Source: Candidatus Eiseniibacteriota bacterium
Lineage (GTDB): Bacteria; Eisenbacteria; RBG-16-71-46; JACRLI01
Length of the DNA stretch: 43,600 nt
Reading direction: 5' to 3'
NCBI GenBank assembly: GCA_025351485.1
Contig: JANXVU010000099.1
Location: 1 to 43,600 of the forward strand
Part shown: in pieces, positions 1 to 43,600 of the stretch
Position numbering within the stretch: the first letter of the stretch is position 1
Layout: each line of letters starts with the position of its first letter
Notes under the pieces: model-generated
The model's database searches: none
Told to the model about the DNA's origin: nothing
The model's input: the letters and a program-made list of their open reading frames with translations, nothing else
Program-made: the position numbers and the translations under genes

Positions 1-86
1 AGCAGTTGACCGACCAGTTCATGAGGTTGCAGGACCTGGCGAGCCAGCTCCAGGTGCAGCAGCAGCAGGCCAGTCTCCTCGGCTAG
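1..86 (+). CDS. fliD: Flagellar filament cap protein FliD, C-terminal end (partial)
   Basis: Only the last 27 codons are present, read from base 3 to the TAG at 84-86. The peptide (LTDQF, then LASQLQ and a run of glutamines, ending SLLG) has the amphipathic heptad pattern of the C-terminal helix of FliD, where the family ends with a QF-x-x-L-x-x-L-x-x-Q-x-Q type segment. FliD caps the growing filament and folds exported flagellin. The assignment leans on the flaG gene just downstream, a common neighbour of fliD. The 5' end lies outside the window, so the domain structure cannot be checked. Confidence 0.65.
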   Translation, partial: QLTDQFMRLQDLASQLQVQQQQASLLG

Positions 87-186
87 GCCGGGGTTTCCAT
101 AGGGGTGGACGCCGCAGGCCGTGGTGACGTCCATTCATCGCCGGCGCGACCAAGAAACCACGCGAACCGGAACCGCGGCAGGTACG

Positions 187-210
187 AGGCGCCCACAGGA
201 TGGGGCGCCT
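187..210 (+). terminator. Hairpin between fliD and flaG, possible weak terminator or processing site
   Basis: AGGCGCCC at 187-194 pairs perfectly with GGGCGCCT at 203-210 around an 8-base loop. The stem is strong, but only TTC follows it and there is no T-tract, so intrinsic termination would be inefficient. It could instead protect the 3' end of the fliD message. The 142-base gap holding it has no other signal I can support. Confidence 0.3.
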
Positions 211-228
211 TCAAGCACGAGTGAAACG

Positions 229-582
229 ATGCTGAATCCCATTCATGGTCCCGCGGAGGCTGCTGAAAGCCCGCGGGTCCACGATGCGACGGGAGCCTCC
301 ACGGACGCCGAGGCCCGCCGCGAGAATTCGAAGGTGTCAGGCGGCGAGACCGCCAAGGCGTCCAGGCAGGAACACGCTTCCGAGCCAGCACCCGAGCTGA
401 AGATCGCTTCGGCCCGGGTCACTTTCGCGGTGGACGCGCAACTGCGGGAAATGATCATCAAGATCACCGACCAGGAATCCGGCAAGGTGATCCGCGAAAT
501 CCCCAGCGAGCAGATCCAGAATATGAAGCGCGCATACGCCGAGGAAATGAAACGGACGCAGGCCACCCAGGGAGACAAGTGA
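229..582 (+). CDS. flaG: FlaG family flagellar protein
   Basis: 117-residue protein. The N-terminal half (about residues 1-60) is a disordered, charged Ala/Glu/Ser stretch. The C-terminal half carries the FlaG signature: a beta strand (ARVTFAVD), then IIKITDQESGKVIREIPSEQI and a terminal helix. FlaG proteins influence filament length and stability and are normally encoded beside fliD, as here. An ATG at 121 is in frame, but the extra residues look like translated intergenic DNA. The ATG at 229 gives the usual FlaG length. The stop overlaps the GTG start of the next gene, so the two are probably translationally coupled. Confidence 0.8.
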   Translation: MLNPIHGPAEAAESPRVHDATGASTDAEARRENSKVSGGETAKASRQEHASEPAPELKIASARVTFAVDAQLREMIIKITDQESGKVIREIPSEQIQNMKRAYAEEMKRTQATQGDK

Positions 583-887
583 ACCTTCGGCCCTTCAAGG
601 AGAATCGCGGCGCGGCCCTCTTCCGGCTTTCACGGAGAATGCGCGACGCGCTCCTGCGCTCCGACCTGGACCAGGCCGAATCGGCCCACCGGGACTTCCG
701 GGATGCCTTTGGAGCCGCGCGTGGTGGCAATCCGTTTTCCGAATCAGAAAGGCGCTGGGGGCGGCTCGCCGAGCGCGTCCTGGCGCGTTGCCAACAGCTC
801 ATCGCCCAGGCCCAGTCCGGCGTCATGGTGGAGTTGGAGTCCCTGGATGGCGGCCGTCGCGGCGCCTCCATCTACTCGCAGTCCTGA
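579..887 (+). CDS. Small protein between flaG and flgM, possible flagellar export chaperone (FliT/FlgN-like position)
   Basis: 102 residues, GTG start inside the flaG stop (GTGA overlap). I do not recognise a domain. The composition is helical, basic at the N-terminus (MNLRPFKENRGAALFRLSRR), followed by amphipathic helices with regularly spaced Leu, Ala and Arg and no membrane segment. Length, helix-rich character and position between filament genes and flgM are what one expects of a FliT, FlgN or FliS-type secretion chaperone, but no diagnostic motif supports this. The function is an inference from context only. An overlapping frame from 703 is a shadow. Confidence 0.55.
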   Translation: MNLRPFKENRGAALFRLSRRMRDALLRSDLDQAESAHRDFRDAFGAARGGNPFSESERRWGRLAERVLARCQQLIAQAQSGVMVELESLDGGRRGASIYSQS

Positions 888-943
888 GGGGAGCGAGACA
901 TTCGAGGCCCGGCGACTGCCCGTGGAGAGGTGGAGGAATTGGC

Positions 944-1267
944 ATGCCCGTTGACCCGGTAGGTCGGCCGTCGCGGCCCGATGCTGTTTCCGGGGCGCGC
1001 CGTCCCGGCCCCGATTCCGGTCCCGCGAGGGGCCGAGGCCCCTCCGATGAGGCCGACATTTCGGCGGAGGCGGAAGTCCGGCTGCGGGTCCACGAAATGG
1101 TGAGCGCCGTGCGTGAAGCCGCCAGCGCCCTGCCCGACATTCGCGAGGACAAGGTCCGCCAGGCGCGCTCCCGGATCGAACAGGGCTACTACGAAAAGTC
1201 GGAGGTCCACGGCACGGTGGTCGACACCCTGCTGCGCAACTTCCAGCCGCTGGAAGAACAACACTAG
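944..1267 (+). CDS. flgM: Anti-sigma-28 factor FlgM
   Basis: 107 residues. The N-terminal third is Pro/Gly/Arg-rich and likely disordered. Residues about 45-107 match the sigma-28-binding region of FlgM: VREAASALPDIREDKVRQ, then RSRIEQGYY and a final helix (TLLRNFQPL). The LPDIREDKV-x(4)-I-x-x-G-x-Y pattern is the family signature. FlgM binds FliA (gene at 37819) and is exported through the completed hook-basal body, coupling late gene expression to assembly. The ATG at 944 follows GGTGGAGG at 929-936. Upstream in-frame starts would add only shadow sequence. Confidence 0.85.
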   Translation: MPVDPVGRPSRPDAVSGARRPGPDSGPARGRGPSDEADISAEAEVRLRVHEMVSAVREAASALPDIREDKVRQARSRIEQGYYEKSEVHGTVVDTLLRNFQPLEEQH

Positions 1268-1359
1268 TTTCAAGGCCCTTTGAATTCCTGTTGCTTTCAC
1301 GAAACACCGAATCGGCCACGCCCCCCCAAGAAGCCTAAAGGCTCCGGAGATATCAAGGA

Positions 1360-2217
1360 ATGAAACCCGGCGAGCTGCGCCTCAGGGTCGATCGGACTGC
1401 GAACCTGCCCTCGCTGCCCATCGTGGTGACCAAGATCATCGCGGCGGTCGACGATCCCCGCGCGTCCGTCTCCAGGCTCAACGAACTGATCGAGCAGGAG
1501 CCGGCGCTGGCCACCAAGATGCTTCGGCTGGCCAACTCGGCCTACTTCGGGCGCCGCAACGGAATTGTCTCCCTGTCCCAGTGCTCCCTGGTGCTCGGCT
1601 TCAACACCATTCGCAGTCTGGCCCTGTCGGCCTCGGTGCAGCAACTGGTGCTGGGCACGGGGGTCAGGCACTTTGATCCGCACGCGTTCTGGAGGCATTC
1701 GCTGGGCTCGGGCGTGGGCAGCCGGGTGCTGGCCCGCAAGGCGGGCACGGACGCGGAGGCCGCCATGGCCGCCGGGCTGGTGCATGACATCGGAATGCTG
1801 GTGCTGGACGTGGTTTGCCCCAAGGAATTCGAAGAGGCGCTCAAGCTTCACCAGACCGGGATGCCCGAACTGGAAGCCGAGAAGCAGGTCCTGGGCGCCA
1901 CGCACCCCGAAGTGGGCGGTTGGCTGGCCGCCAAGTGGAAGCTGCCGGATTCGATCATCGCCGCCATTTCATGGCACCACCAGCCGGGTTCCGCGGGCAC
2001 GCATGCGGGCCTCGCCTCCGTGGTGAGCCTTGCCGACCAGCTCACGACCGTGCTGGATGACGGCAAGCCGGCCGGCGAAGTGCCGGAGGAGTGCTGGCGG
2101 GCCGCGGGGCTGTCCTACCCGGACGCCGGGGCCATCGGCGAGGAATTCCTCCGGGAATGGAAGCTGGCCGAAGAGACCATGGGCGGCGCGGGCTCGGAGG
2201 CCGGACGGGCCGCGTAG
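1360..2217 (+). CDS. HDOD domain signalling protein
   Basis: 285 residues. Residues about 15-215 form an HDOD domain: LPSLPIVVTKIIAAVDDP near the start, KMLRLANSAYFG, the conserved GFNTIRSLALS, and LVHDIGMLVLD carrying an HD pair. HDOD proteins are usually not active phosphohydrolases and act as signalling scaffolds. They often sit near GGDEF, EAL or phosphatase genes in motile bacteria. This is the first gene of a block with the SpoIIE phosphatase, RsbW-like kinase, STAS protein and HEAT protein. The ATG at 1360 follows a purine-rich stretch (CAAGGA). The 92-base gap upstream holds no promoter I can support. A second HDOD gene of the same length lies at 40041. Confidence 0.85.
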   Translation: MKPGELRLRVDRTANLPSLPIVVTKIIAAVDDPRASVSRLNELIEQEPALATKMLRLANSAYFGRRNGIVSLSQCSLVLGFNTIRSLALSASVQQLVLGTGVRHFDPHAFWRHSLGSGVGSRVLARKAGTDAEAAMAAGLVHDIGMLVLDVVCPKEFEEALKLHQTGMPELEAEKQVLGATHPEVGGWLAAKWKLPDSIIAAISWHHQPGSAGTHAGLASVVSLADQLTTVLDDGKPAGEVPEECWRAAGLSYPDAGAIGEEFLREWKLAEETMGGAGSEAGRAA

Positions 2218-2237
2218 GCCCATCCGGGACGGGGACC

Positions 2238-3524
2238 ATGCGCGAGTTCACCGAGGCGCTCGAAAGCAGCTCCACGTCCCGCCACGCAGAAGAGCGCGGC
2301 CATGCCCGCAACCAGCAGCTCACGGAAATCGCTTCGCTCCTGACCGCCACGTTCGACATCGATCAGATCCTCAGTACCCTCATGGGGTCGGCGCTGGCCA
2401 TGGCCGAGGCCGAGGTGGGCGCGCTGATGCTCCTGGAAGACGGGATGCACGCCGCGGTCACCTGGGGCCTGGAAGAAGACGTGATCCGCGGCATCCTGCT
2501 GGATTCCGGCGAAACCGCCCCCGAGCACGTGACCCGCAGCGGCGAGTTGTTCTGGTCCCCGGACTGCCAGGCGGATCCGCGGGTTTCAAGACTTCCCTCG
2601 CAGGTCAGCGTCGAGTCCCTGCTGTGCGTGCCGCTTCGTAACAAGGGCCGCGCACTGGGCTGCATCGTCATCGTCAACCGGCCTTCGCCGGAGCTTCCTT
2701 CGGAGGACCGCGAGAGCCTGAAGGCCCTGGCGGCCTTCGCCACCGTGGCCCTGGAGAACGCCCGCCTGCACCAAGTGGCCCTGGAGAAGCAGGCGCTGGA
2801 GCGCGAGCTGGGCATCGCGCGCCAGGTGCAGCTGGCGCTGCTCCCCGCGGGAGACCCCGACTGGCCGGGCCTGGAATGGGCCTCGGCCTACGTCCCGATG
2901 GGCAAGGTCGGCGGCGACTACTACGACTATGTGAAGGGCCCCGGCGGGCGGATGGGCGTGGTGGTGGCGGACGTGTCCGACAAGGGCGTGCCCGCCGCGC
3001 TGTTCATGGCCGCCACGCGGAACATGCTGCGGCACGAAGCCACCCAGAACACCGATCCGGCCGTGGTGGTCCGGGGCGTGAACCTGACCCTGTGCGAAGA
3101 CACCGAGCGGTTCGCCTCGATGTTCGTGACGATGTTCTACGGCATTTACGAGCCGGCCTCCCACTGCTTTCGCTACGCCAACGCCGGACATTGCCCTGCG
3201 CTGTGGGTTCCGGCCAAGGGCTCGCCGGCCTGGATCACCTCCGAGGGGACGGTGCTCGGACAATTCCAGGACGCGGTCTACGTGAGCGGGGAGGTCACGC
3301 TCAGCCAGGGCGACCTGCTGGTGCTCTACACCGACGGCGTGACCGAGGCCGACTCCCGCGACCAGGGCATGTTCCGGCGGGAGGGCCTGCTGGCCACGGT
3401 TCTGGAATGCCGCATGCTGCCGCCCCGCGAACTGGCCGGCAAGATCGTGCAGAGCGTGCGGGAGTTTTCGGGCGACTGCGGGGCCGCGGACGACCTGACG
3501 GTGCTGGTCGGGAAGGTCAAGTGA
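2238..3524 (+). CDS. GAF domain PP2C-type serine phosphatase (RsbU/SpoIIE family)
   Basis: 428 residues. Residues about 30-180 are a GAF sensor domain (LTATFDIDQIL through LCVPLRNKGRALGCIVIVNR). A short coiled helix (ALEKQALERELGIARQVQ) leads to a SpoIIE/PP2C phosphatase domain, about 200-428. Metal-binding and core motifs are intact: GGDYYDY, VVADVSDKGVPAALFMA, YANAGHCPAL, LYTDGVTEADSR and the final AADDLTVLV. By family, it dephosphorylates a STAS-domain antagonist, here most likely the product of the gene at 4054. The GTG of the kinase gene overlaps its stop by four bases, so phosphatase and kinase are made together. The GAF ligand cannot be told from sequence. Confidence 0.88.
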   Translation: MREFTEALESSSTSRHAEERGHARNQQLTEIASLLTATFDIDQILSTLMGSALAMAEAEVGALMLLEDGMHAAVTWGLEEDVIRGILLDSGETAPEHVTRSGELFWSPDCQADPRVSRLPSQVSVESLLCVPLRNKGRALGCIVIVNRPSPELPSEDRESLKALAAFATVALENARLHQVALEKQALERELGIARQVQLALLPAGDPDWPGLEWASAYVPMGKVGGDYYDYVKGPGGRMGVVVADVSDKGVPAALFMAATRNMLRHEATQNTDPAVVVRGVNLTLCEDTERFASMFVTMFYGIYEPASHCFRYANAGHCPALWVPAKGSPAWITSEGTVLGQFQDAVYVSGEVTLSQGDLLVLYTDGVTEADSRDQGMFRREGLLATVLECRMLPPRELAGKIVQSVREFSGDCGAADDLTVLVGKVK

Positions 3525-3994
3525 GCGCTCCCCTTGCGCGTTTTCCGGAGGGTGCCCAGTGGTTTCGCCTGGAGCTTCCGAGCGACGCCTCGGGCCTGCG
3601 GGTGGTCAGCCACGGCCTGCGCTGCTTCCTGCGCGCCACCGGCTGGGGGCGCAGCGATTGCTTCCGGCTGGACCTGGCGGTGAACGAGGCGATCGAGAAC
3701 GCCATCACCCACGGAAACCTGAACCGGCGCGAGCGCCTGGTGACCCTGGAAGTGTGCGACGACGGCGAGGTCCTGACCGTGGACGTGCTGGACGAGGGCC
3801 TGGGCCAGGGCTTCGATCCGGAAAAGCTGCAGCCGCTTTCCGAGCGCAACCTGGCGCTGGCCGAGCGCGGGCGTGGCGTGGCGCTGATGCGCCGGCTCAT
3901 GGACGGTTTTGAAGTGATTCGCGAGGCCCGGGGAACCCGGGTCCGGATGTTGAAGAGAAAACCCGCCGCGTTCGAGTGGCGGCAGGCGGTCTGA
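3521..3994 (+). CDS. Anti-sigma factor / serine kinase, RsbW-SpoIIAB-like (GHKL ATPase)
   Basis: 157 residues, a single HATPase_c_2 domain. The N box (LAVNEAIENAITHGN), G1 box (VDVLDEGLGQGFDPEK) and G2 box (ERGRGVALMRRLMD) are all present, so ATP binding and kinase activity look intact. Proteins of this type phosphorylate a STAS antagonist and sequester a sigma factor or other partner. The GTG start overlaps the phosphatase stop, and the STAS gene follows. No general-stress sigma factor lies beside it. The nearest sigma-like genes in the window are the lone region 4 protein at 11130 and FliA at 37819, so the partner is open. Confidence 0.85.
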   Translation: MSAPLARFPEGAQWFRLELPSDASGLRVVSHGLRCFLRATGWGRSDCFRLDLAVNEAIENAITHGNLNRRERLVTLEVCDDGEVLTVDVLDEGLGQGFDPEKLQPLSERNLALAERGRGVALMRRLMDGFEVIREARGTRVRMLKRKPAAFEWRQAV

Positions 3995-4053
3995 CGGCGC
4001 AACTGCGCGGAATGAAACCACCGGAATTCCGGTGGGACTTCAAGGAGGAATCG

Positions 4054-4374
4054 ATGACCATTCGAGATGTCCCGGTGGCCGGCGGAACGGTGCTGGAACT
4101 GGGAGGACGGCTGGATGCCGAAGCGGGCAGCCAGCTGGTGGAGCAGGTCACGGCCCTGGCCGCCCAGGGCACCCACATTGCCATCGACATGCGGGGCGTC
4201 CCGTTCGTCAACAGCGCGGGGCTCGCTTCGCTGATCACCTGCCTGAAGAGGGCCCGGGAGAAGCGTGCTTCGCTGCGGCTGCTGTCGCTGCAGCCGCAGG
4301 TGCAGGAAGTCTTCGAGTTGACCCAGCTGAGCCACGTGTTTGGCCTGAACCAGTCGGACGACAAGGCGGCCTGA
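4054..4374 (+). CDS. STAS domain anti-anti-sigma factor (RsbV/SpoIIAA-like)
   Basis: 106 residues, one STAS domain. The strand-helix core GTVLELGGRLDAEAGSQLV is followed by the phosphorylation loop IDMRGVPFVNSAGLASL. Ser54 aligns with the phosphorylated serine of SpoIIAA (Ser58), while the preceding Asp is replaced by Asn53. It should therefore be a substrate of the kinase at 3521 and of the phosphatase at 2238. The ATG at 4054 has a near-perfect Shine-Dalgarno (AAGGAGG, 4042-4048), the strongest in this block, which fits the high level usually needed for an antagonist. An in-frame ATG at 3976 is less likely. Confidence 0.88.
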   Translation: MTIRDVPVAGGTVLELGGRLDAEAGSQLVEQVTALAAQGTHIAIDMRGVPFVNSAGLASLITCLKRAREKRASLRLLSLQPQVQEVFELTQLSHVFGLNQSDDKAA

Positions 4375-4376
4375 AA

Positions 4377-6362
4377 ATGAACCCCACGACTCCGGGCGCG
4401 GGCACCACTTCTTCCACCGATACCGAAGGCATCTTTTGCGATGCCGCAAGCTCCGAGGACCGGCTCCGCCGCTCGGCCGCTTCCAGGCTGGCCCTGGTGC
4501 GCGACCCGCGTGCAGTCCAGGTGCTGGTCGGCCTGCTCTCGGACGCCCGCCAAAGCGTGCAGGAGGCTGCCGCGCAGGCCTTGCGCCACCGGGGGGAGGG
4601 TGCCGTGAGCGAGGCGCTGGCCCGCCTGCTGGGTTCTCCCGACCTGGGTCTGCGCAACCGCGCCGGAACCGTGCTGGCATCCCTGGGAGAGGTGTCCGTG
4701 CCGGTGCTGATTCGCGAGGCCACCGCGGGGGAAGCCGGCGTCAGGAAGTTCACCGTGGAAATCATGGGCGAGATCCGAAGCCCGTGGGTGGTGGGAACCC
4801 TGGTCAAGGCCCTGCGCGACCAGGACCTCAACGTCGCCTTTGCCGCGGCCGAGGCCCTGGGCAAGTTCCCGGCTCCGGAGGTCGCGGAGTGCCTGATCTC
4901 GGTGTTCCGGGAGCGCGAGGAACTTCGATGCCCCCTCTCGGAGGCGCTCGGCATGCAGGCCGACGCGCGCGCGATTCCGCTGCTCGTGGAGGCGCTGGGC
5001 GCCCCGGAGCTGCTGCTCCAGTTTTCGGCCGTCAACGCGCTGGGCATGATCGGCTCCCCGGCGGCCCTGCGCCCGCTCATGGATGCCTTTCACCGCAGCC
5101 CGGAGCCGCTGCGCCACGCCATCCTCCAGAGTGTCACCCGGCTGACCGAGCACATTTCGCCGAGCTCCGCCGAACTGGCGCAGCTCCAGGCCATCATTCC
5201 TGACGTGCTGACAGCGGCCGCCAGCGAAGAGTGGGAGATCCGCCGGGCGGCGCTCCGGATCCTGTCCCTGTGCCCGGCCTCGGACGAGTCCACTGCCGCG
5301 GTCGCCGCTCTGCTGGGCGACCCGATCGACGAAATCCGCCAGCTGGCATGGCGGAACCTGGAACGCTCTTCCGCAGACCTCCTGCCGGCCCTGACGGCTG
5401 TGCTCAAGTCCGGGCCGACCGTGGGGCGTTGCCTCGCCGCCGAGCTGCTGGCGACCCATTTTGACCACCGCGCAACCCCGGCGCTGCGGGAGATGTTGCG
5501 CGAAAGCGATTGCCGGATCCGCGCCGCCGCCGCCAGGGCCCTGGGCCAGTGCGGCGGAGGCGAATCGGTCCCCGCCCTGGAAGCCTTGACCGCCGACCCC
5601 GAGCCCGAAGTGCGGCAGTCTGCCGCGCGCGCGCTGGGGTGGATGCGCGCCGAGAACTCCGGGGCCTGCCTGCGCGCGCTCCTTGACGATGAGGCGGGGG
5701 AGGTGCGAGAGTCGGCGCTCGGGGCGCTGGTGCTCATCTCGGGCGAACAGGTGGTGCAGGGGCTTCGCGAGGACCTGCAGCATCCGCGGCCCGAGAGGCG
5801 CCGCCTTGCGGGCGTGGCCCTGGGCTACATCGGCGACGAAACCGTGGTCGAGCCGCTCCTGGAAGCATTGGCCCACGAGGATTCGGGTATCCGGCAGTCG
5901 GCCGCGCTGTCGCTGGGACGGCTTCAAGATTCCAGGGCCTTTGAGCCGTTGCGGGCGCGATTGGAGGACTGCGAGCCGGGAGTGCGGCAGGCCTCGGTGG
6001 ACGCGCTCATCGCCCTGGACCTGGATCGCGCCGTCCTCGCCCTCGAAGGCCGGCTCCACGATCCGGATCCCTGGGTGCGTTACCATGTGGTTTCGGCGCT
6101 CTCGGACCGCCATCACGAGGCCATCCCCGGACTGCTGATCCGCGCGCTCCAGGACCCTGCGCTGGTGGTGGTGATCGCCGCCTCCGAGGCGCTCGGAAGG
6201 CTGGGAGTGGAGCACTCCGCGGGACAGCTCGCCGGGCTGTTGGACCGGCCCGAACCGGAGCTGGTCCGCTGCGTCATTCAATCACTCACCCTGCTGGGTG
6301 GGGAGGAAGCGAAGGCCGCGCTGCTCCGGCACGAGGGGCGGCAGGGCCCGCGGACGTCGTAG
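4377..6362 (+). CDS. Large HEAT-repeat protein
   Basis: 661 residues made almost entirely of HEAT/PBS-lyase-type helical repeats. Recurring units of about 30 residues have the form D-x-x-(V/I)-R-x-x-A-A-x-A-L-G-x-(L/I), for example in SVQEAAAQALRHRGEG, IRAAAARALGQCGGGESVPAL, VRQSAARALGWM and IRQSAALSLGRLQDS. No signal peptide, membrane segment or catalytic domain is seen, so it is a cytoplasmic protein-binding solenoid. It starts two bases after the STAS stop and is clearly part of that operon. By analogy with RsbR/stressosome-type modules it may be a scaffold or target of the switch; that is inference. The opposite strand is open over much of this gene because of base composition and is not coding. 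Confidence 0.8.
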   Translation: MNPTTPGAGTTSSTDTEGIFCDAASSEDRLRRSAASRLALVRDPRAVQVLVGLLSDARQSVQEAAAQALRHRGEGAVSEALARLLGSPDLGLRNRAGTVLASLGEVSVPVLIREATAGEAGVRKFTVEIMGEIRSPWVVGTLVKALRDQDLNVAFAAAEALGKFPAPEVAECLISVFREREELRCPLSEALGMQADARAIPLLVEALGAPELLLQFSAVNALGMIGSPAALRPLMDAFHRSPEPLRHAILQSVTRLTEHISPSSAELAQLQAIIPDVLTAAASEEWEIRRAALRILSLCPASDESTAAVAALLGDPIDEIRQLAWRNLERSSADLLPALTAVLKSGPTVGRCLAAELLATHFDHRATPALREMLRESDCRIRAAAARALGQCGGGESVPALEALTADPEPEVRQSAARALGWMRAENSGACLRALLDDEAGEVRESALGALVLISGEQVVQGLREDLQHPRPERRRLAGVALGYIGDETVVEPLLEALAHEDSGIRQSAALSLGRLQDSRAFEPLRARLEDCEPGVRQASVDALIALDLDRAVLALEGRLHDPDPWVRYHVVSALSDRHHEAIPGLLIRALQDPALVVVIAASEALGRLGVEHSAGQLAGLLDRPEPELVRCVIQSLTLLGGEEAKAALLRHEGRQGPRTS

Positions 6363-6393
6363 GCCGCGGCCGGGCTTCCTTTGAAAGGGAGCC

Positions 6394-7911
6394 TTGAGCC
6401 GACCCTCCAAGCCCGTTCGAAAGTCTTCCCCGGCTCCGGGCCGCCCGCGACCCGGCTCGGCCTCCAGCGCGTTTCGCGCTCGGGCCCTGGCGGTCCTGAA
6501 ACACAGCCGCATCACTTCCTACGCCCTTGCCTGGAAATTTCCGGGCGAGGGCGTATCTGTTTCATCCTCGGGAGCGGGGCGCGCGCACGCCGGCAGCCTG
6601 CGGAAGTTCGCGGGCGGGGCGCACTCCCGGGCCGTGCGCTCGGCGCCGGGCATCCTTTCCCTGTGCGGTCCGCGCGATCCCTGGATCGGGCTGCTGGCAC
6701 TCCCGGCCGCGCGCGCCGGCGCCGCGCGTGCCGCCGTTCGCCGTGAACTCGTCCGCGCCGCCCGGGCGGTCTGGGAGTCCGCCCGCGCCAGCCACACTCT
6801 GCAGGCATGGGCGCGCGCGCTCGATGGGCTCGACGAAGGCATCGTCATGACCGACCTCTCGGGCGTGATCGTGGAGGCGGGGGATTCGGCGGGACGAATC
6901 CTCGGCGTCAGGTCCTCGGATCTCCCCGGAAAGGCGCTGGACGACTGGCTCGGGCAGGACACCTGTTTTCCATGGCCGCCCCGGGGCCCGCTGGTGGTTC
7001 GCGACACCGGTGTGACCCACTCGACCGGCGCCTCGCTCGCGCTGTCGGTCAAGATCCACCGCAGTCCGGGTGCGCCCGTGTGCATGGCAGTGCTCACCGA
7101 CCTCACCTCGGAGCGCCGTGCCCAGGAGCAGGCACGGCGGCGCGACCGGCTGGCCGCGCTCGGGGAACTTTCGGCCGGAGTGGCCCACGAAATCCGGAAT
7201 CCGCTGGCCGGGATCAACACCAGCGCGCAGGTGCTCCGCAACCGCCTGGATCCCGGCGACGAGCGCCGGCGCTTCCTGGACGTGATCCAGGAAGAGGTGG
7301 CGAGGCTGGACAGGATCGTTTCGGGGCTGTTAGACTACGCACGCCCGTGGACGTTGTCCCTCAAGCGTGTTTCAGTCCCGGAGTGCACGCGGAAGGTGCT
7401 GGGGCTGGTGCAGGATTCGGCGGAACGCCAGGGCGTCACCCTCGAGGTCCACTGCCCCGATGACCTGCCTGAAGTCTTCGCCGACCAGGACCAGCTCACC
7501 CAGGTCCTGCTCAACATCTTCCGAAATGCGCTCGAGGCCATGCCCCGGGGGGGACGCCTGCGGATCGAGGCGCGGCGCGCGCAGCGCATGCCGTTCACCC
7601 GCCGTTCGGGTGGCCGGCGCACGGGGGATCCGGTCCTTCCCCAGACCGTTCCGGTGCAGCCGCAGCCCGTCGTTCAGTTGAGGATTTCCGACACCGGCGA
7701 GGGCATCCAGCCGGAGAACCTGCCCCGGCTTTTCGATCCTTTCTTTACCACCAAGGCCACCGGGACGGGTCTCGGGCTTGCGATCTGCCAGACCATCATC
7801 CACGAGCACGGGGGGAGCATCGCCGCCGAGAGTTCCCCCGGCCGCGGCACGCAGATCCTCATCGACCTACCGCTGGAGAAACGCCATGGCCAGAGAAGAA
7901 AAGACGGATAA
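6394..7911 (+). CDS. PAS domain sensor histidine kinase, NtrB-like
   Basis: 505 residues from a TTG start preceded by AAAGGGAG (6384-6391). Residues 1-140 are a low-conservation Ala/Arg-rich region without clear membrane spans. About 145-240 is a PAS-like domain (LDGLDEGIVMTDLSGVIVEA). The HisKA H box GVAHEIRNPLAGI places the phospho-acceptor at His265. The ATPase domain has N box (QVLLNIFRNALEAM), G1 (ISDTGEGI), F box (FDPFFTTK) and G2 (GTGLGLAI). An insert rich in Arg and Pro lies between the N and G1 boxes (about 395-425). It overlaps the response-regulator gene by 26 bases, so the two form a pair. Confidence 0.85.
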   Translation: MSRPSKPVRKSSPAPGRPRPGSASSAFRARALAVLKHSRITSYALAWKFPGEGVSVSSSGAGRAHAGSLRKFAGGAHSRAVRSAPGILSLCGPRDPWIGLLALPAARAGAARAAVRRELVRAARAVWESARASHTLQAWARALDGLDEGIVMTDLSGVIVEAGDSAGRILGVRSSDLPGKALDDWLGQDTCFPWPPRGPLVVRDTGVTHSTGASLALSVKIHRSPGAPVCMAVLTDLTSERRAQEQARRRDRLAALGELSAGVAHEIRNPLAGINTSAQVLRNRLDPGDERRRFLDVIQEEVARLDRIVSGLLDYARPWTLSLKRVSVPECTRKVLGLVQDSAERQGVTLEVHCPDDLPEVFADQDQLTQVLLNIFRNALEAMPRGGRLRIEARRAQRMPFTRRSGGRRTGDPVLPQTVPVQPQPVVQLRISDTGEGIQPENLPRLFDPFFTTKATGTGLGLAICQTIIHEHGGSIAAESSPGRGTQILIDLPLEKRHGQRRKDG

Positions 7912-9313
7912 CTCGCCGCGCCTGCTCATCGTCGACGACGAGGAGAACTTTCGCGGCATGCTCTCCGAGCACCTGCGAGACCAGGGCTACGAGGCCCACG
8001 CCGTGGGCAATTCCCATGACGCCATGGAGGCGCTCGCGCTCGCGGCGCACGACGTGGTGCTCCTGGATATCCGGCTGGGTCGCGAGAACGGCATCGAAAT
8101 CCTCAAAAAGATCAAGAAAGAGCACCCGGAGGTGGAAGTGGTCATGGCCACGGCCTTCGGGAGCGTGAACCTTGCAGTCGAGGCCACCAAGCTGGGCAGC
8201 TTCGACTTCGTCGAAAAGCCCCTGAACCACGACCATTTCGACATCGTCATCAAGAACGCCGCGAGCCAGGCTTCCCTGCGCCGGGAAGTGGAGCGGCTGC
8301 GCGAGGAGCGGCGCCGCGACCTGCCCCCCGACGACTTCGTGGGGGATAGCGAAGCCCTGGACGAGATCCGGCGCCAGATCGAGAAGATCGCCGGCAGCGG
8401 CAGGTCCACGGTCCTGATCCAGGGCGAGACGGGCGTAGGCAAGGAGATGGTCGCCCGCAAGATCCACTATTCGCGCAAGGGCGACCCGGGCCCCTTCGTG
8501 GTGCTCAATTGCGCCTCGCTGCCTTCGGAGCTGCTGGAAAGCGAGCTCTTCGGTCACGAGAAGGGCGCCTTCACCGACGCACGGGCCCAGAAGAAGGGCC
8601 TGATGGAACTGGCTTCGGATGGGACGCTGTTCCTGGACGAAATCGGCGAGCTGTCCTTGCCGCTGCAGGCCAAGCTGCTTCGAGCGATCGACCAGAAGAG
8701 CTTTCGCCGCGTGGGCGGCATGGCCGACGTGCAGGTGCAGACCCGCATCCTGGCGGCCACGCACCGCGACCTGCACGCCATGTTCCAGGAAGGCAAGTTC
8801 CGCGAGGACCTCTACTACCGCCTCATGGTGATTCCCATCCGCGTGCCCTCGCTGCGCGAGCGGCCGACCGACGTGCTGCCCATCGCCAGGCACCTGATCA
8901 AGATGCTCAACTCCGACCTGGACCGCCAGGTGGAGGGGATCGAACCGGCCGCGGAGGAGGCGCTCAAGCGCTACCGCTGGCCGGGAAACGTCCGGGAGCT
9001 CCGGAACGTGCTGGAGCGTGCCATCCTGCTTCATTCCGACCGCGAGGTCCGGCTATCGGATCTCTCCGAGGAAGTGCGCACCGGGCTGGGTCCGGGCAGC
9101 ATCCCGACCGCGGGTGGCAAGGGCTTCGTGTTCCAGAACGGCGGCTCCATTCCGACGATGTCGGACGTGGAAAAACTGGCGATCGAATACGCGCTCGAGA
9201 AGTGCAGCGGGAACAAGACCAAGGCCGCCGAAGCGCTGGGGATCTCACGGCAGACCCTTCGCACCAAGCTGCGGGACTACTGCCTGGTGGGGGCGGAGGA
9301 CGACGGCCAATAA
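7886..9313 (+). CDS. Sigma-54-dependent response regulator, NtrC family, with GAFTDA loop
   Basis: 475 residues. The receiver domain (1-125) has acidic pocket D17-D18 and phospho-acceptor D61. The AAA+ domain (about 145-385) has Walker A GETGVGKE from residue 180, Walker B GTLFLDEIGEL and the R-finger region. A Fis-type HTH closes the protein (KTKAAEALGISRQTLRTKLRDY). The sigma-54-contacting loop reads GAFTDA at 227-232 instead of the consensus GAFTGA, a change found in some natural activators. It is cotranscribed with the kinase at 6394 and followed by a strong terminator. It may control part of the flagellar genes, but its targets are not visible. Confidence 0.88.
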   Translation: MAREEKTDNSPRLLIVDDEENFRGMLSEHLRDQGYEAHAVGNSHDAMEALALAAHDVVLLDIRLGRENGIEILKKIKKEHPEVEVVMATAFGSVNLAVEATKLGSFDFVEKPLNHDHFDIVIKNAASQASLRREVERLREERRRDLPPDDFVGDSEALDEIRRQIEKIAGSGRSTVLIQGETGVGKEMVARKIHYSRKGDPGPFVVLNCASLPSELLESELFGHEKGAFTDARAQKKGLMELASDGTLFLDEIGELSLPLQAKLLRAIDQKSFRRVGGMADVQVQTRILAATHRDLHAMFQEGKFREDLYYRLMVIPIRVPSLRERPTDVLPIARHLIKMLNSDLDRQVEGIEPAAEEALKRYRWPGNVRELRNVLERAILLHSDREVRLSDLSEEVRTGLGPGSIPTAGGKGFVFQNGGSIPTMSDVEKLAIEYALEKCSGNKTKAAEALGISRQTLRTKLRDYCLVGAEDDGQ

Positions 9314-9363
9314 GCAACCGGGGGGGCCGGATCCGGTCCTCCCGGAGTGGCAAACGCAGGCAC

Positions 9364-9396
9364 GGGGGCGGCAAATCTTGCCGCCCCCTTTTTCTT
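9364..9396 (+). terminator. Rho-independent terminator after the NtrB/NtrC-type pair
   Basis: GGGGGCGGCAA (9364-9374) and TTGCCGCCCCC (9378-9388) form a perfect 11-bp stem with a 3-base loop, followed directly by TTTTTCTT. This is the only fully canonical intrinsic terminator I found in the window. Its stem also contains the GCGGCAA-N3-TTGCCGC dyad proposed as an activator site for the promoter at 9463. Confidence 0.9.
9368..9384 (+). promoter_or_regulatory. Putative flagellar enhancer-binding protein site 1
   Basis: GCGGCAA-ATC-TTGCCGC is a perfect dyad centred at 9376, about 113 bases upstream of the start site predicted from the sigma-54 promoter at 9463. The same GGCA-N5-TGCC core occurs near the other two sigma-54 promoters of the window (15240-15256 and 32445-32461). 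The distance fits an upstream activating sequence. It is embedded in the terminator stem, so part of the symmetry may be due to termination rather than protein binding. Confidence 0.5.
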
Positions 9397-9462
9397 ATAG
9401 ATCCATCCCCGCCAAAACCTTACGAGACCCATCTCCGGCATTCCTCGAAGTTGGAATCCCCT

Positions 9463-9477
9463 TGGCATAGCCGTTGC
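9463..9477 (+). promoter_or_regulatory. Sigma-54 (-24/-12) promoter for the receiver-cheR-cheY operon
   Basis: TGGCATA-GCCG-TTGC has GG and GC spaced by ten bases, as required, and differs little from the consensus TGGCACG-N4-TTGC. The predicted start is near 9489, after the preceding terminator and before the first gene. Because transcription would begin near 9489, the in-frame TTG at 9474 cannot be the start of the next gene. Confidence 0.75.
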
Positions 9478-9521
9478 GAACCAATCCACCGGAGGATGCC
9501 CATTCCACGGAGGGAAGGCCA

Positions 9522-9887
9522 CTGACCATTCTAATTGTTGAGGACGAGGCGGCGACCGCCTGGGCCCTGTCGTTGAGGTTCCAGGACGAAGGTTACGAGG
9601 CGCTCACCGCCCCGTCCGCGGAAAAGGCCCTGGAGATGATCCGGGCCCGCCACTTCGATGTGGTGGTGGCCGACCTGCGCCTTCCGGGCATGAGCGGGGT
9701 GGACCTGATCCGCCGGCTGGCCCGGCGCAAGCGGGTCATCCCGGCCATCGCGGTCACCGCGGACGGCACGCCGGCCACCCTTCGCAGGGTCCTGGGCGCG
9801 GGCGCACGGCAGTGCTTCCTGAAACCGTTCCAGGTGGAGCGGCTGGTGGAGGGAGTGCACCAGGCGCTCCATGGAGAAGCCGCTTGA
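9522..9887 (+). CDS. Single-domain response regulator (receiver)
   Basis: 121 residues, receiver domain only: acidic residues E7-D8-E9, phospho-acceptor D51 in VVVADLRLPG, the Thr of AVTADG and Lys of CFLKPF. There is no output domain. The start is uncertain. The CTG at 9522 follows GGAGGGAAGG (9509-9518) at good spacing and gives the expected N-terminus just before the first beta strand, while the TTG at 9474 lies inside the sigma-54 promoter. It is the first gene of the operon and overlaps cheR by four bases. It may be a phosphate shuttle or sink for the nearby kinases. Confidence 0.75.
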   Translation: MTILIVEDEAATAWALSLRFQDEGYEALTAPSAEKALEMIRARHFDVVVADLRLPGMSGVDLIRRLARRKRVIPAIAVTADGTPATLRRVLGAGARQCFLKPFQVERLVEGVHQALHGEAA

Positions 9888-10720
9888 GCTTTACCGCGGT
9901 CACGGCCGGATCCCGGCTCAAGGCTAGTCCGCAGGACTGGGGCGCGCTTCGAGACTTCGTGCACGAACGCACCGGCGTCTACTACAACGACGCCTGCCTC
10001 GGGCTGCTGGTGTCCAGGCTGGAGCCGCGGTTGAAGTCCCCGGACGCCCGGGGAGCGCAGGACCTGCTCCTGCGGCTGACCTACGACACTTCCGGCTCGG
10101 AGATGGTTCCGCTCTTCGACCTGGCCGCGCCCCACGAAAGCAGTTTCCTGCGCGAGCCCGAAGCGCTGGAGGCGCTCACGACGGAAATCCTGCCGGCCTT
10201 CCGGGAGCGCGGGACGGCGCGCATCTGGAGCGCCGGGTGCGCGGCCGGCGAGGAACCCTATTCGATTCTCTACCAGGCCGGTTCGGCCGTCGAGCTGCAC
10301 GGGATCCGCCTGGAGGTTCTGGGAACCGACCTTTCGCCCCAGTGCATCGCCCAGGCGCGCCGAGGCGAGTATCGCGAGGCCTCTCTCCGGAATATCCCGG
10401 CCGAACGCAGGGAAGAAATCCTGGATGGATCGCCCCCGATGTATCGAGTGCGCCCCCGTTGGATGGAAGGCGCCCGCTTCGAGAGCCGGAACCTGATCGA
10501 GGCTGCTCCGGGGCCGGAGAACGCGTTTGACGTGATCTTTTGCCGGAACGTCCTGATCTACTTCTCGGACGGGGCGCGCCGGAAGGTCGTCGAGATGTTT
10601 CACGAGACCCTGGCCGACGACGGGTACCTGATCCTGGGTCACTCCGAGTCGCTGCACGGGCTCACGCGGGCCTTCAAGCCGGTCACGTTCCGGCGCGGGC
10701 TCGGGTACAGGAAAGACTGA
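9884..10720 (+). CDS. cheR: Chemotaxis protein methyltransferase CheR
   Basis: 278 residues. It has an N-terminal CheR_N helical domain (about 10-75; LRDFVHERTGVYYND) and a SAM-dependent methyltransferase domain with IWSAGCAAGEEPYSI, VLGTDLSPQCIAQARRGEY, FDVIFCRNVLIYF and YLILGHSESL. CheR methylates glutamates on chemoreceptors. The TTG start overlaps the previous stop (TTGA) and follows GGAGAAG at 9873-9879. No cheB, cheA, cheW or receptor gene is in the window, so its partners must be elsewhere. No TPR extension is present. Confidence 0.88.
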   Translation: MSFTAVTAGSRLKASPQDWGALRDFVHERTGVYYNDACLGLLVSRLEPRLKSPDARGAQDLLLRLTYDTSGSEMVPLFDLAAPHESSFLREPEALEALTTEILPAFRERGTARIWSAGCAAGEEPYSILYQAGSAVELHGIRLEVLGTDLSPQCIAQARRGEYREASLRNIPAERREEILDGSPPMYRVRPRWMEGARFESRNLIEAAPGPENAFDVIFCRNVLIYFSDGARRKVVEMFHETLADDGYLILGHSESLHGLTRAFKPVTFRRGLGYRKD

Positions 10721-10733
10721 AAGGATGGAACGG

Positions 10734-11120
10734 ATGTCCAATCTGGTTCTGGTGGTGGACGACTCGCCGGCCGTGCGCAAGTTCGTGGCGTTCACGCTGC
10801 GCATGGTGGGGTGCCGGGTCATCGAGGCGATGGATGGCCAGGATGGCCTCGAGCAGCTGGCGAGGCACCCCGACACCGCGCTGGTCGTGACCGATCTGAA
10901 CATGCCGAACATGGACGGACTCAGCCTGATCCGTTCGCTTCGGGAATCGGCCACTTTTGGCACGGTGCCCATCATCATTCTCTCGAGCGAGCAGGACGCA
11001 CCGGTGCGCGAAGAGAGCCTCACGGCAGGCGCCAACGCCTACCTGGTGAAGCCCTTCAGCCCCGGCGCATTGCAGGAAGCGGTGGAGCCGTTCCTCGGCC
11101 CGCTGCGGAAATCGGCCTAG
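10734..11120 (+). CDS. CheY-like response regulator
   Basis: 128 residues, receiver only. Acidic pair D9-D10, phospho-acceptor D54 in VVTDLNMPNMDG, LSSEQD and the conserved Lys in YLVKPFSPGAL are all present. The NMPNMDGL pattern and location after cheR suggest a true chemotaxis CheY acting on FliM, whose N-terminal CheY-binding motif is intact (gene at 28670). The ATG at 10734 has AAGGA (10721-10725) at proper spacing; the in-frame ATG at 10725 is an alternative start. The next gene follows after nine bases. Confidence 0.82.
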   Translation: MSNLVLVVDDSPAVRKFVAFTLRMVGCRVIEAMDGQDGLEQLARHPDTALVVTDLNMPNMDGLSLIRSLRESATFGTVPIIILSSEQDAPVREESLTAGANAYLVKPFSPGALQEAVEPFLGPLRKSA

Positions 11121-11129
11121 GAGGCTGGA

Positions 11130-11450
11130 ATGCTGTCGATCGAATCGCTGCTGGGATGGACGAGCCGGCCGGAGGCTGCGAACGCCCCCGGACCCCCTCT
11201 GCACGAAGAGTTGGACGACACCGCGCGCCACGTGGCGCGCCGCGTGATCGCCGACACCCTGCCGCGCCTGGACGAGACGCGGCGGCTGGTGATGGCGCTC
11301 TACTACTACGAGGAGCTGACCCCGGACGAAATCGCCTCGGCGCTCGGGCTGCCCGCGCCGCATGTGCAGGCCATCCGCCTGGAGACGGTCGCGATGTTGC
11401 GCCGCGAGATCGAACTGCGAATCGGCCGCAAGGCCGGGGGCCTGGCTTGA
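11130..11450 (+). CDS. Free-standing sigma factor region 4-like protein
   Basis: 106 residues. About 50-100 resembles region 4 of sigma-28: LPRLDETRRLVMALYYYEEL, then TPDEIASALGLPAPHVQAIR and LETVAMLRREI. It lines up closely with the C-terminus of FliA in this window (LVIALYYFEEMTLREIGETL). Regions 2 and 3, needed for core and -10 recognition, are absent, and residues 1-45 are not like them. It is therefore not a functional sigma factor by itself. It could bind FlgM or -35 DNA, or act as a coactivator; this is inference. The ATG at 11130 has AGGAGG just upstream. The stop overlaps the TTG of the next gene. Confidence 0.75.
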   Translation: MLSIESLLGWTSRPEAANAPGPPLHEELDDTARHVARRVIADTLPRLDETRRLVMALYYYEELTPDEIASALGLPAPHVQAIRLETVAMLRREIELRIGRKAGGLA

Positions 11451-12724
11451 ATCCCCGCGCGTGGTGCCTGCTGGCGGCGCTGGCCCTGTTTCCGGCCACT
11501 TCCCGAGCGCAGGGCCAGGAGGCCATGGAGCCCGAAGTCCACGCCGTGGGCGACACGGTGGTGGTCGAAGTCCGCGGCCCGAAGCCGTTCCGGATCTCGC
11601 GCACCCGCACGCCCGACCGGTTGGTCCTGGACTTCCCCGGGCCTGCCATGGACGGCTACGGTTACTACCCCCGAACCAAGTCCCTGGACTTCGCCAACGT
11701 GGTGGCCCTGCGCCGCGGCCAGTTCGACGACGACCACGGCACCCACGCAAGGCTGACCCTGGTGCTGGCCAAGCCCCTGCAGTACCGCCTGGTCTGGTCC
11801 GAAACCGCCGGGACGATCTACTTGGCCGGCGGCAACACGAAGGATGATCCCACCGCAGCCGAAGCAGGCGCCCCCACGACGGCAAGCCGAAAGGCGACGC
11901 CGTCGGAGAGGATGGCCGCACACAAGGACGCCAACACGCCCCATGCGCCGCGCGAGCGGCGCTCCACGCCGCCAAACGGCGGCGACGAGCAGTCGGCCCC
12001 GCGCGCGGCCCATCCCGCCGGTTCGGCGCAGCCGGACCGCGCCGGTAAGGCCGCGCTCAGGCCAGACTCCCAGCGCACCGCCAAAGCCGCCAAGGAGCCC
12101 ACGCCCGCAGCGACGCTCTCCGGCGTGGCCGCAAGCCTGACGAAGAACGACCTGGAGTCCGCCAACGCCGCGCTCAACCAGCTTCGTTCGCAGCAGACCG
12201 GCGAGAAACTGGCGCCTTTGTTCGCTCAACTCGCCCTCAAGGAGACCGAGCGCAAGATCGACCCCGCCCGCGTGGAGCGCCACGCCCGCGAGGCCCTGGT
12301 GGCCGGCTACGAGGATGTGAAACTGGACCTGTCCATGGGCCGGGCGCTCGACCGCCAGAAACGCGCAGCCGAGGCCGGCCGGTGGTTCCGCCGCGCCACC
12401 CAGATCGGCACCGACCCCGGGCGAACCGACGACAACCGACGCATGGCGTATTTCCTGTGGGCCGACGCCCTGTACCGCACCGGCCGCCCGGCCGACGAAG
12501 TGCTGGCCGCCTACGAGGAGGCCATGGAAGCCTATGCGTCCGCGCCGGAGACGGCCTGGGGCCTCTACCAGAGGTCGAAGCTGCAGATGCGCCTGGGCCA
12601 CGAGGCTGGAGCGCGGGCCCTGGCCGCCGACCTGGTGCGGCGATTCCCCAGCGACTACTGGGCCTCCCAGGCCCGCGAGCGCCTGGGCCCCCTGGCTTCG
12701 CTGCAAGTCGAGGCGGGCCGATGA
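11447..12724 (+). CDS. Exported AMIN-domain protein with TPR-like C-terminal repeats
   Basis: 425 residues from a TTG overlapping the previous stop (TTGA). A clear signal peptide (WCLLAALALFPATSRAQG) predicts export. About 30-125 is an AMIN-like beta domain (VVVEVRGPKPFRISRTRTPDRLVLDFPG), a fold that binds cell-wall or envelope components. Residues 125-225 are a Pro/Ala/Arg/Lys-rich linker. About 225-425 is helical with Sel1/TPR-like repeats (AAEAGRWFRRATQIGTD; VLAAYEEAMEAYASAP). AMIN proteins help localise envelope machines, so a role in flagellar placement or secretin-like assembly is possible, but not shown. Confidence 0.72.
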   Translation: MNPRAWCLLAALALFPATSRAQGQEAMEPEVHAVGDTVVVEVRGPKPFRISRTRTPDRLVLDFPGPAMDGYGYYPRTKSLDFANVVALRRGQFDDDHGTHARLTLVLAKPLQYRLVWSETAGTIYLAGGNTKDDPTAAEAGAPTTASRKATPSERMAAHKDANTPHAPRERRSTPPNGGDEQSAPRAAHPAGSAQPDRAGKAALRPDSQRTAKAAKEPTPAATLSGVAASLTKNDLESANAALNQLRSQQTGEKLAPLFAQLALKETERKIDPARVERHAREALVAGYEDVKLDLSMGRALDRQKRAAEAGRWFRRATQIGTDPGRTDDNRRMAYFLWADALYRTGRPADEVLAAYEEAMEAYASAPETAWGLYQRSKLQMRLGHEAGARALAADLVRRFPSDYWASQARERLGPLASLQVEAGR

Positions 12725-13884
12725 TCGCCCCCGGCAGGGAGTCTCCTTTCTGGCCGTCCGAGCCGGAGATGGATCGACGGCTGAACCAGGCCGAGACCGA
12801 GATCCACCTGCTGCGCGGGCAGCTTCGCCGCCTTCTTGCCGAGAGCGGGGACTTTCACCTGCTGGTCGGCCGGGTGCTGGAAGCGCTTCCGGTTGGGCTG
12901 GTGCTCACGGGCCCGGACGGGCAGATCCGCAGCGTCAACCGCGCCGCCGAGGACCTGCTGGGGGTCGAGCGCGGCCAGGCCCGGGGACGCGCCTACTCCG
13001 ATGTTTTTTCTCCGCGGTCCTCGCCGCCAGACCGGTTGCGCGCGGGCGGCGGCCCGCCCACGACGCTGGAGTGCGCCAGGGAAGGCGCCACTTCGGCCCA
13101 CCTCGATTCGGAGGTCTTCTGGATTGACGGCGCGGCGGGAGAGGCGCTGGGCGCCGTGGAAATGCTGACCGATCGCACCGAGACGCGCCGCCTTTCCAAA
13201 GAACTCGAGGAGCAGCGCAGCCTGGCCGCTCTGGGCCGCATGGCCGCGGTGGCCGCGCACGAGATCCGCAATCCGCTCGGCGGGATCACCGGGTTCCTGG
13301 ACCTTCTGGAACGGGAGATCGAGCCGGGCGACCCGCGCCGACGCCACACCGCGCGCATCCGCCAGGGCGCCGAGGCGCTGGAGCGCCTGGTGGCCGGATT
13401 CATGGAATTCAGCCGGCCGATGGAGGATCTGCGCGTCCGGCTGGACCTTCGGGAGATTGCCGAGCTGGCGGCGCTGGACCTGCGGCCGTTGGCCGAAAAG
13501 CTTGGGAACACCCTGGTGCTGAGCACATGCAAGCGGCCGGCGCTGGTCTCGGGCGACCCGCAGCGCCTGCGGGGCGCGGTGGCCAACCTGGTGCGGAACG
13601 CGATCGAAGCGACCGGGGCCGGCGGGACCGTCACGATCCGCGCGCTCGCCGGCAGGAAGCCCGCGATCACCGTGGAAGACGAGGGCCCGGGTGTGCCCGG
13701 GGAGATCCGCGCCCGCATGTTCCAGCCGTTCGTCTCCGGAAAAGCCCGTGGAACCGGGCTTGGACTGGCCCTGGCCGCGCGCGCGGCCGAGGCGCACGGC
13801 GGATCACTTCGATTTCAAGACCGGCGGCCCCACGGCACGCGTTTCGTGCTCGCGTTGCCCGCCCTGGAAATGGAGGTTCGATGA
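12721..13884 (+). CDS. PAS domain sensor histidine kinase, FlrB/FleS-like
   Basis: 387 residues. N-terminal coiled coil (about 18-45), PAS domain (about 50-150; VLEALPVGLVLTGPDGQIRSVN), H box AVAAHEIRNPLGGITGFLDLL with phospho-acceptor His180, then N box (AVANLVRNAIEAT), G1 (VEDEGPGV), F region (MFQPFVSGK) and G2 (GTGLGLALAARA). No membrane segment is seen, so it senses a cytoplasmic signal, as FlrB and FleS do. The ATG overlaps the preceding stop, and its own stop overlaps the regulator ATG. Placement directly before an FlrC-type activator and the flgB operon supports a flagellar role. Confidence 0.85.
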   Translation: MIAPGRESPFWPSEPEMDRRLNQAETEIHLLRGQLRRLLAESGDFHLLVGRVLEALPVGLVLTGPDGQIRSVNRAAEDLLGVERGQARGRAYSDVFSPRSSPPDRLRAGGGPPTTLECAREGATSAHLDSEVFWIDGAAGEALGAVEMLTDRTETRRLSKELEEQRSLAALGRMAAVAAHEIRNPLGGITGFLDLLEREIEPGDPRRRHTARIRQGAEALERLVAGFMEFSRPMEDLRVRLDLREIAELAALDLRPLAEKLGNTLVLSTCKRPALVSGDPQRLRGAVANLVRNAIEATGAGGTVTIRALAGRKPAITVEDEGPGVPGEIRARMFQPFVSGKARGTGLGLALAARAAEAHGGSLRFQDRRPHGTRFVLALPALEMEVR

Positions 13885-15302
13885 AACCCCGTGCGCTGGT
13901 GCTGGACGATGAGCCGCTGATGCGGGAGTTCCTGGCCGAAACCTTGCGTTCTTCGGGATTCGTGGCCGAGGCCTATTCCGATCCGGTCGAGGCGCTCCGC
14001 GAATGGCCCCGGCTGAATCCGGACGTGGCATTCCTGGACCTGCGCCTTCCCGGCACCACCGGCGTGGAAGTGATGCGCGAGGCCCGCTCCGCGGGCAGCC
14101 GGGCGGCGTGCGTGCTCCTGACCGCTTTCGGAAGCGTGGAGACCGCCGTGGCGGCGCTCAAGGAAGGCGCCGAGGACTACCTGATGAAGCCGTGCCCCGC
14201 GGACCGGATCGAGCAGGCCGCGCTGCAGGCGCTCAAGGTCGCGCGCCTGCAGCGGGACAACCGCCGGCTCCGCGAGACCGTGCGCGAGAGCTCCCGCGGG
14301 GGCGGCATGGTGGGGCAGGACCCGTCCTTCCGCGCCATCCTGGAGCAGCTTCCCACGCTGGCGCGCAGCCGGGCCACGGTGCTGCTGACCGGGGAGAGCG
14401 GGACGGGCAAGGAACTGGTTGCACGCGCCCTGCACGATCTGGGGCCGCGTTCCGAGGGGCCGTGGGTGAGCATCAACTGCGCGGCGCTCCCGGAGTCGCT
14501 CCTTGAGAGTGAGTTGTTCGGGCACGAGCGCGGCGCCTTCACCGGCGCCTCTTCGCGCCATGCGGGCCGATTTGAGCAGGCCCACGGCGGAACCCTGTTG
14601 TTGGACGAGATTTCGGAAATCCAGCCGGGCCTGCAGGCCAAGCTGCTGCGGGCTCTCCAGGAGCGGGAGTTCTTCCGCCTGGGCGGGACCGAACCCGTGC
14701 GCGTGGACGTGCGCGTGGTGGCCACCAGCAACCGCGACATGCGCGCGATGGTGCAGCGCGGCGAATTCCGGGCGGACCTGTTCTACCGGTTGAACGTGCT
14801 GGCGCTTCGCCTGCCGCCGCTCAGGGAGCGCCCGGGGGACATTCCGCTGCTCGCCGCGAGCTTCCTGAAGCGCGCCGGCCTTGAAACCGGCCACGAGCTC
14901 ACCGCGATCAGCCCGGCGGCCCTTGAAATGCTGTGCGCCCACCACTGGCCCGGAAACGTGCGCGAGCTGTACAACTGCATCGAGCGGGCCGCGGTCTTCG
15001 CCAAGGGTCCGGTGCTGGAGTCCGCCGATTTTGCGCTCGAGCCGGCCTCCCCGGTTCGCCGCGATGTGTTCGACCTGGGAGAGCTGGAGCGCGACGCCAT
15101 CGTGGCCGCGCTGCAGGCCACCGGAGGGCACCGCGAGCGCACCGCCCGAATCCTGGGGATCAGCGTGCGCACCCTGCGCAACAAACTCTCGCAGTACCGC
15201 GAGTCCGGGCTCATGACGGCGCAAAACTTGCCGCCCGATGCGGCAAATTTTGCCTCGGTCCCCGCGCCGCGCCTTCCCGCCCTGCTCCGGCCGGCCGCCT
15301 AA
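13881..15302 (+). CDS. Sigma-54-dependent flagellar response regulator, FlrC/FleR-like
   Basis: 473 residues. The receiver domain has D9-D10 and phospho-acceptor D53 (VAFLDLRLPG). The AAA+ domain has Walker A GESGTGKE from residue 171, a canonical GAFTGA loop at 218-223, Walker B GTLLLDEISEI, and the FRADLFYRLNVLALRLPPLR segment. A Fis-type HTH follows (ERTARILGISVRTLRNKLSQYR). A 30-residue Pro/Ala tail comes after the HTH. The DNA encoding this tail contains the dyads proposed as its own binding site, about 129 bases before the flgB start site. It probably activates rod, hook and export genes. Confidence 0.87.
   Translation: MKPRALVLDDEPLMREFLAETLRSSGFVAEAYSDPVEALREWPRLNPDVAFLDLRLPGTTGVEVMREARSAGSRAACVLLTAFGSVETAVAALKEGAEDYLMKPCPADRIEQAALQALKVARLQRDNRRLRETVRESSRGGGMVGQDPSFRAILEQLPTLARSRATVLLTGESGTGKELVARALHDLGPRSEGPWVSINCAALPESLLESELFGHERGAFTGASSRHAGRFEQAHGGTLLLDEISEIQPGLQAKLLRALQEREFFRLGGTEPVRVDVRVVATSNRDMRAMVQRGEFRADLFYRLNVLALRLPPLRERPGDIPLLAASFLKRAGLETGHELTAISPAALEMLCAHHWPGNVRELYNCIERAAVFAKGPVLESADFALEPASPVRRDVFDLGELERDAIVAALQATGGHRERTARILGISVRTLRNKLSQYRESGLMTAQNLPPDAANFASVPAPRLPALLRPAA
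15228..15256 (+). promoter_or_regulatory. Putative flagellar enhancer-binding protein site 2 (overlapping dyads)
   Basis: TTGCCGC (15228-15234), GCGGCAA (15240-15246) and TTGCC (15250-15254) give two overlapping dyads. The pair at 15240-15256 reads GCGGCAA-ATT-TTGCCTC, matching site 1 at 14 of 17 positions. Its centre (15248) is about 129 bases upstream of the start predicted from the sigma-54 promoter at 15351. It lies inside the 3' end of the FlrC-like gene. A hairpin with a short T-run could also form in RNA, so weak termination is an alternative. Confidence 0.55.
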
Positions 15303-15350
15303 CCATCAGCAGCACAAAGACTTCCAAAACAGACCCGGTCCGCCGGAACA

Positions 15351-15365
15351 TGGCACGTCACTTGC
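15351..15365 (+). promoter_or_regulatory. flgB: Sigma-54 (-24/-12) promoter for the flgB operon
   Basis: TGGCACG-TCAC-TTGC is a perfect match to the sigma-54 consensus with correct GG-N10-GC spacing. It lies in the gap between the FlrC-like gene and flgB. Predicted start is near 15377, leaving a leader of about 40 bases before the flgB ATG at 15417. This rules out the in-frame ATG at 15369. Confidence 0.88.
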
Positions 15366-15416
15366 GATTTGCATCTCCGGAGGATTGGAACCCCATCCCG
15401 GACTGGAGCCAGGCGC

Positions 15417-15830
15417 ATGTTGAAGGACGTTCTGTTCAACCAGGCATTTCCCGAGCTCAAGCAGGGCATGGACGTGACTGCCCTGCGGCAAAAACTGTTC
15501 GCGGACAACGTGGCCAACGTGGCCACTCCCGGCTACCAGTCCCGCCACGTGGCCTTCGAGGAATTGCTTCGCGGCCGCTCCCCGGCCCACCAGCTGGGAC
15601 TGGCGGCCCCGGAATCGGGAGCCGCGTTTCCGGCGACCGGTCGCCCGTCGGTCGCCCCGCGGGTCCTGGTGGACACCAGCCCCGACCTGCGCAGCGGCGT
15701 GAACAACGTGGATATCGAGCGCGAGATGGCCGGACTGCAGAAGAACAACCTGATCCACGCGGCCATGACCCAGCTGGTCTCGGCCCGCTACAAGATGATG
15801 CGCGAAGCGATCATGGATCGCTCGGCCTAG
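15417..15830 (+). CDS. flgB: Flagellar basal-body rod protein FlgB
   Basis: 137 residues. The N-terminal rod-protein motif LRQKLFADNVANVATPGYQ is clear, followed by the family region AFEELLRG and a C-terminal helix (VNNVDIEREMAGLQKNNLIHAAMTQLVSARYKMM). FlgB is the first proximal rod subunit in the periplasm, exported by the flagellar type III system. The ATG at 15417 is preferred because an in-frame ATG at 15369 lies before the predicted transcription start and would add residues not found in the family. First gene of the operon; flgC follows after 22 bases. Confidence 0.93.
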   Translation: MLKDVLFNQAFPELKQGMDVTALRQKLFADNVANVATPGYQSRHVAFEELLRGRSPAHQLGLAAPESGAAFPATGRPSVAPRVLVDTSPDLRSGVNNVDIEREMAGLQKNNLIHAAMTQLVSARYKMMREAIMDRSA

Positions 15831-15852
15831 GTGAACGCGAAGGAGCCGTCCG

Positions 15853-16371
15853 ATGGGTGACATGGGCATCTTTGGAGCATTCGAGATCAGTGCGTCGGGC
15901 CTGGCGGCCCAGCGCCTGCGGATGAACGTCGTGGCGAACAACATCGCCAATGCGAGCACCACCCGCACGCCCGAAGGCGGCCCGTACAAGCGCCAGATCG
16001 TGACCTTCCAGGCCGCGCTCCACGGTCCCGTGATCGCCGTCCCCGAGCAGCACGGGGCTCCCGCGCCGCGGCTCCCGATGAGCACCACCGCCGACGGCCA
16101 GCGGCCGCTCGAGATGCTGCAGGAGCGCATGCAGGTGCTTCCGGCCGGCGTCGAGGTGGGGCAGGTCTCGAGTGACCCGACCGAACCGCAGATGGTGTAC
16201 GACCCGACCCATCCGGATGCCGACGCCAAGGGCTACGTGAAGATGCCCAACGTGAACCCGGTGGTGGAAATGATGGAAATGATGGGCGCCTCGCGCGCCT
16301 ACGAGGCCAACATCAGCGCCATGTCGGTCTCCAAGGACATGGCCAACAAGACGCTGGAGATCGGTCGCTGA
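15853..16371 (+). CDS. flgC: Flagellar basal-body rod protein FlgC
   Basis: 172 residues. The N-terminal signature (ISASGLAAQRLRMNVVANNIANASTTRTPEGGPY) and C-terminal signature (GYVKMPNVNPVVEMMEMMGASRAYEANI) are typical of FlgC, including the MPNVN-x-V-x-EM-x-xM block. It is a proximal rod subunit assembled next to FlgB. It is slightly longer than the enterobacterial protein because of a middle insert (about 60-110). A purine-rich stretch (AAGGAG) precedes the ATG. The stop overlaps the fliE ATG by one base (TGATG), suggesting coupled translation. Confidence 0.94.
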   Translation: MGDMGIFGAFEISASGLAAQRLRMNVVANNIANASTTRTPEGGPYKRQIVTFQAALHGPVIAVPEQHGAPAPRLPMSTTADGQRPLEMLQERMQVLPAGVEVGQVSSDPTEPQMVYDPTHPDADAKGYVKMPNVNPVVEMMEMMGASRAYEANISAMSVSKDMANKTLEIGR

Positions 16372-16697
16372 TGGAAACCCTGAAGATCGCCGCCGGTGAG
16401 CTTGCCCGCATACTGCCGAACCCCGGAGCGGGGCCGGCCCAGGGCGCGGGACCGGCGGGAGCGGCGGCGCCGGCCCAGCTGCCGTTCCAGGAGCTGCTCA
16501 AGCAGGCGGTGACCGGCGCCAACGACATGGCCCAGAAGTCCGACGCGCTGACCAAGGCGCTCGTGGAAGGCAAGCCGGTGGACCTGCACCGGGTGATGCT
16601 GGCCCAGCAGGAAGCGCAGATCGGATTCGAAATCGTGCTGCAGATGAGGGACAAGCTCATCTCGGCCTACCAGGAAATCAGCCGGATGCCGATGTAG
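16371..16697 (+). CDS. fliE: Flagellar hook-basal body complex protein FliE
   Basis: 108 residues. The N-terminal 40 residues are Ala/Pro/Gly-rich. The rest matches FliE: FQELLKQAVTGANDMAQKSDAL, then LVEGKPVDLHRVMLAQQEAQIGFEIVLQMRDKLISAYQEISRM with the conserved M at the end. FliE joins the MS ring to the rod and is among the earliest exported substrates. It overlaps flgC by one base and is followed by a 97-base gap before fliF. Confidence 0.92.
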   Translation: METLKIAAGELARILPNPGAGPAQGAGPAGAAAPAQLPFQELLKQAVTGANDMAQKSDALTKALVEGKPVDLHRVMLAQQEAQIGFEIVLQMRDKLISAYQEISRMPM

Positions 16698-16717
16698 GGC
16701 GCCCTTCGCGTGGCGCC

Positions 16718-16733
16718 GGCCCGAACCCGGGCC
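16718..16733 (+). other. Intercistronic hairpin between fliE and fliF
   Basis: GGCCCG (16718-16723) and CGGGCC (16728-16733) form a 6-bp stem around AACC. No T-tract follows, so it is not an intrinsic terminator. The 97-base fliE-fliF gap contains no sigma-54 or sigma-28 promoter that I can see; the hairpin may mark an RNA processing or stabilising site. Confidence 0.3.
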
Positions 16734-16794
16734 GCCCGCCGCCGCGGCTCCCGAACACCGTCCTGGAACGCCCTGACATGGAGGTCGAACCGAA

Positions 16795-18279
16795 GTGAAC
16801 CCACTCGACAGTCTCACCCGCCTCTGGGGTCGCCTGAACCCCAACCAGCGAATGATGGCCGCGTTTTCCGCGCTGGGCGTAGTCGCGGTGGTGGCGCTCC
16901 TGATGACCTGGGCGGGCCGACCCGACTACCAGGTCCTGTACACCGGCCTCAAGCCCGAGGACGGCGGCAAGATCGTGGACAAGCTGCGCTCCAAGAAGAT
17001 CCCGTTCCAGCTGCGGGACGGTGGCGCCACCGTGATGGTGCCGTCCCAGAGCGTCTACGAGACCCGCCTGGCGCTGGCGACCGACGGGCTTCCGCACGCC
17101 GGCGGCGTGGGCTACGAGCTGTTCGACAAAACCAACTTCGGGATGACCGACTTCGTGCAGAAGCTCAACTTCCAGCGGGCGCTGGAAGGTGAGCTGACGC
17201 GCACCATCGAGCAGTTGGACGAAGTCGAGCAGGCCCGCATCCACATCGTGATCCCCGAGCCCAAGCTGTACACCGAGGAGCGCACCTCGCCCACCGCCTC
17301 GGTGGTGCTCAAGTTGCGCGGCTCCGGCCGGCTCAGCCAGGGACAGATCAAGGGTGTGACGCACCTGGTGGCCAGCAGCGTCGAGGGCCTCAAGCCCGAG
17401 GACGTCACCATCATCGACACCAACGGCAACGTGCTTTCCAAGGGCCACAGCGACGGCCTGGTGGCGGGGCTTTCCAGCGACCAGCTGGAGCTGCAGCAGA
17501 ACGTGGAGACGTACCTGTCGCGCAAGGCCCAGTCCATGCTCGAAGAGGTGCTGGGGCCCAACCGCGCCGTGGTCCAGGTGAATGCCCAGCTGGACTTCGA
17601 CAAGATCGATCGCACCACCGAGCGTTACGACCCCGACAACCAGGTGGTCCGCAGCGAGGAAAAGAACGAGAGCTCCGGGCAGAGCGCCGCGGAAAAAACC
17701 AGCAGCTCGGTCGTGAACTACGAGATTTCCAAGACCCTGGAGCACGCGGCCAACTCGGTGGGCGGGGTCAAGAAGCTGACCGTGGCCGTGATGGTGGACG
17801 GGGTGTACGGGCAGCCCGACAAGAAGGGCGCCCGGGCCTACTCGCCGCGCAGCCCCGAGGAATTGACCAAGATCCGCAACATTGTCAAGAACGCGGTCGG
17901 GATCGATGCCAAGAGAGGCGACGAGCTGGAGGTCGCCAACGTGGCCTTCGACACCTCCACCCTGGATGCGGTCCAGAAGGACATGAAGAAGGCGCAGTTC
18001 ACCGGCATGGCTTCCAAGGCCGCCGGCAAGGTGGGCGTGGCGGTGGTGGTGCTGGTGCTGTTCCTGATGCTGCGTGGCTCGCTCCAGGGCGTGGGCCGGG
18101 CCCTCTCGCCCGAGCCGATGAGGGGCCTGGATGCCGAGGAAATCGTGAACGGCGCGCTCGAGACCCCCGAGCAGGCGGGCCGGCGCCGGATCGAGGAGCG
18201 CGTGGGGCGCCTGGCGCGCGAGCGTCCGCAGGAAGTCGCGACCCTGGTGCGCACCTGGATGCGCGAGGAGAACCTGTAA
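16795..18279 (+). CDS. fliF: Flagellar MS-ring protein FliF
   Basis: 494 residues, GTG start. First transmembrane helix about 22-40 (MMAAFSALGVVAVVALLMTW). Ring-building motifs follow: YQVLYTGLKPEDGGKIVDKL, GVGYELFDKTNFGMTDFVQKLNFQRALEGELTRTIEQL, and VEQARIHIVIPEPKLYTEE. Second transmembrane helix about 412-428 (VGVAVVVLVLFLMLRG). The C-terminal FliG-binding tail (LARERPQEVATLVRTWMREE) is intact. FliF forms the MS ring in the inner membrane on which rotor and export gate assemble. It abuts fliG with no gap. Confidence 0.95.
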   Translation: MNPLDSLTRLWGRLNPNQRMMAAFSALGVVAVVALLMTWAGRPDYQVLYTGLKPEDGGKIVDKLRSKKIPFQLRDGGATVMVPSQSVYETRLALATDGLPHAGGVGYELFDKTNFGMTDFVQKLNFQRALEGELTRTIEQLDEVEQARIHIVIPEPKLYTEERTSPTASVVLKLRGSGRLSQGQIKGVTHLVASSVEGLKPEDVTIIDTNGNVLSKGHSDGLVAGLSSDQLELQQNVETYLSRKAQSMLEEVLGPNRAVVQVNAQLDFDKIDRTTERYDPDNQVVRSEEKNESSGQSAAEKTSSSVVNYEISKTLEHAANSVGGVKKLTVAVMVDGVYGQPDKKGARAYSPRSPEELTKIRNIVKNAVGIDAKRGDELEVANVAFDTSTLDAVQKDMKKAQFTGMASKAAGKVGVAVVVLVLFLMLRGSLQGVGRALSPEPMRGLDAEEIVNGALETPEQAGRRRIEERVGRLARERPQEVATLVRTWMREENL

Positions 18280-19302
18280 GTGAAGAACACCAACGTCCAG
18301 CAGCTTTCGGGCGGCCAGCGCGCCGCGGTCCTGATGGTGAGCCTCGGCCCCGAGGACTCGGCGCGGGTGCTGCGCGAGATGCCGGCGCGGGAGATCGAGC
18401 AGGTCACCCTGGAGATCGCGCGCCTGGGCGACGTGCCCAACGAGCTCCGCCAGCAGATCATGGAGATGGTGGGGCACGAGGCCGGCACGCCGGAAAACTT
18501 TCTGGAAGGCGGTCTCAGCTACGCCCAGATGGTGCTGGAAAAGGCCGTCGGTGGCGAGCAGGCCCGCGAGATCCTGACCCGGGTCCAGGGCTCGGTCCAG
18601 ACCACCGGCTTCGAAATGCTGCGCGGTTTCGATACCGCGCAACTGGTCAACTTCATCCGGAACGAGCATCCGCAGACGATCGCCCTGATCCTGGCCCACC
18701 TGCGCGTGGAGCAGGCGGCGGCGGCCCTTTCCATGCTGAGCCCGGAGATCCAGCCGGACATCGTGGCCCGACTGGCCACCATGGAAGAGATCAGCGCCGA
18801 CACCATCAGCGAGATCGAGAGCGTGCTGAACCAGAACGTCGTGCCCGTGGACGGCCAGGCCTCCAGCGAAGTGGGGGGCATGGAGGTGGTCGCCGAGATC
18901 ATGAAGCGGCTGGACCGCACCATGGAGCGGAACATTCTTTCCACGCTGGACCGGGACAATCCCCAGGTCGCCCAGCAGGTCAAGAATCTCATGTTCCTGT
19001 TCGAGGACCTGCGCCGGATCGACGACCGCGGCATCCAGCGCGTGCTCAAGGAAGTGGACACCAAGGAGCTGGCGCTGGCCCTGAAGGCCGCCAGCGAGGA
19101 GCTCAGGGAGCAGATCTTCCGCAACATGTCCGAGCGCGCGGTGGAGATGCTCAAGGAGGAGCTCGACCTGATGGGACCGGTGAAGCTGAAGACCGTGGAA
19201 GAGGCGCAGCGCCACATCATCGACGCCGTCCGCCAGCTCGAGGAGCAGGGCGAGGTGACGATCGCGGGCCGCGGAGGGGCGCAGGATGAAGTCGTCCTCT
19301 AA
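18280..19302 (+). CDS. fliG: Flagellar motor switch protein FliG
   Basis: 340 residues, GTG start immediately after the fliF stop. The N-terminal domain (LSGGQRAAVLMVSLGPEDSARVL) binds FliF. The middle domain contains the EHPQ motif (IRNEHPQTIALILAHL). The C-terminal domain has the charged torque helix (LMFLFEDLRRIDDRGIQRVL and LALALKAASEELREQIFRNMSERAVEMLKEE). Length and all three ARM domains match the family, so it should be a working rotor protein. It overlaps fliH by 17 bases. Confidence 0.95.
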   Translation: MKNTNVQQLSGGQRAAVLMVSLGPEDSARVLREMPAREIEQVTLEIARLGDVPNELRQQIMEMVGHEAGTPENFLEGGLSYAQMVLEKAVGGEQAREILTRVQGSVQTTGFEMLRGFDTAQLVNFIRNEHPQTIALILAHLRVEQAAAALSMLSPEIQPDIVARLATMEEISADTISEIESVLNQNVVPVDGQASSEVGGMEVVAEIMKRLDRTMERNILSTLDRDNPQVAQQVKNLMFLFEDLRRIDDRGIQRVLKEVDTKELALALKAASEELREQIFRNMSERAVEMLKEELDLMGPVKLKTVEEAQRHIIDAVRQLEEQGEVTIAGRGGAQDEVVL

Positions 19303-19939
19303 CGTGATCCGCGGGGCTTCCCGGGGCCCGGCGGGGGTCAGCCTGGCCGGCGATCCCGGGGAGCGAAGCGTGTTCTCGCCCTTTCCCCAGGCGCCGCGCA
19401 CGCTGCCCGCGCCCGAGAAGCTGGCGCACGAGAGCGCGCTGCGGGCCGCCTACGAGCAGGGGCTTTCCGAGGGGCTCTCCGAGGGCGCCGTCCAGGCCGA
19501 GGCCGAGATCGAGGGCATGCGCGCCACGCTGGAAATGGTGGTGCAGGAATTGTGGGGCGCCCGCGAACGGCTCCAGAAGGAGCTGCAGGAGGACGCCTGC
19601 CGCCTGGCCATGGAAGTGGCCCGCAAGGTGGTTGGCGAGGTCGCGGTCCGGGAGCAGGGCATGGTGGACCGGATGGTTTCCGAAGCGCTCCGGCGCGTGG
19701 CCGTGCGCGACCGCATCACCGTGCGGGTGAATCCGGACGACCTGGAGGCGGTTCGGGCCCAGCGCGAGCGCTGGCTTTCGCTGGTCGAGGGCGTGGAGCA
19801 CTTCGAGATCGTGGAGGACCGGCGCGTGGGGCGAGGGGGCGCGCTGGTGACCACACTCGACGGATCCGTGGACGCCCGCTGGGCGACGCAACTGCAGGAA
19901 GTCGAACGGGCCCTGTTCGGAGAGAAGGAGAAGTCTTGA
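19286..19939 (+). CDS. fliH: Flagellar export ATPase regulator FliH
   Basis: 217 residues. The N-terminal 50 residues are flexible. About 55-75 has an A-x-x-x-G repeat-like helix (AYEQGLSEGLSEGAVQAEAE), typical of the FliH/YscL glycine-repeat segment. The C-terminal part (LAMEVARKVVGEVAVREQGMVDRMVSEALRRV, then ITVRVNPDDLEAVRAQ and GGALVTTLDGSVDARW) is the conserved FliH domain. FliH binds FliI and links it to the C ring and FlhA. The ATG at 19286 lies inside fliG. The stop overlaps the TTG of fliI. Confidence 0.88.
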   Translation: MKSSSNVIRGASRGPAGVSLAGDPGERSVFSPFPQAPRTLPAPEKLAHESALRAAYEQGLSEGLSEGAVQAEAEIEGMRATLEMVVQELWGARERLQKELQEDACRLAMEVARKVVGEVAVREQGMVDRMVSEALRRVAVRDRITVRVNPDDLEAVRAQRERWLSLVEGVEHFEIVEDRRVGRGGALVTTLDGSVDARWATQLQEVERALFGEKEKS

Positions 19940-21246
19940 ACGCCGCCATGGAATCCCGACTGGAGCGCCTTTCGCGCCTGGACAGCGTCCGGATCACCGG
20001 GCGCGTGTCGCAGGTCGTGGGGCTGGTGGTGGAAGCCACCGGCCTCAACGCGCCCGTGGGAGAGGTATGCGAGATCCATACCGGGCGCCACAGCGCCCCG
20101 GAACTGGCCGAGGTGGTCGGTTTCCGCGAGGGCCGGGCGCTGCTCATGCCGCTGGGCGATCTGCGCGGCACGGCCCCCGGCGCCGACGTGGTACGAACCC
20201 GCCGGCCGCTGACCGTGGAAGTGGGGGAAGGCTTGCTGGGCCGGGTCCTCGATGGCCTGGGACGGCCCCTGGACCGCCTTGGAGCGCTCCCCCCCGGGGA
20301 ACGCCGGCTGCTGCATGCGAGCCCGCCCGATCCGCTTTCCCGTGCCCGGGTGCTTCGGCCCCTGGCCACGGGAGTGCGCGCCGTGGACGGCTTCATGACT
20401 GTCGGGCGCGGACAGCGACTGGGCATCTTCGCAGGTTCCGGCGTGGGCAAGAGCATGCTGCTCGGAATGATGGCCCGTGGGACCGAGGCGGACGTGAACG
20501 TGATCGCCCTGATCGGCGAGCGCGGCCGGGAAGTGCGCGATTTCCTCGAGCGCGACCTGGGAACCGAGGGCATGAAGCGCTCCGTAGTGATCACGGTGAC
20601 CAGCGACCAGCCCGCGCTGCTGCGGGTCAAGGGGGCCTTCCTGGCCTGCGCCATCGCCGAGCATTTCCGGGACTCCGGCCGGCAAGTCTTATTGATGATG
20701 GATTCGCTCACCCGCGTGGCCATGGCCCAGCGTGAGATCGGGCTCGCCACCGGCGAGCCGCCCACCGCGCGCGGCTACACGCCGTCGGTGTTCGCGCTGC
20801 TGCCCCAGATGCTGGAGCGGGCGGGCTGCTCCGAGAAGGGCGCGATCACCGGCATCTACACCGTGCTGGTCGAGCAGGACGACATGAACGACCCGATCGC
20901 CGACGCCGCCCGCTCGATCCTGGACGGGCACGTGGTGCTGTCGCGCAAGCTGGCGGCCTCGAACCACTATCCGGCGATCGACGTGCTGGAGAGCGTGAGC
21001 CGCGTCATGCACGACGTGGCCTCCCCGGAGCACCGCTCCGCGGCCGCGAATGGCCGGGCCTACCTGAGCACCTACCGGGATTCCGAGGACCTGATCCAGA
21101 TCGGCGCGTACGCCCGCGGAAGCAGCACGGAGATCGATGCGGCCCTGGACCACCTGGCCCCCCTGCGGACATTCCTGCGCCAGGCGCCGGACGAACTGAC
21201 GCCTTTCGCGGACACCGTGAGCGTGCTTGAGCGGGTGGCGGCGTGA
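19936..21246 (+). CDS. fliI: Flagellum-specific ATP synthase FliI
   Basis: 436 residues. The N-terminal beta barrel carries GRVSQVVGLVVEATGLNAPVGEVCEI. The catalytic domain has Walker A GSGVGKS at 167-173, NVIALIGERGREVRDFLERDLG, Walker B LLMMDSLTRVAMAQREIGLATGEPPTARGYTPSVF and the C-terminal helical bundle. It energises type III export with FliH and FliJ. The TTG at 19936 has AGAAGGAG at 19923-19930 and overlaps the fliH stop. An in-frame ATG at 19948 is a weaker start by spacing. Confidence 0.95.
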   Translation: MNAAMESRLERLSRLDSVRITGRVSQVVGLVVEATGLNAPVGEVCEIHTGRHSAPELAEVVGFREGRALLMPLGDLRGTAPGADVVRTRRPLTVEVGEGLLGRVLDGLGRPLDRLGALPPGERRLLHASPPDPLSRARVLRPLATGVRAVDGFMTVGRGQRLGIFAGSGVGKSMLLGMMARGTEADVNVIALIGERGREVRDFLERDLGTEGMKRSVVITVTSDQPALLRVKGAFLACAIAEHFRDSGRQVLLMMDSLTRVAMAQREIGLATGEPPTARGYTPSVFALLPQMLERAGCSEKGAITGIYTVLVEQDDMNDPIADAARSILDGHVVLSRKLAASNHYPAIDVLESVSRVMHDVASPEHRSAAANGRAYLSTYRDSEDLIQIGAYARGSSTEIDAALDHLAPLRTFLRQAPDELTPFADTVSVLERVAA

Positions 21247-21698
21247 AACCCCACTTTCGCCTGCACGCCCTGGAGCGCCTGCGCGCGCGGATCCTGCGCG
21301 AACGGCGCACCGAGCTGGCCCGGGCCGCCGAGGCGTGCCGGACCATGCAGGAGGCGGTGGATTCGCTCCGCGCCTCGTCGGCCAGGGCGTTGATGGAGGC
21401 GGCGAGGCCGGCGGACGGCGCGTCCGTGCGGCTGTGGGGCGACCAGGCCGACGCGCTTCGCCAGGGCGAGGCCCGGGCCCGGATCCAGTTCGGTGAGCGG
21501 TGGGAGGCCCACGAGCGGGCCAGGCTGGCCGCGGTGGAAGCCCAGCAGCAACTTCGGGTGGTTGAAAAGTTGCGGGAGCGGCGCGAGGAGGAAGCGCGCC
21601 TCCACGAATTGCGCTCGGAAGAGCGGGAGTTGAACGACCGGAACGCCGGAAGTTTCGCCCGGAAAATGCACGAGGCAGGAGGCCGGAACCATGGGTAA
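21243..21698 (+). CDS. fliJ: Flagellar export protein FliJ
   Basis: 151 residues, nearly all in two long antiparallel coiled-coil helices rich in Arg, Glu, Ala and Leu (FRLHALERLRARILRERRTELARAA at the start; EERELNDRNAGSFARKMHEAG at the end). This is the FliJ fold, the stalk inside the FliI hexamer that also escorts unloaded chaperones. The identification rests on the coiled coil plus the position directly after fliI. The GTG start overlaps the fliI stop, and the 3' end overlaps the next gene by eight bases. Confidence 0.85.
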   Translation: MKPHFRLHALERLRARILRERRTELARAAEACRTMQEAVDSLRASSARALMEAARPADGASVRLWGDQADALRQGEARARIQFGERWEAHERARLAAVEAQQQLRVVEKLRERREEEARLHELRSEERELNDRNAGSFARKMHEAGGRNHG

Positions 21699-22230
21699 GT
21701 GGATTGCGTTCTTCATGATCGCCTTCATGGGCATATTTACGGGGTTGCTGTTCGCCACGGGCGTCGCCCAGAAGCAGTTGATCCCGATGGTGCGCCAGCG
21801 AATGGGAATGGCCCGGGTGGCGTCGGCGGACTCATCCGCGACTGCGTCCGAGACGGCCGTGCCCTCGGCGCCCCGGCCGGACAGCGTCATGGCCAAGGCC
21901 CCGGAAGGCTCATCCGCTGCCGCGACCCCTGCTCCGGCTTCCGACTCGCCGCAGAAGCTCGCCGTGCAGCGGGCGGCCGGCCAGGCGCGCTCCCCGGAGC
22001 AGCAGGAGCGCGACGGCTTGATCGCCAAGGTCTACGCCGAGATGGATCCGCTGGAGGCCGCCAAGGTGCTCTCGCGCCTGGACGATCCCACGGCGCTGGC
22101 CATCGTGACTCACCTGAAGGCTTCCAAGGCCGCCAAGGTGCTGCAGGCCTTCGGACCGGAACGCTCGACCAAGATCACCCTGATGTGGGCCAACGGGCCC
22201 ATGGCCACGGAAGGAACGGTCACCCCATGA
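21691..22230 (+). CDS. MotE/FlgX-like motility protein (MgtE N-terminal-like domain)
   Basis: 179 residues. One N-terminal membrane helix (KWIAFFMIAFMGIFTGLLFATG, about 3-24), an Ala/Pro/Ser-rich linker, and a C-terminal domain (about 105-170): LIAKVYAEMDPLEAAKVLSRLDDPTALAIVTHLKASKAAKVLQAF. This MgtE_N-like superhelix preceded by one membrane span is typical of MotE (FlgX, a chaperone that stabilises MotC or stator proteins) and its homologues next to fliJ-fliK. It likely acts in the periplasm or at the inner membrane on stator or hook-length components. The stop overlaps the fliK ATG. Confidence 0.78.
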   Translation: MGKWIAFFMIAFMGIFTGLLFATGVAQKQLIPMVRQRMGMARVASADSSATASETAVPSAPRPDSVMAKAPEGSSAAATPAPASDSPQKLAVQRAAGQARSPEQQERDGLIAKVYAEMDPLEAAKVLSRLDDPTALAIVTHLKASKAAKVLQAFGPERSTKITLMWANGPMATEGTVTP

Positions 22231-23798
22231 AGCCATCGCCGCCGCTGCCGGTCGCCACTGCCCCGAAGCCCGCCGTGCCTTCCGGCGCGAGCGCGCGCCG
22301 GGGAGGAGTGGAAGGCGCGTTCGATGCGGCGCTCGGCGCCGCCTCGAACGGCTCCGCTGCGCGCGTGGATCCGGGCGCCCGGCCGCAGCTGCCCATCGCC
22401 CCGGAGATTCCCGTGAAGGCCGGGCGCCCCGCGCGCCGTGCCGAGGATTCCCCGACGGGCCCCGTGGCCGTGCCGGCCGCTGGCCTGCTGGGCGTGGCGA
22501 TGAGGGCGCAGGCCCCCGATGCAGCGTCGTCCGCCACTGAGGCGGCAGGAACGAACGGCAGGTCCGGACAACAGAATTCAACCGCGCCGGCCGGTGCTGC
22601 GCCCGCGGAACCCGGCCAGCCGCAGCCCGGTGCGGCGGAAACCAGGGACGCGCAGATGAACGGCGATGCGAAGGCACCGGTCGATGCGATCGCACCGGTC
22701 GATACGAAAGCCGCGGGCGATGCGAAGGCGATGACTGGAAATCCGGACGCGAAGACCGCCGCGCAGGGACCTGGGCCGACCACGCCGGCCGGCCCCGACA
22801 CGCCCGCCGAATCGGCCACGCCACTCGAGCCCGTAAAGAAGACCGTGACCCGGCGGGGAGAAGCCTCGACCACGCCGGTACGGATGGAAGACCCGGTCCC
22901 GGCGGCCGCGGAAAACACCAACGACGTCCAGAACGCGCCCGGGTCGCGCGCGGCGCTCCACGCCCGCGCGGCCGCTTCGCCCCGTTCCGAACTGGCCGAG
23001 GCGATCGCCCAGCGCGCCGCCGCGGAGGTGCAGGAGATGCATGCGGCGCCGCTGCAGGGCGCAGCCGATCACGCCACTTCCAGGACTCCGAAGCACGAGG
23101 CGGCTCCCGCCGGAGCTCCGCGGTTCGCGGGCCCCGCGCCCGCCGCCTCCGCGGAGAACTCATCGCACGCGAACCCCGACGCATCGGGCCCGCACCAGGA
23201 TCCCGCCTCGCCTTCGGCCCCCCGGGCCGGGGACGAGGCACGCTCCGCGGTGCCGTTCGAAGCGGGCATCGCAGGCCGGGCCCACGCTCCGGAAGCCGGT
23301 GGGACGGCCTCGACCACCGCCGGCCGCGCATCCGCTTCCGGCCCGGCCACGGCTCCGGCGGCTTCCGCCGCGCCGCCGGCGGCCCCGCACGCGGGGGCGG
23401 TCAAGATTTTGGACCAGGTGATCCAGCAGCTCCAGATCAAGCAGCTGGGACCGGAGACGATGCGGGCCACGGTGCGCCTGAATCCCGAGAGCCTGGGCCA
23501 GGTGGAAATCCGGATCGAGATGCAGAACGGGCATCTGCGCGCACACTTCGTGGCCGCCAGCCCCGAGGTTCGCGAGGCGCTCCGGCAGCACCTGCCGGAG
23601 CTCGAAAGGGCACTCGCCGCGGGCCGTGGTTCGCTGAGCTCGCTCAGCGTCGACGTGGGCCGGCAGGGCGAGCAACCCGGCAACCAGTTCATGGATTCCA
23701 AGCCGGCCCGCATGAAGCGGGCCCCAGGCGCGGCGGATGTCGCCGCGCATCCGGACCCGAGGCCGCGCAGGGACAGCGGCCTGGATCTCTACGCGTAG
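22227..23798 (+). CDS. fliK: Flagellar hook-length control protein FliK
   Basis: 523 residues. The first about 390 residues are low-complexity, rich in Ala, Pro, Gly, Glu and Asp, including a short tandem repeat near residues 147-170. The conserved C-terminal domain (about 395-480) has VIQQLQIKQLGPETMRATVRLNPESLGQVEIRIEMQNGHLRAHF, then VREALRQHLPELERAL and LSVDVG. This is the Flg_hook domain that switches FlhB specificity. The long disordered N-terminus is expected of a molecular ruler. The ATG overlaps the motE stop (ATGA). Confidence 0.9.
   Translation: MKPSPPLPVATAPKPAVPSGASARRGGVEGAFDAALGAASNGSAARVDPGARPQLPIAPEIPVKAGRPARRAEDSPTGPVAVPAAGLLGVAMRAQAPDAASSATEAAGTNGRSGQQNSTAPAGAAPAEPGQPQPGAAETRDAQMNGDAKAPVDAIAPVDTKAAGDAKAMTGNPDAKTAAQGPGPTTPAGPDTPAESATPLEPVKKTVTRRGEASTTPVRMEDPVPAAAENTNDVQNAPGSRAALHARAAASPRSELAEAIAQRAAAEVQEMHAAPLQGAADHATSRTPKHEAAPAGAPRFAGPAPAASAENSSHANPDASGPHQDPASPSAPRAGDEARSAVPFEAGIAGRAHAPEAGGTASTTAGRASASGPATAPAASAAPPAAPHAGAVKILDQVIQQLQIKQLGPETMRATVRLNPESLGQVEIRIEMQNGHLRAHFVAASPEVREALRQHLPELERALAAGRGSLSSLSVDVGRQGEQPGNQFMDSKPARMKRAPGAADVAAHPDPRPRRDSGLDLYA
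22665..22736 (+). repeat. 18-base tandem repeat inside fliK (four units)
   Basis: Four imperfect 18-base units start at 22665, 22683, 22701 and 22719. The first two, GATGCGAAGGCACCGGTC and GATGCGATCGCACCGGTC, differ at two positions. They encode the six-residue repeats DAKAPV, DAIAPV, DTKAAG and DAKAMT in the disordered ruler part of FliK. Copy-number change would alter protein length in frame. Confidence 0.8.
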
Positions 23799-23820
23799 GC
23801 AGAAAAGGCAGGCAGTCAAG

Positions 23821-24501
23821 ATGAGCATCACATCCACCACCGCGGCCACCGGCTCCAGCGACCTGGGCGGCGCGCTCGGCGCCGGCGGGACGAGCGCACT
23901 GGGCAAGGAGGAGTTCCTGAAGCTCCTCACGGCCCAGCTCCGCAACCAGGACCCGCTTCAGCCGATCCAGAACGAGCAGTTCGTGGCGCAGTTGGCCCAG
24001 TTCTCGTCGCTCGAGCAGATGCAGAACATGAACGACAACCTGACCAGCAACATCATGATCAACCAGTCGGTGAACAACTCGCTGGCCACCACCCTGATCG
24101 GGCGGGAAGTCGAGGCCAAGGGCAACACGTTCACCCTGGAATCCGGCTCCAAGACCAACCTGAGCTTCACGACGTCCGCCGACGCCAGCGCCAAGGTGGA
24201 GGTGGTGGACTCGAACGGCAAGGTGGTGGCCACGATCAAGGCAGGCGACCTGAAGGCCGGCAACCAGAGCGTGAGCTGGGATGGCAACGGCGCCGACGGC
24301 AAGCCGGCCGCATCGGGCGACTACACCTTCCGGGTGACCGCCACCGATGCCAAGGGCAACGCCGTCGGGACGCAGACCATGGTGCGCGGCAAGGTGACCG
24401 GAGTGAAGTTCCAGAACGGCGGCACCTACCTGATGGTCGGTTCGCGCACGTTCAGCCTGGCCGACGTGACCCAGATCCTCGACGCCTCGGCCACCAAGTA
24501 G
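23821..24501 (+). CDS. flgD: Flagellar hook cap / scaffolding protein FlgD
   Basis: 226 residues. The N-terminal signature LGKEEFLKLLTAQLRNQDPLQPIQNEQFVAQLAQFSSLEQMQNMN is diagnostic for FlgD. The C-terminal half has the FlgD Ig-like and Tudor-like domains (VVATIKAGDLKAGNQSVSWDGNGADGKPAASGDYTFRV). FlgD caps the growing hook and is removed afterwards. The ATG at 23821 follows AAAAGGCAGGC. An in-frame start at 23737 lies inside fliK and is rejected. Two further hook-operon genes follow closely. Confidence 0.95.
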   Translation: MSITSTTAATGSSDLGGALGAGGTSALGKEEFLKLLTAQLRNQDPLQPIQNEQFVAQLAQFSSLEQMQNMNDNLTSNIMINQSVNNSLATTLIGREVEAKGNTFTLESGSKTNLSFTTSADASAKVEVVDSNGKVVATIKAGDLKAGNQSVSWDGNGADGKPAASGDYTFRVTATDAKGNAVGTQTMVRGKVTGVKFQNGGTYLMVGSRTFSLADVTQILDASATK

Positions 24502-24514
24502 GAAAGGAAAAGCC

Positions 24515-24892
24515 ATGGATCCTATTCGAATCGCCGGCGCCGGGTCCGCCCCCGCGGCCGCGGCGGCGACTCCGCCGGGGGCAAAGAAGAAGCCGGGCGG
24601 ATTCCAGGACCTGCTGGAGCAGCGAATCCAGGGCTCCGGGCAGGTGACCTTTTCCAAGCACGCGGAGCACCGCATGCAACTGCGCCAGGTCTCCCTTTCG
24701 AACAATGACCGGGCGCGCCTGAACCTGGCGGTGGACCGGGCCGCGGGCAAGGGAGCCCGGGAATCCCTGGTGCTGCTGGACCGCATGGCCTTCGTGGTGA
24801 ACGTGCCCAATCGGACGGTGGTCACGGCCATGCCCAGCGAATCGGCCCGCGAGGGCATTTTCACGAACATCGACAGCGCAGTCCTGGCTTAA
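24515..24892 (+). CDS. Flagellar operon protein, TIGR02530 family
   Basis: 125 residues. After an Ala/Pro/Gly-rich N-terminus (1-35) it shows the pattern of the uncharacterised flagellar operon protein family: VTFSKHAEHRMQLRQVSLSNND, then LNLAVDRAAGKGARESLVLLDRMAFVVNVPNRTVVTAM and the ending IFTNIDSAVLA. The F-S-K-H-A start and F-T-N-I-D-S-A end are highly characteristic. Members always sit between flgD and flgE, as here. The molecular role is unknown; a hook assembly factor is plausible. Confidence 0.85.
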   Translation: MDPIRIAGAGSAPAAAAATPPGAKKKPGGFQDLLEQRIQGSGQVTFSKHAEHRMQLRQVSLSNNDRARLNLAVDRAAGKGARESLVLLDRMAFVVNVPNRTVVTAMPSESAREGIFTNIDSAVLA

Positions 24893-24964
24893 CGCATCCG
24901 AAGTCCAAACCTGGGCGCCGGACCTCTTCGAGGAAGCGCCCGAAACCAGAGGAGAGTCACTACC

Positions 24965-26239
24965 ATGCTTCGATCCATGTACTCCGGCGTGATGGGCCTT
25001 CGCAACCACCAGCTGCGGATGGACGTCATCGGCAACAACATCGCCAACATCAACACCACCGGTTTCAAGTCGGGCCGCGCCCGCTTTGCCGAGGCGTTCG
25101 CGCAGACCCTGCAGCCGGCTTCGCCGGGCAACGGCACCCTGGGCGGCACCAACCCGTTCCAGATCGGCCTGGGCTCGCAGCTCGCCAGCATCGACAACGC
25201 CTTCACCCAGGGCACCCTGCAGAACACCGGCCTGGGAACCGACCTGGCTCTCCAGGGCCAGGGATTCTTCATCCTCGGGAGCGGCAAGACCGCCAGCTAC
25301 ACCCGCGACGGCGCCTTCAACTTCGACGCCCAGGGCAACCTGGTGGACCCCAGCACCGGCCTGCAGGTGCAGGGTTACCAGGCGGACAACACCGGCGTGG
25401 TCCCGCCGGGCACGCAGCTTTCCGGCATCAAGATCCCGCTGGACTCCACTTCGCCGGCGAAGCCGACCGACGCGATGGTGCTTCACGGAAACCTGGACGC
25501 GAGCACGGCGACGTCGGGACCCACCCAGGGCACCTTCGATGCCACGGCTTCGGTGTACGACAGCCTGGGCAACAAGGTCGCGGTGACGCTGACCTTCACG
25601 CACTCGGCCACCAACACCTGGGACGTCACGCTCAAGGCCCCGACCGTGGCCAACGGCGGCGCGATCACCGCCACGACCCTCAAGTTCCTGCCGGACGGCT
25701 CGTTCGACCCGGCCACCAGCACCTTTGGAAAGATCACCCTGACACCGACCCCGGCCAACGGCGCGAATCCGGTGGTGGTCGACTTCGGGGACGCCGCCAA
25801 CAAGCCCAACATCTTCAAGTCCATGACCCAGACCGCCAACGAGTCCAACGCGTTCGTGTTCAGCCAGGACGGTTACTCGGCCGGCTCGATCACCCGCACG
25901 GTGATCGACGCCAAGGGCAATGTGGTGGGCACGTTCTCGAACGGCGTCACCCGCACCCTGGCCCAAGTGGCCCTGGCGCGGTTCGCCAATGAGAACGGGC
26001 TCAGCAAGGACTCCGGCAACGCCTGGGACGAGTCCACCAACTCGGGCCGCGCGGTGATCGGCACGGCCGGCAGCGCCGGGTTCGGCACGCTGGCCTCGGG
26101 CTCCCTGGAGTCCTCGAACGTGGACCTGGCGCAGGAATTCACCGACCTGATCGTGGCGCAGCGCGGCTTCCAGGCCAACGCCAAGATGATCACGACCGGC
26201 GACGAGATGCTCACCGACGTGGTGAACATCAAGCGGTAA
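24965..26239 (+). CDS. flgE: Flagellar hook protein FlgE
   Basis: 424 residues. N-terminal rod-hook motif LRSMYSGVMGLRNHQLRMDVIGNNIANINTTGFKSGRARF. Middle beta domains (D1/D2; LALQGQGFFILGSG, YTRDGAFNFDAQGNLVDPSTGLQVQGY). C-terminal helix SGSLESSNVDLAQEFTDLIVAQRGFQANAKMITTGDEMLTDVVNIKR. All hook hallmarks are present. FlgE polymerises into the hook. The ATG has AGAGGAGAG upstream (24951-24959). The 72-base gap before it has no promoter consensus. Length is similar to or a little above the enterobacterial protein. Confidence 0.95.
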   Translation: MLRSMYSGVMGLRNHQLRMDVIGNNIANINTTGFKSGRARFAEAFAQTLQPASPGNGTLGGTNPFQIGLGSQLASIDNAFTQGTLQNTGLGTDLALQGQGFFILGSGKTASYTRDGAFNFDAQGNLVDPSTGLQVQGYQADNTGVVPPGTQLSGIKIPLDSTSPAKPTDAMVLHGNLDASTATSGPTQGTFDATASVYDSLGNKVAVTLTFTHSATNTWDVTLKAPTVANGGAITATTLKFLPDGSFDPATSTFGKITLTPTPANGANPVVVDFGDAANKPNIFKSMTQTANESNAFVFSQDGYSAGSITRTVIDAKGNVVGTFSNGVTRTLAQVALARFANENGLSKDSGNAWDESTNSGRAVIGTAGSAGFGTLASGSLESSNVDLAQEFTDLIVAQRGFQANAKMITTGDEMLTDVVNIKR

Positions 26240-26250
26240 CGATCGAAACC

Positions 26251-26273
26251 GGGGCGGCGCCTGATGCCGCCCC
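26251..26273 (+). other. Intercistronic hairpin between flgE and flbD
   Basis: GGGGCGGC (26251-26258) and GCCGCCCC (26266-26273) form a perfect 8-bp stem with a 7-base loop. It is not followed by a T-tract (CGAGGGAGG comes next), so read-through is expected. It may stabilise the upstream hook message, which is needed in large amounts. Confidence 0.4.
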
Positions 26274-26324
26274 CGAGGGAGGATGGGGAAGCGGGTCCGC
26301 GAGGGCCCGCGCCCCGAAACCGAC

Positions 26325-26549
26325 ATGATCCATCTGACCAAGCTCAACGGGTCCGAATACGTGCTCAACGCCGACCTCATCGAGTCCCTGGAGAGCACTC
26401 CGGACACCACCATTACCCTGGTCTCCGGCCACAAGATGAACGTGCTCGAGCCGGTGGACGAGGTGGTGTCCCGGATCGTCGAATACCACCGGCAGGTGTT
26501 CCAGGGGCCGTTCGTCCTGAAGCGCGCGTCGGGAGACCCGGAACACTAG
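26325..26549 (+). CDS. flbD: FlbD/SwrD family motility protein
   Basis: 74 residues starting MIHLTKLNGSEYVLNADLIE, then SLESTPDTTITLVSGHKMNVLEPVDEVVSRI. This is the FlbD (SwrD) pattern, found between flgE and motA or fliL in many phyla. In Bacillus the homologue raises swarming power by acting on stator function. An in-frame ATG at 26283 has GGGAGG directly against it with no spacing and would add 14 non-family residues. I choose 26325, although its own ribosome-binding site is poor. It is unrelated to the Caulobacter regulator also called FlbD. Confidence 0.87.
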   Translation: MIHLTKLNGSEYVLNADLIESLESTPDTTITLVSGHKMNVLEPVDEVVSRIVEYHRQVFQGPFVLKRASGDPEH

Positions 26550-26580
26550 AATCTCCACGGAGGGAGAGGAGCCTTAGACC

Positions 26581-27357
26581 ATGGATATCGCGACCGTAGG
26601 TGGCCTGGGACTGGCCGTGGTCGCCGTGCTGGTGGCGTACCTGATGGAGGGCGGCAGCCTCGCGGCGATCTTCGTGCCGTCGGCCATGATCCTGGTGCTG
26701 CTCGGCACCATCGGGGCCGCCACCGTCACCACGTCGTTCCGGACGGTCATGAACCTGCCGACCTACTTCAAGATCGCCTTCTTCGACGATCACAAGGACC
26801 CGGTGGAGCTCATCGACATGATCGTCTCGCTGGCCGAAAAGGCCCGCCGCGACGGGCTGCTTCCGCTGGAGGCGGAGGCCAAGAAGATCAAGGAACCGTT
26901 CTTGAAAAAGGCGGTCGAGCTGGTGGTGGACGGAACCGACCCCGGCGTGACCCGCACCATTCTTGAAACCGAGATCAACTTCATCTCCAGCCGGCACAAG
27001 GAGGGCGCCACCTACTTCGGCAAGCTGGGCGGGTTCGCGCCCACCCTGGGCATCATCGGGACGGTGCTGGGGCTGATCCACACCCTGGGTAACACCAGCG
27101 ACGCCAGCAAGATGGCCGAGTCCATCGCGGCCGCCTTTATCGCCACGCTGTGGGGAGTGGGATCGGCCAACCTGCTTTATCTGCCGATCGGGGACAAGCT
27201 CAAGGTCCGCCACGAAGAAGAGCAGCTGTACCTGGAGGTGGCCCTCGAGGGGGTGATTTCCATCCAGGCTGGTGAAATCCCGCGCGTCATCCGGACCAAG
27301 TTGATGTCTTATCTGGCGCCGAAGGAACGCACCGAACCCCAGAAGAAAGCGGCCTGA
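26581..27357 (+). CDS. motA: Flagellar stator protein MotA
   Basis: 258 residues with four membrane helices (about 5-20, 28-48, 150-172, 180-200). Key motifs: the cytoplasmic loop EKARRDGLLPLEAEAKKIKEPFLKKAVELVVDG, and helix 3, GGFAPTLGIIGTVLGLI, with the conserved proline, then AAAFIATLWGVGSANLLYLPIGDKLK. MotA and MotB form the proton- or sodium-driven stator. GGAGGGAGAGGAG precedes the ATG. It overlaps motB by one base. Confidence 0.95.
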   Translation: MDIATVGGLGLAVVAVLVAYLMEGGSLAAIFVPSAMILVLLGTIGAATVTTSFRTVMNLPTYFKIAFFDDHKDPVELIDMIVSLAEKARRDGLLPLEAEAKKIKEPFLKKAVELVVDGTDPGVTRTILETEINFISSRHKEGATYFGKLGGFAPTLGIIGTVLGLIHTLGNTSDASKMAESIAAAFIATLWGVGSANLLYLPIGDKLKVRHEEEQLYLEVALEGVISIQAGEIPRVIRTKLMSYLAPKERTEPQKKAA

Positions 27358-28103
27358 TGAAGAAGCGCCACCACGAGGCGGAGCATGAAAATTCAGAGCG
27401 CTGGCTCCTGACCTATGCCGACCTAATTACGCTCCTGCTGGCGTTTTTCATCGTTATGTACTCCATGTCGCAGGTGGACGCCAAGAAGTTCGGGGCCATG
27501 AGCACGGCCCTGAATCGGATCCTTTCGGGCGGGGGACTTCTGCTCAAAGGGGAATCCGGCACAACAATTGCTGCTCAGCAGAGTTACGCACCCGTGGAGG
27601 GCGACAACTCCAGGCTGGTGATGGCCGACCTGGTAACGGAAGTGCGGAACCATCACCTGGTCAACAAGGTGAAGATCCGGCGCGACGCCCGCGGGGTGGT
27701 CCTGTCGCTGAACGAAAAGGTCCTGTTCCCTTCCGGGAGCGCGGAGCTGGGCGATTCGGCCCGGTCGCTCCTGGACACGTTGAGCACGCTGGTCTCCAGG
27801 CTGCCCAACGAGGTCCGGATCGAAGGGCACACCGACAACGTGCCGATCCACGGCGGACGTTACGATTCGAACTGGGAGCTCTCGGCCGCGCGCGCCACTT
27901 CGGTGGTGCGCTTCATGATCGAGCACCACCTGTTGCCGCCTTACCAGCTTTCCGCCGCGGGCTATGCCGAGTTCCGGCCGCTCGCGCCGAACGACAGTCC
28001 GGAAAACCGGACCCTGAACCGCCGAGTGGATTTCGTGATTCTATCCGCCGCCCCGCCGATTCCGGTGGAGGCGCCCAGCCAGGGAGAGACGCATGGCCGA
28101 TGA
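27357..28103 (+). CDS. motB: Flagellar stator protein MotB
   Basis: 248 residues. One membrane helix (WLLTYADLITLLLAFFIVMYSMS) with the ion-binding Asp at position 22 and the conserved TYADL(I/M)TLLL motif. The OmpA-like peptidoglycan-binding domain (about 105-225) has LFPSGSAELGDSARSLLDTL, VRIEGHTDNVPIHGG, NWELSAARATSVVRFM and NRRVDFVI. It anchors the stator to the cell wall. The start overlaps the motA stop (TGATG), and the 3' end overlaps fliL by 11 bases. Confidence 0.95.
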   Translation: MKKRHHEAEHENSERWLLTYADLITLLLAFFIVMYSMSQVDAKKFGAMSTALNRILSGGGLLLKGESGTTIAAQQSYAPVEGDNSRLVMADLVTEVRNHHLVNKVKIRRDARGVVLSLNEKVLFPSGSAELGDSARSLLDTLSTLVSRLPNEVRIEGHTDNVPIHGGRYDSNWELSAARATSVVRFMIEHHLLPPYQLSAAGYAEFRPLAPNDSPENRTLNRRVDFVILSAAPPIPVEAPSQGETHGR

Positions 28104-28626
28104 ACCCAAGGCCCCCGCAGCGAAGCCCGAGGCGGCCAAGTCCGAGGCGGGCAAGCCGGAGGCACCGAAGAAGCCGGGCGGCCCGCTCCAGATGATCCTG
28201 ATCGCCGTGGGCGGACTGGTGGTGGTCGCCGGCATCGCGGGCGCGCTGCTGGTGTTCGTGGTTCTGCCCAGGCTGAATCCGCCCAAGGAGGTGAAGAAGG
28301 TCGTGGTTTCGGAGGCCGAGCTGGGCCCGACCGTCCCGATCAAGGACATGGTGATCAACCTGGCCGACGCCGACGAGGTGCATTACCTGAAAATCGGGCT
28401 CGCGCTGGAGATGAAGGACAAGAAGTTCAAGGCCGAGGAGTTCGCGGCCCGGGACCCGCAGATCCGCGACCTGGTGATCACCGAGTTCAGCCGCCACACC
28501 GTCAAGGAAGTGAATTCGGCCGTCGGCCGCGAGCACATCCGCGGCGAGTTGCTCAAGAAGCTGAACGATGCCGTCGGGGGAGCGCCCCTGAAGACCATCT
28601 ATTTCACCGAGTACGTGGCCCAGTAG
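28093..28626 (+). CDS. fliL: Flagellar basal body-associated protein FliL
   Basis: 177 residues. A Lys/Ala/Pro/Glu-rich cytoplasmic N-terminus (1-30), one membrane helix (about 33-56; MILIAVGGLVVVAGIAGALLVFVVLP) and a periplasmic domain with the FliL pattern (GPTVPIKDMVINLADADEVHYLKIGLALEM, then IRDLVITEF and IRGELLKKLNDAV, ending VYF-type IYFTEYVAQ). FliL surrounds the stator and supports high torque. The ATG lies inside motB. A GNRA-loop hairpin separates it from fliM. Confidence 0.9.
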   Translation: MADEPKAPAAKPEAAKSEAGKPEAPKKPGGPLQMILIAVGGLVVVAGIAGALLVFVVLPRLNPPKEVKKVVVSEAELGPTVPIKDMVINLADADEVHYLKIGLALEMKDKKFKAEEFAARDPQIRDLVITEFSRHTVKEVNSAVGREHIRGELLKKLNDAVGGAPLKTIYFTEYVAQ

Positions 28627-28636
28627 CGGGGAGCCG

Positions 28637-28654
28637 CCCGGGCGCGAGCCCGGG
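28637..28654 (+). other. GNRA-loop hairpin between fliL and fliM
   Basis: CCCGGGC (28637-28643) and GCCCGGG (28648-28654) form a 7-bp stem closed by GCGA, a GNRA tetraloop. There is no T-tract after it, so it is not an intrinsic terminator. The fliM ribosome-binding site (GGGGAGAAG) lies just downstream, so it may block exonucleases or set relative expression. Confidence 0.4.
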
Positions 28655-28669
28655 ACCAGGGGAGAAGTC

Positions 28670-29641
28670 ATGTCGGGCATTCTAAGTCAGGACGAAATTG
28701 ATGCGTTGATGAGCGCCGTGTCCAGCGGGGACCTCGCGGTGTCCCCGGCGGACTCGGCATTCGGCGCCCAAAACGTCCAGCCGTACGACTTCCGTGCGCC
28801 CAACCGGATGAGCAAGGAAAACCTCCGCTCGCTCACCTCGGTGCACGAATCGTTCGCCCGGCTCCTGGCCAACAACCTCTCGGGGTACCTGCGGTGCATC
28901 GTGGAGACCTCGCTGGTCTCGGTGACCAACGTGTCGTTCGCGGAGTTCCAGCAATCGCTGCCGAACCCCAGCGGGATCACGGTCCTGAACGCCCCACCCT
29001 TCGAAGGCCCGGTGGTCCTGGAAATGAACCTGCCGCTGCTGGTGGCGATGATCGACCGGCTGTTTGGCGGCCCCGGCACTCTCGGGCAGGACGGCCGCGC
29101 CCTGACCACGCTGGAACAGACGGTGATCCAGAAAATCGTGCGGCGGGTGCTGCCGGAACTGGCCGAGGCCTGGAAGTCCATCGTGCCCATCGTGCCCGAT
29201 ATCGAACTTTTCGAGAGCAATCCCCAGTTCGTGTCCACCGCTTCCCCCGGGGACATGGTGGTGTTTGCCTCGATGGAAATCCAGCTTCCCAAGGCCTCCG
29301 GATTTGCCTCGCTGTGCTACCTGCACCGCGACGTCGAGGACGCCCTGCACCGCAGCGGCAGCTCGCACGGGGCCAACGTGCGACAGAAGCGTCCCACGCC
29401 GATCCCGGCCGAATCCTGGCGTGCGGGGATCGCCCCGACTACGCTCGACCTGGCCGGCATCCTCGGCACCACCACCATCCGGGTGGGCGAGTTGCTCGAT
29501 CTGCGGGTGGGGGACGTGCTTCGGCTGGACAGCAATCCTTCAGGAGATGTGCCGGTGATGGTGGCCGGTGAAGAGAAGGCCCGGGCGCGGCTCGGACGCA
29601 TCGGGCGCCATCGCGCGCTCGAAATCACCGCGCTGCACTAG
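28670..29641 (+). CDS. fliM: Flagellar motor switch protein FliM
   Basis: 323 residues. The N-terminal CheY-binding motif is intact (GILSQDEIDALMSAV). The middle CheC-like domain carries YDFRAPNRMSKENLRSLTSVHESFARLLANNLSG, EFQQSLPNPSGITVL and MNLPLLVAMIDRLFGGPG. The C-terminal SpoA domain follows (VGELLDLRVGDVLRLDS). FliM sits in the C ring between FliG and FliN and receives CheY-P, which fits the CheY at 10734. GGGGAGAAG precedes the ATG. Confidence 0.95.
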   Translation: MSGILSQDEIDALMSAVSSGDLAVSPADSAFGAQNVQPYDFRAPNRMSKENLRSLTSVHESFARLLANNLSGYLRCIVETSLVSVTNVSFAEFQQSLPNPSGITVLNAPPFEGPVVLEMNLPLLVAMIDRLFGGPGTLGQDGRALTTLEQTVIQKIVRRVLPELAEAWKSIVPIVPDIELFESNPQFVSTASPGDMVVFASMEIQLPKASGFASLCYLHRDVEDALHRSGSSHGANVRQKRPTPIPAESWRAGIAPTTLDLAGILGTTTIRVGELLDLRVGDVLRLDSNPSGDVPVMVAGEEKARARLGRIGRHRALEITALH

Positions 29642-29671
29642 GCGCGAGCGCCAAGCAGGAAGGAGATTCTC

Positions 29672-30097
29672 ATGGACGAAAGCCAGAAGAACCCGACCGG
29701 GGCGGAGGGGCTCGTGCCGGACAGCGCCGACGCGCTTTCGGTGGCCCAGGCCGAGCACGAAGAAGAGGCCGCTCAGGCCCCGCCGGTGGCGAGGGTCGTG
29801 GAACTGCCCGTCCTGGATCCGGGCCATGTTTCCTCGGCGCCCCGCAGCATCGACCTGCTGCTGGACGTGGAACTGCCGGTGACCGTAGAACTGGGCCACA
29901 GCCAGATGGCGATCAAGAGCATTCTCGAGCTGGGCATCGGCTCGGTGGTTCGCCTGGAGAAGATGGCCGGAGATCCGGTGGACGTGCTGGTGAACGGCAA
30001 GCTGGTGGCCCGCGGCGAAGTGGTGGTGGTGGACGAGAACTTTGGCGTGCGCATCCTCGGGCTGGTCGATCCGGACCAGCGGCTGGGCACGCTTTGA
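29672..30097 (+). CDS. fliN: Flagellar motor switch protein FliN
   Basis: 141 residues. The N-terminal 50 residues are acidic and flexible. The SpoA/FliN domain covers about 60-141: LLLDVELPVTVELGHSQMAIKSILELGIGSVVRLEKMAGDPVDVLVNGKLVARGEVVVVDENFGVRI, a textbook FliN core. No CheC-type phosphatase domain is fused to it, so it is FliN rather than FliY. It lies at the base of the C ring and docks FliH. GGAAGGAG precedes the ATG. The stop overlaps the fliO TTG. Confidence 0.95.
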   Translation: MDESQKNPTGAEGLVPDSADALSVAQAEHEEEAAQAPPVARVVELPVLDPGHVSSAPRSIDLLLDVELPVTVELGHSQMAIKSILELGIGSVVRLEKMAGDPVDVLVNGKLVARGEVVVVDENFGVRILGLVDPDQRLGTL

Positions 30098-30579
30098 AAT
30101 CGGCACTGAGGTTCCTGGCCGGGGCGTCCTCGCTGCTTCTTGCGGCGACGGCGCGCGCCACGAACCTGACCTACACCGATCCGGTGCCGCCGCCCATGCC
30201 TTCGATGGCCGGGCTGCTGGCCCGGACCGGCATCGCGCTGGCGCTGGTGGTGGGCCTGATCTACGCCACGGCGTGGATGCTTCGCCGGGCCCAGGCGGGC
30301 ACCGGCCTCCGGTCGCCCCGCAAGTCCCGCGAGCCGGTGGCGGTGGAATCCCACGTGGCCCTGGGGCCGCGACGGTCCCTGTATTCGGTGCGCTGGGGCA
30401 AGTTCCGGCTGTTGCTCGGAGCCGGCAGTTCGGAGATCTCGCTGCTGGCCTCCGAGTGGGCCGAGGGCGAAACCGCCTCCGAGCCCCAGGCGGAGCTTCC
30501 GGATGCCGCCAGCTTCGGCCGGCATCTCGACGATTTTCTCTCAAGGCTGGGACGGGTGGAAGATGAACCGCGCTCTTAA
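30094..30579 (+). CDS. fliO: Flagellar biosynthesis protein FliO
   Basis: 161 residues, TTG start overlapping the fliN stop (TTGA). A probable signal or membrane segment lies at 5-22, a main membrane helix at about 40-62 (GLLARTGIALALVVGLIYATAWML), then the small cytoplasmic FliO beta domain (VAVESHVALGPRRSLYSVRWGKFRLLLGAG). FliO is poorly conserved and is a chaperone for FliP. The single helix plus the LGPRRSLYSV pattern and the fliN-fliP position make the call good. It overlaps fliP by 17 bases. Confidence 0.85.
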   Translation: MKSALRFLAGASSLLLAATARATNLTYTDPVPPPMPSMAGLLARTGIALALVVGLIYATAWMLRRAQAGTGLRSPRKSREPVAVESHVALGPRRSLYSVRWGKFRLLLGAGSSEISLLASEWAEGETASEPQAELPDAASFGRHLDDFLSRLGRVEDEPRS

Positions 30580-31342
30580 AGGAATCCTCCTGGTGGCCCT
30601 GCTGGCGGCTTTCGCGCCGGCCCTCGCGCACGCCCAGGGGGCGGCTTCCACCGGGGCCGCGTCCATCGCCTTGCCCAAGATTACGCTGGGAGTGGAGCAA
30701 TCCCATTCGCCCGGCCAGGTGAGCACGTCCCTGCAGTTGCTGCTGCTGTTCAGCGTCCTGTCGCTGGCCCCGGCGCTCCTGATCATGCTGACCTCGTTCA
30801 CCCGGATCATCGTGGTGCTGTCGTTCCTGAGGCAGGCCATGAGCACCCAGCAGATGCCCCCCAACCAGGTGCTGATCTCGCTGGCGCTGTTCCTGACCTA
30901 CTTCATCATGGCCCCGGTGTGGAACCAGATCAACGACAAGGCCGTCGCCCCGCTGCTGGCCGGCAAGATCAACCAGGCCCAGGCGCTGCAGGTGGGCTCG
31001 GTGCCACTGCGCGAGTTCATGCTGCGCCAGACGCGCGAAAAGGACCTGGCCCTGTTCGTGAGCCTCTCGCACATGCCGGCCCCGAAGAACGCCTCCGAGC
31101 TGCCCATGTCCACCGTGATCCCGGCGTTCATGATCAGCGAGCTGCGCACCGCTTTCCAGATGGGCTTCGTGATCTACCTGCCGTTCCTGATCGTGGACAT
31201 GGTGGTCTCGAGCGTGCTGATGTCCATGGGCATGATGATGCTGCCGCCGGCCATGATCTCGCTGCCCTTCAAGATCCTGTTGTTCGTGCTGGTGGACGGA
31301 TGGCACCTGATCGTTCGCTCTCTGGTGATGAGCTTCCGGTAG
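30563..31342 (+). CDS. fliP: Flagellar export gate protein FliP
   Basis: 259 residues with a cleavable signal peptide (ILLVALLAAFAPALAHAQG) and four membrane helices. Family motifs: LSLAPALLIMLTSFTRIIVVLSFLRQAM, QMPPNQVLISLALFLTYFIMAPV, FMISELRTAFQMGFVIYLPFLIVDMVVSSVLMSMGMMMLPP and ISLPFKILLFVLVDGW. FliP forms the core of the FliPQR export gate. The ATG at 30563 starts the signal peptide directly. An in-frame ATG at 30503 would place extra charged residues before it. Confidence 0.96.
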   Translation: MNRALKGILLVALLAAFAPALAHAQGAASTGAASIALPKITLGVEQSHSPGQVSTSLQLLLLFSVLSLAPALLIMLTSFTRIIVVLSFLRQAMSTQQMPPNQVLISLALFLTYFIMAPVWNQINDKAVAPLLAGKINQAQALQVGSVPLREFMLRQTREKDLALFVSLSHMPAPKNASELPMSTVIPAFMISELRTAFQMGFVIYLPFLIVDMVVSSVLMSMGMMMLPPAMISLPFKILLFVLVDGWHLIVRSLVMSFR

Positions 31343-31355
31343 GAGGGAAGGAACC

Positions 31356-31622
31356 ATGACGCTGACCGAAGCCGTGGCCCTGTTCAAGCAGGCCCTCTGG
31401 ATGACCGTGATGCTGTCCGCGCCCATGCTGCTGTTCGGGCTGGTCGCGGGGCTCGTGGTCAGCATCTTCCAGGCCGTGACCCAGATCCATGAAATGACGC
31501 TGACCTTCATCCCCAAGGTGCTGGCCGTGGTGGTGGCGCTGGTGCTGTTCCTGCCCTGGATGCTGGCGCAGATGACCACCTACACCACCAACCTCTACAT
31601 GAGCGCGGCCCGGCTCCACTAG
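31356..31622 (+). CDS. fliQ: Flagellar export gate protein FliQ
   Basis: 88 residues, two membrane helices (about 15-38 and 52-72). Motifs AVALFKQALWMTVMLSAPMLLFGLVAGLVVSIFQAVTQIHEMTLTFIPKV are diagnostic for FliQ. It packs around FliP in the export gate. GGAGGGAAGG precedes the ATG. It is separated from fliR by three bases. Confidence 0.95.
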   Translation: MTLTEAVALFKQALWMTVMLSAPMLLFGLVAGLVVSIFQAVTQIHEMTLTFIPKVLAVVVALVLFLPWMLAQMTTYTTNLYMSAARLH

Positions 31623-31625
31623 CCG

Positions 31626-32396
31626 ATGGACCAGGCGCTGTTTCTCACCATCCAGGGCTTCATGCTGGCGTTCGTGCGCGTGGCGGGCATCCTGGGTTCG
31701 GGGCCCTTCTTCGGCGGACGCAACGTGCCCACCATGTTCAAGGCGGGCGCGTGTTTCTTCATCACGCTGCTGGTGCTGCCCAGCGTGCACCTGGCCGCCT
31801 CCCAGATCCCGACCTCCGTCCTGGGGCTGATGCTCACGGTGCTGCGCGAAGTGTCGGTGGGGCTCGCGGTGGGCCTGATGGCGCAGTGCGTGTTCTCGGC
31901 CATCCAGATGGCCGGCGAGCTGCTCGGCCTGCAAATGGGCTTTTCCATGATGAACCTGCTGGACCCCAGCACCGGCGCCTCGGTTCCGGTGATCTCCGAA
32001 CTCTACAGCCTGTTCGCCATGCTGGCCTTCTTCCTGCTCGATGCGCACCACCTGTTCGTGCGCGGGGTCTTCGAAAGCTTCCAACTGGCCCCGCTGGGCT
32101 CGACGGCGCTGAACCCGGCGGTGGTTGCGACGCTGGCCGCCGCGGTCGGAAGGATCTTCGTGATGGCCCTCGAGCTCGCGGGCCCGGTGATGGCGGCGCT
32201 GTTCCTGGCCGACGTGGCGCTGGGCCTGGTGGCCCGCACGCTTCCGCAGATGAACATCTTCAACGTCGGATTCCCGATCAAGATCGTGCTGGGCCTGGTC
32301 ACGCTGGGCGCGACCCTGCCCATCCTCATGTCCGCACTTTCCCGGCAGTTCTCCTCGATGGAGCCCGCGATCCGCCAACTCCTGCATGGCATGTAG
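31626..32396 (+). CDS. fliR: Flagellar export gate protein FliR
   Basis: 256 residues, about six membrane helices. Motifs: FVRVAGILGSGPFFGGRNVPTMFKAG, LREVSVGLAVGLMAQCVFSAIQMAGELLGLQMGFSMMNLLDPSTGASVPV, and ALGLVARTLPQMNIFNVGFPIKIVLGL with the conserved PQ-N-x-F-x-x-G-x-P-x-K. It completes the FliPQR gate. The last codons contain the -24 part of the sigma-54 promoter for flhB, so the end of this gene has a double use. Shadows in another frame are not coding. Confidence 0.95.
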   Translation: MDQALFLTIQGFMLAFVRVAGILGSGPFFGGRNVPTMFKAGACFFITLLVLPSVHLAASQIPTSVLGLMLTVLREVSVGLAVGLMAQCVFSAIQMAGELLGLQMGFSMMNLLDPSTGASVPVISELYSLFAMLAFFLLDAHHLFVRGVFESFQLAPLGSTALNPAVVATLAAAVGRIFVMALELAGPVMAALFLADVALGLVARTLPQMNIFNVGFPIKIVLGLVTLGATLPILMSALSRQFSSMEPAIRQLLHGM

Positions 32397-32401
32397 CTTG
32401 C
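32387..32401 (+). promoter_or_regulatory. flhB: Sigma-54 (-24/-12) promoter for flhB-flhA-flhF-flhG-fliA
   Basis: TGGCATG-TAGC-TTGC matches the sigma-54 consensus with GG-N10-GC spacing. It overlaps the last three codons of fliR. The predicted start near 32413 leaves a leader of about 78 bases before the flhB TTG, holding a hairpin and a GGCA-N5-TGCC dyad. Confidence 0.82.
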
Positions 32402-32425
32402 GTTAACAGAGGGAGATTGCATTCC

Positions 32426-32449
32426 GCCCGGCGCATTCCCGCGCCGGGC
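32426..32449 (+). other. Strong leader hairpin upstream of flhB
   Basis: GCCCGGCGC (32426-32434) and GCGCCGGGC (32441-32449) form a perfect 9-bp stem with the 6-base loop ATTCCC. It lies in the flhB leader about 14 bases after the predicted start. The right arm overlaps the left half of the proposed activator site at 32445. No T-tract follows, so termination of the fliR transcript here would need a factor. Confidence 0.6.
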
Positions 32450-32461
32450 AGAAATTGCCGC
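32445..32461 (+). promoter_or_regulatory. Putative flagellar enhancer-binding protein site 3, downstream of the promoter
   Basis: CGGGCAG-AAA-TTGCCGC shares GGCA-N5-TGCC and the right half TTGCCGC with sites 1 and 2. It is centred about 40 bases downstream of the predicted start. FlrC and FleR-type flagellar activators are known to work from sites downstream of sigma-54 promoters, so the location is acceptable. A second imperfect dyad, TTGCCGCC-TGTC-GGCGCCAA, overlaps it at 32455-32474. Confidence 0.45.
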
Positions 32462-32489
32462 CTGTCGGCGCCAAGGACGGTAACTCCTT

Positions 32490-33566
32490 TTGGCAGATGA
32501 ATCTAAAGACGACAAAACCGAGCCGGCATCACCCCGAAAGCGGGCCGAAGCCCGCTCCCGCGGACAGGTGGCCCAAAGCCAGGAGGTCAATTCTGCGCTA
32601 GTGCTGCTGGCCAGTATTTTGGCGCTCACCTGGGTGGGTCCGCACGTGGCGGAAGAGATCGGCCGGTTGGCCCGGCTCTACTGGGGCGAGGGCCTTCACC
32701 GGGCCTGGACCGAGACCAGCGCGCAGAGCGAGATGGCGTTCCTGTTCACCCGGCTCGCCATCGCCGTCGGTCCGCTGGTGCTCCTGATCGGCGTCGCCGG
32801 GACCGCGTCCAACCTGCTCCAGGTCGGGTTCGTGATGTCGCTGGATCCGATCAAGCCGAACCTGGGCAAGCTGAACCCGCTGGAAGGATCCAAGCGGCTC
32901 TTTTCCAAGAACGGATTGATCGAGCTCCTCAAGGCCACCATCAAGATTTCGATCATCACGTGGATCTCGTGGGGCACCTTGAGCGGCGAGTTCGGACGGC
33001 TGACGCCGCTGATGGGATCGGGGCTCTCGCAGATCCTGCCGGCCATCGGCGGCGCGGTCTCGCGGCTTGCCCTCCGGATCACGTTGTCGCTGTTCCTGGT
33101 GGCGATCGCCGACTACGGCTGGCAGCGCTTCCAGTTCGAGGAAAGCCTCCGGATGACCAAGGAAGAGGTCAAGGACGAGGCCAAGCAGTCGGAAGGCGAC
33201 CCGCGCATGAAGGCCCGCCTGCGGGCCATGCAGCGCTCGCTCGGGCGCCGCCGGATGATGCAGGAAGTGCCGCGGGCCGACGTGGTGATCACCAACCCCA
33301 CGCACTTCGCGATCGCCCTGAAGTACGAGAGCGGCAGGAACGAGGCGCCGGTGGTGCTGGCCAAGGGCCAGAACCTCATCGCCCAGCGGATCAAGGAAAT
33401 CGCCCGCGAGCACGGGATCCCGATGGTGGAGGACCGGCCGCTCGCCCAGGCGCTGTTCAAGTCGGCGGAGATCGGGCAGGAGATCCCGATGCAGTTCTAC
33501 GAGGCGATCGCGGAAGTGCTGGCGTTCGTCTATCGCCTTCGGGCCCGGCGCTCGGGCGCGATCTAG
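32490..33566 (+). CDS. flhB: Flagellar export specificity switch protein FlhB
   Basis: 358 residues. The family N-terminus (KDDKTEPASPRKRAEARSRGQVAQSQEV) is followed by four membrane helices (about 35-205) and a cytoplasmic domain with the autocleavage motif NPTH at residues 269-272 (VITNPTHFAIALKYE). Cleavage there and contact with FliK switch export from rod/hook to filament substrates. The TTG at 32490 has AAGGACGG upstream at workable spacing and gives the canonical N-terminus. It is the first gene behind the sigma-54 promoter at 32387. Confidence 0.95.
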   Translation: MADESKDDKTEPASPRKRAEARSRGQVAQSQEVNSALVLLASILALTWVGPHVAEEIGRLARLYWGEGLHRAWTETSAQSEMAFLFTRLAIAVGPLVLLIGVAGTASNLLQVGFVMSLDPIKPNLGKLNPLEGSKRLFSKNGLIELLKATIKISIITWISWGTLSGEFGRLTPLMGSGLSQILPAIGGAVSRLALRITLSLFLVAIADYGWQRFQFEESLRMTKEEVKDEAKQSEGDPRMKARLRAMQRSLGRRRMMQEVPRADVVITNPTHFAIALKYESGRNEAPVVLAKGQNLIAQRIKEIAREHGIPMVEDRPLAQALFKSAEIGQEIPMQFYEAIAEVLAFVYRLRARRSGAI

Positions 33567-33572
33567 GTACCC

Positions 33573-33589
33573 GGGGCGGCCGCCGCCCC
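33573..33589 (+). other. Intercistronic hairpin between flhB and flhA
   Basis: GGGGCGG (33573-33579) and CCGCCCC (33583-33589) form a 7-bp stem with a 3-base loop. CTGAAAGGAAACC with the flhA ribosome-binding site follows, and there is no T-tract. The stem sequence repeats that of the flgE-flbD hairpin at 26251. Confidence 0.4.
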
Positions 33590-33605
33590 CTGAAAGGAAA
33601 CCGTC

Positions 33606-35666
33606 ATGGAAGCAGTGGCCGGCGGAAACGACGCCAACAAGTACGGAGACCTGCTGGTCGGGGGAGGAGTCCTCCTGATCCTGGCCCTGATGGTCGTGCC
33701 GCTGCCGACGCCGATCCTGGACCTGCTGCTGGTGTTCGACATGATGCTGGCGCTGGTGGTGCTGCTGCTCACCGTGTACGTGGCGAAACCGGTGGAGCTC
33801 TCGGTGTTCCCCTCGGTGCTGCTGCTGAGCACGCTGCTGCGGCTGTCCCTGAACGTGGCCTCCACCCGCCTGGTGCTGCTCCACGGCTACGCCGGATCGG
33901 TGATCGCCGCCTTCGGAAGCTTCGTGGTGGGGGGCAACTACGCGGTGGGGCTGGTGATCTTCGTGATCATCACCGTGATCCAGTTCATGGTGATCACCAA
34001 GGGCGCCGGCCGCATCGCCGAAGTGGCGGCCCGCTTCACCCTGGACGGCATGCCCGGCCGGCAGATGTCGATCGACGCCGACCTGAACGCCGGCCACATC
34101 GACGAGGTGGAAGCCAAGAAGCGCCGCACCGAGCTATCCCGCGAGGCCGATTTCTACGGCGCCATGGACGGTGCCAGCAAGTTCGTGCGGGGCGACGCGA
34201 TCGCCGCGATCATCATCATTCTGGTAAACGTGCTGGGCGGATTCGTGATCGGCGTGGCCCAGATGGGCATGTCGTTCAGCGACGCCATGAGCCACTTCAC
34301 CCTGCTCACCGTGGGGGACGGGCTGGTGGCGCAGATCCCGGCGCTGATCATCTCCACGGCCTCCGGTATCATCGTCACCCGCGTGGGCGGCCAGTCCAAC
34401 CTGGGCACGCAGATCCTCAAGGAACTGCTCATGAAGCCGCGCGTCCTGATGGTCGCCGGCACGCTCTTGTTCGTGGCCGGGATCGTCCCGGGCCTTCCCA
34501 AGGTCCCGTTTCTCCTGATGGCGGTGGCCACGTTCGGCGTGGCCATCAGCCGGCAGCGCGCCCAGGCCGTCGAGGCCGCCGCCGCCAAGGAACGCAAGCC
34601 CGCCTCCGACAAGCCCGAGGAGGTGGAAAAGCTCCTGCCGCTCGATTCCATGCAGCTGGAGATCGGCTACGCCCTGATTCCCCTGGTGGACGAAAAGCGC
34701 GGCGGCGACCTGCTCGGGCGGGTCACCGTGGTGCGCCGCCAGAGCGCCCTGGAGCTGGGGCTGGTGGTGCCCCCGATCCGCATCCGGGACAACTTGCGGC
34801 TGCGTCCCAACGAGTATTCCATCCGGCTTCGCGGCAGCGAGATCGCCCGCGGCGAGCTGCGCGTGGGATCCCTCATGGCCCTGGACCCGGGCACGGCGGA
34901 CGGGCCGGTGCTGGGCGTGAAGACCAAGGATCCGGTCTTCGGGCTGCCCGCGTTCTGGATCGAGGAGTCGGAACGGCACTCCGCGGAGGGCTCCGGCTAC
35001 ACGGTGGTGGAGTGCCCGGCCGTGCTGGCCACGCACCTCAGCGAGGCGGTCAAGTCGCACGCCCACGAGATCCTCACGCGCCAGGAAACCCAGACCATCC
35101 TGAACGGGGTCAAGCTGACCCACCCGGCCGTGGTCGAAGAGATCATTCCCAACATGCTCACCGTGGGCGGCGTGCAGAAGGTGCTGCAGAGGCTGCTGCG
35201 CGAGCGCATCAGCATCCGCGACATGGTGACCATCCTGGAAGCCATCGCCGACCACGCCGGCACGGTCAAGGACTTTGACCAGCTGGCCGAGTTCGCTCGC
35301 CAGTCGCTGGGCCGCACCATCGTCAAGCAGTACCAGGACACCCGCGGCCAGTTGTCGGTCGTGACCCTGGACCCGGAGCTGGAGCAGGAGTTGGTGGACC
35401 GGCTCACCGCGGTCGAGGGCGGCCAGGAGCTCCTGCTCGACCCGTCCTTCCTGCACCGGCTGCTGCAGCGCATCGGCGGAGCGGTCCAGGTCGCGCTCAC
35501 CGCTGCGTCCCAGCCGCTGCTCCTGTGCTCGCACGCGATACGGCCGCAGCTGCGCCGGCTTATCGAAAAATCGTTCCCGAATGTGGTGGTGCTGTCCTAC
35601 CGCGAAGTGGCCGCGGCGGACGCAGTGAGATCGGTTGCCACGGTCAGGGTGTCCGATGCGAATTAG
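33606..35666 (+). CDS. flhA: Flagellar export gate protein FlhA
   Basis: 686 residues. About seven or eight membrane helices (20-310), with the FHIPEP-family block AEVAARFTLDGMPGRQMSIDADLNAGHIDEVEAKKRR intact. Then comes the cytoplasmic substrate-docking domain (about 345-686; QLEIGYALIPLVDEKRGGDLL, YTVVECPAVLATHLSEAVKSHAHEILTRQETQTIL). FlhA is the proton-using export gate and platform for chaperone-substrate complexes. AAAGGAAA precedes the ATG. The end overlaps flhF by 11 bases. Confidence 0.96.
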   Translation: MEAVAGGNDANKYGDLLVGGGVLLILALMVVPLPTPILDLLLVFDMMLALVVLLLTVYVAKPVELSVFPSVLLLSTLLRLSLNVASTRLVLLHGYAGSVIAAFGSFVVGGNYAVGLVIFVIITVIQFMVITKGAGRIAEVAARFTLDGMPGRQMSIDADLNAGHIDEVEAKKRRTELSREADFYGAMDGASKFVRGDAIAAIIIILVNVLGGFVIGVAQMGMSFSDAMSHFTLLTVGDGLVAQIPALIISTASGIIVTRVGGQSNLGTQILKELLMKPRVLMVAGTLLFVAGIVPGLPKVPFLLMAVATFGVAISRQRAQAVEAAAAKERKPASDKPEEVEKLLPLDSMQLEIGYALIPLVDEKRGGDLLGRVTVVRRQSALELGLVVPPIRIRDNLRLRPNEYSIRLRGSEIARGELRVGSLMALDPGTADGPVLGVKTKDPVFGLPAFWIEESERHSAEGSGYTVVECPAVLATHLSEAVKSHAHEILTRQETQTILNGVKLTHPAVVEEIIPNMLTVGGVQKVLQRLLRERISIRDMVTILEAIADHAGTVKDFDQLAEFARQSLGRTIVKQYQDTRGQLSVVTLDPELEQELVDRLTAVEGGQELLLDPSFLHRLLQRIGGAVQVALTAASQPLLLCSHAIRPQLRRLIEKSFPNVVVLSYREVAAADAVRSVATVRVSDAN

Positions 35667-36669
35667 GAAATTCAAGGCCTCGACCATGGCCGAAGCGCTC
35701 CAGGCGGTGAAGACCGAGCTGGGCGACTCCGCGGTGATCTTGAAAACCCGCACCATGAGCGTCTCCGAGGACGGCCGCCGGGGATTCGAAGTGACCGCCG
35801 CACAAGACCTGGAGCCGGTCCGGCCGGTCCCGCAGGCGGCCATGCAGCCCCTCGCGGCCCCTCCGGTCGTGGGCGCCATTCCGGCCTCCGGGCTGGTGCA
35901 AACCCTGGTGTCCCGGGGCGTGGATGAGCTTCTTGCAAGGCGGCTGGCCGACGCATGGCAAAAGAAGAGCCGGCCGGTTGATTCGGAGTCGCTCGAAAAG
36001 GCCCTGGCGGCCCTGATCCCATCCCGAAACGACCTGAAGCCTGGAACGGAACCCTATGTGATTGCTTTGGTTGGACCCACAGGCGTGGGTAAGACCACCA
36101 CCCTGGCCAAGCTGGCGGCTCACTTCGTGCTTGATAGAAGGCTGAGCGTGCAATTGGTAACGGCCGACACCCACCGGATCGCCGCGGTGGAGCAGCTCGA
36201 AGCCTACGCCCGCCTCCTGGGAACCGAGTTTCAAGTGGGGTATGCCCCGGACGAGATCCGGCGCCACCGCGAGAACTGCAAGGCCCGGGTGGTGCTCCTG
36301 GACACGCCGGGGGTGGGCCCGATGGACGATGCCGGCATGGGCTACCTCGCGGATGTGTTGAAGGCGGCCTCGCCGAACGAGACGCACCTGGTGCTCTCGG
36401 CCGCGGTCCGCACCCAGGACCTGCGGTTGTGCGCGGTCCGGTTCCAGGCTCTCGGGTGCGACCGGTTGCTCTTCACCAAGCTGGATGAAACGGCCACCGC
36501 GGGGCAGATCCTGACCGCCCTCGCCGAGACCCGTCTTCCTGTTTCGTACTGGACCTGCGGGCAGATCGTGCCCGGTGACATTCAAGCCGCCACGGGCGAA
36601 GGAATGGCCCGTCTCATTCTCGGAGGTCTGCCTCATGCCGAATCCGTCCGGGCAATCCAAAGTGCTTAA
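35656..36669 (+). CDS. flhF: Flagellar placement GTPase FlhF
   Basis: 337 residues. N-terminus MRIRKFKASTMAEALQAVKTELGDSAVILKTR is the FlhF B-domain. A middle helical N domain (about 80-125) leads to the SRP-type G domain: P-loop GPTGVGKTTTLAKLAAHF from residue 140, LVTADTHRIAAVEQLEAYARLLG, VVLLDTPGVGP from about 212, and LFTKLDETATAGQ. FlhF marks the flagellation site, controlled by FlhG. The G3 element reads DTPGVG (from Asp216), where SRP GTPases have DTAGR. The change could alter hydrolysis. It overlaps flhG by 35 bases. Confidence 0.92.
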   Translation: MRIRKFKASTMAEALQAVKTELGDSAVILKTRTMSVSEDGRRGFEVTAAQDLEPVRPVPQAAMQPLAAPPVVGAIPASGLVQTLVSRGVDELLARRLADAWQKKSRPVDSESLEKALAALIPSRNDLKPGTEPYVIALVGPTGVGKTTTLAKLAAHFVLDRRLSVQLVTADTHRIAAVEQLEAYARLLGTEFQVGYAPDEIRRHRENCKARVVLLDTPGVGPMDDAGMGYLADVLKAASPNETHLVLSAAVRTQDLRLCAVRFQALGCDRLLFTKLDETATAGQILTALAETRLPVSYWTCGQIVPGDIQAATGEGMARLILGGLPHAESVRAIQSA

Positions 36670-37567
36670 GCTGGACGTGTCCGCCGGACGCCCCGGGCCC
36701 CGGACCTCGCGCAGGGAGCGAGTCCAACCGGTCACCGAAGGCACCACGCCGCGCCGGACCCTGGCGGTGGCCAGCGGCAAGGGCGGAGTGGGCAAGAGCA
36801 ACATCGCCGCCAACCTGGCGCTGGCGCTGGGCCAGAAAGGCAAGCGCGTGCTTCTCGTGGACGGGGACATGGGCCTCGCGAGCGTGGACATGCTGCTCGG
36901 ACTTCACCCGCGCCACACCCTCAAGGACATCGTGCTGGGCCGCAAGGAGCTCGAGGACGTGGTGCTCGATGGGCCGTGCGGGATCCGGGTGCTTCCGGCC
37001 TCCAGCGGTGTGGAGGAACTGGCCAACCTGGATGACTTCCGCCGCGAGCGCCTGGTGCGCTCGCTCAAGGACTTTGACGCCTCCCTCGATTTCGTGCTGG
37101 TGGACACCGGCGCGGGGATCGGCCGCAACGTGACCAGCCTGGCCCTGGCCGCCGATGAAGTCTTGGTGGTCACGACGCCCGAGCCGCCGTCCTTTTCCGA
37201 CGCCTACGCGCTGATCAAGGTGCTGGCCCGACGCCCGCTCCCGAGCCCTCCGCGCCTGGTTGTGAACATGGTGCACAGCCAGGAGGAATGGCAGGAGGTG
37301 GCCGCCCGGATCGCGCTGGTCTCGCGCCGCTTCCTGGGTCTGGAGCTTACCCAGTGGGGCTACATCTACGAGGACCCCGCGGTGGGACAGGCGGTGCAGA
37401 AGCAGCAGGCGCTGCTCCAGTCCTACCCGTACTGCCTGGCTTCGAAGTGCATTCACCAGCTGGCCGCCAGGGTCCTGGAAGACCCGGGCCGCGGTTCCTC
37501 GGGCCTGGAGGGATTCCTGCGCCGGGTCGAGCCGGATGAGGCCGACCTCGAGGAGAAGTTCGTTTGA
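36635..37567 (+). CDS. flhG: Flagellar number regulator, MinD-like ATPase FlhG/FleN
   Basis: 310 residues. A 40-residue N-terminal extension precedes the deviant Walker A (ASGKGGVGKSNIAANLALALG, signature Lys at 49). Further motifs: VLLVDGDMGLASVDMLLGLHPRHTL, VLVDTGAGIGRNVTSLALAADEVLVVTTPEPPSFSDAYALIK and LVVNMVHS. FlhG limits flagellar number by controlling FlhF and, in polar flagellates, by antagonising the sigma-54 activator FlrA/FleQ. GGAGG at 36622-36626 supports the ATG at 36635. The end overlaps the next small gene. Confidence 0.92.
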   Translation: MPNPSGQSKVLKLDVSAGRPGPRTSRRERVQPVTEGTTPRRTLAVASGKGGVGKSNIAANLALALGQKGKRVLLVDGDMGLASVDMLLGLHPRHTLKDIVLGRKELEDVVLDGPCGIRVLPASSGVEELANLDDFRRERLVRSLKDFDASLDFVLVDTGAGIGRNVTSLALAADEVLVVTTPEPPSFSDAYALIKVLARRPLPSPPRLVVNMVHSQEEWQEVAARIALVSRRFLGLELTQWGYIYEDPAVGQAVQKQQALLQSYPYCLASKCIHQLAARVLEDPGRGSSGLEGFLRRVEPDEADLEEKFV

Positions 37568-37800
37568 ACGTGATCGTTTCCCGGATCTCCAAGGCGGCGG
37601 CGGTCTTCGCCGCGCTGCTCGCTGCCGGGATCGCGGCCCTCGGTGGGGCCGGCCTGACCGCGGTGCTGATCCGCGCGGGCGTCGCGTTTGCCGTGACCTG
37701 GATCGTGTTCGAGTTCCTTGTCCGCCAGATCCTGAAGTCGCTCCTGGTCCAGGTCCTGGAAGACAAGAAGCCCAGTCAGATTGACGTCACCCTGCATTAG
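37564..37800 (+). CDS. Small two-helix membrane protein between flhG and fliA
   Basis: 78 residues from a TTG overlapping the flhG stop (TTGA). I do not recognise a family. Two hydrophobic helices (about 9-30 and 32-53; AAAVFAALLAAGIAALGGAGLTAVLIRAGVAFAVTWIVFEFL) are followed by a short charged tail ending DKKPSQIDVTLH. Composition and coupling match a real gene of this operon. Its position between the flagellar-number regulator and sigma-28 suggests a motility role, perhaps membrane anchoring, but nothing in the sequence shows this. Confidence 0.6.
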   Translation: MNVIVSRISKAAAVFAALLAAGIAALGGAGLTAVLIRAGVAFAVTWIVFEFLVRQILKSLLVQVLEDKKPSQIDVTLH

Positions 37801-37818
37801 CCCTAGGAGATACCCAGA

Positions 37819-38610
37819 ATGCGAGCCGTGGCCAACCCCGAGCAGGTCGTACGCACGTTCGTCGAGCGCACCGAGCGCAGCCGCCGTCCGACCCAGCGGG
37901 TCAAGACGGCGGTCCTGACTCAGTACGCGCCGCTGGTGCGCTACGTGGTCAGCCGCATCGCGGCCGGTCTGCCGAAGAGCGTGGACCAGGAGGACCTGTT
38001 TTCCGCGGGGGTCCTGGGCCTGCTCGACGCATTGGAAAAGTACGACGCCGGCAAGGGCACCAAGTTCGAGACCTACGCGGTGTGGCGCATCCGCGGCTCG
38101 GTGCTGGACGAACTCCGCGCCCTGGACTGGGCTTCGCGTTCCACGCGTCGCAAGGCCCGCGAGATCGAGGAAGTCTGCCGCACCCTGGACCAGAAGCTGG
38201 GCCGCTCGGCCACCGAGACCGAAGTGGCGCGCGCGCTGAAGGTGCCGGTGGAGGAGTATCTGCACCTGCTGGACGAGATCAAGGGCGCGGTGCTGCTCTC
38301 GCTCGACAAGTCGCTCCACGACGACGACGACTCGGGAACCCTGGCCGAGTGCCTGGACCTGGCGGTGGAGGACGACCCGCTCGCGGTGATCGAGAGCGAA
38401 GAGGACAAGCAACTCCTGGGCGACGTGATCAACCAGCTGCCCGAGCAGGAGCGCCTGGTGATCGCCCTCTACTACTTCGAGGAAATGACGCTCCGGGAGA
38501 TCGGCGAGACCCTCAATATTTCGGAATCACGGGTTTCACAGGTGCACACCAGCGCCCTGGTCCGCCTGCGCGGGCGGGTGCGCAAGTACATGATGGGAGA
38601 GGCCGCCTAA
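37819..38610 (+). CDS. fliA: Flagellar sigma factor FliA (sigma-28)
   Basis: 263 residues. Region 2 (LTQYAPLVRYVVSRIAAGLPKSVDQEDLFSAGVLGLLDALEKYDAGKGTKFETYAVWRIRGSVLDELRALDW), region 3 and region 4 (LPEQERLVIALYYFEEMTLREIGETLNISESRVSQVHTSALVRLR) are complete. The RIRGSVLDELR block is diagnostic for sigma-28. It drives late flagellar genes and is held by FlgM (gene at 944). TAGGAGA precedes the ATG. It is made from the flhB operon, hence indirectly under sigma-54. Confidence 0.95.
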   Translation: MRAVANPEQVVRTFVERTERSRRPTQRVKTAVLTQYAPLVRYVVSRIAAGLPKSVDQEDLFSAGVLGLLDALEKYDAGKGTKFETYAVWRIRGSVLDELRALDWASRSTRRKAREIEEVCRTLDQKLGRSATETEVARALKVPVEEYLHLLDEIKGAVLLSLDKSLHDDDDSGTLAECLDLAVEDDPLAVIESEEDKQLLGDVINQLPEQERLVIALYYFEEMTLREIGETLNISESRVSQVHTSALVRLRGRVRKYMMGEAA

Positions 38611-38618
38611 ACGCGGCC
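38601..38618 (+). other. Hairpin at the fliA stop codon
   Basis: GGCCGC (38601-38606) and GCGGCC (38613-38618) pair around CTAAAC, spanning the fliA TAA. No T-tract follows. It could slow the ribosome or mark a processing point before the next gene; by itself it is weak evidence for an operon end. Confidence 0.3.
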
Positions 38619-38625
38619 GGATGGC

Positions 38626-38931
38626 ATGTCGGACGTGAGGGCGTTGCCTCAATCCGTGCTCCAGGCGCCCAATGTGGAGCGCCTCCAGGACATGCAGCAG
38701 CGCCAGGCCAGCCTGGACCAGCGGCTCGTCGGGAAGCAGTTCGCCCGCAAAGTGGATGAGCGCCAGGGCAAGGTGCAGGACGCCCATCGAATCGAGCTGG
38801 ACGCGCTCTCGGGGGACGCCAACCTGGGCGGCGACCGCGGGCGGCAAGAAGGAGAGGAAGCGTCGGAAAAAGGTGAAGAGGATCCGCCCCACGAACCGGG
38901 GCTCGGCGATACCATCGACCTGAAAGCCTAG
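38626..38931 (+). CDS. Small hydrophilic protein downstream of fliA
   Basis: 101 residues, no recognised domain. The N-terminal half is helical with many Gln (LPQSVLQAPNVERLQDMQQRQ and SLDQRLVGKQFARKVDERQGKVQDAHRIELDA). The C-terminal third is highly acidic and Gly-rich (GDRGRQEGEEASEKGEEDPP). It has no signal peptide or membrane segment. Similar short Gln-rich proteins occur near fliA in other flagellar loci, to my recollection, but I cannot name a family with certainty. The ATG at 38626 lies 15 bases after the fliA stop with a weak ribosome site. Overlapping frames at 38649-38923 are shadows. Confidence 0.6.
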   Translation: MSDVRALPQSVLQAPNVERLQDMQQRQASLDQRLVGKQFARKVDERQGKVQDAHRIELDALSGDANLGGDRGRQEGEEASEKGEEDPPHEPGLGDTIDLKA

Positions 38932-38955
38932 TCGACAGCCCTTCCAACTCAAGGC

Positions 38956-38974
38956 GGCCGCCCGCTCGGCGGCC
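38956..38974 (+). terminator. Hairpin after the small fliA-downstream gene, possible weak terminator
   Basis: GGCCGCC (38956-38962) and GGCGGCC (38968-38974) form a 7-bp stem around CGCTC, followed by CTTTACCCC. The T-run is only three bases, so it may terminate poorly. It is the only candidate end for the flhB-fliA transcript in this stretch. Confidence 0.4.
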
Positions 38975-38998
38975 CTTTACCCCTCGAGGAGAACGGCA

Positions 38999-39943
38999 AT
39001 GAAGATGGAAAAAGGATTTTTCCTGGCGGCGCTGCTTGCTTGCGCCGCGATCCCCGCGATGGCCGCCCCGTCGGGTCCCGCCGCGGGGCCCAACGCCTCT
39101 CAGCCCACCGTGTCTCCGGCCGGCCCGCCGACCCCGGCGGGCGCCGCGCAGGTGGACCCGGCGTCCGACGATATGGCGGCGCGCATCGCGCTCGACCAGG
39201 CCGAGGCCGTTCGGGCCGAAGTGCCTTCCCACCCGCAGGCCGTGGGCCGCCCGGCCCCGGCTTCCACTTCCGCGGCCGATACCTCCATTACCTCCGCGGG
39301 ACTGGGCGGCATCATGGGGCTCGGGCTCTCCGCGGCATTCCTGGCGCTTGGCCTGCTGTTCCTGGCCTCGCAGCGCAAGCACCTGCGGGCGATCTTCAAG
39401 CGCACCGCCCCGGCGCCGCGCGCCGCGCGCCCCGCGACTTCGGTGGCGCCGTCGATGCTTGCGAACGCGCTCCGCTCCACCACGCTCAGGAAGCCCGCCG
39501 CCGTCCCGGCGTCCACCCCCGTGCCTGTCGCCGCCGCGGGTTCGGAAGTGGACGGCCTTCGCCTGCTGGCCCGCGAGCTCCAGGGCACCATCTCCGAGCT
39601 GCGCGCCGAACGGGCCCGCTGGGAGAAGGAGTGGGAGCAGCGCGAGATGCAGTGGAGCCGCTGGATGCGCACGCTGGAACCCGGTGGCGCTGCGGCATCG
39701 GAGGCCCGTCCCGTGGCCTGCGCCGCCGAGCGTCCGGCCGCGCTGCTCGAGGCGGAGAACGACTCCCTTCCCAGTCTCGCCGACGCCGGAGCGTCGCTCT
39801 CCGACAGCGCCGGCGTGCTCCAGAAGGTCGAGCAGCTGCTCGCCCAGGGAATGTCGGCGGAGGAGATTTCCCGCCGGCTCCGGGTGGGCCTGCGCGAGAT
39901 CCAGTGGATGATGCGTCTCGGAGCGATGGAATCGCGCTCCTGA
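38999..39943 (+). CDS. Exported/membrane protein with C-terminal HTH-like DUF2802/DUF6115-type motif
   Basis: 314 residues. A signal-like segment (GFFLAALLACAAIPAMA), a Pro/Ala/Gly-rich region, a single membrane helix at about 100-122 (GIMGLGLSAAFLALGLLFLAS), a helical coil (LLARELQGTISELRAERARWEKEWEQREMQWSRWM) and a C-terminal motif (VEQLLAQGMSAEEISRRLRVGLREIQWMMRL). That last piece resembles DUF2802/DUF6115-type helix-turn-helix ends of membrane proteins encoded after fliA in many flagellar operons (for example SwrB-like). The overlapping 291- and 306-residue frames are shadows. GAGGAGAA precedes the ATG. Confidence 0.7.
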   Translation: MKMEKGFFLAALLACAAIPAMAAPSGPAAGPNASQPTVSPAGPPTPAGAAQVDPASDDMAARIALDQAEAVRAEVPSHPQAVGRPAPASTSAADTSITSAGLGGIMGLGLSAAFLALGLLFLASQRKHLRAIFKRTAPAPRAARPATSVAPSMLANALRSTTLRKPAAVPASTPVPVAAAGSEVDGLRLLARELQGTISELRAERARWEKEWEQREMQWSRWMRTLEPGGAAASEARPVACAAERPAALLEAENDSLPSLADAGASLSDSAGVLQKVEQLLAQGMSAEEISRRLRVGLREIQWMMRLGAMESRS

Positions 39944-40040
39944 TCCTGGCCGGCTCTTAGTGGCCGACAAGTTTTCGAGAACCTGCCCGGCGGATGCGCC
40001 GGCGGATGCCCCCGACCCCGAACAGATTACAGGAGTCCCT

Positions 40041-40898
40041 GTGTCCTCCAACGGTCCCGCGTCAACTTTTGAGCTGCCCCCGCAGGTCGTGCGCGACCTG
40101 CCCGCGATGCCGGCGGTGGCCGGCAGGATCTTTCGCATGGTGGACAACCCGGACACCGACGCCACCGACATCGCCCAGGCGATCTCCATGGATCCGACCC
40201 TGACGGCCAAGGTCCTGAAGTCGGCCAACTCGTCCTACTACTCTCCGACGACGCCCATCACCAACCTGTCCCAGGCCGTCGCGCGCATGGGGCTGCGCGC
40301 GCTGCGCAACGTGGTGGTGATCGAGTGCCTGCCGCTCAAGGGCAAGTCGGGCGAAGCGGCCAACCCGCTCGCCTCCGGGCTCTGGGAGCACGCGGTCGCG
40401 ACGGCCATCGGCGCCCGGATCGTGGCCGGCAGGGTGGTCGGCTGCTCCCCGGACGACGCCTTCGTGGCGGGACTGCTCCACGACATCGGGAAGAGCGCCC
40501 TGTTGCTGTTCAAGCAAACCGAGTACCCGGAGGTCATCCGGCAGGTTCAGGAAGGCGGCGGGAGCTTCGCCGAGATCGAGAAGGCCCGCTGGGGATTCGA
40601 CCACGCGGACGTTGGCGCGGCGGTGCTTCGCCTGTGGCAGCTGCCGGACGTGTTCGTAGAGGGCGTGCGCTTCCATCACCGGCTGGCCGAAATCCGGAAC
40701 CCGTCGCTGTGGGCCCAGGTGGAGATCGCCGGCCGCAACGCAAAGGCCGCCCTGCTGGGCATCGAGAAACGCCGCGGGCTCCGGGTCGCGGACGGGGAAG
40801 GGGCGAGGCTGGTCAAGTGGACCGATGAGTTCTCGGCCGCGCTCAAGGTGTCGTTCGATGCCGCGTGGGCATCCGAAAAATCGCTTTTCCAGGTCTAG
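40041..40898 (+). CDS. HDOD domain signalling protein (second copy)
   Basis: 285 residues from GTG at 40041, which has ACAGGAG at correct spacing. An upstream in-frame GTG at 39960 has no ribosome site and would add 27 non-conserved residues. The HDOD core is clear: LPAMPAVAGRIFRMVDNPDTDATDIAQAISMDPTLTAKVLKSANSSYYSP, LRALRNVVVIE, VAGLLHDIGKSALLLFK with an HD pair, and VRFHHRLAEI. Its length equals that of the HDOD protein at 1360. It precedes a diguanylate cyclase gene, a common pairing in cyclic di-GMP control of motility. Confidence 0.85.
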   Translation: MSSNGPASTFELPPQVVRDLPAMPAVAGRIFRMVDNPDTDATDIAQAISMDPTLTAKVLKSANSSYYSPTTPITNLSQAVARMGLRALRNVVVIECLPLKGKSGEAANPLASGLWEHAVATAIGARIVAGRVVGCSPDDAFVAGLLHDIGKSALLLFKQTEYPEVIRQVQEGGGSFAEIEKARWGFDHADVGAAVLRLWQLPDVFVEGVRFHHRLAEIRNPSLWAQVEIAGRNAKAALLGIEKRRGLRVADGEGARLVKWTDEFSAALKVSFDAAWASEKSLFQV

Positions 40899-40931
40899 GA
40901 AGTTCCTGAGTTCCGAATGGATTCGATGAAC

Positions 40932-40943
40932 TTGGCATGCCAA
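40932..40943 (+). promoter_or_regulatory. 12-base perfect palindrome upstream of the diguanylate cyclase gene
   Basis: TTGGCATGCCAA is a perfect palindrome ending about ten bases before the cyclase start, next to its GGAGGG ribosome site. A protein bound here, or the stem formed in RNA, could affect translation of the cyclase. It lacks a TTGC element at the right distance, so it is not a sigma-54 promoter. Confidence 0.35.
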
Positions 40944-40954
40944 TGGAGGGTCTC

Positions 40955-42220
40955 ATGAAGTCTCGCAACGGACGCGGAGCGCGCGGTCTCTTTGAAGCCA
41001 GCACCCAGTTCCTCAAGAGCCAGCAGCGGCTGATCAAGCTGCTGGGCACGCGGGGCGCCCTGGGTGCCAAGGACACCGAGACGGCGGTCCTCAAGCTGGA
41101 GAAGCTGGTGGACGAGAAGCGTCCGGCGCAGTTCATGAGCGAGGCCGCGAAGGTGAACGAGAAGCTCACCGCCGGGCTCAAGAAGCAGGACACCACGGGC
41201 ACCAAGACCGACAACGCCGAGCTGGCCCTGCTGCTGCGCATGAGCAAGGTGATCCAGGAGACCGACGACGCCAAGGCCGTGTTCACCGGCGTGCTGGCGT
41301 TGCTCAAGGAACTGGTGGCGTTCGAGAACGGCACCCTGTACCTGGCCAACCGCGCCACCGGGAATCTTGAACTGGCGCACCAGGAGGGTGAGCGGGTGGA
41401 CCTGATCCGCGGCGTCCGCTTCGACCACGGCTTCGGCCTGTCCAGCTGGGTGGCCAAGGAGCGCCGCCCCATCCTGCTCAACGACCTGCGTCGCGAAGTC
41501 CAGCCGGGGCTCCCGGTGGTGAAGAGCTTCCTGTCGGTCCCGCTCCAGGTGGGCTCCGAGCTGATCGGCGTGCTCAACCTGAGCCACTCGTGCGCCCACG
41601 CCTTCGGCGAGCGCGACAAGGAATTGCTCATCCTGGCCTCTTCGCTGGCGGCGGCGACCATCGAGCACCTGCTCCACTACCAGAGCATCAAGGAGCTCTC
41701 GGTGACCGACGACCTGACCGCGCTGCACAACCGCCGGTACTTCCAGGAGCGCCTCACCCAGCAGTCCCAGCTGGCGGAGCGCTACCTGCATCCGTACTCG
41801 CTGGTGTTCCTGGACATCGACCACTTCAAGCAGTTCAACGACGCCCATGGCCACGCCGAAGGCGACAAGATCCTCACCGAGCTGGGCACGGTGCTGAAGA
41901 AGTGGGCCCGGACCTCGGACGTGGTGGCCCGTTACGGCGGCGAGGAGTTCGTGGTGCTGCTTCCGCACACCGATTCCGAGGGCGCCATGCAGGCCGCCGA
42001 ACGGCTGCGCCGGGCGATCGAAGCCCATGCGTTCCCCCGCCGCCGCCGCATCACGGTGAGCATGGGAGTCGCCAGCTACCCCAATGACGGCAAGGCCGAG
42101 ACCGACCTGGTCCAGAAGGCCGACCAGGCGCTGTACCTGGCCAAGAAGGCCGGGCGCAACTGCACCCAGCGCATCCACGAGTTGCGCCTGGAGCCGGCCC
42201 GCCAGGCTGCGGTGAACTAG
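40955..42220 (+). CDS. GAF-GGDEF diguanylate cyclase
   Basis: 421 residues. A helical N-terminus (1-90), a GAF domain (about 95-245; FENGTLYLANRATGNLELAHQEG through SVPLQVGSELIGVLNL) and a GGDEF domain (about 255-410). The active site is GGEEF at 328-332 after Tyr327, and an inhibitory RxxD site is present five residues before it (R319-D322). YSLVFLDIDHFKQFNDAHGHAEGDKIL carries the metal and GTP-binding residues. It should make cyclic di-GMP with product inhibition. The ATG at 40955 follows GGAGGG; an ATG at 40937 is in frame but lies in the palindrome. Confidence 0.9.
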   Translation: MKSRNGRGARGLFEASTQFLKSQQRLIKLLGTRGALGAKDTETAVLKLEKLVDEKRPAQFMSEAAKVNEKLTAGLKKQDTTGTKTDNAELALLLRMSKVIQETDDAKAVFTGVLALLKELVAFENGTLYLANRATGNLELAHQEGERVDLIRGVRFDHGFGLSSWVAKERRPILLNDLRREVQPGLPVVKSFLSVPLQVGSELIGVLNLSHSCAHAFGERDKELLILASSLAAATIEHLLHYQSIKELSVTDDLTALHNRRYFQERLTQQSQLAERYLHPYSLVFLDIDHFKQFNDAHGHAEGDKILTELGTVLKKWARTSDVVARYGGEEFVVLLPHTDSEGAMQAAERLRRAIEAHAFPRRRRITVSMGVASYPNDGKAETDLVQKADQALYLAKKAGRNCTQRIHELRLEPARQAAVN

Positions 42221-42222
42221 GC

Positions 42223-43600
42223 ATGGCCAACCTTCCCGCCGGCGCGTTCGCCGGCATTGGCCCGGGGACGGGCGAGCACCGGCCCGAGCGGCTGCTCATC
42301 GTGGACGATGAGCGGGCCGTCGTGGACGTGTTCGTCGACTTCTTCAAGGACCAGGGCTATGACGTCTACACGGCCGCCACCGGCGTGGAGGCCCTGGACC
42401 GCATCCGCGCGGAGGAATACGACCTCATCCTGACCGACATCAACCTTCCGGGCGCGGACGGCCTGGAGGTGGTGCGGGCGGCCAAGAAGCGCAACCAGGA
42501 GACCGGTGTGCTGGTGATCACCGGCCACGCCTCGCTCAACACCGCCATCGACGCGATCCACCTTGGCGCGAGCGACTTCATCATGAAGCCGTTCGACCTG
42601 CTGGCCGTCTCCCGCGCCGTGGAACGGGTGCTGCGAAGCAAGCGGCTGATGGAGGAGAACCGCCGGCTGGTCGCGCAGCTTACGCTGATCAACGAGAAGC
42701 TGGCCGCGAGCGAAGAGAGCCTGCAGTTGCGGGTGGACACCGCCACGCGCACCCTGCGGATGCTGTTCGAGATGAGCCGCCAGGTGAGCTCCTCGCTGGC
42801 GCTTTCGACCACCCTGTCGGTGGTGACGGGCAAGTGCTGCGAGCTACTCCAGGCGCGCGCCTGCGTGGTGCTTCTCAAGTGCGAGGAGGACGGCTTCCTG
42901 ATGGGCGAGGGCGCATCGGGCGCCGACCCGGCCATGGCCAAGGCGTTGTGTGTGCGGCCCGACGGCGGGCTGCTCGGGCACGTGCTGCAAGACCCCAAGG
43001 GATTCCACTTCGACGAGGACGCCCCGGAGATGGAGAGCGACGGCAACCTGGCGCTGCTCCAGGCGCATTCCATCGCCGGCATCCCGCTCACGGGCGGGGG
43101 GGAGACCTTCGGGCTGCTCCTGGCCGTCGACCGGGAAGGCGGCTTCGACGCGGGCTCCATGGAGCTGCTGGCCCTGTACGCCGGCTCGGCAAGCAACGCC
43201 ATCCGGAACGCCCAGCTGTTCGAGAAGACCCGCGAGCTGGACCGCCTCAAGTCCGAGTTCGTGGCCGTGGTCTCGCACGAACTGCGCACGCCGCTGACTT
43301 CCATCCGCGGCTCGCTGGAGCTGCTGAGCAACAAGAAGTTCTTCGAGATCAACCAGCAGCAGAACGAGCTGTTCGAAATCTGCGAGGCGAACGCCGACCG
43401 GCTGCTGACCCTCATCAACGACATCCTGGACTTCTCCAAGCTCGAGGCCAACCGCATGACGCTGGACATCCAGCCGGTCCGCCTGGCGGACGTGCTGCGC
43501 AGCGCCGGCGGCAACATGCGATCCTTGCTCCAGAAGAAGAAGCTGGAGCTGGTCCTGGAGCTGCCCGACGCCCCGGCCGAGACCGACGCGGACGGGCACC
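42223..43600 (+). CDS. Hybrid receiver-GAF-histidine kinase (partial, runs off the right edge)
   Basis: At least 459 residues, open to the end. The receiver domain (about 22-145) has D28-D29 and phospho-acceptor D72 (LILTDINLPGADG) and Lys in IMKPFD. A coiled linker leads to a GAF domain (about 180-330; LLQARACVVLLKCEEDG through ALYAGSASNAIRNAQLFEKT). The HisKA H box VVSHELRTPLTSIRGSLELL has phospho-acceptor His352. The ATPase domain lies beyond the window. The ATG at 42223 follows the cyclase stop by two bases. The N-terminal receiver suggests it is fed by another kinase. Confidence 0.87.
   Translation, partial: MANLPAGAFAGIGPGTGEHRPERLLIVDDERAVVDVFVDFFKDQGYDVYTAATGVEALDRIRAEEYDLILTDINLPGADGLEVVRAAKKRNQETGVLVITGHASLNTAIDAIHLGASDFIMKPFDLLAVSRAVERVLRSKRLMEENRRLVAQLTLINEKLAASEESLQLRVDTATRTLRMLFEMSRQVSSSLALSTTLSVVTGKCCELLQARACVVLLKCEEDGFLMGEGASGADPAMAKALCVRPDGGLLGHVLQDPKGFHFDEDAPEMESDGNLALLQAHSIAGIPLTGGGETFGLLLAVDREGGFDAGSMELLALYAGSASNAIRNAQLFEKTRELDRLKSEFVAVVSHELRTPLTSIRGSLELLSNKKFFEINQQQNELFEICEANADRLLTLINDILDFSKLEANRMTLDIQPVRLADVLRSAGGNMRSLLQKKKLELVLELPDAPAETDADGH

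Follow-up and report, generated by a model that had tools for sequence, protein, structure and literature searches.

The 43.6-kb window, i.e. the whole stretch of DNA analyzed here, contains three sigma-54 promoters, which raises the question of whether these share an operator and, if so, which activator recognizes it. The palindromic dyad GGCA-N5-TGCC is read at 9370-9382 (GGCAAATCTTGCC), 15242-15254 (GGCAAATTTTGCC) and 32447-32459 (GGCAGAAATTGCC), and the -24/-12 elements TGGCATAGCCGTTGC, TGGCACGTCACTTGC and TGGCATGTAGCTTGC begin at 9463, 15351 and 32387; a pattern search for TGGCAYR-N4-TTGC returned no further match in the window. The original prediction had placed the three dyads and the three promoter elements correctly, as it had their distances to the predicted starts (-113, -129 and +40), but 15 rather than 14 of the 17 positions are shared by sites 1 and 2. 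Its statement that the dyad accompanies all three promoters holds, the converse does not: further copies at 23584 and 36560 stand without a promoter. Five copies compare with 1.85 ± 1.31 expected from shuffled sequence, and at least five were reached in 4 of 100 window shuffles, so that the loose motif is weak evidence within the window, slightly above chance. Genome-wide pattern scans (3.44 Mb) gave no enrichment of this loose form (70 copies versus 100 for the reversed control), for which reason it was dropped as stand-alone evidence.

As to the location of the dyads, the genome holds 35 sigma-54-like elements by pattern, and among 50 listed of the 70 loose dyads at least five lie between -270 and +70 bp of such an element, the chance expectation for the same 50 being estimated at about 0.25; three of these five had prompted the hypothesis, and those at C135:4943 and C78:4762 had not. 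The strict form GGCAA-N3-TTGCC occurs only four times in the 3.44-Mb genome: One copy is intragenic, and the other three precede a sigma-54 element by 80-156 bp, namely site 1 ahead of the gene run with flrBC, site 2 ahead of flgB and a site before flgF-flgG. The degenerate core GGMAA-N3-TTKCC was rejected as a specific marker, as only 3 of its 25 places are near a sigma-54 box.

Conservation was assessed by a scan of relatives' promoters for 3072 spaced dyads without a seed motif. GGCA-N5-TGCC emerged as the top dyad upstream of flgB (15/16 versus 4.2 expected) and ranked first at flgB and flgF combined (25 of 31 promoters versus 7.5 expected; z 8.1, with about 4 as the largest z of the shuffles), and a tandem partner 12-25 bp away was present in 22 of the 31 promoters versus 0.9 expected, all of these counts being drawn from genomes that are statistically non-independent. 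A matrix trained solely on relatives, its search initialized with GGCA-N5-TGCC, placed sites 1, 2 and 3 at ranks 1, 2 and 3 of the window (scores 19.5, 18.9 and 17.0). High scores also occur without a true promoter (17.2 at C135:4625), and a site scoring 18.5 before pyrG on C170 (L104) was discarded, its adjoining sigma-54-like match lying in a CTP-synthase-like coding start. When 47 genomes were scanned for a dyad plus sigma-54 promoter without regard to genes, the matches comprised seven at flgB, five at flgF, three at probable fliL, two at FlrC-like activator genes, site 1 and eight other places, compared to four and three matches in reversed controls. Matches in G040, four near-identical repeats, were set aside, and one at a gene resembling PilB (G017) was taken as background together with three at unassigned places. 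The marginal enrichment in the window and the genome-wide deficit relative to the reversed control would suit chance palindromes of GC-rich DNA, but the strict form, the seed-free scan, the tandem layout, the matrix and the gene-blind scan make this explanation very improbable, and at flgB and flgF a chance origin is strongly disfavored.

These two promoters carry the main result. Site 2 (CGGCAAATTTTGCCT, 15241..15255; this and all window features below are on the + strand) lies in the coding tail of flrC, at about -129 from the start predicted for promoter 2 (TGGCACGTCACTTGC, 15351..15365), which precedes flgB (15417). Its upstream partner, site 2b (GCGCAAAACTTGCCG, 15219..15233; matrix score 13.0, window rank 5), is positioned 22 bp away from center to center, which is the tandem layout of the relatives. 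As a rho-independent terminator, site 2 lacks the T tract: The full 2b/2 stem is followed by TCGGTCCC. Outside the window, the flgF promoter (C135:5112) has the strict dyad at C135:4943 upstream, before flgF-flgG (matrix score 17.2). Among the rod and hook operons, a candidate operator was seen at flgB and flgF only. The dyad is thus well supported as a putative operator of the neighboring FlrC-like activator at flgB and flgF, where conservation, tandem arrangement and a published motif coincide; for sites 1 and 3, the same proposal is less secure. Site 2b, a weaker second dyad centered on 15226, had been overlooked in the original prediction.

The FlrC-like protein (13881..15302) combines a receiver, a sigma-54 AAA+ domain with GAFTGA loop at residue 218 and a Fis-type HTH (LGISVRTLRNKL). 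Among the many sigma-54 activators matched by the AAA+ domain are two chains of Vibrio cholerae FlrC (4qhs and 6lua), and the receiver is conventional, with DDE near the N terminus, D in FLDLRLPG and K in LMKPC. The adjoining gene 12721-13884 encodes an FlrB-like PAS/HisKA/HATPase kinase, an arrangement and phospho-acceptor configuration as in FlrBC and FleSR; against the FlbD equivalog NCBIfam NF050807, the protein scored 376.5 bits, below the cut-off of 750. In relatives, flrC directly precedes flgB and the recognition helix LGIS-x-RT-x-RNKL is kept. The grounds on which the motif is assigned to FlrC are gene neighborhood and homology, and the genome has 67-69 first-look candidates for sigma-54 activator-like genes, so another activator could recognize the same motif. 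One candidate, as rival or as upstream regulator, is EBP1 (7778..9313, start provisional), a second receiver/AAA+/Fis-HTH activator (GAFTDA) which adjoins site 1 and whose recognition helix (LGISRQTLRTKL) is related to that of FlrC; in four relatives, its counterpart likewise stands several kb ahead of flrC. That the operator belongs to EBP1 rather than to FlrC nevertheless appears unlikely: In six order-level relatives (G002, G006, G008, G012, G015, G020) the dyads flank flgB/flgF beside flrC, and no separate EBP1 counterpart was seen in the limited stretches of these six, although it could lie elsewhere.

Site 1 (GGGGGCGGCAAATCTTGCCGCCCCC followed by TTTTTC, 9364..9388) is a more complex case, as its dyad (9369-9383) lies within a hairpin directly 3′ of the EBP1 stop codon. 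With a perfect GC-rich 11-bp stem, a 3-nt loop and a T tract behind a gene, this hairpin (-24.2 kcal/mol, z -4.2) has the features of a strong rho-independent terminator. We consider it possible, if somewhat doubtful, that site 1 is the intrinsic terminator of EBP1 alone and resembles sites 2 and 3 by chance. Like promoter 1 here (TGGCATAGCCGTTGC, 9463..9477), a sigma-54 box stands behind the EBP1 counterpart of two relatives (TGGCATAGGCATTGC, TGGCACAGGCATTGC), and a third relative has a variant of it; the matrix found no matching site in two of these three (G046, G031), as a terminator alone would imply, but one in G028 (score 14.2). Moreover, the probability that a random hairpin built in the same way attains a matrix score of 17 is about 0.0003, site 1 has the window maximum of 19.5 and stands 80 bp before the sigma-54 box, and the roles of terminator and operator are compatible. 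An operator function of site 1 is plausible. A presumed partner dyad 21 bp upstream (9349-9361) was rejected in spite of its suggestive look (matrix score -5.7). Promoter 1 precedes a run that starts with a receiver-only protein (9522-9887) and continues with CheR (9884-10720), a CheY-like protein (10725-11120), a sigma-70 region 4-like protein (11130-11450), an unassigned gene (11447-12724) and the FlrB-like kinase (12721-13884) directly before flrC; because several neighbors overlap, the run 9522..13884 is probably an operon. The palindrome may, on a tentative reading, act twice, as terminator in the EBP1 RNA and as enhancer for FlrC in the DNA, in which case an end-of-gene signal and the flrBC feedback signal would be the same 25 bp.

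Site 3 (GGGCAGAAATTGCCG, 32446..32460) is located at about +40 from the start predicted for promoter 3 (TGGCATGTAGCTTGC, 32387..32401), which overlaps the stop codon of fliR and is followed by flhB at 32490. Six relatives keep the promoter box ahead of flhB, in five cases as TGGCATGTAG[CG]TTGC, but not the site: No counterpart was present in 14 relatives' flhB upstream regions, including the six with the box, and GGCA-N5-TGCC is unenriched across the 14 (4/14 versus 4.1 expected). The dyad at flhB is confined to the own genome. The left arm of site 3 is also part of another inverted repeat (GCCCGGCGC...GCGCCGGGC), and export genes of V. cholerae are under FlrA rather than FlrC (PMC3930126). 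We give about even chances to site 3 being a fortuitous match in the flhB leader, with another activator, possibly EBP1, driving the conserved TGGCATGTAGCTTGC promoter. On the other side, it ranks third among the window's matrix sites and lies near a promoter. Downstream sites of FlbD are known as well, ftr2 and ftr3 reportedly being of this kind (Mullin and Newton, 1993). An operator role of site 3 is uncertain. The regions scanned yielded no operator common to promoters 1 and 3, as EBP1 might use, and dyads common to flhB upstream regions (AGAT-N4-ATCT and others) were discarded since they lie inside the fliR coding sequence. Checking the same promoters in relatives bore out flgB and flgF, site 1 in one of three and not site 3, and the predicted single regulon across three promoters is less secure.

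We propose that the dyad (about CGGMA-N5-TKCCG) is likely an enhancer bound by the FlrC-like regulator. The FlrB-like kinase would phosphorylate FlrC, adjacent dimers of which may occupy dyad pairs at a distance of 80-160 bp before the promoter. Bound FlrC would then assemble its AAA+ ring and open the sigma-54 polymerase. The operons so activated would be those of the rod and hook junction, flgB and, outside the window, flgF...flgL, with probable feedback on the flrBC-containing operon, possibly via site 1.

The motif matches the published FlbD/DVU1063 site (PMC3333781), and what we describe would be a known control scheme in a new lineage, not a new mechanism. The FlbD operator of Caulobacter crescentus, as quoted there, reads CCCGGCAxxxxxTGCCGGG, with the same dyad and N5 spacing as here; GC-rich flanks and placement at flagellar sigma-54 promoters (flgB and flgF, in the own genome and relatives) recur as well. 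Both regulators are Fis-type sigma-54 activators of flagellar genes, and FlbD sites can lie up- or downstream, but FlbD lacks a cognate kinase and is under the control of FliX (PMC7064773, PMC3096577), whereas the FlrC-like protein of the window is encoded next to an FlrB-like kinase and shows the conventional residues in its receiver. DVU1063 of Desulfovibrio vulgaris, a homologue of FlbD, binds GGCAxxxxTGCC, a DAP-chip motif at flagellar sigma-54 promoters with four spacer bases as printed (PMC3333781) versus five here, and differs in that its receiver is atypical and many of its targets are non-flagellar. The FlrA-like DVU2894 motif YGTCA-N6-TGACR, likewise the palindromic operator of a flagellar sigma-54 activator, has another half-site and spacing (PMC4641369). 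As a two-component kinase-activator pair, the window proteins resemble Pseudomonas FleS-FleR and V. cholerae FlrB-FlrC, and FlrBC drives the same class of targets, the flgB, flgF and flgK operons (PMC7064773), a comparison at the level of pair and targets. An FlbD-type operator beside an FlrB/FlrC-type pair suggests that the DNA-recognition code of this activator group was in place before control by a kinase (FlrC) and control by FliX (FlbD) diverged. For a lineage known only from sequence, the operator is now defined and a flagellar regulon can be put to the test; for annotation, the matrix locates the promoters of flgB and flgF independently of gene calls. The original prediction had argued from the sites of FlrC/FleR and FlbD in a general way and left the motif's identity with the published consensus unstated.

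The three dyads (sites 1, 2 and 3 at 9369, 15241 and 32446) and the −24/−12 elements of promoters 1, 2 and 3 (9463, 15351 and 32387) lie exactly where the original prediction had placed them, and the predicted dyad-to-start distances are correct; solely the agreement between sites 1 and 2, given as 14 of 17 positions, is 15 upon recounting. The whole window contains no further TGGCAYR-N4-TTGC element. Promoter 1 precedes a gene run with several overlaps, which by its spacing is probably co-transcribed: It encodes a receiver-only protein, CheR, a CheY-like protein, a small sigma-70 region 4-like protein, an unassigned protein and finally an FlrB-like PAS kinase (12721–13884) and the FlrC-like activator FlrC (13881–15302). 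Promoter 2 lies ahead of flgB and promoter 3 ahead of flhB. The window has five copies of the loose motif GGCA-N5-TGCC (1.85 expected), which is not enriched across the 3.44 Mb genome (70 copies vs 100 for the reversed pattern), so that the motif alone proves little; what distinguishes the dyads is their position. The strict form GGCAA-N3-TTGCC is found at four places in this genome; sites 1 and 2 account for two of them. The third (contig C135, 4943) lies 156 bp upstream of the sigma-54 box TGGCACGGCCGTTGC (C135, 5112), which leads into genes reading as flgF and flgG; the fourth falls within an rRNA pseudouridine synthase-like gene. Further down C135 there is an upstream ORF readable as flgL, with a csrA-like gene behind it, as judged from the sequences rather than a family search.

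Ahead of flgB and flgF, the dyad is conserved in order- and class-level relatives. Among 3072 dyads (4-base arms, spacings 1–12, one mismatch allowed) scanned against dinucleotide shuffles, GGCA-N5-TGCC ranks first both in the flgB upstream regions (15 of 16 vs 4.2 expected) and in these combined with 15 flgF regions (25/31 vs 7.5; z 8.1, the largest z of the shuffles being about 4), while the second-ranked GGCA-N7-TGCC is a product of the sigma-54 box itself. The flhB regions, serving as negative control, are unenriched (4/14 vs 4.1). The relatives' flgB and flgF regions also yielded a weight matrix with the approximate consensus CGGMA-N5-TKCCG; its fit was started from the motif, whereas the dyad scan was seed-free. 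Although the own genome was absent from training, the top three matrix sites in the 43.6-kb window are sites 1 (19.5), 2 (18.9) and 3 (17.0). A second site lies 12–25 bp away in 22 of the 31 relatives' promoters (0.9 expected), and such pairs also occur here at flgB (15226/15248) and flgF (4949/4968). We also scanned 47 genomes of the class irrespective of genes for a dyad followed by a sigma-54 box at 75–135 or 136–196 bp, identifying places by comparison with the window's flagellar proteins: The distinct places comprise seven flgB, five flgF, three probable fliL, two FlrC-like activator genes, site 1 and eight others, one of them a repeat in four copies; with the pattern reversed as control, 4 and 3 matches were obtained. 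The fliL places, in three order-level relatives, follow a flgE-like gene and were judged from the ORF; no such arrangement ahead of fliL was seen in the window. In genomes G018 (contig C63) and G019 (contig C295) up to three overlapping dyads and a sigma-54 box directly precede the FlrC-like activator gene, a layout that would suit autoregulation; neither genome gave a match to flgF, flgC or flhB.

FlrC is the candidate binding protein, an assignment resting on neighbourhood and homology. Its receiver has the customary acidic residues, aspartate and lysine; a GAFTGA loop and an HTH of the Fis type, with helix LGISVRTLRNKL, complete the protein. The pattern of this helix, LGIS-x-RT-x-RNKL, is kept in the relatives' FlrC proteins encoded just ahead of flgB. 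The neighbouring activator EBP1 (7778–9313) carries helix LGISRQTLRTKL and GAFTDA. The operator type is already known: The published sites are CCCGGCAxxxxxTGCCGGG for Caulobacter FlbD and GGCAxxxxTGCC for Desulfovibrio DVU1063 (PMC3333781). As FlbD is described as FlrC/FleR-like but without a cognate kinase (PMC7064773), the system is FlrBC-like in its signalling parts, with an operator of the FlbD kind; FlrC itself falls below the cut-off of the NCBIfam FlbD model (376 vs 750 bits) and is consequently not classed as FlbD. What this lineage adds is the probable use of this operator type beside an FlrBC-type pair.

The original reading of all three dyads as FlrC operators defining a regulon holds unequally. 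Conservation supports a putative operator at flgB and extends it to flgF. Site 2 lies within the flrC coding tail after the HTH, where the operators themselves encode NLPPDAANFA; in relatives flrC mostly has a shorter stretch beyond the HTH, with the operators lying past the gene end. No T tract lies beyond its full stem, and site 2 is not an intrinsic terminator. At site 1 the reading is plausible: GGGGGCGGCAAATCTTGCCGCCCCC-TTTTTC, which contains the dyad as its inner portion, is a strong intrinsic terminator immediately 3′ of EBP1, and a random hairpin of this geometry would score 17 with a probability of about 0.0003, making pure coincidence unlikely. The equivalent promoter has a site (14.2) in one relative, G028, and none was found in two others. 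We favour, with moderate confidence, a double role as terminator and putative operator. At site 3 the reading is uncertain, an operator being a toss-up: No counterpart turned up in relatives, and the left arm of the dyad is part of another inverted repeat. Promoter 3 is better supported than its dyad. Its box (32387–32401) straddles the fliR stop codon, so that the flhB promoter reaches into the 3′ end of fliR; it is kept at the same place in six relatives, five of which read TGGCATGTAG[CG]TTGC, including bases past the stop.

Several minor observations concern the boxes and neighbouring frames. TGGCAT occurs in those at 9463 and 32387, less clearly tied to FlrC, and TGGCAC in those at 15351 and C135, 5112, the clear targets; numbers are small and this may be chance. 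Sigma-54-like boxes without a clear FlrC-type dyad precede a type IV pilin-like gene (C27) and a PilM-like gene (C6). Divergent sigma-54-like boxes at C78, 4491–4774, flanked by two genes whose frames have haem-binding CxxCH motifs, enclose the dyad GGCACAGCTTGCC (matrix score 10.9). In G028, the −12 element of the flgB and post-EBP1 promoters appears to be altered, the box reading TGGCAC-N5-TTTC. Within the flrB/flrC gene run, the frame at 11130–11450 encodes 106 residues with a sigma-70 region 4-like sequence as sole domain, and short frames resembling it come after the EBP1 gene in two relatives.
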